Below are positions 1 to 64,000 of a stretch of DNA of 64,000 nt, one piece after another (the stretch's first letter is position 1; each line of letters begins with the position of its first letter). Origin of the DNA: Polytrichum commune. Lineage: Eukaryota > Streptophyta > Polytrichopsida > Polytrichales > Polytrichaceae. The translations under genes were made by a program, and so were the position numbers. The notes under the pieces were generated by a model. It was not told the origin of the DNA. It made no database searches and was given only the letters and a program-made list of their open reading frames with translations. Where the stretch lies: the NCBI GenBank assembly GCA_950295325.1, contig OX485807.1, forward strand, positions 6,016,501 to 6,080,500, written 5' to 3'.

Positions 1-3000
1 AAGTGAAATTATCTGCAGTTGATATATGCACCTTATAAGACTTTAGTGAAGGCATCCAATCTTCTCAAGCTGAAAAAAACAAAAAAAACCATGATAACAA
101 GCAAATGTCATGTGGTTCCATTCAAACCGTCTAGAAGTGTAGAACTACTAGTGACATATTTCCAACATAGAATGTGGGCACTATATAGCACAAATCTAAT
201 GGTACCCATCTCAATCCCAATGTGGAAAATATAGGCATGTTTTTCATATTAAGATATTGAGTGTTGTAAGAAATAAACATTAAACAACATAGGTAGTTTG
301 AGGGCACCTATGGATGTAATGCATGTATTTTTTTATGTCAATGTTCAATCATGTCAAGTGCATTATTTTGAAGGTGAAAGTTCACACCAAACAAGATTTA
401 CCTACTAGACCTCATTGCAAATAGTCATATCTATCAGAAATGTGGAATGTGCAAAAACTATATATGTGATGCATATACAACCCAAAAGCCACTAGCAAAT
501 GCAAAAAAATCATTATTTGGTTTTATCACGTTGTGTGGACAATGGTGAATAAGTTGGAGGTTTTATTTCCAAATTGTCCCACTTTGGTAGTAAGATTTGC
601 AACATTCGTGATATGGATGTGTAAATCAACAAGGATAGCAGTAAAAACTACGATTGTTTTACACACCGGGAGAAAATAATTAATTAAAAAATCAATCCAA
701 CTCTTGACAAATTATGGCTAACAATTGCTTATGGACATCACAAAGACTCATATTGCTAGCAAAATCGAGAGACTATTTGAAGAACCAAAATTCTCTCTTG
801 CGGACCTAGACTCTTATAGCAAAGCGCCATCACCATTGAAGAAGAAAAAGATCAACATGAACTCCTCTCCTTCACTTCCCGTGTGGAGTGAAAGATAGTT
901 TGCCTAATATGAGTGAATATAGAGTTGTATATGAATATTAAAAGAGGTCATGCCTCCTTCATTACCTTATCTTAGATTTATTATTCATGTTCATGTTCAT
1001 ATAAAGCTCATATGAACATCTTATTCATTATTAATGTAGTGATTCTCATGCTCACTAAATGGTCGTATAGGTTCCCCCATTTATGTTGACTATTGAACCT
1101 AAATTGGTTATCATATTTTGAGCATGCAATTCAATTTCTTTTAAAACATGTATTTTTGGTATCCATTATTGGAGTTGTGTCAAATCATATACCACTCAAC
1201 TATAGGTTTCCTTATGAGCAAAGTGCCTTAATCCTTAGAGAACTCCTTAATAATCTCAAGGTGAACTTTAAGTTGTGTGTGCCTAAAATTAACATCAACC
1301 TATATTTCATCCTAATTCTATCAAACAAATGAGTGTAACAATGCAGTACATAAGCCAAGTTAAGAGCCGTTAATCATCTGCGGCATTAACTACCATAATA
1401 CACCAACATTGTCCAATCACAATGGCTATTCCAATAAGTAACCACTCGCTCAATGAGTCAATATAAGAAATATTCAACAAAAAGTGAACAAAATCCATGT
1501 TCAATACAAGACTCTCGTGCATTACAAGGTCCCTTTTGTGGTTATTTCTACCTATAATTCCAATGATATTGCCCCCACCCCCTTCTCCAATGTGGCAGAG
1601 GTTGACCACACAATAGGGATTGGTGAACAAACATCGCATGTCACTTGCTTAAAAATATTTTCTTTTCTTTTCTATTCTTTTGTAGAGGTCCATGTCCATT
1701 TGGACAACCACCTTTGTTGGTCTTCATTAGGTTGCATATAAACTCCAATTTAAAATTCGTTTTGTTTAAGTAGATTAGACACATATATGCAAATATGCAT
1801 TAATTTATATTTTGCAATTGTCTCTCTTGGCAAGGCTCCCAAACTCTGCAAAGTGTGGGGGGTGTTGCTTTAAGGCATGCTTACCTTATGAGAGTGACCA
1901 AAAGAAACACCCCCACAATGACCAAACTTAATCTACAAACATACATACAAAAGTGAAAGTAACCAAGTAACCTCATAACAATAACCACAACCCAAATGGC
2001 AAAGGTCAATGACTCCCCCAAAACATGTTTTTTCTTTTTTTTTGGGGGGGGGGAGGATATTTGCAAGGCATAAATGGCAAGTGATCTTAATTACTATATT
2101 AAATAGTCCTATTATTGTGGGTCAAAATGACTTTCTAGAGCTCATGTTAATTTTCATAATAAGAAGTAATGCGGGCCACATTAATGTTCAATCCACGTTA
2201 AACCTCTAGTAGAAAATTAGTGTGGGCCACTTTAATTGTTTTTCTAGGAAACTAGTGTGCGTGATTATTGTATTTTGTGCTACTTTTGTCCTATAAATAA
2301 TATTTATTGTGTTGCTCGCAAGTCTTCATGAAGGAGTAGGGGAAGACCTGTGCATTTGGACCCACGTTAAATCCAACATGATTAGGAAATTGGTGTGGAC
2401 CATGCTAATCTTCCACCCATGCTAATAGGACTATTTAATGTATCAAACCGTGGGCCTTAATTCAAACTGCGAGCAATTTGAGTGGCTCACAATACTAAAG
2501 AAAGTTTCAAATCCATAACATTTAACATGTAATGCATAGGGTTTCCTTTCCTTCCAAAACACCAAGACATACAATGGAGCCCTACCATGATCCGAGATTG
2601 AGAAAAATAAAGGTAGACGAGAAGTCAACCCTAACCTTAATGCCATGGCAATGACTACACTGATTATCCCAATTAGTGTGTGTTACTATTTGGAGCTACA
2701 TGATACAATAATGTCTTACTGATAATGTCTATCTAATGAAGGTTCAATAGGTTGTTTGGACATTATAGAACATAAATGACTTTGCTTGGTAAGATTTTAC
2801 ATTCTCATCAAATAGTTATAGCATTACGTAACTCTAAATAATAAAACACGCTCATTAGGATAGTTAGTGTAGCAAGGCTTCACATCCCCAAGCTCATGGG
2901 GCCTCTTGCATTTGTGACATGCATGGAGCAATTTATGGACATCCATATTCAACAACTAAGGGTCCAACAATACATCCCAGTTAAGGCTCCGGTTAGAGTA

Positions 3001-4079
3001 AGTGACCACTCAAATTAGTTATATGGTGCATGTACTGCCCAATTAAGAAAGTAAGCTAACATGTATACAAGGTATCTATCCTATGTGAGAGCTAATCTAT
3101 CTCACGGCCACATCACCTAGTTAAAATCAAGGTTAAATAAAGTTGTCAAAAGAGAAGTTAGAGATCTTTTGGGACCTTGGTTTTGTGAAAAAATCTTAAC
3201 TCATCCATACCCCCAATGCTAACTAGCTTTTACAAATGAGTAGCCCAAGTGTTTGTCTTGAGTGCCTGCCTTTCATTTTTCCTATCTCTTCTATGTTATG
3301 CTACGAGGTGGACCACACTATTTCTTTAATTTGTCCTAAATTTGCATACATTTTAGATTAAAATATAGTATTTAAAGTTAAATTTCCATGTTCAAATTTA
3401 GATACGAATATTATTTATTTGCAATGATAATATTCTTATAATAATGTAACAAAAATGGTGTGGACCACTTAATTATAATGTATCATAATTAGTGTCATGT
3501 TCAAAACTTGGGCAACTTGAGCTAACCTTTGCTTGGCAACCCTAACTCCTCTCTTAAATTGGTCAACCCTTGGTTAGTGGTAACTGGGATGCGCAACTGT
3601 GCAATTGGTTAGATCATATATGAGCGACTGTAGAGGGCTCCCTATTCCATCTTTACATGTGTTGGTAGGTAGTTATCACGTGGGATACAAGTTGCTTGTG
3701 GCGAATGTCAATATGACATGTGGCAAAAATTGAGGGGAAAATAATTATTATATGTTGGAATAGAGAGCCGTCTACAATAGTTGATTTCAGTAACTCACAT
3801 TATTAGCTATTTCTTCTACCTAGGTGGTGCGGCCATGATTTTAGTTAGCTAAAATTTTGGTTGGTTAATCCTCACTAAGTCATAAATTAGCTAATTCTCT
3901 TAACTAGATGTTGCAGTTGGACCTTAAGTCATGTAACCTTCTAAAAGGTCATCATGGTGTACGAGATTCAAAGCCGAGTAAGGTGCACATAGAGAATGTT
4001 CTCCATATTATCCAAGGATAGGTTAGGATTTTACTCCAAATCCACATAATAGAAGACAAAATTGAGTAATGCATATAAA
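1..4079. other. Intergenic, no gene seen
   Basis: AT-rich sequence with only short chance reading frames and no recognisable protein motif. About 930-1240 resembles a dispersed repeat also present near 34.4, 52.9 and 54.6 kb; the shared text includes a GAGCTCATATGAACATC-like stretch and an ACCACTCAANTATAGGT-like stretch. About 2090-2450 and 2640-2830 contain recurring phrases such as TTAGTGTGGGCCAC that return near 6.1-6.6 and 49.7 kb, so they look like decayed copies of another dispersed family. Confidence 0.6.
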
Positions 4080-4109
4080 ACTATGACGAAGACTCGTAAA
4101 CATCATATA

Positions 4110-4489
4110 CACATAAACATATACGGTAGATGGGTCTTAAGTGGTTTGTTTTTTTAATCAAACCCCTATATTTGATTGATATGGGGTTTGGCGAGGATCG
4201 AAGAGTTACATGGAACGTCTTCAAATAGTGATAACTACTCTACACTCATAGTGAAGGACTCACGTATCCAGTTAAGGAATCAACAAACATGCACTTCCGA
4301 TGACCATAACTGAATCAAGGGAGGTTTGATTTCCAATCCGGTTTGTGCAAATGTTTCATTGTAGATTTGCTAATGCAACATGAGTGTTGTTGTGTAAATA
4401 TAATCGGTAGAAGTTGGAGAACATGAGAATCAAACCAAATAACACCCCACATACCTGATGTTGTACATTGAGCCCCTTGTAGACATTAA
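4110..4489. repeat. Partial copy of the foldback repeat seen at 43.8-44.9 kb
   Basis: The text from the ATTTGATTGATATGGGGTTTGG region through ACCATAACTGAATCAAGGGAGG to the CGGTAGAAGTTGGAGAACA region follows the left arm and adjacent inner part of the long-arm foldback element at 43811-44882 in the same order. The copy is interrupted at 4490 by a TAA-flanked MITE. There is no coding content. Confidence 0.55.
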
Positions 4490-4988
4490 GGACCACTTCA
4501 CACATGAGACTGAGAACCCAAGACCAATACACTTCAAGCACTCTCATTGGTGAAAAAGGCGGACCTGGTCCAAGTTCACTTCACACTACACTTGAGGGAC
4601 CAACAAAGTATGTAAACGCAAGATGGATGTAAAGTCTACATGAATTCCTACATTGCATCAAATGGATCATGTTTCACAGTCACTTGGATTATTTTCAAAA
4701 ACCACCTCTTGGAGGTAGGCCTAACACAAAACCGGGAGACCATGGCACTCCAAACGCTCACAACCGTTGGTTTATTCTATTTTATCATGCGTGAGGACCT
4801 ACGTGAATAGAAATCCATTGAAATAGCATTTGGTTGAGGACCCGGTCACATAGGGCTTCACACTACACTCGAGGCTCCGTGACCACACCACATGATGTTG
4901 GAGGTGTGTTGGGACGGCCTTTGGACACTTTCTCTTGGGCTCCCACTTTCTCATGGTCACGGCTCTTGGCTTGTGTTTGAAGCAGCCC
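4490..4988. mobile_element. MITE, TIR GGRCCACTTCACACA type, TAA duplication
   Basis: A 499-bp segment with terminal inverted repeats (left GGACCACTTCACACATGAG; right end reads as CTTGTGTTTGAAGCAGCCC) flanked by TAA at 4487-4489 and 4989-4991. The same family, in opposite orientation, occupies 36353-36847, and a fragment lies at 41817-41998. A TAA/TTA 3-bp duplication fits PIF/Harbinger-like elements; that assignment is inference. No open frame for a transposase is present, so the element is non-autonomous. Confidence 0.8.
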
Positions 4989-4991
4989 TAA

Positions 4992-5729
4992 CTCAGGGGT
5001 TGATCACACTGGCCACTTTTGACATCATCCATCAGCATCTCCGGCTGCAATAGTGTGAAAAGTGGTGGGCCAACATCTATTTCTCAACATAATCTCCAGC
5101 AATTTCACGGCTAGAACCGGACGGAAAGTTTGGTGTGATCGGAGCCTCAACCTCCAACCCCGGGCGGAAATTGCTGTTGGTTCGGGAAACATATACAAGT
5201 ACGGAGTGATGAGTCATGAGGGCATCTTCCTATTTGGAGTTATAGGGTGGGGCCATCCAATGGAGGCACAACACTTCATTCGGGAAGCATGGAAGGGGAT
5301 TGGTGGTGAGACTTAAAGTCGCTGTGGACCCTTCAAACCCAAATATCTCTGACCTCTAATTTAGGGAGAAAATGTGTAATATATTTTGGTTATGGTGCTG
5401 CCATTTGTCTGTATCCGCTCCCATAGGTTAAATAAGTTAGCAGTATAGTGTAGTTATTGTGTGAATTGAGTTCAGTTTTCTAAGTTACGGAGCAGCATCA
5501 GACTGCAGGCCCACCACCCCCCACCCCACCTGCAAGTGCTGCATCTGCATTCGTCAGAGTCCCGAGTGTTTCCCAGTCCAACTGGTTGCATGCTTGTGAT
5601 CTTTCGGAAGTCCCTTGGAAAATCGAGGTATGTTGCATTAAATGATCGGTAATTCTCTTGAAGTCTTTTGTGCTTTAACCGGTTGTTGCACGATCTACAC
5701 CGGTTCATATGTAACTACAATGTTTTGTC
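4992..5729. other. Intergenic, no gene seen
   Basis: Reading frames of about 80 codons occur on both strands (for example 5062-5316) but none has a recognisable domain, a convincing splice context or a homologue I know. Part of it may be the inner part of the foldback-type repeat that begins near 4110. Confidence 0.5.
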
Positions 5730-5732
5730 TAA

Positions 5733-6116
5733 GGGCCGGTTCACACTATGCCCAAGTCGAGAGGAGAAGCGTCACTTTTATGGACCAAACTATGTCGAGA
5801 GGAGAAGCCTTTGGGCTGAAAAAGTATATTAAAATAATCCACTGTTAGATTTTGAATATTTTAATGAAAAAAAAGTTCGGCCTCTGGACGGAAGTTTGGG
5901 TCGAGCATTTTGCTCGACCCAAACTTTGCTTGAGAGGCCGAACTCTTGGCGCCATAACTTCCTAAAAGTGCTACCACCTAGGCTCTTTTGGAGGCGACGT
6001 CCTTTGGACTTCGGCCTCTAGTGTGAAGGCCGAGAGGACGGACTTTGGACATTTCTGCATTTTCATTGGTCCAAACGCTTCTCCTCTCGAAGTTTGGCCA
6101 TAGTGTGAACCGGCCC
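5733..6116. mobile_element. Foldback MITE with internal hairpin, TAA duplication
   Basis: A 384-bp element with 18-bp inverted termini (GGGCCGGTTCACACTATG and its complement) flanked by TAA at 5730-5732 and 6117-6119. The centre (about 5870-5942) is a second inverted repeat whose innermost stem contains AGTTTGGGTCGAGC, four bases of loop, then the complement. The insertion site is supported by an uninterrupted inverted copy of the target near 6445-6475, where ACATTGTTTTGTCTAATTTA is intact. A TAA duplication is typical of PIF/Harbinger-like MITEs. Confidence 0.85.
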
Positions 6117-6119
6117 TAA

Positions 6120-6651
6120 TTAGTGTGGGTTACCGATTGGAGTTATGTGTTGCTATGACAATTTACCGAGAGTATTAATTTTTACCCAAATAAGATAAGT
6201 ACATTGTGGGCCACGACAACTCCGAGTTACCACGCTGATTTGTGGCTGTAATTTGAAACAACCCGCTGTAATTTCCAATGTGAAAAATTAGTGTGGATTT
6301 TTTGACTGCATGTTTCTGTGAAAATTCAAGGCAAGGCAAGGCAAGGCAAGAATTATAAAATTATTGATGTTAATCAAGGCAAGTACTATAGAATTAATGT
6401 GGGCCACACTAAATTCTAACCCACGTGAATTTCCCACCCGTACTAAATTAGACAAAACAATGTAGTTAGTATGCACACCGAAGAATATGATATAACTTAA
6501 TTTGGTAAAAAACTGATAACGTTGTTAAAAAGTTATAGCAACGTGTAACTCCAAATGGTAACCCACTGTAATTAGAGAATACATTGTAGCCCATGTTCAT
6601 TGACCTGCAATTCATTGTAGCTGGAGCTTGGAGTTGACCCACTATACGTAA
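6120..6651. repeat. Decayed dispersed repeat with AAGGC microsatellite
   Basis: Contains repeated TTAGTGTGG(GCCAC)-like phrases shared with 2.1-2.8 and 49.7 kb, and a short (AAGGC)n microsatellite at about 6328-6350. It includes the empty target-site copy used to define the MITE at 5733. No gene seen. Confidence 0.5.
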
Positions 6652-6664
6652 TAAGTAAAGTAGT

Positions 6665-7286
6665 ATTTTTATTTTATTTTTTGGGAAGATAGGAGGCGTG
6701 TGGCCACCTGGCTGCACTAAATATACCAATTAGTGAGAGTGGTACTCATTCAAGTCACACGCACAAATCTCAAAGTTACCAAGGACTAAAGTTGCTACTG
6801 AGTGATAGTAAATTCATGACTACGGTAAATTCTATGCTCATTTATTGTAGGTTTCAAGAAAATTTGTGCATACTTATGATTAGTCCATGCCACATGTTTG
6901 TCAGTGAATAGTGCCAAGTGCCAGTACTTTAACGAATAGTACCAAGTGCCGGTACTTTAGTGAATAGTGCCAAGTTCGGGGACTTTCATGCCAAGTGCCC
7001 ATACTTGCAAGCCCAATGCCGGTACTTTAAGTGAATAGTGCCAAGTGCCGAGGTAAACAATGCTTCCAAGTCTTACATTTGAGATCTTTTGGTGGCACTA
7101 ATTCATAGCATTAAGGAATTTAGTATCGTCTTCACTTTTTTCCCACACTCACAAATTGGTAGATATAGTGTAGTTTTCCCGTCAAGTAGAGAGAAGATTT
7201 CATGGCCGGGAATCAAACCGCCAACCACTCCTTTTGGTTTTGGGTACCTCTCCACTATCATCTGGCAGTTTGGGTTCATCTCGGAC
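6665..7286 (-). mobile_element. tRNA-like SINE, interrupted by a MITE
   Basis: A 13-bp direct repeat TAAGTAAAGTAGT flanks the segment (6652-6664 and 7287-7299). On the minus strand the head includes an A-box-like GATAGTGGAGAGG and a B-box-like GGTTTGATTCCC near 7198-7212, followed by CTCTCTACTTGACGGGAAAAC. The family tail (GCCAGGTGGCCAC...) resumes at about 6713 and ends in an A-rich tail seen as T-rich sequence at 6665-6682. The head and tail match the SINE at 33494-33630. The roughly 455-bp gap between them is a separate insertion (6714-7171). Confidence 0.75.
6714..7171. mobile_element. MITE nested in the SINE, imperfect TIRs of about 28 bp
   Basis: The left end reads GCACTAAATATACCAATTAG and the right end, read on the minus strand, ACACTATATCTACCAATTTG, giving imperfect inverted repeats of about 28 bp. 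The insert splits a SINE whose unbroken copy is at 33494. Inside (about 6902-7055) is a short degenerate tandem repeat of roughly 30 bp based on AGTGAATAGTGCCAAGTGCC. The target duplication is not clear (perhaps a degenerate TA). No coding content. Confidence 0.65.
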
Positions 7287-7439
7287 TAAGTAAAGTAGTG
7301 TTAAAAGGATCTTCATTCCTAAGTTTTATATACCACAATGTTTTATTTTTTTAGTCAACTCATATGAAATAAAAATAACATTGGTGCTTTTTATTTGCAC
7401 TAACATGAATGAGAGCCCATTCTTCCTTACCTTGATCTC

Positions 7440-9333
7440 GTTTTACTAAGTGATAAGGTAGGTGTACTTCCTACCCTCCGGGAGTTGGGCTCCTTTAAAT
7501 AATAGTCTGGCAAGATGGATGTGGTGTTGATGCCGAAGTTCTCAATGGAGATATGGGTGAGAATATTTGTTATGCTTTTGGGGAATCTTTGGTGAGTTTG
7601 CTAAGGACTTTGTCTAATTTCTGGATGTCAAGTTTGGAGAAGGGGACCGCATAGTAGACACAAACTATGCATGGTTTGATGACAGGGTTAAGGACGTGGA
7701 TTTTTTGTTTGATGGTGGCAGGTGATGTCATAAATTGTTTGCTTTGTTTTTTTTGTTTTTTCCATTGTTATGTCTCTTTGCAATTTTCATTTGAGTGAAG
7801 GGATGAGATGTATGCCTAGGTACGTGTAAGCTTCATTTCGGGATAGGGTGGGGAAGGGCTTGTATGTAGGCTTGACTACGGTTGGTTTGAAATTAGATTT
7901 GTTGGGGCTTCCGGTGATGGCGCATTTCATTAAGGTTAAGTCTAGGTGTGCCCACTCCGAAGATTTTGTAGTTTGGGGGTTTGTGGTTGTATGTTTGCTA
8001 AATTATCCATGATGATGACTAGATCATCAACATAGGTTGTTGATCAACATGTGGTATTACATATGATTGTGGAAGTATTAAAATGGTATCCAAGGTTGTC
8101 ATTTTCTAACCACCGTAAAAGTGGATGCAAGAAGATGATGATGAGGTATGGGCTAAGTGTGTCGCCTTGTATTGTACCACTGCTGATATGAATTGGTGGT
8201 GTAGCACTGAAGTGGTTGCCATGGAAAGAGGTGGTGAAATTTGTGTAGATGTTACCAATTAGTTATGTTGCGTCGTTGGGGTGGTCTAGGTCTAATGTGT
8301 GATCAATGGAGCCAAAAACATTTCTAAAGTCAATGCACGTAAGGTAAATGTAATTATTTGTGAGCTTAGCATCTTTCAACGTAATGATGATTATTTGTAT
8401 TTGTCTCATGGTGTTTCTCTATTGTTTAAACCTTTTTTGGGCTAAAGTGTAGTGTTTTTTGTTTTTCACCAAAGCTTGTAAGGAGGCTGTGAGGGTAATA
8501 GTGTAGAGTTTGTGGATAATGTTGGCTAGGGCTATGCGTCTATAATTATCAAGTAGTAAGGGGTTGTCTTCCTTGTAGAGGAGTATGGTTTTGTTGTGTT
8601 TCCAATATCTTGGGATGTTCTTTTAGAGATAACATTGCAGGAAAAATAGGAAGAACTTGTCATGGAAAATCTCGGGTATTGCTTTGAGGATTTCATTGAG
8701 GATATTATTGGAGCCTGGTGTTTTTCCTCCTACAAGTTTTTTTGAGGTTGTTATCGAAGACTTCTCTCGTGAATATTATAGTTAAGGTGACATTTTCGGG
8801 GTCTTTTGCCTCAAGGAGGAGGCCATTTGGGCCATGTCATGGGTATTTTTTGACTGCACAATGGCAAGTTGAGGGGTGGTATGTAGGGTCGTTGCATATG
8901 AGGGTTTGTCTTTGAAAGGAGTTTGTTGTGAGCGCCATATTTCTTGGCAATATCTTGAGGGTGTGTAAGGACGTTGTTTATGTCTTTGAGGCAATCTAGA
9001 GGTGCGTTGGTGGTGGGTCTGATTTTATTTTTTTATGTATTGTTTTGGGTTTGTTGTTTAATATGATTATGTATTTGATGATGGTTTTTCTTATAATTTA
9101 TGGTTGTTTGTTTAGAGGTGATTTTGTAGGCTTCTATCTTGGCAATCTGTCCTATGTTGGCAAGTTTGTTGACGGATTGTTGTACTATTAAGTTATCTTG
9201 TGGGGTAGGTGGTAGGATGATATTTATGAGGGTATGTAGTTGTTGTATGTCCGGGTGGGTAATCCAAGTGGGGTAGAGTTAGGTGTTGATTATGCATATG
9301 GCTTTCCTTATGAGATGGTATGTTTTTAGATGT
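7440..9333 (-). pseudogene. LINE ORF2 fragment, reverse transcriptase part (decayed)
   Basis: Reading the minus strand gives a recognisable non-LTR retrotransposon reverse transcriptase with scattered stops. In order: a linker region (about 9.3-8.9 kb), a motif containing IDFRNVFGSIDH (about 8.3 kb, palm motif A), SSGTIQGDTLSPYL (about 8.2 kb, motif B region), the catalytic TYVDDLVIIMD (about 8.0 kb, YxDD) and a downstream part resembling KLDIQKLDKVLSKLTKD (about 7.6 kb). The plus strand is G/T-rich over this stretch, as it is over 27.5-32.3 kb. It is the 3' part of the LINE whose endonuclease part lies right of the 18-kb insertion. At least five in-frame stops show that it is dead. Confidence 0.85.
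9330..9333. repeat. Target-site duplication ATGT, left copy
   Basis: ATGT directly precedes the left inverted terminus and recurs directly after the right terminus at 27538-27541. Confidence 0.8.
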
Positions 9334-9361
9334 AACACTATATTCGTTAAATTGAGACTTT
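9334..9361 (+). repeat. Left terminal inverted repeat
   Basis: 28 bp beginning AACACTATATTCG and ending GAGACTTT; identical at all 28 positions to the complement of 27510-27537. Similarity stops immediately inside. Confidence 0.88.
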
Positions 9362-9479
9362 TTGGGCATTTTGAGACATTCACAAAAATAAGAACAAGGA
9401 TAAATGGAACACATATTGGAGAAAGTTGTAAGATGCGAACACTTTGAAGCGGGTGTTTAGAACAAGAACCCCATTAATA

Positions 9480-9745
9480 ACTCATATTTGGGATTGTTTA
9501 GGGTGGGCAATCCAAACCTTAGGCCAAGTTGAAGGGGAAATCTTAAAACATTCATATTATCGCACAAAAACTTGTATGAATATGGTTTAGGTAGGGCAAT
9601 CCAAACCATAGATCATATTGAAGGGGAAATATGTGAACCAATATAATATAACATACAAAATATTCCAAACTCATATTTGTGATGGTTTAGGTAGGGCAAT
9701 CCAAACCTTAGACCATATGGAAGGGGAAATCATGTGACACTTATA
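9480..9745. repeat. Left subterminal repeats, three units of about 95 bp
   Basis: Three tandem units share a core like GGTTTAGGTAGGGCAATCC followed by AAACC and, after a short spacer, GAAGGGGAAAT. The core is an imperfect palindrome (GTTTNGGT...CCAAAC). Related sequence in inverted orientation occurs near the right end (27325-27395). Paired subterminal repeats of this kind commonly bind transposase; that role here is inference. Confidence 0.65.
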
Positions 9746-9871
9746 TTATTGCAAAAAAAACATACAAAGTGTGGCATGTAAAATGCATAGCATGCTAACA
9801 CCACACATCCATTGGATAGTGCGACCCAAAATGTTCTTGCCTATGGCCCACAACCCTACGCCTACTATGGC

Positions 9872-10674
9872 CTATCTAGCCTCGGAGACTACCTCTTTTT
9901 CTTTTGCTTCATTTTCTTTTGCTTTTTTTTCTTTTGCCTCTTTTTCTTTTGCTGCGGCTTCTTTTGCTCGCATTGCTTCAACATTCCTGAAAATCTCCGC
10001 CCCGCGACTATAGCCATTCTTGGGGTGACCGCCATCAAAAACACATTTTGGATTCCGTCGGCCGCCCGAATTATACGACGAAGAATTCGAATACGATGAA
10101 GTGGACTGTCTTGCATTTCTGGTCATGGAGTAGAAACGCTCCAACTCGACGGACGCACTAGCCCGCATAGGTTTACGGGTGGGAGCAACCTGCAACGCGT
10201 CAATGCAAGAACACATGTGTTAGTTTAGGGAGGAAGACCCAAACGTGTCACACGTTCAATTTTTAAGTGCGGGATGATTGTAATGCGCGGTTAACCATGT
10301 TTTGGGGGGGGGGGGTTCACCTTGTCACCGGGGGCGTTCCTGTCGGAGTTGGCGAGGAGGGGCAAGGCGTCCCGCAAAGGAATAGGAAGGGTGCCACTCT
10401 TCGTGGGCCGAGCGTCCATCTGCAGCCGCCGTTGAGGTGTAATACTGCCGCCGGGCCGAGAGGGGGACGTCCGGACGCATTTGCGATTTATGCCCTTGAG
10501 CGGCGACGGGGACGGAGATGGCCGGAAGATTTGCTTGGGTGGGGGGCTATCGACGACGCCGGCGTCGATAGGCTCCTTGGAGTAGTCGATGGTGGACGCG
10601 GCATCGTAGACGGTCTCGTAGAAGAAGCTCCCCAAATTTGATTCGTTGACGATCTCAATCGAGGGCTCCAAACG
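9872..10674 (-). CDS. Two-exon coding fragment, unknown function, K/E-rich tail
   Basis: Two phase-0 coding segments can be joined: 10674-10321 (118 codons; acceptor GCGCCAG before CGTTTGGAG, donor AAG|GTGAAC) and 10189-9872 (105 codons plus stop; acceptor GCGTTGCAG). The first contains Pro/Ser-rich text (SPSPSPLKG, RTSPSRPGG). The second has an Arg/Ser-rich part followed by a Lys/Glu/Ala repeat (AKEKEAKEKKAKENEAKEKE), probably a charged helix. No start exon was found, because the upstream FCP1-like exon ends in a stop at 10786. It could be the 3' end of a separate gene or an alternative end of the large gene. I recognise no family. Confidence 0.45.
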
Positions 10675-10785
10675 CTGGCGCAAAAAAAGAAACAAAACAA
10701 AACCCAAGGGGAGGGGGGAGCATGTGAAAATCGATATACAATTGAGGCATAATATATCACACACAATGGCACACCATGTAGTATC

Positions 10786-13700
10786 TCAAATGAGTTTATT
10801 ATATTTCGCGTGAGCGTACAACTCTCTGTACATATAGTCCTTCGGATCCATGTATCTTTCGCCTATCGGATTACAACTAAGGAACCGGGGCACGGGTAGT
10901 CCGCTCCCCACGAGCGTTTGAATGTACTTAAGTAGGTCTAACAAAAAGCGGTCTCGGACCTTCTCGACCGTCCACGTGGGGCAAACTATGAAGTTCGAGG
11001 TCGGGTTCAAAATGTTTTTGGAAGCGCTGTCGTCCACCATCAACGTGTTGTCACGGGTGGGGCGAACGTCGTAGGGACAGCCGACCATGGTCGGACGCTG
11101 GTCCCATACGACTGGCTTCAAGACCTTAAGAAATTGGTTTACGGCGGGGTTGTTGGGCTTTTTCACAACCCTGCCCTCGGGGGTGTATAACGTTCTACAA
11201 GAGTCATGTCCTAGGACCAAGCACGGGGGTTGGAGTCCCTTGAAGATGAACTCCACGACGGCCTGGGTGTTCTCGGACTTCATGGAGCTCCACACGATCA
11301 CCCACCATTTGGATAGGGCGACCTGCAGGAAGCGCCGAAGCCACGGGCGGAGGTACACTAGCTTGCTTTTGATGTACGCGGGGGGACCATCGTAGTTGGC
11401 GTCCTCGGGCTTGCAGAAAGGCACCGTGGGGACCCTCGGACAATGCACGCACTGGACAAGGACCCCGTTGAGGTCTAGCACCAGGAACCGGGTCTTGGGA
11501 GGCGAAGGTGGCGAGGGCAAAATCGGGGGGACCACCGCGCTGTCCTCCACACTCCTCGGAGAGGATCGGTGGGGAGCTGCGACGCTATGCTCCGAACCCT
11601 GCGGCGACGAGCGAGAGAAGGCGGACGAGGACTATGTTATGCTATGTCCATCTCAAGCAGAACGGAAATTTTGTGCAAACACAAGAAGAATTGGACCATT
11701 GGTGGCAACAAAAACATACAAGGGGAACAACATACATTGGGACACGGATGCAAACATATGGGCGCCAAAAATAATAATTTTATTTTTACAAATCTCTATG
11801 TACAATTTGATTGGGGGGGGGGGGGGACCGCGGTGAACGAGGGCATTCACACTATCCTAATTCTACATCTACAAAATTGGTTGCGCGCCGCCAAGGTCGA
11901 GCATAGTCGAGTGCAGGTGAGACGAAGGAGATCGCGGGGGGGCACGTTGGGGGGAGGGGGAGCAAGTGTAGAGCATGGGGGGCAGGGGGTGTGCATTTCC
12001 TCCTAGCAAGGGGGACACGACCACGCCAACAAGACAATGACCCAGGAAGTTTGGGTCGGTCGACCCAAACTGGGGAGGGCTCAGTGTATTACCTCGCCCT
12101 GGTCATGTCTCGACGATGTGGAAGCCTCCACCGTCCCCGCTGCCCCGCCTCTCTCGCCACCGCCTTCTCCGACGACGTCAGGAACCTTCTCCTGCAAACG
12201 ATCGGCATCAGGCCCTTGTCCTAAACCAATCTCCGCATTTGCATCATGCATGGGTTCATCGATTTGGTTAGGAGTAGAGGTATCACCAGGCCCTTGCAAG
12301 CCTTCAACATCTAGCATAGCCGTGTCTAGTTGACACCCATGTTGGTCAAGGGAGGACTGCGCTGCAACGGGGTTTGGGTCGGGCGACCCAAACTGTCCTG
12401 CATCTGGAGAGGGCCCTTCGGACACTCCAGTGGATGGTGGGTTTGGGTCGGTCGACCCAAACATCCTGGGGTCGTCCGATTGGTGAGGGGGCGCCATGAC
12501 TATCGGGGGCCGAAGGGGTGGAGGCCGCAAAGGGGAGGAGGCTCCAGAGACGCGCCAGATGTTGGGGTCATCCACTTGCTGGACCTGCGCGTACGGAACT
12601 TGGTGGGGCCGCATCAAGTGCTGGAAGCTGAAAGACGATTGCGGCACAGGCTGCTGAGGGATGCTCTGCGGAGGGAAGCCGGGGGGCAAGTGCGGGAAGG
12701 AGCTGGAGGGAGCCACCACCAAACCTTGCGCCCACATTCCTTGTATCACTTGTGATATCAATTCGGCGTGGGACGGAGGTTGGGCCATCGCCCTCTGTCG
12801 TTCCTGCTCCAACAGGAGAGCCCTTAGCTCTGCTACCTCGTTCCGCATTGAGGGTTCTTCCGCGGCAGCCTTCTGCAGGCGGACTCGCTGCTCCTCGTCC
12901 CTCCTCATCTTCTCGTTCGCCTCCTCCACAGTCAGGACCTTGGGCTTCACCCTAACCATGCCAGCGAACGCTGTCGGGGACGGGGGATCTGATCTTAGCC
13001 GTTTGGCGAGCTCAATGTCATCGTCGTCCTCGCTGCTTATGGCAATGGTCTCCTCCACGGAGTAGTCGCCATACAGCTTCTTCCCCTTCATCTTCCTCCT
13101 CTCCCTGAACGTGGCGGTCGCGTCCCTGGAGTACATGTCCCGTGCATCGTCCACCGTCAGGACGGGCACGAGCTTACTCTGCGGGGTTGCCGCCCGCATT
13201 GCCTTCTTCCGTTGAGGGGCTTCGGATTCTTGCGTGAAGCCCGTTGCCCCTTCCTCCACGTCGCCTTCCTTCTCCGCCTCCTCGTGCTCCTCTTCTTCCT
13301 CCTCCTCCTCGACATCGCCACCTTCTGTGCGGGACGGATTGCCCGGATGCAACCCGACAAGAGGTTCGGGTTCTTGGGTTGTGGCCCTCATGGCCATTTC
13401 TTCCTGGTTGATCCGCCTCACCCTATCAAGAGGGTTTTCGCCCCCCTGAACAACCTCGTCGACGTAGCTACCCGGGATCCAATCGAGGATGTCCATCTTC
13501 TTCGCCAACGATCTCTGCGTCCTGTAAAATGGCAGATCGCCATCCTCTATGTAGGAGTATATACTCAGCCCCGACATCTACACAATCCAAGTTATATAGA
13601 CATTAGAATTAGGCGAGGGACATAAACAAGACCAAGTACAATGTGTAGTTTGGGTCGATCGACCCAAACCAACAAAGAGACTAGTTTGGGTCGATCGACC

Positions 13701-16630
13701 CAAACCAACAAAGAGCCTAGTTTGGGTCGATCGACCCAAACCAACACAGAGCCTAGTTTGGGTCGATCGACCCAAACTGCGCACGAGTTATAGAAAGTCG
13801 CTTACCATGGCAGCATAGATAGGTTTAGAGCCTCCAAAGACGTTGAAGATGCAATCCCCTCTCCTCGTCAGCGTCCTCATCATTCTCACGTAAAATTCCA
13901 TCCGCAGCTCATCTAAAGGATAGTTCGCGTATTTAGCCTCGTCGTAGAGGCACTTGTTGACACCCAACCCTTCTGGAACTTGGAAGAGTTTGTCCATCCG
14001 GGATATAGGGTGGTTCGGCACCTTCAGCAACTCCGCTTTGTACACGAAGTACAAACACAAGACGTTGACGAACTTGGTCTTCTTGTCCCTCAACGTCGTG
14101 TAAGCTCCCTCCGCCGGTGCGGCGATGTAGTGAGACTTGGAGACTGCATACTCCGGCTGCAGTTTCCGGACAAGCTCGTACACCTGCTCCGCCCTCCTAT
14201 CCTCGACTATCCAAAGCCAGATATCTACCTCCCTGAACTTAGGGCTTGCATAATCGACGAACTTAGATAGGAAGGGGTCATAGAAGAGGGTGCTCATCGT
14301 GCCCTCAAATGAGCTTCCAGGAATATTCCTGAAATCAATCATCCCAAAAGGAAAGCGGTCCCTTGCTTTCGTCCTTATCGCCATTCTGGCGTCTGGACCT
14401 GGCCTGCCCTGAATTTTCAACGAGTCGGCGGTGACAAGGTTGAAGTACGCTTCCCCTTCAAACTGGACAATCTTCTTCTCCTTGATGAAGTTCGAGAACG
14501 CACGCGCTGTGTGATCCGGAAGCGCCCGGTTCTTCCCACCCTTCACCATCTTGGCCCGCAAGAAGTCGTCCCCCGCTTCCCTTATTAAAGCCGCCATGGA
14601 GGCACTGGTGAACTTATATTCAGCTTTGAATGCTCTCCAGTTAGCCTCATGGACCTCGCCGTCCACGACAATATTCCTCTCTGGCACTAGTTTATGCAGC
14701 TCCTGCACGATAGTCGTCTTCTTTTTCCTGTTATCCGTCCATTCCTTCATGGTGTAGCATGAAGGAACGAAGGATTTGGGCTTTTGGAAGACAATCTTCG
14801 GGTGCACCCAACACCTCTTCGCCGTGGGTGCCACGTGCAGGATGTGAGATGCCGCCTTCTCCACCTCCGTCTCTGACAGCCCTTGAAGAGTTCTAAAGAA
14901 CTCTCTCACGAAAGGCTTCATCTGCTTGAAGCGCGAGGTTTGGCTGAAGAAAATGCCAGTGTCGGGGTCGATCAAATCCCCCGTCTCGTGCTTTTCAAAC
15001 ATGGTTTTCCACTTCCTCCAAACTGAGTCAGATGCTGTAATCAAGTAAATCTCCCCCTTGAGGTCGCTGTATTTCTTCTGCTTGTGGCTCGAATTATCAA
15101 TGGAGGAGAATTTGTTGATCATTTGGTATTTGAAATCCTGCACGTCCACAAAACAAAACATTTGAATGCGTGTTAGATATGTACATGTGATTTCCAACCC
15201 ATATCATGACCAACATCTGCAACAACAGTTTGGGTCGGTCGACCCAAACTAAATAAACAAGGCTGCATCAGGAGTTTGGGTCGGTCGACCTAAACAATAC
15301 TCACCTCCCATTTGGGATTCTTGTCCTTCGCATTCTCCCTCTCCTTGGGAGGCCTACCATAGAACTCCCACACCTCCCGCGAGGCCATGATATTCCTTAT
15401 CCAGGAAGCTTGGTAGGCCCTCTTCTTCTTTCCCATATTGAAGTACCGGGAGATGTCGCTGAGCTTGGTCTCGTCGTCAGACCACACCACCAGTGCCTTC
15501 CAAACCTTCAGCTTTTCCTTCTGATTGTTCGGATCATCCCACTCATTCATGAGTTGGATTTTCTTGGATGCCTCCACGCTGTGCTGGCCGTCTATGAGCC
15601 AAAAATCGCCCTTCTTAATTGTGGGCCACATTTCAGGTGTAGGCATTTTCTTGAGACCCTGTGGCATCACTACTATCGTTTGCCTGTCGTCTTTAAACTG
15701 CTCGCAAACGATCTGCGCGATTATCCAGTCAACGTAGGCATCCTCCTTTGCCCGGACACACTTCTCCGGTGGCGCTAGATGGCACTGGCTGATGTTCACG
15801 TCGAACTTAAAATCCCTGCCCATGAAAAAACAGTGGGAGCATTTCGTCGTGAAATTATTCACGATTTTCTGCAGCTCCCCTGCATCCACCTCTTCGCCGG
15901 GCTTCGGCATGCGCAACTCCGGTGAGACTGGCTCGTCAGTCATCACAGATGACTCTCTCCCCCTCTTGGATGGAGTTGTTTGACGGCTCCCAGAAGGTGT
16001 AGGCGTCTCGCTATCCGCAGGTGTTTGGGAGGGAATGGTCCTCCGCGAGTCAGCCGGTATTGGTCGCGGCTTCCTCACCGATTGAGGTCTTGACGACCCT
16101 GCTCCTTCCTCTGTGGTTGCTTTCCGCCTCACGGGTTGCTGAGACTTGGTTTTGCTCTGCAGGGCTTTGTTGAGCACGCTGATTGCATGCTTTAGTTTCG
16201 TGAATCTGCTCGACACCTTTGTGTTCGATGTACTGTTATCGATGAATATGGACTCCGGTTTGATGACGTCTGGTTCTACACATGTTTCTTTTGCATAGAT
16301 AGCGTCAAAGGGTTCGGAGAACTGGTGTATAAACATATGCGCGTTCTGGACAGCGTTGTTCTCGAGGATGACATCCACGTCGTCTCCAAGAGACTGAACC
16401 GATGCCACCTCCCACCCCGTAAGAGTAGCCCATGTGTGCTTCTCCACGGTCCCAACCTTCACAACAAAAATCATTTTGTATTGCGAACCCTTAACCACTT
16501 GTATAGACCACGCGAGGACAAGCCCGTCCTTAGGGGAATAGGAGTCATCCTGCGGGGTTTCGTGCTCCTGCCACAACATGTCCGGCGCAGGCATGAACCA
16601 CCTTTCGCCGGGTCTTTTCTTTGGAGCCAT
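10786..16630 (-). CDS. Four-exon gene with ParB-like DGQHS and FCP1/HAD-like parts
   Basis: Exons 16630-15305, 15137-13806, 13577-12093 and 11598-10786 (442, 444, 495 and 270 codons plus stop) join in phase 0 at every intron, with donors GAG|GTGAGT, ATG|GTAAGC and GAG|GTAATA and acceptors GTGCAG, TGTGTAG and CGCCGCAG. The ATG lies directly after an acceptor (TTCTTACAG), so an upstream untranslated exon is likely. Exon 1 has a Ser/Pro/Thr-rich linker and, near residues 290-360, a ParB/sulfiredoxin-like pattern with WLIDGQHSVEASKK. Exon 2 is an unrecognised globular domain. Exon 3 is acidic (poly-Glu), Gln- and Pro-rich. Exon 4 resembles plant FCP1-homology HAD phosphatases (LVLDLNGVLV near residue 1423, IVWSSMK, LMVDDSASKN). 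The function in the transposon is unknown; four separate genes is the alternative. Confidence 0.65.
11599..12092 (-). other. Intron 3 of the large element gene
   Basis: 494 bp between donor GAG|GTAATA and acceptor CGCCGCAG. It contains one 22-bp palindrome copy (12049-12070) close to the donor and a long G-run on the plus strand (about 11812-11826). The acceptor choice is the least certain of this gene; a second AG (GTCGCAG) lies 22 bases further in. Confidence 0.5.
12372..12462. repeat. Two palindromes inside coding exon 3
   Basis: Copies at 12372-12393 (central variant GTCGGGCGAC) and 12441-12462 (GTCGGTCGAC) lie inside the open exon. In the gene's frame they read as FGSPDPNP and FGSTDPNP, so the repeat has been inserted without breaking the frame. 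Confidence 0.75.
13648..13777. repeat. Four palindromes at exact 36-bp spacing in an intron
   Basis: Copies of TTTGGGTCGATCGACCCAAA, each with a flanking G and C, start at 13648, 13684, 13720 and 13756. Spacers are near-identical (CAACAAAGAG- or CAACACAGAG-like). They lie in the intron between exons 2 and 3 of the large element gene. Confidence 0.9.
15228..15295. repeat. Two palindromes in the exon 1-2 intron
   Basis: Copies at 15228-15249 (perfect, GGTCGACC centre) and 15274-15295 (one mismatch, GACCTAAAC on the right half) lie just inside the donor side of the intron between exons 1 and 2 of the large element gene. Confidence 0.85.
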
Positions 16631-16917
16631 CTGTAAGAAAATAATGTGCAATGTTAGTTTCGGTCGTTCGACCCAAACATCTACGACATGAATAGGTTTA
16701 GGTGGATTGTATATTTATATATTTCAGCATCATTTGTATTGATAATAAGAATGTTTTGATTATTGGGTGGATTTGCATTTTATATTGTTTGTGACATGCA
16801 GGATTACTTGATACTTTTCCTTGATACATTCCTTGATTATTATTTTTTAGTGGATGTGAATTTTATATTGATGCAAAAATCATGGATTTCTTTATGAGTT
16901 TATAATTAGAAGACGTT

Positions 16918-17113
16918 GTTTGGGTTGTTCGGCCCAAACATGATGCTTTGTTTTGTGTTTGGGTCGGTCGACCCAAACATGATGCTTTGTTTTGTGTTTG
17001 GGTCGGTCGACCCAAACAAGAGGCTGTGTTTGGGTCGGTCGACCCAAACAAGAGGCTGTGTTTGGGTCGACCGACCCAAACCTGTGGCCGTGTTTGGGTC
17101 GTCTCCCCAAACT
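16918..17113. repeat. Palindrome cluster, six copies
   Basis: Copies begin at 16918 (diverged), 16957, 16996, 17028, 17060 and 17092 (diverged). Spacing is 39, 39, 32, 32 and 32 bp, with spacers such as ATGATGCTTTGTTTT and AAGAGGCTGT. The apparent reading frames over this stretch (Val-Gly-Arg-Pro-Lys or Phe-Gly-Ser-Val-Asp-Pro-Asn repeats) are a by-product of the palindrome. Confidence 0.9.
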
Positions 17114-17639
17114 TTCCTATTTTAATGTAAATTTTAAAGTTGGCACGTAGCATATACAATGCTTATGCGTTGTGTATGCTACAATACCTTCAATTGACAA
17201 ACACTTATTGCATATAATAAAAGAAAATACCTTTGTTGTATGTAGCAGTTGTTGTAAACAGTTGCTTTAGAACAGGTGTTCTTCTTCCAATAACACAGAA
17301 ACAGTTGAATGTAACCTCTCACACAAATCCACAATCTCTCATCACTACTAGAAAATCATGACCAAATCAACAGAAAATCAACAGATTTGTGTTGATTTGG
17401 GCACTGCAATGACCTATTTCACTGAATTTGTAACTTCTTGCCAAAACCAACAGTTTGGTGCCTACTTTTTGTTGATTCGAGTAGTACAATGGCCAAATCA
17501 ACAAAACTCACGCAAAATTAGAATCTTTAGAATATTCCATTATCCTTTTGGAAAAAATTTCGAGTATTTTGAAATCTTTTTAAACCATTCGAATCTTTTG
17601 GAATCTTTTGGAATCTTGAATACTACTAAATACTGTAAA

Positions 17640-18150
17640 TAATATATTGCAGATTATACTATAAATAATATAGTGCAGGGTATACTATAAATAGTGTATG
17701 CAGATTATATTATAAATAGTATATTACATAATAAAGTATAAATAGTATATTACATAACGTAGTATAAATAGTATAATCTGTAATATACTAAAAATAGTAT
17801 AATCTGTAATATACTTAAAATAGTACAATCTGCAATATATTAAAAATATGATATGATATATTATACTATAAATAGTGTATTCTGAAATACATTATATATA
17901 GTATAACTTGCAATATATTATTTTTAGTATATTTTTGAAGATATGTTAATATTATATTTTAGAATATAAGTAAATACTACATTTCAGAATATATGTATAT
18001 AGAACATGTCAAAATATACGTAAATAGTATGTTGTAAAAAACACATAAATAGTATATTTCATAATATACATAAATAATCTGTTTTAGGATATACGTATAT
18101 ACTAAGAATTTATTTAAATAGTATATATCAAAATATATTGTAAATAGGTT
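17640..18150. repeat. AT-rich degenerate tandem tract
   Basis: Repeated variants of TATACTATAAATAGTATA and AATAGTATAATCTGTAATA, roughly 20-40 bp apart, fill this stretch. It looks like an expanded low-complexity interior of the CACTA element. No coding potential. Confidence 0.7.
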
Positions 18151-18168
18151 TGAAGTGTTCCTCACATA

Positions 18169-18625
18169 CAGTCTACCCTCTATAAATGTTAACCTCCGGG
18201 AGTGGATCAAAGTTAACATTTATAAAGGTGTTAACATCTAACAATCATAAAATTATTTTTTTGAGCAATATACAAATCTTAACATTTATAAATATAAGCA
18301 ATTGTGAAGAGTGCTTGTGAGAGAATACCATTCATAAAATTGCAAACCCAATTAAAACTTTATTTCAATATCAAGTTTACAAATCATGGGTGAAGTATGA
18401 ATCAATGGTTCTTTGGTAATTGAATGTGTAGTCTTTATCATCCACCTCATGGTTGTATTTCATTTGTTAACATTTATAAAGTTAAATTTACAAAGAAGGG
18501 AGTGCCATTTTGTTAACAATTAACACGTTTAACATTTATAGTGTGCAATATGTGGGGAGTAGAAGAAAGTTAACATTTAGAGAGGGTTAACACTTATAGG
18601 TGTAACATTTATGGAGGGTGCACTA
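18169..18625 (-). mobile_element. Pogo-like deletion derivative (MITE)
   Basis: 457 bp with inverted ends (CAGTCTACCCTCTATAA left; TAGTGCACCCTCCATAA read from the right), flanked by TA at 18167-18168 and 18626-18627. It is the internally deleted version, in opposite orientation, of the element at 36896-38116: both terminal regions align over their length. At 18377-18417 it still carries the complement of the last 12 or so transposase codons and stop (reading QRTIDSYFT...), which then joins directly to the 5' terminal region. Confidence 0.88.
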
Positions 18626-18654
18626 TAAAAGGGTTTAAAGCACTCCCTTTATAT

Positions 18655-18800
18655 CAAGAAAGTGTGTTGACTTGGTGGTTAGAACCACCAAGTGGGAAGC
18701 CCAAGGTTGGGGGTTCCAATCCCTTGGCCCGCAACTATGACCTCTAGCCTAGCCTAGCAAGCCTAGGCGAGTATGTTGGAGTTGATGGGGACGTAGTTTG
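18655..18800 (+). mobile_element. SINE-like, tRNA-type promoter boxes
   Basis: The text runs TTGACTTGGTGGTTAGAACC (A-box-like TGGTTAGAAC), then GGGGGTTCCAATCCCTTGG (B-box-like GGTTCCAATCC) about 30 bases later. This spacing and order match the head of tRNA-derived SINEs. It is not an intact tRNA: no acceptor stem pairing is evident. Target duplications were not found, so the ends are approximate. Confidence 0.5.
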
Positions 18801-19090
18801 TGCTGTGGTAGTAGTCTGAAATTAACTTTTTTTGCCCGAACATCCAGGCCGTAAAAAATAAAATTTTCCGGAAAATCCGGAAAGTAAAAAAATTGATTTT
18901 TATTTTTATTTTTGTTGGTAAACTTTTGATGACCAGATCAACAGAACAGATCAACAGAACAGATCAACAAAACCGTGTTACAGAGTGTCCAGGTCAACGC
19001 GTCCTAAGTAACAACCGCGACCAACACTTTTTTGTTGATCCGGACGCAAAATTTTCTACTAGTGCATACAACTCCTAGATCTCTTTTGAA

Positions 19091-19387
19091 TCTCTCAAAC
19101 AACAATTCAATACTTCAAACAACCTCTGAATCTCTAAGAACAAGTGAATCTCTCAAAACAATAACTGACTCTCTCAAATGACTTAGATATCTCTCAAACA
19201 ACAATTGAGTGTTTCAAACAACCTCTGAATCCCTAAGAACAAGTGAATCTCTCAAAACAATGACTGACTCTCTCAAATGACTTTTGTATCTCTCAAACAA
19301 CAATTGAGTGTTTCAAACAACCTCTGAATCCCTAAGAACAAGTGAATCTCTCAAAACAATGACTGACTCTCTCAAATGACTTTTGTA
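19091..19387. repeat. 99-bp tandem repeat, three units
   Basis: Units start with TCTCTCAAACAACAATT at 19091, 19190 and 19289, and a fourth start at 19388 diverges after ten bases. The period is exactly 99 bp; units 2 and 3 are nearly identical. The CACTA element is inserted at the left edge: the outside text resumes as ATCTCTCAT|ACAACTCC. Confidence 0.9.
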
Positions 19388-20940
19388 TCTCTCAAACACC
19401 TCCTGATTATCTTATAGAACTCCTAAATCTCACAAACTCTCCAACTACAATACAGCCTCCAAAACCCGCAAGCTTAGAATGTTGGAAAACCCTTCAACAA
19501 TCTTCTACTTACTTCACTCTACAACAATCACTCTATTAACTCTCACGCACTCTAAAACTCTCTCCTTAGGTTTCTGTTCTATTGCAAACACTTCCTAACT
19601 TCTACAGCAAGAGAAGGGAGGGAAGGAGAAGAATCAGTAGGCGCCAAAGCAACAAGAAGGGAGGGAAGAGAAGAAAATCGCCACCCTGAATCGCCACGGC
19701 GCTTCGCGAAAGCGGCGCTTCAGGAGAGGCGGCGCTTCCACAAGAGGCGCGGAGCGAATGCTTGGCGCGGAGAGAGAGAGAAAGAGCGAAAAGTTGTGAC
19801 GGCTGGGGTTTTGTATGCCTCGGGAATTGGCCCCCAACCGCACGAATAGGGTGCCAATGGGATTAGGGCACCAACGGAATTAGGATTACGGGGAACCCTA
19901 AATCCTAAAGCCAAACTGTAAACCCTTAGCGGGCATTAGTATTTTCAAGACACTTTGGAGTACCCTAATGGGGCATTCCCACTTGACTTTAGTTAAGACC
20001 CTCACTATTTTATAAAGACCGGGTAAAGCTCCCTCGGTTATAGCGGAGGCATCCAACTATCCCAATGCACCTACAAGAACTTGCTCCGGAGATTTTCAAG
20101 TAGGTTTTAGTTAAGTAGCTTTCACACATGTTCATGGTTTTATCTACCAAGCAATGAATGTTGGGTAGTTTTTGTCCCATCCCCAAATGCCTTACTACTC
20201 ACCTATCTTACCATCGGTTTTTGTTAATGAAGCTCCTCGTGCCCTCATAGCTAAGACTAAAAAGCAACCAATCACAAGGGTGGGAGGCGACACTTTTAAA
20301 ATTCCTATATTCTTGCCTAATGTTTAGGTACCGATGGGAGCGTCGGTGGTTGAGGCTTAAAACCTCCACTTTTAAGCCATGCCACATCATTTGCCACCTA
20401 GGCTCGGCACTAAAAAGAGCCATATGTGTGAAACCTAGATAACTAAAACCGCATTTAGACTAATACTACTTCTAACTAATGTCAAGAGGGAATGCCCCAT
20501 AAGGTGCACATCAAATGCGGTATTCTACAAAATGAAACCATTTATACAACTAATGCATTTTTACAACGCAACGTTATGCTAAAACTAAGACTTAACCCCT
20601 ACTCACATGACACCATAACCTAAATTTCCCAAACAAGTTGAAATCATTGGTTTCTCTTTTGTTTGAGCAAGTTAGAAAAATAATACAATTGCGTGACATT
20701 TAACGATGTAATCGTTGACATTTAGACTTTACCAATGATGCCAAGAACTCACACAATATGCAATGAATAAAAAATATAACCCCCGTCCCCCAACATGAAA
20801 TTCGGAAATTTAGGATATTTGAATGTGTTTGCTAAATGTATACCTTCCCCAAGAGCATTTTCTCAGGGTTTGGAATTGCATGATCCTTATGTCGAAATGC
20901 TAACATGCTCAAGTTTTTAGTAAATCCCTTACATACTCAC
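19388..20940. other. Non-coding interior of the 18-kb element
   Basis: C/T-rich then mixed sequence. Frames of 60-70 codons on the minus strand (19634-19914, 20208-20423) show no domain. It may include the 5' leader of the large minus-strand gene, since that gene starts directly after a splice acceptor and no upstream exon was located. Confidence 0.4.
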
Positions 20941-21775
20941 TTGAATGAATCACATAGTCGCCAATAAACCATGGATCGTGATATATGTACTTCGAATGTG
21001 ATATAAAAGTAAATCGGAGAACCACAACATCAAATGAAGTCCTTTGACGCAATCATGTTGTTATTGAATGTTCCCTCCACGTATATTACATAATGGCGCA
21101 AGATAAAGTTCATGTTGTTTGTATGTGGAGGTAGCAGTGAACAACTACGAATTTTTGTATTTAGGGTTTAGGGTTTAGGGTTTAGGAGTTAGGTTTATAA
21201 CATATTAATCTATCCAATATTAACATATAACATTGACTTACTGGTGAGAATAGGTTTTTACTGGAAGGTAATAGAAAAGACGATCTTGATTATGTTTATT
21301 TGTTATTACGGACGTTTAAACGTGATATAGTGAATGGTCTTGTGTTTATTCAAATAACATGAAATGTTGTGGATGTTATTAGGGGTAAGGGGTTCAACTT
21401 TGGATGTTTTGCTCACTTTAGGGAATCACATAGTCGCCAATAAACCATGGTTCATGATGTATTTAATATATGGAATGTGATGCAAAAGTAAATAAGAGAA
21501 GCACAACATCAAATGAAGCCATTCACGCAATCATGTTCTTATTCATTGTTCCCTCCACATGTATTGGATAATGGAGAAAGATATAACAGATATTGTTTGC
21601 ATAATATGAAGAAGAGTCTAATAGGAAGGTTATAGTAAATACAATCTTGATCATGTTAATATGTTATTTGGGACGTTTAAACATGATATACTAATTGGTT
21701 TTGTATTTTGTCAATACGTATTTCATGTTGTGGATGTTATAAGGGTTTAGGGTCCAACTTTGGATGTTTTGGTCA
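20941..21775. repeat. Imperfect duplication of about 0.4 kb
   Basis: 20941-21415 and 21422-21775 align in order: CACATAGTCGCCAATAAACC, GTGTT/GTTCCCTCCAC, GGACGTTTAAACNTGATATA, TTCAACTTTGGATGTTTTG. The first copy has about 90 extra bases (roughly 21145-21240), which include the telomere-like run. Confidence 0.8.
21160..21187. repeat. Interstitial telomere-like repeats TTTAGGG
   Basis: Three consecutive TTTAGGG units followed by TTTAGGA. A second short run (about GGGTTTAGGGTTTAGGGG) lies at 21936-21952. TTTAGGG is the common plant telomere unit. The run is present in one copy of the local duplication and absent from the other. Confidence 0.8.
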
Positions 21776-22637
21776 CACACATTAGTAAACTTGAAGTGAA
21801 CTTGAGGATGGATTGAAATAACATTAAAAGATTGAACCAAAAAGCGACATTGCTAGTTAGTATCCCCTTAACAACGTCCACATACGTTTATCATTGCCAC
21901 ACTTCCATGCGAGATAACAGAGCCGCAATGTTCTAGGGTTTAGGGTTTAGGGGAGACAAATAAATAATTTTATTCATCATGACAATGGCCTCAAGCCTTG
22001 GAAACTCTCTCATAATTGCAACCTCCAAATGGCCCCAACCCCACCTAAATAGGTTTGCACTTGAAAGCATTGAATGGAGTTGTGGTTGGGTATACATATT
22101 GGTTAAAATATACCGTTGTGACACTTGAAAAAATTAATGTGGCCGCCACCCTTCCTCCCAATGTCGTATGTCATATACACACAAAACCAAAAAAAGATTA
22201 AATATCATAGACTAAGACATATGACGGCTGGGGTATGAGAGGGGCATTGAAAGATGCGCATTTTCTACAATAAACAGAAAACGGGGAATTCTGTCAGGAG
22301 GTTTGAAATAACAAGGCGGGAAAGGCATCCAATGAGGAAGTCGGGCAAGTGGAGGTGGATAGTATAAAGGGGCGCACCCCCCAAAAGTTGGTTCTTTTTT
22401 GCTCTTCTCCCACTCCTGAATTCGTAGAGAGAACTCTTAGTCGGAGCTGTACTTCGAGGTTCGTTCACGCTGTTGTTCATGAGGACCTATTCACAGCATG
22501 CAAGTCCGCAGTGAACTTTGCAATGAGATGAAATTCCACACACCTCTCAATATCCGCTGCATTATACGCCGCATTATACGCTGTATTATACGTCGGTCGA
22601 CACTAGTGTTGGCGGGTTTCAGTCTGACCCTTGTGAG
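21776..22637. other. Non-coding interior of the 18-kb element
   Basis: No supported gene. Short frames (21933-22124, 22265-22531) carry no recognisable motif. The stretch ends in repeated GCATTATACGC phrases (about 22558-22595) just before the palindrome array. Confidence 0.4.
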
Positions 22638-23737
22638 GTTTGGGTCGGTCGACCCAAACCCCTCCACTAGTGTGGGCGGGTTCTAGTCTGACCATTCTAA
22701 GGTTTGGGTCGATCGACCCAAACCCCTCCACTAGTGTGGGCGGGTTCTAGTCTCACCCTTGTGAGGTTTGGGTCGGTCGACCCAAACCCCTTCACTAGTG
22801 TTGGGGGGGGGGTCTAGCCTGACCCTTGTGAGGTTTGGGTCGATCGACCCAAACCCCTTCACTAGTGTTGGGGGGGGGGGGTCTAGTCTGACCCTTGTGA
22901 GGTTTGGGTCGGTCGACCCAAACCCCTTCACTAGTGTTTGGGGGGGGGGGTCTAGTCTGACCCTTGTGAGGTTTGGGTCGGTCGACCCAAACCCCTTCAC
23001 TAGTGTTGGGGGGGGGGTCTAGTCTGACCCTTCTGAGATTTGGGTCGGTCGACCCAAACCCCTACCCCACTATGGGCGTTTATCGTAAAACCTTTCAGAA
23101 GGTTTGGGTCGGTCGACCCAAACTTTTTCGCACATCGTGAACGAATTGTTAATGGCCCTTACCCAAGGTACTCAGAAGGTTTGGACGGACAGAGTAGGAA
23201 CCTTATCCCATCATATGTAATGTTTGGGTCGAGCGACCCAAACCTCATCCCATTGTGGGTGGATTTACACTGTGAAAGTTTGGGTCGACCGACCCAAACC
23301 CTTTCCCAGTGTGGGTGGACTTACCCTGTGAAAGTTTGGGTCGACCGACCCAAACCCCTTCTGAGTGTGGTGGGTTTACCCTGTGAAAGTTTGGGTCGGT
23401 CAACCCAAACCCCTTCCCAGTGTGGATGGATTTAGCCTGTGAAAGTTTGGGTCGACCAACCCAAACCCCTATCCAGTGTGGGTGGATTAACCCCGTCAAA
23501 GATTGGGTCGGTCGACCCAACCCCTTCCCCAGTTTCGGAGGTTGTAGTTGACCATGACAAGGATTGGGTCGGTCGACCCAAAATTTTCCCCATAGCGTGA
23601 TGGAATTCTAAATGGCCCTCAACCCATCATTGTACAAGGTTTGAGTCGGTCGACCGGAACCCGACCCTATCCCACGGGCAAGGTGTGGATGGCCCTCAAT
23701 CCCTGGTGCCACAGGGTTTAGGTCTGCCGACCCAAAC
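22638..23737. repeat. Large palindrome array, about 17 units
   Basis: A tandem array of about 55-75 bp units, each with one palindrome (consensus TTTGGGTCGRTCGACCCAAA) and a spacer such as CCCCTTCACTAGTGTTGGGG or CCCCTTCCCAGTGTGGGTGG. The first perfect copy is at 22638-22659 and the last, diverged one at 23716-23737. The centre varies (GGTCGACC, GATCGATC, GACCGACC, GAGCGACC) but the TTTGGGTC/GACCCAAA arms are kept. Units from about 23.45 kb onward are increasingly mutated. It lies immediately upstream of the transposase-like gene. Confidence 0.92.
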
Positions 23738-23937
23738 TCCCACCCAAAATATTTTGTGGAACATTTTGTGGACTGACGCATAGTATTGGGAGCTCACATT
23801 GCATTTGTGTTGCAAATGTCTTGATCCTCAGTGTCCCCATTTATCGTGATGTTTTGCATTTTCCAATATTTGATTTTTTTGGACCCTTACGTTGTGTCCA
23901 TGTTTGTTGAGGTTTCATGTGCATTTGTGTAGGCGCA

Positions 23938-26900
23938 ATGGAGGGAGTTGGTGGAAGAGGGGATTCCTTCTCTGAAGACATGGGCAGCACCCAATCTCTG
24001 TCTGGGGATGAGCTAGACATTGTCGGGGAGGATAGTTTTGATGACAGTGCAGATGAAGGTCATTTGGGGAGTCCTTCGCCATCTGACATTTTTTGCCCCA
24101 TTGTGGAATGTGCGGGGCTTTCACGAGCTTCATGGGTGAATTTGGATGTGGTACTTGTTAATGACAGTGGAGTTGCTGTGGCGGAGGGTATTTGTCGTAA
24201 CACACATCCACAAGATTGCATTGATGAACACTCCCTTGGCACCGAGGACGTTGGAGTTGTTATATTATAATCACTTGTACATTCGGAAGTCAATCCAACT
24301 CATAGGTTCTCGTTGCGAAGGTGGCCGTTGAGGAATGTGACAATTGAGGGGGTTAGCTTGCGCGACCATGAGCGACGACACGTCCAAATCCAACAGGAGC
24401 TCCAAGCAAACATTCGGCCACGCAAAGGCCTTCGGAAGTACGAAACATTGACACGTCCTACTCCGTCTGCAAATAAGTGTAAACGTCAAAGGTTGCTCTG
24501 TGAGGAGTCTATTAGAGAAGTTGCTACGAAGGATTGTTGTGTACATCGTTGTTGCCAATTGTTCCCAAGAGATAAATTGAAGGCCATCCGTGAAGAAATG
24601 TGGCTTGGAGATTTCCGTCTAAGATCCACCAAAAAACTTGATGTCCATAGGGCGATACATGTGAACGGAGCGGGTCGCAAGGTCATCACCCTTGAGAGCA
24701 TAGACGTGTGTTGTACGGCATGGTACACCATTCACGGTGTGTCGAAAGCGGAATTTTATAGACAAGCCGCGTATGCCAATGAAGGCCGCCGTGCCCGTCA
24801 CCATGGGAACACGGGCTTAAAGAAACCAAGAGAAGCAACGAGACAAGCAACAGCCACTCTGGCAACCATCATTGTCCCCCTTGCCGATGCAATGCCGCAC
24901 AAAACACGGACACTCGCAACCGGTGAAAAGGTTGTGGAGAAGGTTCTTCCTACAGGCACGAAATGGAAAGACATATTGTTGGACGTAAACGCAGTTGGCG
25001 AGAAGGCCGGGTTGGACCCAATTTCGTTGTCGAAACTGAGTGCTATCAAAAAATCTCACTTTAGCGAATACATCACAAAAAGACGAGGCGACAAATTTGC
25101 CCGTTGTTCCAAATGCGAGAAGTTGAAACGCCTTCGAGATGCACACACGATGGGGACAGAGTCCTATGCCGCACATCAAATGAACTATTTCAAGCATGTG
25201 AACATGCAAGAGGCACACCGTAATGATTACTACACAAATAGAGCTTTGTCCATCTCCAGGCCTTTGGAAGTCCTTACAATCATCCATGACAAAATGGACC
25301 ATGCCAAAACAGCCTCACCATGTTTTGCAAATCGAATAAAAGTCACGGACGGCCTTTTTAAGCTTCCTGTTTCGGTTACAGGTGATTTTGATAACAATTG
25401 CATTGCATTACCTAAACACAAATTTGTGCGTTTAGGTTTGTACTTGGGGCCATACATGTACACCATGTGAATTTTTTGGTGTTATAGTTGAATATTAAAC
25501 CATTGGGTTGCCTTTGCAGGAATGATTGCACATGGGCATGGAGATGTCAAGTATGCTCATTATGCTCTTGATTTGTATCCGGGGGATTCAAACCACACGA
25601 TAGGGTCATTTGCAAAGCTTTTACGTGATTTGGAGAAACCGCCGTCCTATTCATCAAGATTGCTATTTGAAAACTCGGGATCAACACCTCTATATGAAGC
25701 GGTCTTGGATGGAAGAGATGTATGCGTGCACTCATTGCCGGAGCCACCAAGTGAAGATGTGATTGCCAAGAATTTGCCCCCAACTCTGCGTGTCCAATTG
25801 GACAATTGTGCGAAGGACAATAAAAGTAGATATGTTTTTGCATATTGGTCGTTGTTGGTTGCGAAAGGCATTTTCAAGGAGGTTTTTGTGTCCTTTCTAT
25901 TGGTAGGCCACACGCACGATGATATTGATGCGTCCTTTGGGCGGTGGAGCATGAAGTTGCGCGAGGAGGATTTTCCAACAATCCTATTGTTGATGAAGTC
26001 GTACATGGATTTGGAGAACATTCCCGTCATCCCACATATGATTGAGGAGGTTCCAGACTTCAAGGCATTTATAGAACCGTATATTCGAAGCGGAGCTCAC
26101 CGATTGATCGGGCATACGAAGGCACAACAATTTCGGTTCTACGTGCGTGACGATGGTGTCCCCGCCATGCAATACAAGTTGTTGTGCACATCACAAGACT
26201 GGAGCCCGCCGGAGGGTCTCCTTGTATGGCGTATTGATGGGGAAGGAAGGACGATGTTGCCTGACGGAGAGCCTAAGCCTTGCAAACCAATACCCATGAA
26301 GAATTTGGAGGACATTTGTAAAGGCATATCAAGCTTTATACAATATTGGGAGAGTTTGAGGGTAGCGGATGTTGGTGGATCGTGTTGGCTTCGTTACGGA
26401 AGTTGGATACAATATTGGACACGTGTTCGTGGCGCTTTGGCAAACCTTCATCAAGATACACCCCTTACTTTAAGGCATGGGTTTTGGCCACAAACACGTG
26501 TCAATGTACAAGCTTCGGAGGCTAGTCTTTTGGGAAATGGAGAGGTTCGAGAGGAGTTTGATGTGGACGACCATTACGTGGGGCCTGCTAGTAGTCGTCC
26601 GCCACCATTTTTCCGCATTGCAGTGGATTGTCATGAAGGTTATATGCTCATTTTGCGTCCTGGAGATGAGACATATGCAAAGCCAGTGTGGGTAGCAAGA
26701 GCTTTGTCCAAACCAAATTTTGTAACTTCCAGCCCTCATTTTCGACAAATACAAGTAGAGTACTACCGACCGACATCACGGAATGAAGATGTTGTTCGGC
26801 ATTATACAGGCTGGGATACAAACCCTAACTTTCAGTGGAAGGTGGATTCTGAGCATGGTCCATCTTGGATAGATATAGATTCCATATTCATAGCATGGAA

Positions 26901-27006
26901 ACCACGGAAAAATCATAGTGGATCGGTGTCCATCCCTCAAAAGTACATAACTTTTGCAAAAGACAACCTTGCTCGGATCGCAGAAGAAGCAACCCACGTT
27001 AAATGA
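23938..27006 (+). CDS. DUF7869-type transposase-like protein
   Basis: Segments 23938-24187, 24290-25381 and 25520-27006 give about 942 codons. The second intron is firm: donor ACAG|GTGATT, acceptor CTTTGCAG, phase 1, rebuilding ...VSVTG|MIAHGHGD. The first is tentative: an in-frame TAA at 24268 separates two frames in the same phase, and a 102-bp intron 24188-24289 would remove it; a disabling stop is the alternative. The N-terminus is acidic; then a Cys/His cluster (CCVHRCC, near residues 160-170) and CSKC. The C-terminal half has VQLDNCAKDNKSRYVFAY and FLLVGHTHDDIDASFG, the hallmark pattern of the DUF7869/transposase-derived family; the Asp residues may be catalytic. Likely the element's mobility protein (inference). 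Confidence 0.75.
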
Positions 27007-27509
27007 GAAGTTGGTAGGATTGTGTTAGCATGATTATAGTGTAATATGTAATTCGACGAATATATATTACTCATATGTGTGCTCCTCAAACTTGGGGCAA
27101 AGTTTGGGTAGAACTTGCGAATGCTATATTGTTTGGGGTTGGATGAATATCCATTTACTATATTTCAATACAAATGTGAAGTTCATTTTTTTATTAAGTT
27201 TGGGACTAAATTGTCCATTGAAGAAAAATGCATTTATTGCATGCACTTTGTATGTTGCAATGTCTATATTTTATTGACCATGCTAATAATATAAACCATT
27301 TTATATGTTTATTGGATGAAACTAGTTTGGAGTGCTCTACCCAAAGTGTTTTTGTTGATGAAGTTGGTGTTGAGTGCTCTACCATATGTGCTTATGTCCA
27401 CACATAATAGATTTGGGATATTAGAACATATAATATATTTGAGATTGTTCGCAATATAGTTTCGGAACACGGAATGTTGTTTGATCCATATATTAATTTG
27501 AGACTAGAG
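27007..27509. repeat. Right subterminal region
   Basis: Non-coding AT-rich sequence between the transposase-like gene and the right terminus. Two repeats containing GAGTGCTCTACC (about 27331-27350 and 27372-27386) read on the minus strand as TTTGGGTAGAGCACTCCAAA, resembling the left subterminal core GTTTAGGTAGGGCAATCC in inverted arrangement. Confidence 0.55.
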
Positions 27510-27537
27510 AAAGTCTCAATTTAACGAATATAGTGTT
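27510..27537 (-). repeat. Right terminal inverted repeat
   Basis: Exact complement of 9334-9361 over all 28 bases, followed directly by ATGT (27538-27541). Confidence 0.88.
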
Positions 27538-28720
27538 ATGTTGCTTCCAAAGCTTTTGTTGTTTGCGGGGAAGGAAATCTCCTTGTTGGCGGGCATGGTG
27601 CAGTAAGGTGAGGGGGAATGTTTGTTTATACATGTCCCATTGATGCAATTACTGAGTATGTTTTTTATATCTTGGAATTTGTCTTGGGCAAATTCCCATT
27701 CAATGGAGGTCATTGATGGGCTTTGTAGAGCTTTGGTGAGTAGTTGTGGTTCTAGATTGATGGCTTCTTGGAACTTAGTGAGGAACGTTTGTATGCTTTC
27801 TTGGGGGATTGGGTAGGTAATTTATGATTGGTATTTTGGTGATTAATGTGATTTTCCAAGTATTGCACAAAGTTGAGTGTGAGGCTAATTGGGTAATGGT
27901 TTAAATTTTGATTTTGATTAGTTAAGGTTTGGCATTTTGGTAGGGTTAGAAGTGGGTAGTTGGTGTAGAAACCATTTGTAAGGCTAGTGGAGGTTTAGTT
28001 TGGTCACCCTGTTGTGAGAAGGTTTCATTGTTGCGGATGGGGCGAAGGGCTAGGCCTTGCATGAATTGTGCCCAATCTTTGTCCTCTCAGTTAAGGGTTT
28101 GGGGAATGTCGTCGTGTATGTAGCCAACTAGGAGGATGTCACTATTGATGTCCCTTGCTAATATCACTTTGTGTGTAAGATGGTTTTTTGGTAAGAATAT
28201 TGATTTGATCTTTGATTATTGGGATGTGTGTGAAGTTAGTAGGATGTGAGGGCATGTGCATGTTCATCATGAGTAGTGTTAGATATTTTAAAGACTAGTA
28301 GATACGGTGATATGTTCCTTGGCGTGGGGATTTTGATAATATTTTCCAGTAAAGTATATGTTTTTGTGGATTATGGCAATGGTGCCGCCTCTTGGAGGTT
28401 CAAATATTGTGAATTGTGGGTTTCTTTGTAGATTTGTGTCATTTGCATGATTATAGAGGATTTTATATTCCAAGAATCGATTGTCTGTGTAGGTGGTAGA
28501 TTTGTGTCTTCAAAAGTTTGGTTTCTTGTAGTAGAATAATGGTGGGTTTGTCTTGTATGTTTTCTATTCGTTCCATAATGCCTAGGAGGTTGGAGCTAAT
28601 ATGGCCTAGTGGTCCATGTAATAATGTGGATAAATATGGTGGATGTTTGTGTGGGTTGTGTTTGTGTTGGTGGATGTGTTGGTAGGTTAATGTTTGGGTT
28701 TGGTGTGAATCCAATTATGT
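27538..28720 (-). pseudogene. LINE ORF2 fragment, endonuclease part (decayed)
   Basis: Minus-strand frames show an apurinic-endonuclease-like start (NIQDKPTIILLQETKL near 28.55 kb; the QET motif is typical of LINE endonucleases) and RGGTIAIIHKN near 28.37 kb. Further down, a minus-strand frame containing RKQQKLWKQHL runs into the right end of the 18-kb element and continues left of it as KTYHLIRKAI. Frame changes between the segments show decay. With 7440-9333 this is one LINE. Confidence 0.8.
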
Positions 28721-30279
28721 GGTAGTTGCATTTGATGAGTTCGTGGATGAATTGATTTGGGATAAATGGGAGGTTTTGTTTGAGTTGTTGTGGTGTGATA
28801 TTCTGTTGTGAGTGTTTTGTTGATTAATGTATTCATAGGTGGTTATGGTTGGGGAGATTGAGTGTTGTGATTAGTTGCGATGGGTGGGGAGGTCCTTTGT
28901 GTTGGGATGGACATGTCTCCGGGAGGGCGTCAAGTCGTTTAAGAATGGTAAGGCACCTTGGGTCTAGTTGCCTAGCAAGTTGTTGGTCACATTGGTGGGG
29001 GATGGAGCTAATAGTTATCATGAAGGCATAGAGTTGGAAGTGGGGTGGGTATTTCGATAGGAGGAACTATATATTTCAAAGTTCAGGAGGTGATTATGAT
29101 TGTTAATACGTTTGTTGGGGGAGAGGTATGGGGTAAAAATGTCTTCAAGGTGCAAGTAATATGGTTTAATCTTAGGGTGATGGGCATGAAGTATTGCATT
29201 TGTCTTTGTGTATGTTCTTTTGGAAGGTTGTTTAGTATGTGTTTGAGTGGTCCGGGATTTGGTTGGATGTCGCTTCCAATAGTATAAGCATGCTTAAGTC
29301 TATTATTTGATTTATGATTGTGGTTGTTTTGGATTTTTTGAGGTGTGCTTTTACAATCAAGTAATATTTGATGTAGGTTATGTTTAAATTAGATTATGTG
29401 GTTATTGGTTTGGTAGGGGTTGTGCTTTTTAGGTGAGTTATGATTTGTGGGGGGTGGATGTGCAAGGTAGATGTATGTGGGGAGATATGAAGAGTGATAT
29501 TATGTATGATACGTGTTGTGTGGGCGTGATGTGCCAATGTGGGTTGGGATTGATGGGGGCTATGTAGTTTATGAGGGGCATGCAATCGGTGTTTTTAATG
29601 TGGTGGAGGCTTAGGTGCGTGAGAATAAATGATATTTTTGATTATTGTAGGTTTGAGATAGGTTGTGTGACGCGTATTATGTGTGGTTTTGGATATTTTG
29701 TGATTGTGCGTACCTTTTGTGGCATTGGTGTAGAGTGTTTTGAGGATCAAGAGGCTAACAAGAGTGAGAGAAAATATAGATGTGTTGGGATCTTTGAGGA
29801 TGTTGTGTTTGATTATATGATGAGTGATGCAAGTGTGTCAGTCATTGAGAAATGTCTTTTCGTGCAAGAGTTAAATTTTTGGTAGGAGGGTTACGATGGA
29901 TAGTATCAAAACAAGTCTTATGTGCAGGGATTTGTGTAAATTGCACACTTTATTAAAATGAGGGTAGAGGAAACAAATAATAAAAAATACACGCATGCTA
30001 ATCAAAGTGGCCCATTGTGATGATATCATTGAGGATGTAGAGGGTAGAGCATTAGATTGCTTGTAGTCAATAAAAATATAAAGGAAGAAGCTTGAGAAAG
30101 AATAAGGTTAGAATAAGGCTACCATGCTAGTCCGAAGAGGGATACGAGTTATCCCATATTGTTTGTGTGAACCAATGAAGAGAAGAAAAGCAATAAAATG
30201 CAAAGCAAGGAGAGCATGAGACCATCTCACTCCAAGCATTGTTCATATGCCTTTGTATAGGTGTCTATGCTTGTGCAAT
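28721..30279 (-). pseudogene. LINE interior, decayed
   Basis: The minus strand stays A/C-rich and the plus strand G/T-rich as in the neighbouring LINE parts, with short Pro/His/Thr-rich frames (for example 29394-29585) but no identifiable domain. About 29.9-30.3 kb departs from this composition and may be a separate small insertion. Confidence 0.4.
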
Positions 30280-31230
30280 CTTATCTCCTATTGATTCCAA
30301 TAGAGGAGATATTCAATAGGAGGGTTGTAGCTTTGCCGAAGGTTTTGTGGGTGGTTGTGTTGAGGTGAACTATGATAGCCGGGTGGAGCTTGAAGTTGGA
30401 GTGGATGGCCGCCCATGTGTGTGGATGTGCTAGGGCCTTGTTGGTTGGAGGTGGGGTGGTGTTGGTAGAGGCTAGGGAGAGGCATGACAAAGTTTTGAGT
30501 GATTGCATGCATTATTTGTTGGGATAATTGGACCTCTATAGCCATAGTATGTTGATGGCATGGTGGATGATGTTGTTGGTGGTTGCGTCAACATTGGTAG
30601 TGGTATTGGGGTTGATATTGGTGGTGAGCTGTGCAAGCTTGCCATTGAACTTCTCTTCCCACTCTTGCACAAATTTGGTGAAGAGGGTTTCAGTGAGGGT
30701 GGAATTGGTGTTGGCGTTACCCATGGCCTCCAGTTGTTGGGCAATTGCCTCATGAGCCGGTGTGCAAGTGAGGTGCAAGGCGGTCTTGTTGGGGTCCGAT
30801 AGGTCAATAAAGTCAACTCATCTCATGAACACATATATGGATTTGTGAATTCATTTGGTGTAGAAGGCGGCATTGAGACATTGAAGATGGCACCAACCCG
30901 TTTGCTTGTCCTTCGCATGGTTGACGTTGTTGCCAAAGTTGAAGCTGATTATGTTGTCGTCTCCAATCTTGTTCTTGAGGGTCATGACTATGGATGTTCA
31001 GGTCTCTTTTGGGTGAGATTATTAGCAACTAAGGTAGTGGCAATGCGAAGTTCCAAGGGTGCGGTGGATTCTTTATCCCTTGTGATGTTAACTTGGATTT
31101 TCTCATGTTGGAAGATTAATCCATATTTGAGTAGGACATCTCTAGCTTCCTCGAAGATGACAACAAGAAATGCAAAGTCTTTGGTGGCACCAAGTTTAGT
31201 GACGCTCATAAATTAATGTTTGTTTTCCTT
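30280..31230 (-). pseudogene. LINE ORF1-like region (decayed)
   Basis: Overlapping minus-strand frames give Gln/Pro/His-rich text (LSQQIMHAITQNFVMPLP), a segment EWEEKFNGKLAQLTTNIN that could be helical, DWRRQHNQLQLWQQRQPC, and upstream QVNITRDKESTAPLELRIAT. Position 5' of the endonuclease part and composition suit a LINE ORF1 (nucleic-acid-binding coat-like protein). Frame changes between segments mean it is not intact. I recognise no exact family. Confidence 0.5.
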
Positions 31231-32600
31231 CATAGTAGGTATTGGCCTGACACCGCATCCAATCTTTTGTTGGGGTAGAGCTTTTTGGGTGACTCATAGG
31301 ACAACATGTCAAAGGGTGTGGAATTCAACAGCTTTGCTTGGGGGTCGTAAACATTCAAATTCATGGGTCTTTAGTTAGTTAGTTAGATAGTTTTTATTTA
31401 TTTATTTTCTATCTCTCAATGTCATTTTCCCTCTTTCTATGGCAATGGCCTCATAAATGGGGAAGTCGAGCCACATTTGAGAGACAATATCAATTCCAGA
31501 GGTGGTTCCCTTGCTTCGTGTTCGAGGTGTGGTCTCTTTCCTTTGTTGGGTGTTGATTGGGGCCATTCTCTCTTCTCTATCTCGTTTTCTTCATTTTGCA
31601 ATTGGTGTGGACTCTTCTAGATTAGTGATTGCAAGTGTAGCCTCTAGGTAGGGTTGGTCACCAATGGGACTACTTTGTGAAATTAAGTGTCTTAGGGAGC
31701 TACTTCCTTGGGTTGGAGATACATTTTTCAACTCCATATCAAGATCATTGCCATTGATAGCCATGTCATCACTCTTGAGAGGTTCTTGAAAATTGTGGCT
31801 CCTGGTTGATTCTATATTTTGTAATCTTTTGGTCGCAATAATCTCCCCATCTTTGCTACCAACTACTGATGTTGGGCAGTGTGTTCTTGTGATGGCATGT
31901 CTTTGTTGCCAATTGTTGGTGTTGGGTGGTGCGCTCTTGGTGTTGATCAGCTACTGATATTGTGCTTCTTCCTTGGTGCATGTGTGTATTGGCTAAACTC
32001 TCGGTTTCTTAACTATGCGCTCTTGCTAGTTTGTATGGATGCTAGTTGTTGTGGTTTTGAGTTGAGGTTTTTGGTTTATGTACTAGTGGATTTGTGGACT
32101 TGGCTGGGTGTGGGTGTAGGTATTGCAGATTAAGGTGTAGCATATTGGTGGTAGTGCGCCATGGTCAGGTTTATTTATTTATTTACGGATGTTTTGGTAT
32201 AGTATGTGTGTATGAGTGACGTGTTTGTTATTGTGGGGGGACTGATGGGGTTTATGTGAGGTGTGGTGTGTATTTTTGTTCTTGTGGGGGTGGTCGTGGG
32301 ATGCATGGTGGGTGATTTTGGCTTAGATATGTCTTGGTTTGATTTTTGAGAGGCTTTGTTGATTTAATGCGCTTTGTTTGCATGCAAGATTTGGAGCATG
32401 GAATTGGTAGCGTTCTTTGTGGCTTGAAGTGTGGATTCGGAAGTAGGTGGTGTAGGATTTTTCGAATGTAGATCATATTGAGGTCTTGGTTGGGCTTGTG
32501 CGTTTTTCTTGAGGATGAGGTTGAGGCATTGCTAGTTAGGGTTTGGGGGCAGATGAGTGGATCCTTGGTGGAGGTTTGGTAAATGGATTTGTACAGGAGA
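31231..32600 (-). other. Probable LINE 5' region
   Basis: Composition continues G/T-rich on the plus strand to about 32.6 kb and then changes. No domain is recognisable; the long minus-strand frame 32252-32935 is low-complexity and crosses the composition boundary. I could not find the LINE's 5' end or its target duplication. Confidence 0.35.
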
Positions 32601-33478
32601 TTGTGAGAAGATATGATGGACTTTTGTTGGGTGATTGATGTAGTATCTCTATGGTAGTGTAGCGTGTAGTCACACTTTTGTAAAATGAAGAAGAGTACGA
32701 TAATGAATAAAGTTGTCTTACCAAATCTAATGCGCCGTGAGGTTTTCTCCACGGTCGTAACGTCACAGTGGTGGTATTGATTTGGATTTGACAGATCGTA
32801 AAGCAAATTTGCTTCCCCCCTAGTCAATACAACACCCATAGCAATGCAAATTTGGAGCGAACATGAAAAACGAACGCCACTGAATTTCTTCCGCACACCA
32901 GAGACTTCTTCTTCTTCTTCTAACAAAATAATCATGTTGTTCTATGCGATCGTTTAAATGACCTCTTATAACTTTTGCGTTTGTGTTCTGAAACTTGAAT
33001 GTTTATATCCAACGTATATAACTATAACTTACTATGCTTCCACGTACTCAGACTACCATCTTATGCGAGTTCTCAATTTCACATGTACATCCATTTCCAC
33101 CTAGTTTTCCACTTGAGCCGGGATTCGATTGTATACAAGATTCGATTATACTGTTTACCTCCTTCTGGGGTGAATGAATCCAAATGCTTTGTTCTCAAAA
33201 GCAAATATTCTTTATGTATTCAAATGCAAATACATAAAGAATACGCTTTCATGGTGGCTGAGGAATAAGGAATTCACTGTGCTGCTACTGCTAATAAATC
33301 TGTTGAAATTCCAACAGATAAGAACAGAAATAGTTGAGCAGAAACAGGGCTTTCAGACTCAACCCTCAGATTGTTCGGAGGCCCCACTTGTACTCAAATT
33401 GTGCCCAAATACTAAAAATGGTTGGCTGTGGGGTGTGAGTGGATTCCATTGCATACAGTAATAAATCATAACCACACT
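32601..33478. other. Intergenic, no gene seen
   Basis: Mixed sequence with a TTC microsatellite (about 32908-32920). No supported coding frame. Confidence 0.4.
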
Positions 33479-33493
33479 GATATGTGCATTTAG

Positions 33494-33630
33494 AAGGAAG
33501 AGGTTGGCGGTTCGAATCCCGGCTGTGAAATCTCCTCTCTACTTGACGGAAAACTTGCCAGGTGGTCAACTGCCTCCTGTGCTTTGGCGTTGGCCTGTCG
33601 GCCTTCTGTCTCAAAGAAGAAGAAGAAGAA
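33494..33630 (+). mobile_element. 5'-truncated tRNA-like SINE with 15-bp target duplication
   Basis: A 15-bp direct repeat GATATGTGCATTTAG flanks it (33479-33493 and 33631-33645). A B-box-like GGTTCGAATCC lies at 33509-33519; the A-box part present in the 6665-7286 copy is missing, indicating 5' truncation. The body matches the minus-strand copy (TCTCTACTTGACGG, GCCAGGTGGTCAACTGCCTC) and the 3' end is an (AAG)n tail. Perfect target duplication implies a rather recent insertion. Confidence 0.85.
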
Positions 33631-33645
33631 GATATGTGCATTTAG

Positions 33646-34370
33646 GTTGACTTTGCCTCTTTACCCATGTAAATTATCTTGGGTGAAATCAGATCACAAA
33701 ATATTACAACTTTGTTTATTGGTTCATATAGCTATCACAATAAAATAAAATAGTTTCGTTGTATTTTATTATTGTGGTAACTACTTCCAAAATAGTGTGA
33801 CATGTTAATAAAATAGCGTGGGGCAACCTGATTCCACATATTAGTGTTACACACTATAAGTCGGGCATGAGGCCAAGGTGATTGAGACAAAAAAGGCCCA
33901 AAACCAAGTTTTGGAGGTACTTGAAATTGTCATGGAATTGCCTTCTCCTGATGAGAGCATAATTAGGCATGTGTTGTCTTGACCCTTTGCACTTGTGCAT
34001 ATGAAATAATGTTAGTGTCATCTCCACATTGTCTATTTAGCATACTGCCGTCGACAGTCGACTATTACGAACTTTGGAATGGTGATTGCATCACGTCATA
34101 TTCGTATTCTATAGAAAACATTTAATATTATTTCCCAATAGACTATCAAAGCTCTGAAAGAAATAAGTTTCACTTTCCAACACCATCTTGATAAGCTTAA
34201 GTGTACCTTGTCAAGCCATATATGCATAATGGGCGCGTAATCAAGTTAAGCCAAATGATTTGTCTCATATGGCACGCACTGAAATAGTCACATGAAAACA
34301 CATGAGGACCATGCAAATGATTTGAGGTAAGCAAGCTTTAAACAAACACTTTTAGCTATGCACCCACTTC
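33646..34370. other. Intergenic, no gene seen
   Basis: AT-rich sequence without a supported frame or repeat structure. Confidence 0.4.
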
Positions 34371-34700
34371 TTGTAGGATATGTACCACACAATTAGTGCG
34401 AGATAGTTAGGAAATCCACATTGTTTTCTGAATCATAGTTATTTCCTTGTAAAATATGAAGCTCAAATGAGCATCTTATTCATCATCAAAGTGAATATTA
34501 TCTTTCCTAAATATTGCTCATAGAGGTCCCCCCCCCCAATTATGTACACCGTTGAACCTAGAATGATCAAATTTCTTTTAGAATGTAGTCGACCAAATTC
34601 CTTCTAATCACATGTCTTTTTTATGTTTGTTATTAGATCCAAAACCTAACCACACAACACTCCAAATATAGGTGTTAGTTTTAAAAATAAGTAACTAAAT
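34371..34700. repeat. Dispersed repeat family copy
   Basis: Shares ordered phrases with 930-1240, 52855-53170 and 54600-54890: GATATG...CACACNATTAG, GAAGCTCAAATGAGCATC, CATAGAGGTCC, ACCGTTGAACC, a CTTTTAGAATG / CTTTTAATGCATG stretch and ACTCCAAATATAGGTGT. Ends are not sharply defined. No coding content. Confidence 0.6.
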
Positions 34701-35469
34701 TAGGCCCACTTACTGTAGATCGAAAGGTCACGAAGAAGGTGTTACACAAGTCCAAAACGATGCCAAGGATTTGTCAAGCCGAAGGCCGAACATCCATTGT
34801 TGCCAACTAATGGCCTTCCAAAGTCCCTTGTGAAAGGGTTTGAAAGCCAACCAACACTAGATATAATTTAGTGGGCCATGCGCCCTAACATGGCTGTTGG
34901 TGAAGGGGCCCCTTTAATGTTGATGATGTCTCAAGACCTCCACATTTTTCTTCTTCTTTGCCTTCTCTTTGTTGCTTAATTGTCCAAATCTGCGTCCCAT
35001 GGAACCTCCAAACAATAGCACGCAAAACTATGTTATCTTTACGAGATTCGGTACAAAAAGTTGAAATCAGCATAGATATGAGAATGTACCTCTCAAAAGC
35101 ATTCCCAATACTTGCAAAAATTGTCCCCTTTTTTCTCACCCGAACCAACCATGCTTTTCCCCAAAGCTGCTCCTGGATTAAAACCAACATCCACCCAATA
35201 TATCCGAGTCTTTATAATTTTTGCATGCATGATCTTAATACAACATACAAGTGACCCACTCCTAGTTACATCCCAACGCTTGTCCAAATTCAATCCCACT
35301 TTTGTCCAAAATCAACCCCGCAATCTTTTGACCCCTCCTTGCTTTCCACCCAAATTCACCCTTGCTTTGCACTGAGGACATTTAGAAAGGTTAAGGTTAT
35401 GGGATTAGGAGAAGCGCACAAGGAACGCTTTTTGAAGGGGTTTAGATTCGACACCCTCTACCTTAGGGT
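34701..35469. other. Intergenic, no gene seen
   Basis: Frames of about 100 codons on both strands (34885-35190, 34958-35254) overlap each other and show no domain. Confidence 0.4.
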
Positions 35470-36349
35470 TGTGGCCGATTCATCTCAAATGACTTTGACT
35501 AGACTAATTCAATTTTATTGAATTGTGTCAAATAGACTTCAAAAGGCATATGAATTGCATGCTATTTCGAGGATTTCATGTTGGATGAATGCGAGATGCG
35601 ATTGTAAGGTCAAACACCTAAAACCGACAAAATAAGTGATGAGCATACTTCTATTGTCAAACAATTTACAAGGTCAAGAGGATTTCAACACACACCCAAA
35701 AAACACATTGTTTGGATACAATATGTAAAAGTTATAAGGGTTTAGAGTTGCATTTGTAAGCGACCTACACCCAACACCTACATCAGATGTTCAAATGGTG
35801 TACATCCTTGTCATCAATTACCACCTATTGTGTAAGATTTCTAGGCATTGATTTTGCGTATACATGTCTGATTATGTGATGATTCCCTCTCATCAGTTTA
35901 TTACCCCATCATGATGCAACATTTTGGCTTGGTGGATACTATAGTATTTGGAGAGAGAGAAAAGAAATCATCGTATACAAGCATACCTCTCATCCATCCA
36001 ACATAAAAGCTTGACCCCTATTGGTTTAATGCCGATTCATCTCAAATAATGTTGAGTAAATTAATTCCATTCTGCGTCTTTAAAACCTATTCCTATGTCA
36101 ACTCAACCAAATGAATCACCTCCGGGTTGCATACTACTTCATGGTTTTTTAAATTTTTGGGATGAATGAGAGGGTTTGATGCTGTATCATTTCAAATAAC
36201 GTCGAATAGACTTTGGTATCAAATCAACCAAAAAAAGTGACTTCTAATTGCATACTATTTCAAAACTTTTTATGTTGAATAAATGAGAAGTCACTCATGC
36301 CGATTCATTCCAAATAACTTTGAGTAAACCAATTTTGGGTCTTTAGAAC
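35470..36349. repeat. Degenerate tandem repeat of about 150 bp
   Basis: Units recur with the order CCGATTCATCTCAAAT, then TTTGACTAGACTAATT- or TTGAGTAAATTAATT-like text, TCTTTAAAACC, CAACCAAA, TTGCATACTATTTC and a GATGAATGAGAGG-like end; starts near 35474, 36029, 36183 and 36299. The last unit is split by two insertions (36353-36847 and 36896-38116) and finishes at about 38117-38160. Confidence 0.7.
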
Positions 36350-36352
36350 TAA

Positions 36353-36847
36353 GGGCCACTTCACACACAAGCCAAGAGCCATGACCATGAAATTGTGAGA
36401 GCCCAAAGAAAGTGTCCAAAGGCTGTCCCAAGACACCTCCAAAATCATGTAGTGTGGGTCAAGTGTAGTGTGAAGTCATATGTGACCAAACCCTCAACCA
36501 AATGCTATTTCAATGAATTTCTATTCATGCGGGTCCTCACGCATGACAAAATAGAATAATTCAACAGTTGTGAACGTTCGGAGTGCCATGGTCTCCCACC
36601 AGTTTTGTGTCAAGCCTACCTCCAAGAAGTGGTATTTCAAAATAGTCCAAGCGATCATGAAACACGATCCATTGGATGCCACGTAGGAATCCATGTAGAC
36701 TCGACATCCATCTCGCATTCATGTACTCCGTCAGTCCCTCAAGGGTAGTGTGATGTCGCGAACTCGGACCGGCTCCGCCTTTTCCACCAACGAGAGTGCT
36801 TGGAGTGTAATGGTCACGGGCTCCCAGTCTCGTGTGTGAAGTGGGCC
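36353..36847 (-). mobile_element. MITE, GGGCCACTTCACACAC type, TAA duplication
   Basis: 495 bp with inverted ends (GGGCCACTTCACACAC and GTGTGTGAAGTGGGCC) flanked by TAA at 36350-36352 and 36848-36850. It is the same family as 4490-4988, in opposite orientation. It sits inside a unit of the local 150-bp repeat; other units lack it. Confidence 0.85.
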
Positions 36848-36895
36848 TAACGCTAGTGTCAAACCAACCAAAGAAATCGACCTGTGGTCTGCATA

Positions 36896-38116
36896 CAATC
36901 CACCCTCTATAAATGTTACACCTATAAGTGTTAACCCTCTCTAAATGTTAACTTTCTTCTACTCCCCACATATTGCACACTATAAATGTTAAACGTGTTA
37001 ACTGTTAACAGAATGGTACTCCCTTCTTTGTAAATTTGACTCTATAAATGTTAACGAATGTAATACAACCATAATATGGATGATAAAAACTACACATCCA
37101 GTTACATTCCTCTCTCTCTCACCATGCGTTAGGGCGAGGCACAGGGCAGCGAGGGTGGGGTGGCGGCAAAGCGGCAGAGAATTGATTCCCAAAGCTTGAA
37201 TTCCCAAACCGTGGAGTTTTTGCCTCCAAATACAACAAGTTATTTCCAGCCTATGGATGCAGGTGTGATAAACTCTTTCAAGGCTCAATATCGCAAGTTG
37301 TTGATTGAGCACAAGTTGGACAAACTAATGAGCAATGAGGACCCAAAGATTGATGTTTATGAAGCGGTGAAAATGCTAGAATGTGCGTGGAGGTTGAAAG
37401 TCACATCTAATGTGATTTATCATTGTTGGAGACATACCGGTATGCTCCTACTACCTTATTTGAATGGAGTTTCCATTCCAAATCCTCAAGTGGAATTGCA
37501 GGAGTTAACTAGTCTTTTGGAAAGACTAAGTTTGGCTACTAATAGTTCTAGTGATGGAAGTTCAAGAATGGAGGCACAAGAGTATGTGCAATACGAATTA
37601 GACTTTGATTTGAACAATCCATATGAGGTCACCGAAGAGGATGTATGGGATGTTTTAGGCTTTATTGGTGGGACTTCTAATGTCTCAGATGATGATTGTG
37701 AGGGAGAGGAGTGTGAGGTGGAACCCATTCCATCTTATAGTGACTTGCAATCTAGTTTTGGTACCATTAGAAGGTACATGGAATCATGTTCATGTGATGT
37801 GTCCAAGTATGTGGGTTTGTTGGTGCAGATTGAGAAATATTTGCAAGTTGTGCATGTAGATGAATCTCACCAAAGAACCATTGATTCATACTTCACCCGT
37901 GATTTGTAAACTTGATATTGAATAAAGTTTTGATTGGGTTTACAATTTTATGAATGGTATTCTCTCACAAGGACTCTTCACAATTGCTTATATTTATAAA
38001 TATTAAGATTTGTATATTGCTCAAAAAAGTAATTTTATAATTGTTAACTGTTAACACCTCTATAACTGTTAACTTTGATCCACTCCCGAGGGTTAACATT
38101 TATAGAGGGTAGACTG
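36896..38116 (+). mobile_element. Pogo-like DNA transposon, internally shortened
   Basis: 1,221 bp with inverted ends (left CAATCCACCCTCTATAAATG; right, read inward, CAGTCTACCCTCTATAAATG), flanked by TA at 36894-36895 and 38117-38118. A TA duplication and CAGTC-type ends are known for Tc1/mariner-pogo elements. Inside is the C-terminal part of a DDE transposase. The related deletion derivative is at 18169-18625. Confidence 0.88.
37160..37909 (+). pseudogene. Pogo/jerky-type transposase, C-terminal part
   Basis: An open frame of about 249 codons begins only where an upstream frame is lost; no ATG start is evident. Near its start it reads TVEFLPPNTTSYFQPMDAGV, the well-known C-terminal stretch of the DDE_1 domain in pogo, Tigger and jerky-like proteins; the Asp of QPMD is the third catalytic residue. 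The DNA-binding N-terminus and the first two catalytic Asp residues are absent. The C-terminal tail is acidic (DDDCEGEECEVE) and ends in TIDSYFTRDL. It may be a decayed transposase or could act only as a partial protein; decay is more likely. Confidence 0.85.
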
Positions 38117-38159
38117 TACTATTTCAGGGCGGTTTATGTTGGATTCGGAATGAGAGGTA

Positions 38160-40491
38160 CGGCTTGTAGTATATGACAATTCCCCGGCCCCTCTCACCTG
38201 TAAAACAATTTTAGGTGGCAGGGTGGATAGAGCAGGGCCACAGGTTTCATTGACAATAATGAAGGCTGGGGAAAGGCCACTAAAGTGCAGTGAAGGCAGC
38301 CAGTGGGAGGGGAGAGCTTCGTTTTGGAATATGCAAATGGGATATCTCTGCCTGCAGAAGTTCCAAAGCGCTTATTTATAACTTATCATCCCCTCGATCG
38401 CTCCCTTGCTCACTTGCTTCTTTCAACGTCTCTCTCTCGCACACGCACACACACACACCCGATTCTTGTTGTTCTTGTTCTTCTTACTTCAAAGACCATG
38501 TTAGATTCTCTCGAGCTTAGAACCTTGGCTCGGGAAATGAAGCCTCCTATAGTCATTCATTGTCAACCCCCAATTCCCGACCACGAGCTTTCGTTTGGGC
38601 CTCGGATCCGTTCCACCCGTTCCTTGCTTGCTCGAGGCCGAGCCTTCCCACAAATCTTGGTCTTTCTTGTGTGAGTCCGTGGTTGGGTGCTTGTGAGTTT
38701 GGTGTTTGGTTCTTGCCAAGGTAAGCATATCGTGGTCCTATTGGGGGCACTTTCGACTCCCTATTCACATGTGCCTTAAGGCTTCTCAAAGGTCCATCAC
38801 AAAGGAGGAGGGAATTATTGTGTGCGAGATGCTTTTCATCCATCTAACATAAAAAGCTTTGAAATAGTATGTGGTGCGGAGGTTTTTTTTTATGGTCGAT
38901 TTTTACAACAATAGTGGGGGTTAAAGGCCTCGAACTATTGTAGTCCAAGTCATTTGAGAAGAATCGACCACAAACGTATAGGGGGTGAAGTCTTTATGTG
39001 GGATGGTTGAGAGGTACACATGTATGTGATAATTCCCTCTCTCCCAACTCCGAACACAATTTTGAATGTTGGAAATGGACTTGTCCACTTAGAATTATGG
39101 AATCACAAAGATTGTCACTTTAAGTTTCAAAATTGAAGTAATGGTTAGGAAAGGTACAAGAGTAAAATCAAATGTTCTCTTTCAGTGATCACAAAGGCCC
39201 TCTCAATTGTGTTTCCTATTGAATCTAGAAAAATGACTGTATACTACAATTGTTCGAGTTTTGGGCAAGTGACTCGTGTACTTAGGTTCTTGCTATAACT
39301 TAAAACAACAAAGCCCAAGGCACTAAATCATAAGAAGAGTGAGATAGTGTTTATAAGGATTAATTCTCACAATAGGAAAGCTATAACATTTTACGGCTTT
39401 TGACTCTTAATTCCCATTTGACAGAGCTAATGTTTATTATTACCACTCTTAAGGTTCATTCGTGCTTCTTCCAGCCATGCGTGATTTTGTACTATATGCA
39501 TACTTCTAGAAATTCGAATGTTACGTTTCTACGTTTGTTGTGACGCTCAATATCTTTCAGCAACAATCTTTGTATCTTGCCAAATAGGGTTTTTCTTTTC
39601 TTTTCTTTTCTTTTCCATCCCAGGAGGCACTAGTCTACTCAAGACTTTTGTCATGAGATTTTGCATTTGTCCGTATATTGATTAATCTCTCGTTAATTGT
39701 AGATCAAATAAATTCTCACAACAAGACATTTGGTTTTCAATCACATGTTGTCTTTAATGAAATCAACAACCTGCAAAGATAGGAAAACTGCGAAGGTAAT
39801 ATCTCATATCAATAAAACAATAAACAATGAAGTGATATGTAGGCTATGACCATATTGTTTGATTAGTTGCAAACGTAAACTCCACACACGCATCATGTAA
39901 TAACAAACAATCACGGCTCTGACACACTGGGTGGCCTACTGGCTAAACCAACTATCTTAGTTGTGGTCACATACTTATAGCCAATCTCACTTGACTTGCT
40001 CATACACTTCTAACCCCATTCATGTTGATCACCTATTCCTCTCAACACTTTACTCTCTGAATTCCTCGATATCAAAGTGCTCCTTAATGATAGAACAAGT
40101 TGTTGTCTGTCTCAAACTCTTCGTTCCTCAACCTTGGGCTACATTTGTTTGCTATGTGCATACATATTACCTCATCAATCTTGACTATTGGGTCTCACAA
40201 TTTATTCGCTCCCCCTCTTAACCCCATGGTTTTCATGGTATTCATATCTCATTGTGTCGCTCTTCCGACATATTATGTTTTAACACATTCGGTTGCATTC
40301 ACAACAATTCATTCCTCTTCCTTGATCTTATCTTTTATGTGAGACAATAGCATAAACTTACACAATGACTCCAATGTAATTTCCAGAACCTCGATTGGGT
40401 ATATTATAGATTATGCAAGGTCTTCTCCTATCACATGAAATCAATATGATATGGCAATATTCTGATTGATAGTCATTTCACAGGTTATGTT
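38160..40491. other. Intergenic with microsatellites, no gene seen
   Basis: Contains a (CA)n-type run near 38436-38460 and a (TTTTC)n run near 39590-39615. A frame at 38303-38674 has no domain, and its minus-strand counterpart overlaps it. About 38820-39010 resembles, in inverted form, parts of the 150-bp repeat of 35.5-36.3 kb. Confidence 0.4.
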
Positions 40492-40638
40492 CATAACATT
40501 ATTCATATCCATAACAGTGTTATGTAGGACTGACAGTGTTCCACAAAATATTCCCCACATTCATACTGAATGTGAAGAATATTTTGTGGAAAACTATCAG
40601 TCCCACAGAACATTGTTATGGATTTGAATAATGTTATG
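40492..40638. repeat. Foldback, 72-bp arms almost without loop
   Basis: The left arm starts CATAACATTATTCATATCC and the right arm is its complement with about eight mismatches; they meet at CACATTCATACTGAATGTG. It could be a small foldback transposon or a hairpin RNA source; no flanking duplication was found. Confidence 0.85.
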
Positions 40639-41816
40639 TTCGACTGTATATGACTGACTTTCTTTTCTAATCACCCAATCATCGGGGGTTATATATTGCT
40701 TGCTTTCTAGCCTCTCACCATTGCCTTGGCAACTCTTACTAGACAATGCCAAAGAAATACCCCTTCTTGTAGGGCGGCTTCTCCTAAAGTGGTTACAACC
40801 GTTACTACTTGCTTATCGCCTCTTATTTCCATTTAGTAACCTTTTTTTTACGTATAGTTAGCAATCTATTGCTAGATTACTACATTTTATGGAGCCAAAT
40901 AATTGGATTACAACTTGCATCACTAAGAAATTGTCCTGAATTTTAAAATTATCTATCATAGTGGTAGATTCACGGGTAGGTCACTCTAAGGCATTTTTGT
41001 GCACCACGTGCGGCTGGGGTTTTTTTTGTTTTGGGGCTATTTACCTTCAAGGGTTGAATTAAAGCCTCCTTACAATTACTTAAATTTCAAAAATGGCCCA
41101 TTTGTTTGCACCCTTCCATTACTTATATTGTCCAAGTCACTGCAATTTTTTGTACTCTATATTCCTTTGAACTAATAAAAGCTAATCTACTTCCTAACGC
41201 ATTGACGAGTGTTAAGGTAAAACAATGAAAACAAAGAAGGGTGCAAACAGTAATATCATTGCAAACAAAGTTATGAAGAAAACACATAGGAGACCATAGC
41301 AAACATACTAAACATACCTTCTAGGATCCTTATCTTCAGCCCCTATATTAATTTTACAAAAAAATAATGGCCCACATTTTATGTATATCTAACTTACTTA
41401 TAATGGGATTGTCTACATTTAATGGCCCCTTCATTATTTGGAATTCCTTTATAATTTTTATTTCAAATGATTTTAATCCTCTCTATATTATGCCGCATGT
41501 CGTTTTTTAAATGCACTAAGTGACCTACCCGTGGGTAGATTTGGATACTTCTCTCTCTGCAACATGACAATTGCCTAGGACTCATATATTAGTTGTGATA
41601 CTCTGAAATCACATTCCAATCTCTATAGTACACACGTGTCTTTTGAGTGTTTATTTTTTGACTGAAAAACATTTTCCATATAGCACTCAAATATAGGTGT
41701 CCAATTCAAGATGAGTGACCATTGCATAAGGGCCACACACCTCATACGGTAGTTGTATTTAAATTCCTCGATAACGTGAAATCTCGCTTAAACTTTAGTA
41801 TTTGTCTGTTAATTAT
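40639..41816. other. Intergenic, no gene seen
   Basis: AT-rich sequence without a supported frame. Confidence 0.4.
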
Positions 41817-41998
41817 GGGCCACTTCACACACGAGACTGAGAGCCTGTGACCATTACAGTTCAAGCAATCTTATTGATGGAAAAGGCGGAGCCGGTCCAA
41901 GTTCGCTTCACAGTTTGCTTGAGGAACTAATGGAGTATGTGAATGCAAGATGGATGTAAAGTCTACATGGATTCCTACATGGCATCAACTGGATCATA
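41817..41998 (+). mobile_element. MITE fragment, GGGCCACTTCACACAC family
   Basis: Begins GGGCCACTTCACACACGAGA and follows the left part of 4490-4988 (CAAGATGGATGTAAAGTCTAC, ATGGATTCCTACATGGCATC) for about 180 bp, then similarity is lost. The right terminus is missing. Confidence 0.75.
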
Positions 41999-41999
41999 A

Positions 42000-43810
42000 T
42001 TCATGGACTAACATTGATATATGTTTACAATGAGCTAGGGCTAGAAAAACCCATGTTGCCAACAATGTGACGTGGGTATTTAAAATTAAAGAGGACACTA
42101 AGAACATAGACAAAAACAATCTCCTTTTGGTCATTGGTTCGTTCCACCATGTGAAGCATGAGCAAGAAGTGCCATCTAGAGAAGAGATTGAACCAACATG
42201 TGAATAGTTGCATGTATAGAGTAAAACGAATGAGTCCCAAGTAAAACCTCTCATTGCAACACTAGATGCTTGAGAAATAGAAGGACGGTTATGTGCATGC
42301 AAAAGGGAGGATATTATGACCAACCTTCTTCGTGAGGACTTGAGGCATATGGGGAATACTTTACGTTTGTCATGATGTGATTTTGTAAGAAAAATTCTAA
42401 TTTTTAGTTAAAATTTTCCCACTTTTGCTAAAAAAACATCTGAGGTGGGAAAGAGATAATAGCACTAATGAATCCAATTTTGATAGGAGACCCAACCACC
42501 ATGAAATTCATAAATCACCACACTACATGTCGGGTTTAGTGTGCCAAACTACAATCAATGTGCTATGTTGATTAGAATGACCTCCATGTTTGTAGTGTAC
42601 AACATAATGTTCATGGGTTGAACACTCTATGTGAAAACTTTATATGTTACAATGACAATCTATTAATGTTTTACATCAATCACATCTGGTCATCATGTTT
42701 AGATAAGATTGAGGTAATCAATCACTTTCATCACTAAACATTATATTTTTGTTTAGTTTTGGGGCACGGTTCCACCCTTGGGGGTACCTATAAGTGAGAC
42801 CAACTCAAGTGTAATTGCAACCACCGACATTACTTTAAAAGCATTGCCGTGGTGAGGGGCAGCTCGGACTTCAAGATATGGCTAAAATCATGGAAGAATT
42901 CTTGGTTCCCAAGAATTTCCAAGACCAATCCATTTAGTGTATGTCCCGATCACATAAATACACTAAATATGAACATATACACTAAATATCAATAACCCTA
43001 TGAAAGTAAGTAACATTAAATGTAAACTCAAATACTAAATATCAACTATGGTAATATGTGGAAGTTACATGTTTGAATTTAGTGTTAGTAGGGATATGAA
43101 TTTTTTTTAACAATGATAAAAGAAGAATTCCAACATATCTTCTAGCATATCTTCTAACACTGATGGTCAAAAAATTGAAAATTAGTGTTGAGCAGGGAGG
43201 GTGGTAACAACATTAAATATAATCAAACACTAAATATCTTATTTAGTTTAGTGAGGGAGGGCTTATAATGCATGCGGGAATTTAGTGAAGGTGATACTAA
43301 ATTCCTTTATACTATGAAATCGGTGCCACCAAAAGGTTTAGGAAGCACTATTCATCCAACATTGTTCATTTTATACTATTCATAGCAAGACTATTCCTTG
43401 AAAGTAGCAACACTATTCTTCCTGGCACTACTCACTCTTGTATGTTTTTTTTCTTCTAATCACTCTACTAACACCTTAGAGCACGCACTGAGTTGACTTG
43501 AAATGTATGATAAACGAGCACATCTAGTATCACTCAATAAAAAGTTCAACCCTCAAATTTTTTAAGACTTGACAAAATACCGCGTGTTTCAGGAATTAGT
43601 ACTACATGCACTAATTGGGATAATTAATGTAGTGGATTATAGACACTCCTTTCATCCCTTCATAATCCTCAATGGTTCAATAGAGGGGGAATGCATTTTC
43701 TAAAATGGAAACAAGTATAGATCACTAATGATTAGTGGAAAGTTGCAAGCATAATATGATCTTACGGTGAACATGGGAGCTCATTTGTAAGAGGGAATAA
43801 ATTATGCGTG
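42000..43810. other. Intergenic, no gene seen
   Basis: The 109-codon minus-strand frame at 41994-42323 has no recognisable domain. About 42.9-43.3 kb has repeated ACTAAATATC and ACTAAATATGAAC phrases. No gene is supported. Confidence 0.4.
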
Positions 43811-44882
43811 TGTTATTTCGTTATTTTTCTTAATTGAACACCTGTATTTGATTGGTGTGTGGTTAGGTGAGGATCAAAGGAGCAAACATCACAAAGACAC
43901 ATGTCTAAAAGAGACCAAACTGCGTCTTTAGATTCTATCAAATACTCCACACTCAATGATGAACATAATTAAGAGGACTTATGTATTTAGGTCAGATATC
44001 AACACGCATGGACTTCAGGTAACCATAACTAAATAAGGGGAGGTCCAATTCTCAATCTGATTTTTGTTGATGTTTCATCACGAATATGCTCAGCCAACAG
44101 AAGATTAGAAGACACACATTTGACCGATAGAAGATGGAGAACAAGAATAACGAACTCAATAACACCTCCACCACCTTTACCATACATCTGGGTTCCACCC
44201 AATGATGCGATGACACGTGACACTTTTAGAAATTGGATCAACATACATTTATCCCAGCCATGTAACACCGCGGGGGGCCATCGGTCACATGACTGCCTTG
44301 TCCTTTTTGTTTCAGAGAATTGTGTGGCGGTTGCAGCTGTACTTACTTACACGGATTTACATGAATAAAGACGTCAAGAGCAAAAATTTGATCTCGACGC
44401 GTCGCATCTCCACATGAACAAACCTGCAAATATTGGGTCGTGCAAGAAAACGGAAAAGGATACGGAGCTGGATCCTTAACAGACTGCCTGATGTACTCGA
44501 CAATGCCCCCACCGTACCAAAAGCGGTGGTAACGTATGTGGGTGTTATTCAGTTCATTGTTCATGTTCTCCAACGTCTACTGATTAGATTTACACCACGG
44601 AGTTTTGTGTTGCAGTAACAAATCTACAATGAAGCATCAACAAAATCTAGTTTGAAAATCAGACCTCCCGTGACTTAGTTATGGGTACCTGATTCCTTCA
44701 TTGAAGACATAGGTCCTTCCAGTTGTGTTTACTCTTGAGTGTGGAGTACTAAATACAGTTTGAAGAGGTAGTCCAATCTCTTTTTTCAACATGTGTCTTC
44801 ATGGTGTTTGTTCTTTGATCCTCACTAAACCACACACCAATCAATATATAGGGGTCCGATTCAGAAAAGTAATCAAATAGCA
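43811..44882. mobile_element. Foldback element with arms of about 260-280 bp
   Basis: The left arm (about 43811-44090) and right arm (about 44625-44882) are imperfect complements: GATTGGTGTGTGG, GAGGATCAAAG, AGACACATGT, TACTCCACACTCAA, CCATAACTAA, GGAGGTC and TTTTGTTGATG occur in both in the same order. The 0.5-kb centre has no recognisable protein. A partial copy lies at 4110-4489. Confidence 0.65.
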
Positions 44883-47800
44883 CCCACATGCCTTCGTGTA
44901 TTTACTCACTCAAAATGCAAATTGGTTTGGCCAAAACTTCATGAGCACAGTCTACTTATTATTTTCTCAAATCTGACTTGGTAGAGTTCTCTAGACGTGA
45001 ATTCAGCCGTTTAATACCGATATCAGTACTGAGCAATATTTGACCTTGGAGGATTACTGATCCAGCAAAAGTTTTAAGAGGCATGGAATTCCTTGAAATC
45101 TGTCTTCATCTAACTTACGTCGGGTTCTGCATTCTGAGTGAGGGTGGTGTAAAATCGTGACATAGACTCAAAGAGCTTGAGAACTATCTTACGTCAAGAA
45201 ATACAATAGAAGTCTAATACAATTATCTAAAGTCAATGCTAGGAATACAAGAAGTATGGCTGCAGGAGTTCCTGGGATAACAAAAGCCCTGTGGAGGCAA
45301 AACATTTAGACACTCACTATTAGAGCTTAGAGCTGTATTGGTCGATTTAACATAGATGTGAAGGGTTGGACAATTGTTGCACAAGCTTAAGAGGAGAATC
45401 GTTGCCATCTCTCAAGGAGGGAATGGGAGCCATGTGAATGTAGATCATGATGGAGGAATAAGCTGTTTGTGAACAAATCTGCTCGCATCCTCATCACCTA
45501 GCCGGTATTTTTGGTAATTACCTAAATCCAAGTATTTGCAATCTTGGCTAATGAACAGGCTGAAGCTTTGGTACCCAGTGTACAAAACCACAACTTGCAT
45601 CATTTCCTCTCTGTAATGTTTTGCTTCCTCAACTTGCTCTACAATCTAAATTGCCTAGTGAGGGAAGTCAGGATTTTTACAATCTTCACAGCAAAAAGCT
45701 GCTTTGCTACTATTGATCCTGTGCAAAATGGTGACTATGACAACTTATCACCCAGTGACCAAAGACTTCTCCTCACAGAAGAATAGGGAACATTAACTTT
45801 GGAAAGCTTGAGAGTTGTAGTCTTTGCAACTACAACCTTAATCAAAAGAGACTGCCTCATAGCCATCAATAGAACTCAAAATTAATGCACTGAAGGTGAC
45901 ATACCCAGAGTTAAACACTGCTAAGTTTTTGTGAAGTTAAGAATGCGCGTGTTGACTTAACCTGCATAAGACAGTGAATATCTGAGATATAATTCCTCAT
46001 TCCCAGCTGACTCATCATCAAACTGCACAATTTCCTCCAGGCACTTCTGACCAAGTTCCACTCACTCCACAGCTGAACATAATTCATGGGGCTCTTAAGG
46101 ATGGAAGTTTCGAGTGTCGGTGGAATCTTGGCAATATCTCTGCAATTAGAGGAAAAAGCTGGATGAGAAGTATTATCTTGATGCCAACATTAAGTGTCTG
46201 TAATTAAAGGAAGTTAATAATTGGGATCGGCTCTTATTACCTTGTTGTACCATCTTGCTTCGTGTCTGTCCTGAATGAGAGGCTTCACCCTGCACTTCAA
46301 TAAAAGAAATGAAGAAAGAAGTCTTCAAATAAGTGCTCCTGCAAAAGGTACACACTACACTTATATCGGACAAAGTGAAGAAACACCAAAATTATGTAAT
46401 TAGACCTTGCTATAACAAGGTGTAATGCACCACACAAAACTTTCAGTTTGAGCAAAAAAAAAGTAAAAGTCTCAACTCTTATCCATATTGGAACAAGTAA
46501 TCAACAAAGCTTGTGCAAATAATTAACCATATATATTCTGCTGCCCCTTCACACTCTGTCCCTTCACTGCGGACCACGACTCCTTGTAAGGCTCTTTCCT
46601 TTTGAGTGTTGTTGACAAACGAATATTAGCTGATGAATTCGAATGTCTACATGCAGCATAACAAGACACTGTCTTCAGCTGTTGATGAGAAAGAATACTT
46701 CTAGTTTCAAGTGTCTTGCTGAGAGTTATAAATTCAACAGATACCTCTTGACTGTTTTCCATGTGACTTGGAACCCAGGAAAGACTTCCATGAGGAGCTG
46801 AAGACTACCGGATCCAGCGTTTACCTTTTCAGAGTAACAAATGATCTGTCTGAAAACTTCAGCTTTCAATTAACACGCTACAAGCACATCCAGCTACATT
46901 ATGGTTGTTCAGGAGAGAAGCTTACTCGGCAGCAGTCTATAGAAAGCTTCTCTCCTGAACATCCACAGCATACTTCTAGTCAAATTTGAAATAGCCCTCA
47001 CAAGTATGCCAGAAAATCAGTGATAAGTGCAACACAAGGCCTCTTCCAGTGGACCAAGCCTCAGTTTCTTCCTTGAACCATGAAAACTGCATTCAGAGTT
47101 GCAAGCAATTCTGCAAAACAAGGTTTGAATCTGCTATACCTATCTATTCGAGCCCTACATTCCAACAAATCACTATACCACAAATCTCAAAGCATAAATC
47201 ATGAAGAAGGCATGGACATGCAGAAAATCATTGGTTTGTGTGGATATACCTTGTGTTTTTCCAAAGATGGGTACAATCTTCATAAGGTTGGTGTTCCAAA
47301 GCAAAATGTACAGAAAATCCAGCTGCAACTCTTTGGAACTCTTATAGGGAGTTGCCCTACCTGCACATCAAGGACATGTAACTAAATCTCATCGTCCACA
47401 GCTTCCAATATCAGGGTTTACCCTAAAGAATTTCAGCAAAATTGAAGACATTCTCTCTTCACCCACATTTTCTCATCTGCCAGAAGTAGCACACATCAAT
47501 TGACATTGCAGTGCAACAGCATAAAGAGCAAAGGGAGAAGGGGAGTAGGCCCATATTGGCATTTGAAGGGCCCTACTATATTGACAATTGGCACTGTTTG
47601 CCACTTGGCTTCAGTTTGCATTCACTCGCTATACTGAAGGCACGTCTCCACTGCACCTGACTAACTTATAAGCCTGCTTGTTTCTAGTGCAACCAAGTTT
47701 AACCAAACTTTTTTTTTTTTGAGAATTTCAAAGCTTCGAGACAATTAGATCCTCTAGAAAGATGATTGATGGTTCTTCAGGTCAAGGGATGCTTTCACAC

Positions 47801-48712
47801 TGGTTTTGGGGTTAACTAATTTAGATGTTAAATTTTATAGGTTTTTGATGCATAAATCCAGATTACTTGAAACTCAGAACTTGGGACATTCCAATTCTTG
47901 ATAGACCAGTTACAAGGGTGAATTAAGAGAGAAAATGTAACTGTGACCAGAGTGTAACACCCTCTTATGACCCGAAAAAACATGTATTTATCTCACAAAA
48001 CAATGCAGAAACCTCTCTTTCACTGTTACACATATCTTCCATAACAAGATCCAAGAGCCATTTCTCTTAGGATGTGGGTCATGCACTACAGTTCACAACT
48101 CACCGTTACCAACACTTCAATATTGAGGGTCCAATGAATCAAGTGGGACACAGGCATCAAACGTAAGGTTTTGGAAACTGGATCAGAAAATTTGAGCTCT
48201 ATTGATATTGTCATCTCAAAACTTTAGTCCCCAGCATATCAAATTCGAAAATCAAGGACTTTTATGCGACCCCAGATACCCAAGACAATGGCCAGAAAGT
48301 GGGACTTTTGATACTCTGAATTGCACCTTCCTTAGTAACAACATAAAGAACTGAGAAAGAACTAGAATTCTGAATTGCACTTGTTGGAAAATATCCTAGT
48401 ACCCTGCCAAGATAATCAAAAATACAATTTGGAACATTTATAACCAGCGTTAGGAACCTCTCAGGGTAATCTTATTACAAAGAGGAAAGCTACAGATTTC
48501 ACATACAAGTGTTGCTGCTGGACTATTCAAGTGACTGTTTCAGATGAAGACTACAGTAAACCATCAGCTACTTTTCGATTCACCTCGATCTCTTTACATT
48601 TTCAGTGTTCCAATCCAGTACCCACCTATATATGACTATCTATTGCTTTTGCAAACTCCAAATGCACTTTATAACAAAAGATGCACCTGCACAGTGCTAC
48701 ATATTCTCCCTA
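44883..48712. other. Intergenic downstream of the SOD gene
   Basis: Composition resembles the introns of the genes to the right, but frames of 60-100 codons (for example 45544-45786, 47080-47385) have no domain and no consistent splice context. A non-coding transcript is possible but unsupported. A strong hairpin lies at 46906-46961. Confidence 0.35.
46906..46961. ncRNA. Pre-miRNA-like hairpin candidate
   Basis: The 18-bp arms TGTTCAGGAGAGAAGCTT and AAGCTTCTCTCCTGAACA are exact complements around a loop of 20 bases. Pairing extends outward with mismatches to roughly 46895-46972, giving a stem of about 30 bp. The size suits a plant miRNA precursor, but there is no evidence of expression and a small inverted duplication is equally possible. 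Confidence 0.35.
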
Positions 48713-50951
48713 TTAAGCACTGTCAAATCGCTTTGCCACATCGCTCCAGTTAACAACTTTCCAGATGTTCTTCAGGTAGTCGGGCCTCACATTCTTGTAC
48801 TGAGGACAAAAATCAAACTTCACTCGTCAGGCAACAGATTGTGACATCTAATCAACTTATTGAAGAACAAGTATTTTATAAACATCTTAGACCTTGTCTC
48901 CTTGTGACTTTATGAATCCCAACTTCCAGATTGGTACAGCCAATAAGAGGTTTAAGAGTAACTTAAAGAGTAGAAAGCAACTTTCCTGTGCAACTTGAAT
49001 ATGTTGAGAGGCAATTACCTGAAGATAGTAGGCATGCTCCCAAACGTCAATTCCAAGTAGAGGGACAAGACCCTTGCTCACCAAAGGGTCCTGCACAATC
49101 AATTATCTTTAGGTTATGTTTCTTATACCCAATTCCCAGAAAGACCAACCAATCTGTGGACTCTTCTGTAGATCAGGTATCTCCAAACTAACAATTATGG
49201 AAAAAACCTTTGCAATGTGGGGAACCATTGGAAGTCTAAAAATAGATTTATTGATAATCATCTATTTTACTTTTGTGGAGAATAAATATGTACATCAGAA
49301 AAACCAACTATTGCCATTCAAAGTTGCAATAACCTGGTTAGCAGTTGTCTCCACTGTAAGTCTCTTCAAGTCCTTATTCAATCCCAGCCACTGCTCCAAA
49401 CAAAATAAATTTGCTCATAACCTGTAGTTACCTTTCTTCACTGCATGTGATCATGTGTAGATTCTTAACCTAGCTCTCTCAACAAACCCTATAATGGTGA
49501 AACTGCATAAATGAATAAACTGCATTGATGAGAAACGTGCACTGGACTTGCCAGAATCATTTACCCAGAAGCTCCTCCTTCAACCTAACAATACAACCTT
49601 CCAAAGAAACTGCAGAAACTTGATATGTTTTAACAAACATAATTGTTGCAAGTTGTGAAGTAGGACAGCCCAGATCTTTGATGACAATAATAAGTAGGTT
49701 ATAGAGATACTTTGAATTGTCCTATTAGTGTGGGCCACATCAAATCTCTACAATCCACATTAATTTTCAAACCACACCAAATAACTAGGTTTAAATTAGT
49801 GTAGTCAGTAGTCTCCAGGAAGGCTTGGGGAAAGTCCCGGGGTGTTGGGGCCACATTATTTCCACCCTGACTAGACAATTAGAGTGGCCAACATTGCTTA
49901 TTTCCACATTTATTTTTCATCCACAGTAATAGGACAATTTAGTGCACTTCTTGGTGGAAAACCATTGAGTAGCAAGGAAGGACATCAAAAAACTGTTATA
50001 TCGTCAATACTTCAGAAGGAAAAAATAGGTGGGATGTGAGACAGACCACCCAGCCAGAGCCTTGCAATCCTGCACCTGCTGCGTTCATTTTGGCAATCAC
50101 TTTGTCCAAACCCCCAAACTGTGCATCAATAGCTTTGGCAAGGTTTCCCTCAGGGGGTGAGCCTCCTCCTTTCTGCATTTGGCAGGCCATCTTGTAAACT
50201 TGGTCTTTGAACTATAATACATGCAGCATACAAATGACTCTACTATGAAAAGACATTTTCTGCAGTGTCATGTTTGGCCCAAAATTCACAAGCACTTACA
50301 CTGGTAGGTGCAAGATTCTTCCAGAAAATGGAGTGGTTGACATGACCTGCCACAACAACCATGTGAAAATTCTGGGAGTCTGTTAGCTCGATCAATGAAA
50401 CAAAGGAGACACCACCAAGGTAGAAATTGGACTTGGAAACACAAAACTCAGTTGAGAGAATCCAATGAAGAAGAGTGACCACTATCCACATGTGGTGACT
50501 CTTCTTAGTTGGACACCGATATTTGAGTGGTATATGACAAGGCTTGTAATCTAAGAACAGACACAAAAACGATGCACATTACAATGAGGTCGAATTATGT
50601 GCTTAACATACAGACGCCATTCTAGGTTCAATAAACTGCCTGGTACCTACCTCCACCATTGAAATTGATTGCCGATTGCAAGGCAACAATGGCCTGTGGA
50701 TCATTGGCAGATTGCAGCTGCTCGAGTGCCTTATTGAAGTTGGTGACATACGTTTGGTGGTGCTTCTGGTGGTGAATCTTCATGATTTCACCGCTGATCG
50801 CCGGCTCCAGCTCGCCGTAGTCATAGTCAAGGTCAGGTAACCTTTCTGTGTGCAACGTGGCTGTGGCCATGGCCCTCCTTTGTGCCCACCCCATCAGAGT
50901 GGGTGCCATTTGTCGACCCATTCGCATTATCCCAGCCGCAGATGACGCCAT
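48713..50951 (-). CDS. Mitochondrial manganese superoxide dismutase
   Basis: Converts superoxide to peroxide and oxygen in the mitochondrial matrix. Coding exons 50951-50651, 50346-50300, 50172-50047, 49390-49334, 49090-49019 and 48799-48713 join without a frame error to 229 codons, the usual length. The N-terminus ([14 protein letters not shown]...WAQRR) is a basic, Arg-rich presequence of about 30 residues. Metal ligands by family alignment: His60 ([10 protein letters not shown]), His105 (HVNHSIFW), Asp192 and His196 in the signature DVWEHAYY. Gln153 in LQGSGWVW marks the Mn rather than the Fe type. All introns are GT-AG; the donor of exon 3 (GTG|GTCTGT) is the weakest. The first in-frame ATG is used. 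Likely the MSD1/SOD2 orthologue. Confidence 0.96.
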
Positions 50952-51009
50952 TTGAATCACTCCTATGGGATGCAACTCACTTCTTGATCACCCCCTCCAC
51001 ACCAACAAT

Positions 51010-52594
51010 CTGTACAACAACAAACAAGTTCTTGCTTATTGTAAGTTGCTTCCTGGTTCATCTTTTTTGATGCCAAACTAAGATATCCATGTGAGATTTT
51101 GATTGGTCTCAAGCAATGTAAGACTGCAATATGGCAACATTTGAAAAATATGTTTTCTGTTGAACACCGAAGCAGGAAGCACTCCACAGTATCCCCCTCA
51201 AACCTCATAACCTTCCCAATTTCCATTAAGAGTTAAAACAAACCACTCTTGCACCGATAACAATCTGTACAGCAGCCCGTGCTTGCTTATTATCCCCCTC
51301 AAATCTCTTAAGCCTCGCAGTTTACTTTCAAAGAATTAGCTTCTAGTTGAACACCAAAACACTCTTGCACTGATACATAGCTGATAGAAAAATCCATACA
51401 TCCCCTACTGTGAACTGGACTACGTGGCAGCAGCTGTGCAATGACGTAGATTCTTCTCAATAATCTTCTGTAAGTGTTGAATATAGGTTACAATGGACTA
51501 CACTAAACATCTGATTTAGTGTGCCCCACTCTATCCATCATCCACCCACATTGGTTGTCTTGCAATCACTGGGGGGCACTTAGAGAGGGAATCACATGAC
51601 ACTTGGTGCTACATGGCAAGTCACGAATACCCTTCTCATTAATAAGGCACATCAATTTTGATGCCTCACTAAATCAGATGTTCAGTGCGGAGAGTTGACC
51701 CTACATTCTGTTAGATCGTATTGACCCAGACGAACGCCAGAAGGATTGAATAACCCGATCCCAATTGAAAGCACGAGAATTAAGCGTCCGCAAGAAACAC
51801 CATTTTTTAGCATTGTCAATAACCTCAAATAAATCCCTTGATTGACTTAACAAGGTTCAAAAAACAAATAAAAACAAATAAAAATAAATTGCAACTGCAC
51901 ACCCATATGGAAAAGTTTCATCCACAGGTTTTCGGGAACAGAGAACAAAAAAATAGGGTAAACGATTAAGAAATAATATGATAGGGGGACCCCCTGCCTC
52001 CTGCAGCCCTTCCAATTCGTCGAAAGTGCAAGATTGGCAAACCAATTATCAAGCATGAAATTTTCACATAACATTCTTAAGCCATATGAGCTCGTTCCCC
52101 CTCTCTTTTTCTTTAGAAACAAGGAAAAAATCTTCAAGAATGGCATCCTCATTTCTAAGAATGAATGCGAAAACCATAGTCAAGTGACAATCCTTTCCAA
52201 GACTCTTAGCCATCCAACATTCTTTTAATCACATTCTCAGATTACGGCTCAAGATTGCACAGTATATACTCTCTCCTATGGCTAAGCACGAAATACTAAA
52301 CCCTCACCTCCATAGCTGCTCAGAAAGATTCAACACACCAACTTTCTTGGTGGGATGAAAAATACCCTCTCGACACAGCACACTCTCTCAATCGAGTTCC
52401 ATAAGAGATTAAAATTCCCCTACTGAGGATTCTTAGACCTACTAATCCATCGTCAGCCAATCGTAATCCCAAAGCGTAATGTCCTTTGCCACAAATTACA
52501 TACAATTTACATCACCAACTGTGCATTCTGCTCAATCCTCGTCAAGAATTCATGCTTTCAACTCATCGTTGCACATCGGGATTGAAGAACTCAC
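51010..52594 (-). other. 5' UTR intron of the SOD gene (inferred)
   Basis: A strong acceptor (TTGTTGTTGTACAG) lies 58 bases upstream of the SOD start codon, and a matching donor (CTCTG|GTGAGT) lies at 52595, after GC-richer sequence that looks like a first exon. The 1,585 bp between have only unrelated short frames. This fits a leader intron as found in many plant genes. Confidence 0.6.
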
Positions 52595-52700
52595 CAGAGA
52601 TGGATAGTGTAACTATGGCAATGCGATCCAATCATCGATCGCTCTTCGTCCTTGCTCTGCTTTGACCTTCCGGCTGCCTCGCAACCTTGGAATTCCAATC
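52595..52700 (-). other. Probable first non-coding exon of the SOD gene
   Basis: GC-richer sequence ending in CATCTCTG|GTGAGT on the minus strand. The transcription start is not defined; I judge the upstream limit only by composition. Confidence 0.45.
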
Positions 52701-52743
52701 CCTGCCTGAATGAAATGGCTCCCTTAGGGTTTGCTCACCCAAC

Positions 52744-52762
52744 GTGGCCCACGTGGCCCTCA
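52744..52762. promoter_or_regulatory. G-box-like CACGTGG near the SOD promoter
   Basis: AACGTGGCCCACGTGGCCC contains CACGTGG at 52750-52756 and an ACGTGG repeat just before it, about 50-160 bp upstream of the inferred first exon. CACGTG is the core bound by plant bZIP and bHLH factors; use here is inference. Confidence 0.4.
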
Positions 52763-52854
52763 ACCGGAGTGCCAAGTGGCACTTTGTATTACTTGGGGAA
52801 GTAAGGTAGATGGAGCTTAAATGGTTACTTTCCCCATCTAGCCACTTCTCCTAC

Positions 52855-53170
52855 TAGGATATGAAACACGCGATTAGCATGGGATGGTTAGCAAATCCAA
52901 ATCGAAACCGTAACCGCTTTCCTCATGATTCTTGGAGCTCGTATGAATATCTTATTCATTATCTAAGTGAAGATCCATGTGCTCATCATTAAATGGTCAT
53001 ATATGTCTCTTCAATTGTGTTCATTATTGAACTTATCATATTTTAAGCACATAATCCAATCTCTTTAAACGCATGATTCTTGGCATCCATTCTTGGAGCC
53101 ACACTTAATCACATACCACTCAAATATAGGTATCCAATTGATATACGATAAGTAACCATTTTAGGCACAT
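52855..53170. repeat. Dispersed repeat family copy
   Basis: Follows the order of 34371-34700 (GATTAGCATGGGATGG, GGAGCTCGTATGAATATC, TTCATTATTGAAC, ACCACTCAAATATAGGTATC). Non-coding. Confidence 0.6.
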
Positions 53171-54599
53171 GTATCTTATGGCTCACACCAATGTTTGGAC
53201 CAATGAGTTATATTAGTGAATGCATGGGTATCAATAATCAACATCAATATCAGTATCAAAAATGAAATATATGTCAAGACTTGATACTTGGTGGGTATGT
53301 CAAGTAAGAGAACATTTGAATACCTAGGTCATTTGGGTCAATAACATTCTTAAATCATATTGGTACTTACGATGATTTTACATAGGCATGAAGGTTCTTG
53401 CATGGTGTATAGACCCAAATGGTATTGAAACACAAATATTTTCAAATATGTATAGCCTATGGTATCAAAAATCTTGATATCCTCATAATAGATACTTGAA
53501 TGGTATTAAAAGAAAGAACACAATACCAATCCAACACCACTTCACACATGGGGGGGGGGGGACCTCTGGATTTTGTTTCAATAACATAAACTAAAGGGGA
53601 TCGTAAAGACATGCACCTTAAGGTTTGTTGTTTATTCATCCCAATTTGAGCTCATTATACAAATTTGGAGTTATTGACCATGATTGAAGAGTTAATCTAA
53701 CTAAAACTCACAACCTTGGAGTTCTACAACAATGATTAAAATCTTCACCTCCCTCTTCCATGCTTCACCCTCCTCTTCAATAAATGTTGTGAATGTTTGT
53801 TTGTATCTTTGTCTACAATAGTATTTTTACCTACCTACCAATCAATTATCCATGTAGCTACTGTAAGTTTACTATGTTCATAATGGTAGGTAAACTACAT
53901 AGCTTGTACTTGTGCTACCTTGGTCCATTGCACCTGTGCGTATGAATTAATGTCACGGGTCACCCCTAATTGTGGCCACATCACTTTGAATTGATCCTCA
54001 CCCCCTCCCCCTTTTCCACATCAACAACCAATGGCTTGGAACAATGGGGGAGAGTGAGATGATGGCCTCACCACCACCACATCCACCCAGGTTGTCCATC
54101 AAATATATGACTCACCTGTCTAATTAGATAATGCCCATGTCACGCAACTTCAAAATTAACATAGTTCACACTTGAATGTAAAACAACTTACTTTGTGGAC
54201 GTGTGTTGGCTTGTCAACCCTACCATATCTCTTTACAAAGTCTCAAAATTGTGGAGAGGTAACTTAATAACCACATTTTGTTTTCACATGTGTGGATAAA
54301 CTAACTATGAAGTTGAGCTACCTACAATCTTAATACACATATTTAGGGCATGTGGTAACAACCACTAAACTGTGCCTCTCTTTGCTGTTAGTGTAGGTAA
54401 GATAATCTTGCAATGTTGACTTAACATTATGTTATGCTAACCACAACACAAGTGGGAACCATGGTAAAGCTATCTCCGAATCTAAGCAAATATACCCACA
54501 TGTGTGAACCATAGCTTAAATATTTTGAACGAATCCTTTTGACAACTTTCCTCCATAAACACTTAAGGTAAGTGGGCCTAGAATGGACATATTTAGCTC
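53171..54599. other. Intergenic, no gene seen
   Basis: AT-rich sequence with a G-run at about 53548-53560 and no supported frame. Confidence 0.4.
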
Positions 54600-54890
54600 T
54601 ACAAATCCTTCTCTTAGGATCTTAGACATGTGATTAGGACAAGATGATCTACAACGCAAATTGAGGACATAATCGTTTATCCTCAAAATTGGAGCTCATA
54701 TGAACATCTTCTTCATTATTAAAGAGTCTCGTCTTCTCGAATAATCATAGAGGTCCGCCTCTTTATGTTGACCAAACTCTATAATAGTCAACAAAGTTTG
54801 AGCACGTAGTCGAATCTCTTTTAATGCATGTCTTTTGATGTTTGTTCTTGGATTCACATCCAACCATGCACCACTTGAAGGAGGGTTTTC
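54600..54890. repeat. Dispersed repeat family copy
   Basis: Same family as 34371-34700: GTGATTAGGACAAGATGATC, GGAGCTCATATGAACATC, CATAGAGGTCC, GAATCTCTTTTAATGCATG, ACCACTTGAAGG. A long minus-strand frame (54696-55196) runs through it but has no domain. Confidence 0.6.
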
Positions 54891-56004
54891 TACTCTTTTA
54901 TTGTTGGTTGTCATATTAGAACAACGTGAGTGACATGAAGAAAACTTACTTACAAGTGAACTTGAACTGACAACTCGATAGTTGTTTGTAACAAGTAGGA
55001 AAATAACTCCCGAGTAAGTTAGTGAGCACAACACCGAGATGCTTGAGAAATGGAAGGTGGTTGTGTGCACACATATACGGGAGCAACCTTCTTCATAATT
55101 GAGTAGTGCAACTAGAAGTTTGTACTTGAGCCATGTGACAGAGTACTTCACTTTTGTCATTTGCACAAAATACCTACAGCTCCTTCTCAATACCAAATAG
55201 GTGGTGAGGTTTGGAATACTTCAAATAGATGTACACATTTACAGCTTTTGAACAACAGGATTCAAAATGGATATTTTCAGGAGATATTTAGATTGAACTA
55301 CCATATAAGCTCATCAATTTGCTATGTAAAATAGCACATCATGTGGAATTACGACTTGTAAAACTACATAAAAAACGTACATTTAAGTAGCTAATTTGGA
55401 TAAATCAATAAACACATCTAACTTTTCCAAACATTTACAAACTATACAAAAGTCTTCCCTTATTTATGAAAAATTACCCATTAAACAGATAAATTCATGG
55501 CAAAGTACCTCTGTCATCTGGCTTCCTACAAGACTTGTGTGGGCCAAGCATGACATCAAATTGTCATAAAAAGTTTGTACATGCAGATCATTAATTATAT
55601 GTTGATTGACACAAATGATCTCAATGACCACATACATAGCTAGTAGTTATGACCATATAAAATAACAATTATTTCGGGGAGTAACTTCGGAAAGTCTTGA
55701 CATTCAACTTGATCCTGAATCCCGGTTGAAGGGTATAATGGAATATAAATGACTTCAACCATTTAAAAAATCTACATGAACTTTACTAGAGATATAAAAT
55801 ACCTGATTATTCAAGACTCTTTCCTACTGCTACATGGTGAATGTTCGGGCAAACACCAGGTTAAGAGACATTAGACTCAATTATGGCCGTCTCCACACAC
55901 GCATTCTTGAGCGAGGAATTTCTCATGGTTAAATATATCACCAAATAAAGCCCAAGAAATGGGGTTCCATAATGCAGGTGGTCACAAGCGCACAATGAAG
56001 AATC
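54891..56004. other. Intergenic downstream of PMP22, no gene seen
   Basis: No supported frame. The last part probably includes the PMP22 3' UTR. Confidence 0.4.
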
Positions 56005-59000
56005 TTAATGGGCTGCAAGTTTAGGAGCTGAAGCCTTGGCACGCAGTATCAAAAATACTCCCCTGTCACCACAAAACACAAATTCGTCATTCTGAGCTAG
56101 AAGCATTACTTCTGTGTATTCCAAAGCAAAGCAATCAATACAGAAATAGTTTTTAATGCATAAATAACCTGCTATTGATTAACTGGCAAGTTAATATCAC
56201 TCCTATGTCCTGATAAGCTGTCCTTTCGCATGTTAATTGATAAACATATGGGGTTTAACAGTGATTTGTGTTATGGAACTGACTGCCTTCAGTGTACTCT
56301 TAATATATAGTCTTCAAAATGACAATTCCAGATGCAAAGAACGAATTTATCCTGGAGATATTATTTGGGATGAGATAAGGACTTACCAGCATACAGCTGC
56401 CAGATTGTGAAATAGAACCCGCAAATGAATGGGCAAATACTTGTAATTGATCAATCCCACTAGAGGCCAGAACTGCATCACCATCCAGACCTTATTTGTC
56501 ATGAAATTGCCATTGTGGCATTTTTTACAAGAAACATAAAGACAAAACCCATCTTATTGAAAAGATTGTTGCCCATAGCTGTAATAGTGGTCAAGTTTAT
56601 CGGTTATGTATTTCCATTTTCGCTGAAGCACTGGCCAGTTGGAACCATGTTACTCTGGAACCATGTTACTCTTCTAAAGTTTTAATGTGCACCATACAAC
56701 TCAAGAATCTCATGCCTCAAAAATTACCCCCGACTATCATCTGGAGGGGTTTAGAAGACCTTGTATGAAGAAGACAAGAACTACACATTTGGCCAGCTCA
56801 ATAATAATGACATGATAATTCAAAAGACTAGAATTCATACCCTCCATGCATTCATCTGCACAGATGGATAATGTGTTTTGAGCTGACTCTTTACAGAGCT
56901 CCATGACCGTCCTGAATCAAAAACAAATATCCCAATCGTCAACAAATTATCAACAAAACCTACACCAGACTGATGAAGAAACACAGCCAGAGCAAGCACT
57001 AGAAGTTCTAGTTTGAACTGCAGATGTGTATCTCGATCCCTGAAAATACATGCCTCATGTCTGTGCAGCCAACATGATGGAAGATCAAATTGTCATGTTT
57101 CCATAGCAACGAAGCATGTTACAATTAGTTTGTGATAATGTGATGACAAAAGTACTCATAACCTTTTTTTGTAAAACATACTAATGTCTGGTTCTAAATC
57201 TGCTCCCCCCAAAAAACGAACAAGGTCTATGGGTACCTATACTCCACAATATCTGATGTCAAATTCAAAAGATATGCCTAACAAAATAACCAAAGATGTG
57301 ACCATTACCTTCCACGACCATCCCAAGGTATGTGAGGAAGATAAAGTTATTCCATGGGCCAGATGTTAACTGCTCAACGACCACCTGAACTCCACAATCC
57401 CAATGACAAGTTAATAACCAGAAATACTAGTCAAGGAAAACTGAGGCATAAATGATCAGGATGTGCCAATTGGAGCACCCAACCTCTTAACTTTTGACAC
57501 TTGGAATGTTTTTTATTCAATTATTTCCACTGCTTATTCATGCCATGGTAATCTAAGATCTCCTTTAAAGCAAAAGGACTGCATATGAAAATTCAAATCC
57601 TCTGTACAAAAATAACAAACTCTGTTGGGTTCACCTTTTGGTTTGTATGTGAGGAAAAGTATTCAAGTTGCTTATCTTTCACAAAGAAGGGAATAACAAT
57701 AGGGCAATGATTTTTCTTGTAAGCACTGCATCAATCTTTCTCAAATTGGATTTATTGCTGACCTTGCTGACAATTGTCTTAGTGTCTCGTCTTGGGAAGA
57801 GTTTGTCCATCAGCTTGTGGAAGAAATGCCCAAACGGTCCTCCATAACACAAACCGTACAACTACACCACCATATGACATTCCATTACTTTGGGCAGTTT
57901 ATCAAACACAAAAACCCCAGGACACAAACGAGAACAAGAGCAGGTGCAATTGATATCAAGAAAAAGCTGAAACAATGCCATCTGAATTGGCAAGACACAA
58001 TCAATTTGTCTAGTCCAAAATTTGTAGGTGTTGATAATTGCTAAGAAAGTACAAGACTCTTCACATATACTACACTAGTTGAGAAATGTACAAATTGCTT
58101 CTAGATGATCCATAGTTGAGGGCTAGGTATTTGCAGCCACTATTAGAGAGGATCCGAGTCCTTACCATGAGCAGGAATGATCGTCTAAACTGCAATTTCT
58201 TCGCTCCTGCGAGTTTTTGTGCAATTATGTCACTGCTTCCCGCCAACACACCAGCTGTGATTGCCTAAACCCCCAAGCCAAATGTGATGATGCAACTCTT
58301 TTGCAATGATAACACCACCTATCTACCTACTTGTAGAGGAAATCATCTCACATGTGTGAACAAGAAGTGTGTTGGTTACAAGTATTGAGGCACATTCACT
58401 AAAATCACAATTCACATGAGCAAGAGTAACATACTATCGTCAGTCTTGACCATATGCTTTTGTATGTAAAGACAAAAAATGATGTCATGCACATCCACCA
58501 TAAGTGCACATGTGTGAGTTGTTGTTCTCAGTACAAATTTGAGACTCATCAAGATGTGCGAAGTCAAGGTTACAAAAATGTTGCAATTGCTACAGGATGC
58601 CTATATCCGCAAACCAATGTCTGTGAACCCTGATCTCCATTTCGACAAACACTTCGTACTTAGGAAGAATCTCAAATTGCTTCGCTCGCGAGCACTTCTA
58701 CCATCTCTAAAGACGGCCAAACCAAATAAACCAAGTCGATCATTCAAAATTTAGACCAAATAGCTATAAAAGAATCCTAGAATATACACCACCTGTACTT
58801 TGAGCATCCCATATTTGCAAGGACTGCAACTATCCAAAAATCTTCACCTACAAAATTTTGTGAGGTAAACCCCAGACACCAAAAGAATGGATCCGGACCA
58901 GGATTGACCCTCCAGCATCCATTTGAGCGATAACATAACTTAAAACCCCCAAAACCCAAAAATCACCATCATGTGATTCCCAGAACTCTCAATCTCCATA

Positions 59001-59102
59001 AGAATATGTAGCTTTGCAATTTGGACTCACTTTGGTTCGGAGCGGGTATCTTTGCAAGTTGAGCAGGTATCTGTGCCATGCCTGCTGCACCATCTCCGCC
59101 AT
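56005..59102 (-). CDS. PMP22: Peroxisomal membrane protein, Mpv17/PMP22 family
   Basis: Integral peroxisomal membrane protein thought to affect membrane permeability. Exons 59102-59031, 58264-58166, 57861-57763, 57384-57309, 56911-56841, 56472-56387 and 56062-56005 join in frame to 186 codons; plant PMP22 is about 190. All introns are GT-AG with good donors (for example AAA|GTGAGT, TG|GTAAGT). Recognisable order: WHRYLLNLQRYPLRTK, AITAGVLAGSSDIIAQKLAG, GPFGHFFHKLMDKLFP, VVEQLTSGPWNN, then SVQMNAWRFWPLVGLINYKY and LPIHLRVLFHNLAA, the conserved family C-terminus. Four hydrophobic segments are expected. The ATG chosen follows the TATA-like sequence at 59161 and gives the family N-terminus; upstream in-frame codons have no ATG. 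Confidence 0.95.
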
Positions 59103-59700
59103 CGCCCTCAAAAATTTGCAACAAAGTTTTCTTTTCTTCTGATGATTTCTTCTTCTTGCCTTATATAAAGGCACTCCGCAAGTGAAGTCTCCTCTTTCGT
59201 CTTTCTTCTATTTTCTGCTATGGCACTGCTCCGACGAAAGTCTTGTGTCAATACCCAAGTATCAAAGTCCAGAATGTCGGCCTCAGACCGGACGGCGCCC
59301 AGGAGGTTCTTCCGTCCAGTGGACGGAAGCCTGAATCGAATAAGCCTTTGCAGTTCTCATACCACCGCAAAGAGGGCTCTATTCCATCTTGACAAGCGCC
59401 AAAATGTCCTTTCCACGTAGGATTCCACTGGGTCTAAGTAAATTAAAGAGTGACATATGGCAGCGTCTGAGGAAAGAATAATCACTCCTGGTGGAATAGA
59501 GAGGTACTAAAACCTTTTGTCTTCTGCTTCCCCTGAGGTTCTTCGTGCGAGCAGGGTTCAGGGTTTCATGAAGAACCAATTAGGGTTTGGTGAATGGTTG
59601 TATTGGAAGGAAATTTGAAAGAGTTTTTGAGAGTCTCTACATGTGGGCATTCAGGATCGTGCAATTTTGTGTTGCGAATTGAGGAAATAGGGAAGCCAAA
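59103..59700. promoter_or_regulatory. Divergent PMP22-NFU intergenic region
   Basis: 598 bp separate the two start codons. A 66-codon plus-strand frame beginning with ATG at 59220 has no recognisable domain and no evident splice link to the NFU gene. A shared (bidirectional) promoter is plausible from the arrangement alone. Confidence 0.4.
59160..59170. promoter_or_regulatory. TATA-like element between PMP22 and NFU
   Basis: TTATATAAAG on the plus strand reads TTTATATAA on the minus strand, so it could serve either direction. It lies about 60 bases upstream of the PMP22 start, a fair distance for a TATA box with a short leader. Confidence 0.4.
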
Positions 59701-62700
59701 ATGGCACCCTGGGCGAGGGCGGTGCGAATTCTGGGAAGGAGGGCGGGTTCGGTGCCATTGATTAGGCAGGGGGGAGATCAAGGTATTACCAGGCGGTGGA
59801 TTGCTGCAGCGGCATCAGGCCTCGATGGAGGCATGGGTCGTGGGGTCATGCATGGATGGTCTTCAGCCAGTCGCAAAGCGGTTGATTCGCCTGTCATTTC
59901 ATCGGTTTTTCAATCAAGTGGGTGACCTACACATATCCTAACCCTATTTTCAGGTGCTGTTTGAACTCACGAGGATGATAGGATTGGCCATCAGTAAATA
60001 ACATTTGCACAATAGATTTATAAAAAATGGAATTACACCTTGGGTAAATTGAATTCTCTTGCAAACCAGGAGCCGCTAGTTTGTGTGCCTTCTCAATTAC
60101 GGCATGGGGTTAGGTCCTTCCTAACAAGAAATTACTGCAGAGGGTAAGGGGTTCTGCTGTTGGAAACATGTGCTTTACATGTGAGTGGCGAGAAGCTGAT
60201 AGATATTTTCTCAGGATAGTTGCGACAATCTCAAATTCACCAACTTATGTATGTGTAATCTAGTGGAGATTCAAATATGAGCTATTTCTTTCTATAAGTA
60301 GTCATCCAATCTCTTGCAGGGTAATTTGATGAGAGGGAGGAACGTTAAGGCATATTACAGCTGCCCAATGTTGTCTAGATTACTTAATTGATTATTATTG
60401 TGAATCATAGAAAAAATTGGTTTGGTCTTCAATTTAATCATCATATATCTCAGCTCATGTTGAAGCTGACTTCATTTTCTAATTCTCATTCTCTCTCCCT
60501 ACTCGCAGCATGTTCACCGCACTTAGATTCTTAATAAAATCACGAGGTAACGTTGGTGAAGTGCTTTCTCATGGGAGCAAAGTATGAATGGATACAAGAA
60601 TAGTGGATAAACAATTTGACATATTTTGATGGGCATATTTTGTGGTCCTGCATAATGTTTCGTTTATTGTGAGAGTTGTATGGACTTTTTGAGGTTTTCT
60701 GATTTCATTTCAGAGTAAGATTTTCGGATTTTTTTTATATGCAACAGGGCATCAGCGGAGCATGTTCATACAAGTGCAGAACACTCCAAATCCACATTCT
60801 CTCATGTTCTACCCTGGAAAGCCCGTGATGGAAGTTGGCAGTTCAGACTTTCCTAATGCTCGAGTTGCCATGGCATCGCCGTTGGCAAAAGCACTTTTTG
60901 TAATTGATGGTATGTGAGGATGTTAATACTTTAATTATATTTTGTATTAGTTTATTCCTGCCCACACTCTCCCAGTTTAACAAAGCAAGATCAGCTTCTC
61001 ACCCTCTATGAATAACCCAAGAACCGGTACACAGTGCAGGCGGCAGTTTATGGTTGTAAGCAAATATGCAATGTTCTCAGACAAACTTCCCGAGTCCTCA
61101 CAATTGTAATACACTTTTATACACCATGTATGGTTTCCAAAAACTTAAGAGCCACCAAATGTCAAAGGTAGGTTATGCAGAGTTAAAGTGATCTAAAATT
61201 AGTTGTAATTGCATTTTTAACTTCTCTTTTATAGCTGTTGAGATGTGCAGCTATCTTAAAGCATCTGCTGGAATCTCAAGAGTATTTTCTCATTGCACGA
61301 ACCTATATCACTTTTCTCGAAGTTTCAAGTCTGGCCTCAGTTGTTTCTCTCTTTCAATATCTGAAGGGTGCTGGGGAATGCGTGCAGGTGTTGTGAGGGT
61401 GTTTTTTGGCTCTGATTTTGTTACAGTAACAAAAGCAGATGAAGTGTCTTGGGACCTCCTTAAACCTGAAATTTTTGCTGCAATCATGGATTTCTACTCC
61501 ACAAAACAGCCTCTTTTCTATGATGCACAGTCTCAGGCCTCTGACACTGCCATCAATGAGGTCAGTTTTTTTAATCTCTCTCCTGATTGCATTGAAAGTA
61601 CTCCTTTTTCAGTTGTGGATTTATCCTCATATTTCAACTAGTTGAAAGTAACTGAGTTGGGCCGATTTGTGATGTTCCGTAATTAATATTCAAAGATATG
61701 ACTTATGTTGTCTGTTTGTGTGTCCTAAAGGATGATGATGAGACCGTGGCGATGATCAAAGAACTTCTTGAGACAAGAATTCGACCGGCTGTGCAAGATG
61801 ATGGCGGTGACATCGAGTACAGGGGATTTGATCAGTAAGTACTACACTATTTTCTAGCACATTGCATCTTCTATAATATATCTCGAAATCTTGTCATTTC
61901 CTGCATGGCCTGTAGGTACCTAGATAATTGTATAAATATGTAATCTGCTGGCATACCTTCACATAAAAAATGTTACATTATGAGCACAAGTACGATTGTT
62001 AATATAATGATAGAGTGATGTGATTGATAACTTATTCTGAAGGCGGGCCCGATGTTGTGTTCAGATTCTATGCGCATCCTTAGAATATGGTTCAGGTTTG
62101 TGCACATGTCCAGAGGCCAAAGTTGGTTTGTTTGGCCACTTCTATCTAATATTTATCATTGATAGGGCGTGCGGAGATGTTTGAAATTCTCACACCAGAA
62201 AATTGTTGGTTGGTGCAGAGATACAGGTATAGTTTCTTTGAAGATGCAAGGGGCTTGCAGTGGGTGTCCAAGCTCAGCTGTTACCCTTAAGTCGGGTATT
62301 GAGAACATGTTGATGCACTATGTTCCAGAGGTGAATTTTTCCTACTTCACAATTTGCTCCTAATCAATTATTTAGGTACCTGTATGATGATGCGGTTGAT
62401 GCACTATACCTGACAATTCTGTTGTGTCCTGCTGGATATACAAAGAGGATAGTTCTTGGTAATGTCCAGGCCTGCTTTTTAGATGATACTATTTGTTTCG
62501 TCCTCATTGATGCAGTATTCTTCTTTTGACAGAACCTGATTCTATTTGAGGAAGTCCTTATTTCTCTTTAAAGATATTAGAGTCATCCTCTAATGCAATG
62601 GGGCATTTTGTCGGGAGTTGGTCCCCTATGATTTACCATGGGTTGTTTTGCATACAAAATCAATAATTTTTTTCTACTTGTGGTGCATGCCAGAGGTAAT

Positions 62701-63145
62701 GCTTGAATTTGAATGAAGAGCAACCTATTTCAGTTCATTGAGGGACAAACTCATTTTGGCATGTTTTTGGCATGCCAAAATGAGTTTGTCCCTCAATGAA
62801 CAGATTTAGAATGTACTTCGTTCAAACCTCCACACTACCTCCAAACATGCACTGACAAATTACTGTACATGGATGGTCTCGTATGCAAAATAACCAAATA
62901 TTGACCAAAAGTCATGTTGAGTTAGAGGATAGCTATAGCTCTATTTTTGAGCAGTAGTGGGTGGCATTTTGACATGCACATTGAGATCTCCTATTGATTT
63001 TTTTTAAAGTGTTACTAGAGTAATGACACAATTAAACTAATTAGGTAGGTTGAATTGGGGCAAGCAGGTGAAAGGGGTAGTTGAAGTTCATGATGACGAT
63101 TCAGATGAAGAAGAGGGAAGTGTACAGACAAATCCTGCTGGCTGA
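59701..63145 (+). CDS. Mitochondrial NFU iron-sulfur scaffold protein
   Basis: NFU proteins carry or deliver Fe-S clusters in late mitochondrial assembly, for example towards lipoyl synthase. Exons 59701-59917, 60748-60909, 61388-61560, 61731-61834, 62219-62330 and 63068-63145 join in frame to 281 codons, close to Arabidopsis NFU4/NFU5. The N-terminus ([16 protein letters not shown]) is an Arg/Ala-rich presequence. NFU_N domain: from about residue 78 ([20 protein letters not shown]) through [18 protein letters not shown]. NifU C-terminal domain: [20 protein letters not shown] and GACSGCPSS, with cluster-binding Cys232 and Cys235 (CxxC). The tail is acidic (DDDSDEEEG). The exon 1 donor is CAA|GTGGGT; AGTGG|GTGACC would break the frame. 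Confidence 0.95.
62733..62801. ncRNA. Perfect 31-bp hairpin in the last NFU intron
   Basis: The left arm 62733-62763 and right arm 62771-62801 are exact complements over 31 bases with a 7-base loop (TTTTTGG). The arm begins GTTCATTGAGGGACAAACTC. It lies in the sense orientation inside the intron 62331-63067. A recent small inverted duplication, a foldback element or a small-RNA precursor are all possible; there is no expression evidence. Confidence 0.5.
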
Positions 63146-64000
63146 GTCATACCCATTGCTAGCATGCTCTCGAGGATGTTTTTGTAAGCTTCCTTGTGGC
63201 TGCTAAGTTTTGCACATTATTTTGGTAGGCTTATGTCTTTTAGTTATGTTGTGGCTACACCCAGAAGCTCCCTAGCTGATTATTTGATTGGCTTCCTCTT
63301 GAAGTTCATAGAACCACAGATGAAACCTCAGAGTACATAAATCATTGAGTATGAGGATTGTCCTTGATCAGTTCTTTTGGGATGAGAGATTGGTTTTGTT
63401 ACGGCCATATAGATGTATTGCAAAGGTTTACAGGTTGATCAACGTAGCTTTTCTCTGGTTTTGTGAAGCCATGTTTCTCAAGAGGCACATTAATTGCACA
63501 TCTGGACCATAAATCCATTATTTGTAAGCATGAATAGACAAGCTGAACAAACAAGAGTTTCTAGATCCCAGGCAGAGACATTTCTATCAACTATCTATAG
63601 CCTGATTTCAAATTCCAGGGTTTGTGAGGGAGCAAAGTGTAAGATTCTTTAGCATGAAAGATGTATGTTGTCTTCATGCTTCTATTAAGCCTTGACCTAC
63701 TCTAGTTTGTGTGCATAAGGTCTGTGGGCCTTATGTGGGTCAATCTTAATTATGCACCCATTTTTGTGTATATGTGTATTTGTGTATTTGTGACAAGGCT
63801 TATATAGAAGAATGGACACCAAAAAGACATGTTATGCAGAGATTGGAATATTTGCTCTTAATATGGACATCATTGTAGGTTCGATAGAGAACACTTTTAG
63901 GAGAACTTATGTGATCATTAAAATTAATAAATTAATAAAAATCTTCAGTAAAATTATGGTGCCCCTTAATTGTCAGTATGATGTCCCTTTATTATGGGCA
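63146..64000. other. 3' flank of NFU, no further gene seen
   Basis: The first few hundred bases probably include the NFU 3' UTR; beyond, only AT-rich sequence without a supported frame is present up to the end of the window. Confidence 0.45.

Follow-up and report, generated by a model that had tools for sequence, protein, structure and literature searches.

The 64,000 nucleotides of contig OX485807.1 from Polytrichum commune that we analysed (the window) contain an element of 18,204 bp (9334-27537) with two divergently oriented genes, a DUF7869 gene on the plus strand and a four-exon gene (gene 2) on the minus strand. The element is bounded by 28-bp terminal inverted repeats (AACACTATATTCGTTAAATTGAGACTTT on the plus strand at 9334-9361, repeated without mismatch on the minus strand at 27510-27537) and by ATGT target site duplications (9330-9333 and 27538-27541); three 92-nt subterminal units at the left end (9496-9706) carry degenerate 22-bp dyads (4-5 mismatches) at 9496, 9585, and 9685. 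The length, perfect termini, and 4-bp duplication of the original prediction were re-found exactly, and the surrounding LINE frame is continuous, as claimed, once the element and one ATGT are deleted: a minus-strand frame runs RKQQKLWKQHL-KTYHLIRKAI over the join. The host LINE copy is degenerate rather than intact, with stops on either side of the join. Searching the genome with a 240-nt query made from the joined flanks gave 37 matches, 2 of which are the window's own flanks; six of the eight best-scoring LINE relatives were fetched, and all six have the empty site that had been proposed as a check, uninterrupted at the joint with a single ATGT (5 TAGATGTTG, 1 CAAATGTTG). Because these six sites show one ATGT and not ATGTATGT, a TA duplication with ends starting ACACT is excluded. 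We conclude from the empty sites, the target duplications, and the numerous other copies that the window element is a DNA transposon carrying more than one gene, and that it inserted into a LINE.

The 28-bp end has 1029 + 1031 matches with at most 3 mismatches in the 408-Mb genome (about 2,060 in all), and the reversed 28-mer has none at the same threshold. The first 100 listed of the 404 matching ends gave 24 adjacent plus/minus pairs; 22 of these share a 4-bp duplication, in no case extending to 5 bp, against a background of 69/2499 for 4-bp sharing over all left-right end combinations. One of the two pairs without a duplication spans an intervening end; the other (C2:32270259-32287106) has paired termini and no duplication, an outcome that would count against the original prediction, and apart from this pair none of the refuting outcomes was met. 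Twelve elements were examined whole: the window element (W), seven others of the W family, and two each of families X/Y and V/U. Duplications of 4 bp flank all 11 of the others (7/7, 2/2, and 2/2), and together with the 22/24 pairs these supply the second loci with paired termini on which the prediction was to be checked. At least 85 copies of transposase exon 2 are at least 96% identical, 71 of them stop-free there.

The plus-strand gene consists of exon 1 (T1, 23938-25381), an intron bounded by GT...AG (25382-25519), and exon 2 (T2, 25520-27006), which matches DUF7869 (Pfam PF25273, E 1.2e-40) and bears LDNC...HTHDDID motifs. The W copy has an in-frame stop in exon 1 (24268-24270), where the frame is open in copies A and D; in family X, the homologous frame runs without a break over the position of the W intron. 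Alignment of homologues identifies the conserved motifs HDKMD, LDNC/MDNC, and HTHxDxD, with 41 residues separating the second and third D. Judged by motif, the protein is likely to be a DDD transposase, but its catalysis is inferred and has no fold support; no paper on DUF7869 was found in a search of the CC-licensed literature.

Gene 2 reads, on the minus strand, from exon 1 (P4, 442 aa, 15305-16630) through intron 1 (15138-15304), exon 2 (P3, 444 aa, 13806-15137), intron 2 (13578-13805), exon 3 (P2, 495 aa, acidic and of low complexity, 12093-13577), and intron 3 (494 nt, 11599-12092) to exon 4 (NIF, 270 aa, 10786-11598). All three introns have GT...AG boundaries and phase-0 joints in W, A, and D, where the joined frame is stop-free for 1,651 codons, and B and H have the splice motifs of introns 1-3 as well. 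Exon lengths are constant across W, A, and D despite growth of intron 1 (167, 212, and 258 nt) and intron 2 (228, 336, and 372 nt), both of which lengthen with the number of dyads they hold. Conserved phase-0 splice sites joining the exons lead us to reject four separate minus-strand genes, as the list of open reading frames would have it; a single gene with a product of about 1,650 aa is the reading that sequence supports, and splicing in the living plant is inferred. The measured exons are under purifying selection, with dN/dS of 0.05-0.23 for P3, P2, NIF, and T2 among W, B, H, and E (plus G for T2); for P4, dS relative to W is saturated and the B-H comparison gives 0.07. T1 was not included, and the NIF value against G is unreliable.

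The phosphatase-type domain of exon 4 is firmly assigned (NIF/FCP1, Pfam PF03031, E 1.7e-13; score 51 bits, cut-off 21.8). The catalytic motif of NIF/FCP1-type phosphatases is DxDx; the moss families have DLNG (W), DVNG (X), and DLNG (V/U), so that the first motif is D-x-N, with the second Asp replaced by Asn, and DxDx is absent. We reject recent capture of a host phosphatase, since all three families have the domain and those of X/Y and V/U are 32-41% identical to that of W. The other end of the protein is at best weakly ParB-like, around a GQH motif that is invariant among homologues: three of four P4 homologues match the PHROG 'ParB-like partition protein' (best E 0.024, window member 0.1), P4 has no Pfam ParB_N match in a profile search, and the 4 ParB_N matches found genome-wide (contigs C10, C12, and C23) are not at the elements studied. 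Two P4 members match YEATS (E 0.017-0.02) below its cut-off, and nothing above cut-off was found for P2-P4 in Pfam or for P4 in NCBIfam. Solved structures offered no convincing relative (a match to 9l08 at 1.8e-4 spans 34 residues, with no single stretch passing), and two structure predictions were unusable (mean pLDDT 33 and 35). The predicted layout of a ParB-like/phosphatase gene opposite a DUF7869-type gene therefore stands as regards arrangement, now as four exons of one gene, and phosphatase domain, and is weak as regards the ParB label.

Both other families keep the gene order and orientation of W. Amino acid identity between X/Y and W is 32% for NIF, 29% for P3, 26% for P4, 41% for T1, and 51 and 34% for T2, with no match for P2; between V/U and W it is 41% for NIF, 37% for P3, 25% for P2, 33% for P4, 68% for T1, and 66% for T2. 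The ends of the families examined start AACAC... or ATGGG..., with terminal repeats of 25-28 bp, and the first 13-17 bp are common to W and V/U. No relatives could be confirmed in viral contigs.

The original prediction could match the element to no named superfamily, a statement we would qualify: Sola is the nearest named kind found, although homology of the transposase to that of Sola1 is untested. The connection runs through Sola1-1_Ec32 of the brown alga Ectocarpus, which, in the portion of its description available, is a 21.5-kb Sola1 whose ParB-like gene and transposase lie on opposite strands (PMC12477816). It shares with the moss element giant size and this opposed ParB-like protein, but its accessory protein has 1104 aa and a DNA methyltransferase domain rather than about 1,650 aa and a NIF/FCP1-type domain; its authors suggest that the protein binds and modifies the transposon's own sequence, and the available portion does not mention family-specific palindromes (PMC12477816). 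As far as the accessible parts of two further sources go, the moss element also resembles the Sola superfamily in its 4-bp duplications, short inverted ends, and moss record, 'Physcomitrella Sola1' appearing in a published table (PMC9033089), but differs from the Sola2-type elements of dictyostelids, whose 4-bp duplications are AT-rich AWWT (PMC3627910). Among the matches listed, only 2 of the 22 moss duplications are AWWT (T is at position 4 in 16/22, and A at position 1 in 11/22); whether AWWT, a Sola2-type criterion, is valid for Sola1 is unchecked. The same element could instead represent a superfamily of its own, an unlikely alternative in our view, which gains from the scarcity of AWWT, from DUF7869 and NIF being the only Pfam models above cut-off, and from retention of the two conserved genes in three far-diverged families, and is weakened by the 4-bp duplication with short inverted ends, by the Physcomitrella record of Sola1 (PMC9033089), and by the Ectocarpus Sola1, in which a ParB-like gene likewise opposes the transposase (PMC12477816). 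Other superfamilies, as described in the accessible parts of the sources, do not fit: i) CACTA/EnSpm has CAC...GTG ends and a 3-bp duplication (PMC12730594), neither of which the moss element has; ii) the CMCT clade has 2-5 bp duplications and CA...TG ends 'in most cases' (PMC12730594), from which the moss ends differ; iii) Kolobok and piggyBac duplicate TTAA specifically (PMC9587614), found in 0/22 moss duplications; and iv) Zisupton (KDZ) has an 8-bp duplication (PMC12730594), and the moss duplication, in the 22 of 24 pairs that have one, is 4 bp and never longer.

A 22-bp palindrome of 10+2+10 structure occurs in many copies in 11 of the 12 elements, chiefly upstream of both genes and within the introns of gene 2. 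The exception is F, a 4.8-kb deletion copy that is flanked by a duplication. W has 22 perfect dyads: four lie 5′ of gene 2 (16957-17081); ten, GTTTGGGTCG-NN-CGACCCAAAC, interspersed with and followed by degenerate copies, form the biggest array (22638-23355), located 0.6-1.3 kb before the start codon of the transposase gene; six lie in gene 2 introns (15228 in intron 1, four at 13648-13777 in intron 2, and 12049 in intron 3); and two lie in exon 3 (12372 and 12441), while family X has one dyad inside the P2 frame. Perfect dyads number 21-23 in W, B, and H, 13-14 in X and Y, and 10-12 in V and U, as against means of 0-0.05 in shuffled controls (20 shuffles each, 7 of the 12 elements). Each family has its own perfect dyad (GTTTGGGTCG-, CCCACGGGTG-, and TTTACGGACG-NN-), found at 9,231, 644, and 1,147 places genome-wide (0 places for the reversed patterns), and none of the 12 elements contains that of another family. 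In all three, dyads are found 5′ of each gene and in the gaps separating the coding parts that border W introns 1 and 2; V/U placement is relative to coding parts, the V/U splice sites being unmapped. Dyad spelling has thus diverged between families, and geometry and positions have been retained in the elements examined, for which reason we reject a scattered host repeat. Site changes are mostly one-sided rather than symmetric (173 to 4 in W-type elements, 12 to 4 in X/Y, and 53 to 14 in V/U), a pattern that resembles decay more than rigorous maintenance.

These palindromes were absent from the original prediction. Of the first 100 W dyads listed, 23 form clusters with no exact W end nearby. 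An unrelated 386-bp MITE repeat also bears W half-sites, in a long hairpin.

We propose a giant cut-and-paste transposon in which the DUF7869 transposase would act on the 25-28-bp ends, leaving 4-bp duplications, and a dimer of the gene 2 protein would bind the palindromes of its own element, controlling expression or shielding the element from host silencing, by analogy with VANC proteins of VANDAL transposons. Without binding, expression, or methylation data, we regard this proposal as evenly poised between right and wrong. Three palindrome spellings in three families suggest that each family may recognise only its own copies; since the ends of W and V/U agree over their first 13-17 bp and the dyads differ, the dyad is not tied to the terminal site of the transposase. 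Both the identity of the binder and the effect of binding are inferred, and the weak ParB assignment, failed structure predictions, coding-region dyads in W and X, one-sided decay, W dyads clustered away from W ends, and W half-sites in the unrelated MITE repeat all count against the proposal. Either the dyads are dispensable in cis for transposition, as the dyad-free, duplication-flanked copy F would then indicate, or its deletion arose in place.

Bacterial ParB/parS partition likewise uses clustered palindromic sites. The moss element resembles it in its clustered palindromes and weakly ParB-like protein, and differs in lacking a Pfam ParB_N match and in its eukaryotic transposon setting. 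It is conceivable, though we would not count on it, that the moss element belongs to a eukaryotic transposon lineage with ParB/parS-like self-recognition. Its gene 2 protein, some 1,650 aa long and combining a ParB-like end with a CTD-phosphatase-like HAD domain at the opposite end, would bind the family-specific 22-bp palindromes on all its copies, keep those copies expressed in the face of host silencing, and have shifted specificity repeatedly, leaving orthogonal systems in the families of one genome.

The palindromes could have other readers. They might be internal enhancers or regulatory sites bound by the transposase, gene 2 doing something else; we find this distinctly improbable, even though the transposase too is conserved and the largest W array lies upstream of its gene, because the dyads of W and V/U are unrelated despite very similar ends and 66% identity in transposase exon 2, the less conserved gene 2 (P4 31-35%) fits a changing binder, and copy F has a duplication and no dyads (with the same reservation about its deletion). 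Nor do we give much credence to RNA hairpins acting in gene 2 transcript splicing or processing, or as a small RNA source: 6 of the 22 perfect W dyads are in gene 2 introns, each dyad could from its sequence fold into a 9-bp stem closed by a 4-nt loop, and the MITE carries its half-sites in a hairpin, but the largest array is upstream of the other gene, and the rarity of symmetric changes means that pairing is not visibly maintained by compensation. Host transcription factor sites serving only as promoter or enhancer elements, as clustering 5′ of both genes might suggest, are very unlikely, since a host factor should be shared and three families in one genome have three unshared palindromes at matching places, introns included.

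Giant transposons with accessory genes are already known, but not how the accessory proteins locate the element that encodes them. At least three families in a single genome, with wholly different candidate sites and the same geometry and placement, make specificity, co-evolution, and effect on silencing directly testable, and would yield three protein-DNA pairs orthogonal to one another. Should RNA polymerase II or chromatin prove to be the target of the phosphatase-type domain, transposons would have an effector of a new kind. No description of the two-gene arrangement in land plants was found in the accessible parts of the CC-licensed literature.

A possible functional parallel, so far as the available portions of the sources allow, is with the Arabidopsis VANDALs, which are MuDR members (PMC12730594). 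VANC motifs are short, lie in tandem repeats of noncoding regions, and differ between related families (PMC5735166, PMC10398659); the moss element shares family-specific repeated noncoding motifs (the exceptions being the two exonic dyads of W and the one in the X P2 frame) and an extra element-encoded protein, but its motifs are palindromic and those of VANC21 (YAGTATTAY) and VANC6 (AGTTGTCC/AGTTGTAC), as printed, are not (PMC5735166, PMC10398659). Tgmt* of soybean, a 20.5-kb CACTA/EnSpm element described in the accessible part of its report as having TNPA-type subterminal repeats (PMC2613891), is also giant and combines conserved ends and transposase with variable repeat motifs and a diverged DNA-binding protein; it has CACTA ends and a 3-bp duplication, whereas the moss element has AACAC or ATGGG ends, a 4-bp duplication, a DUF7869 transposase, and motifs that are chiefly upstream of genes and in introns.

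The 28-bp inverted ends of the giant transposon W are perfect (9334-9361 and 27510-27537), span 18,204 bp end to end, and are each adjoined by ATGT, exactly as the original prediction had it. Across the assembly (G000; 407.8 Mb in 64 contigs, the window being C5:6016501-6080500), 1029 + 1031 copies of the end sequence occur with at most 3 mismatches, a reversed control gives 0, and paired ends carry 4-bp duplications, so the expectation of further loci with the same terminus also holds. Among the ends listed for contig C1, 90 exact ends form 34 adjacent +/- pairs less than 60 kb apart, with a median spacing of 17.4 kb (14-19 kb in 21, longer in 12, and 4.8 kb in one); if all ends pair as on C1, we estimate that the W family has on the order of 1,000 elements and makes up about 4% of the genome, whole elements being uncounted. 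For 100 ends, the first listed of 404, ten flanking bases were examined, with a search pattern that needed a non-T base ten bases outside the end and left out ends with T there. Exactly four junction bases, and never five, are shared in 22 of 24 adjacent pairs, against a chance background of 69 four-base matches in 2,499 left x right end combinations; of the other two pairs, one spans an intervening W end and one is without a duplication. Seven whole copies of the family (A, B, D, E, F, G, and H), picked around pairs in which both ends are exact, all have 4-bp duplications. A 240-nt query that joins both LINE flanks and lacks the element as well as one ATGT gave 37 matches, two of them the window's own flanks, and all six relatives aligned (from the eight best-scoring) read across the joint, where ATGT stands once and no element sequence is present. 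The predicted empty LINE copy is thus found, and because empty copies have a single ATGT we conclude that the LINE was struck by the transposon and that the duplication is 4 bp.

The plus-strand gene has two exons, a reading frame at 23938-25381 and a second at 25520-27006 matching Pfam DUF7869 (1.2e-40), which together encode 976 amino acids plus stop. The motifs HDKMD, LDNC...NK, and GHTHxDxDAxFG are conserved as far as family X, and the second and third Asp are 41 residues apart; from these motifs and this spacing we infer, but have not shown, a DDD transposase of the RNase H kind, a fold unsupported by prediction. Exon 1 in W has one in-frame stop (24268-24270), where the frame is open in copies A and D; exon 2 lacks stops in 71 of 85 scored copies (the window's counted), drawn from 1,869 first-look candidates.

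In W, A, and D, the four minus-strand open reading frames are exons of a single gene (gene 2; exons P4, P3, P2, and NIF of 1326, 1332, 1485, and 813 nt): i) each exon is a multiple of three without internal stops; ii) the introns are GT...AG and phase 0; and iii) exon lengths are constant while introns 1 and 2 vary, tracking the number of palindrome units (167, 212, and 258 nt for intron 1 and 228, 336, and 372 nt for intron 2 in W, A, and D, respectively). The splice motifs are also present in B and H, and parts of the gene have stops or losses in B, E, and G. The original prediction of a ParB-like/phosphatase gene stands firmly in its second half only. The last exon encodes a NIF/FCP1-type phosphatase domain (E 1.7e-13) whose first motif is D-x-N in all three families, the canonical motif being D-x-D. 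The ParB label remains weak for exon 1, as it would rest only on a GQH-centred motif that we take to be ParB-like and on a PHROG match that is weak and confined to 3 of the 4 homologues (best E 0.024; W 0.1), and Pfam ParB_N gave no match to this exon. Exons 2 and 3 matched no Pfam family. Across the assembly, ParB_N has 4 matches in total, on contigs C10, C12, and C23, perhaps bacterial.

DUF7869 matches, 150 of them scored among 1,491 candidates, led to two far-diverged related families of two elements each. X (C1:48452759; 24,961 bp) and Y (C1:71777635; about 22,009 bp) have ends ATGGGGATATTAACTAAAATGAGAC, opposite ends differing by one to two changes, and target duplications ATCC and TGTA; we placed the outer boundary of the X/Y ends so that both copies fit, AT being counted inside. 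V (C1:69.89 Mb; 17,576 bp) and U (C7:5.15 Mb; 17,327 bp) have AACACTATATTCGTTAATT at one end and a version with a few changes at the other, and target duplications GTAT and TTGT. Both families keep the gene set, order, and orientation of W, with identities to W of 26-51% for X (P2 has no match) and 25-68% for V/U (77% over one stretch of a V fragment). Near end-to-end DUF7869 frames at C6:41940433, C7:2075344, C3:1632694, and C2:52992202 apparently belong to other families. The original prediction could match the element to no named superfamily; by its 4-bp duplications and short inverted ends we file it as Sola-like, the kinship of its transposase to Sola being without a sequence test and its membership unshown. 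CACTA, Kolobok/piggyBac, and Zisupton are ruled out by duplication or ends. In our view, what sets it apart is its giant size together with a second gene that is conserved and has a phosphatase-type domain at its end, and with palindromic site sets that are orthogonal.

For P3, P2, NIF, and transposase exon 2 (T2), dN/dS is 0.05-0.23 among W, B, H, and E (plus G for T2), transposase exon 1 being left out of the set; P4 is saturated in dS when compared with W, and its B-H dN/dS is 0.07. The closest pairs (W-D, E-H, and G-H) give 0.18-0.83, as expected where few changes are yet sorted, and the values for NIF against G (0.32 and 0.70) cannot be relied on, as G lacks an intact exon there. Between W and B (L003+L004), dS is 0.064 in T2 and 1.55 in P3; element halves have therefore been swapped between subfamilies.

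Each element examined, the 4.8-kb deletion copy F excepted, has a single type of 22-bp dyad (10+2+10) in many copies: GTTTGGGTCG-NN-CGACCCAAAC in the W family (15-26 perfect copies each in W, A, B, D, E, G, and H), CCCACGGGTG-NN-CACCCGTGGG in X/Y (12 perfect in X, 11 in Y), and TTTACGGACG-NN-CGTCCGTAAA in V/U (8 perfect in V, 9 in U). No perfect dyad of one family was found in the elements of the others, and the 10-23 perfect 10-2-10 dyads observed in W, B, H, X, Y, V, and U compare with means of 0-0.05 after dinucleotide shuffling. As read from the sequences, each half of all three dyads contains CpG. Of the 22 perfect dyads of W, ten are found 5′ of the transposase gene and four 5′ of gene 2; introns 1, 2, and 3 of gene 2 contain one, four, and one, and its exon 3 contains two. 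Degenerate dyads occur close to the left end of W. The dyads of X and V/U lie 5′ of both genes and between the coding parts that correspond to those flanking W introns 1 and 2 (V/U splice sites are unmapped), and an X dyad at 4386 falls in the P2 reading frame. Tandem repeats of AT-rich 26-bp units and of 99-bp units (17631-18161 and 19072-19429) also lie between the divergent genes of W. Genome-wide there are 9,231 perfect W, 644 X/Y, and 1,147 V/U sites; by hand count, the first 100 listed W sites fall in two exactly paired elements (61), within 16 kb of a lone exact end (16), or in other clusters (23). W-type clusters away from exact W ends (C1:438279-478028 and C1:2154319-2159887) perhaps mark further related families. 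Copy F has a duplication and no dyads; either transposition does not require dyads in cis, or F was shortened only after it had inserted.

The ends of W and V/U are alike over their first 13-17 bp, but their palindromes are unrelated. Within the element, the ends and the transposase are conserved better, and the palindromes and gene 2 change faster. A host factor is a less likely binder, since it would hardly be expected to use three different palindromes at corresponding places. On these grounds, the gene-2 protein is our best candidate for a dyad binder, putatively recognizing its own family only, although there are no binding data. Several observations nonetheless weigh against self-recognition by the gene-2 protein: in each of the three families, site changes on one side only are more frequent than symmetric ones (173 to 4 for W-type, 12 to 4 for X/Y, and 53 to 14 for V/U), two of the W dyads are located in a coding exon, the similarity to ParB is weak, and an unrelated-looking MITE carries W half-sites. 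If the gene-2 protein does bind its own dyads, we favour shielding from silencing or control of expression as the outcome; whether the direction would be activation, protection, or repression, no data tell. By analogy, Arabidopsis VANC proteins recognize their own VANDAL family through motifs in noncoding tandem repeats (PMC5735166, PMC10398659), a family-specific recognition of repeated noncoding motifs like that proposed here, and a giant Sola1 of Ectocarpus encodes a ParB-like protein that also has a methyltransferase domain and that, its authors suggest, may bind the transposon encoding it and modify that transposon (PMC12477816).

The MITE-like repeat (5732-6117; 386 bp) has 24-bp inverted ends and TAA flanks, from which we presume it to be PIF/Harbinger-like. 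Its hairpin, with 37-nt arms, holds the W half-sites as GTTTGGGTCGAGCA-TTT-TGCTCGACCCAAAC, and the hairpin core occurs at 131 + 131 places genome-wide with at most 1 mismatch. The half-sites may reflect chance, hitchhiking on the giant transposon, or a small-RNA source or targeting; a parallel for hitchhiking is the unrelated AT9TSD1, which carries VANC6 motifs. Elsewhere in the window, an exon at 50628-50987 would, judged by eye alone, encode a plant-like Mn superoxide dismutase, and a transposase fragment at 37133-37909, presumably pogo/Tigger-like, matches Pfam DDE_1 (3.6e-14).
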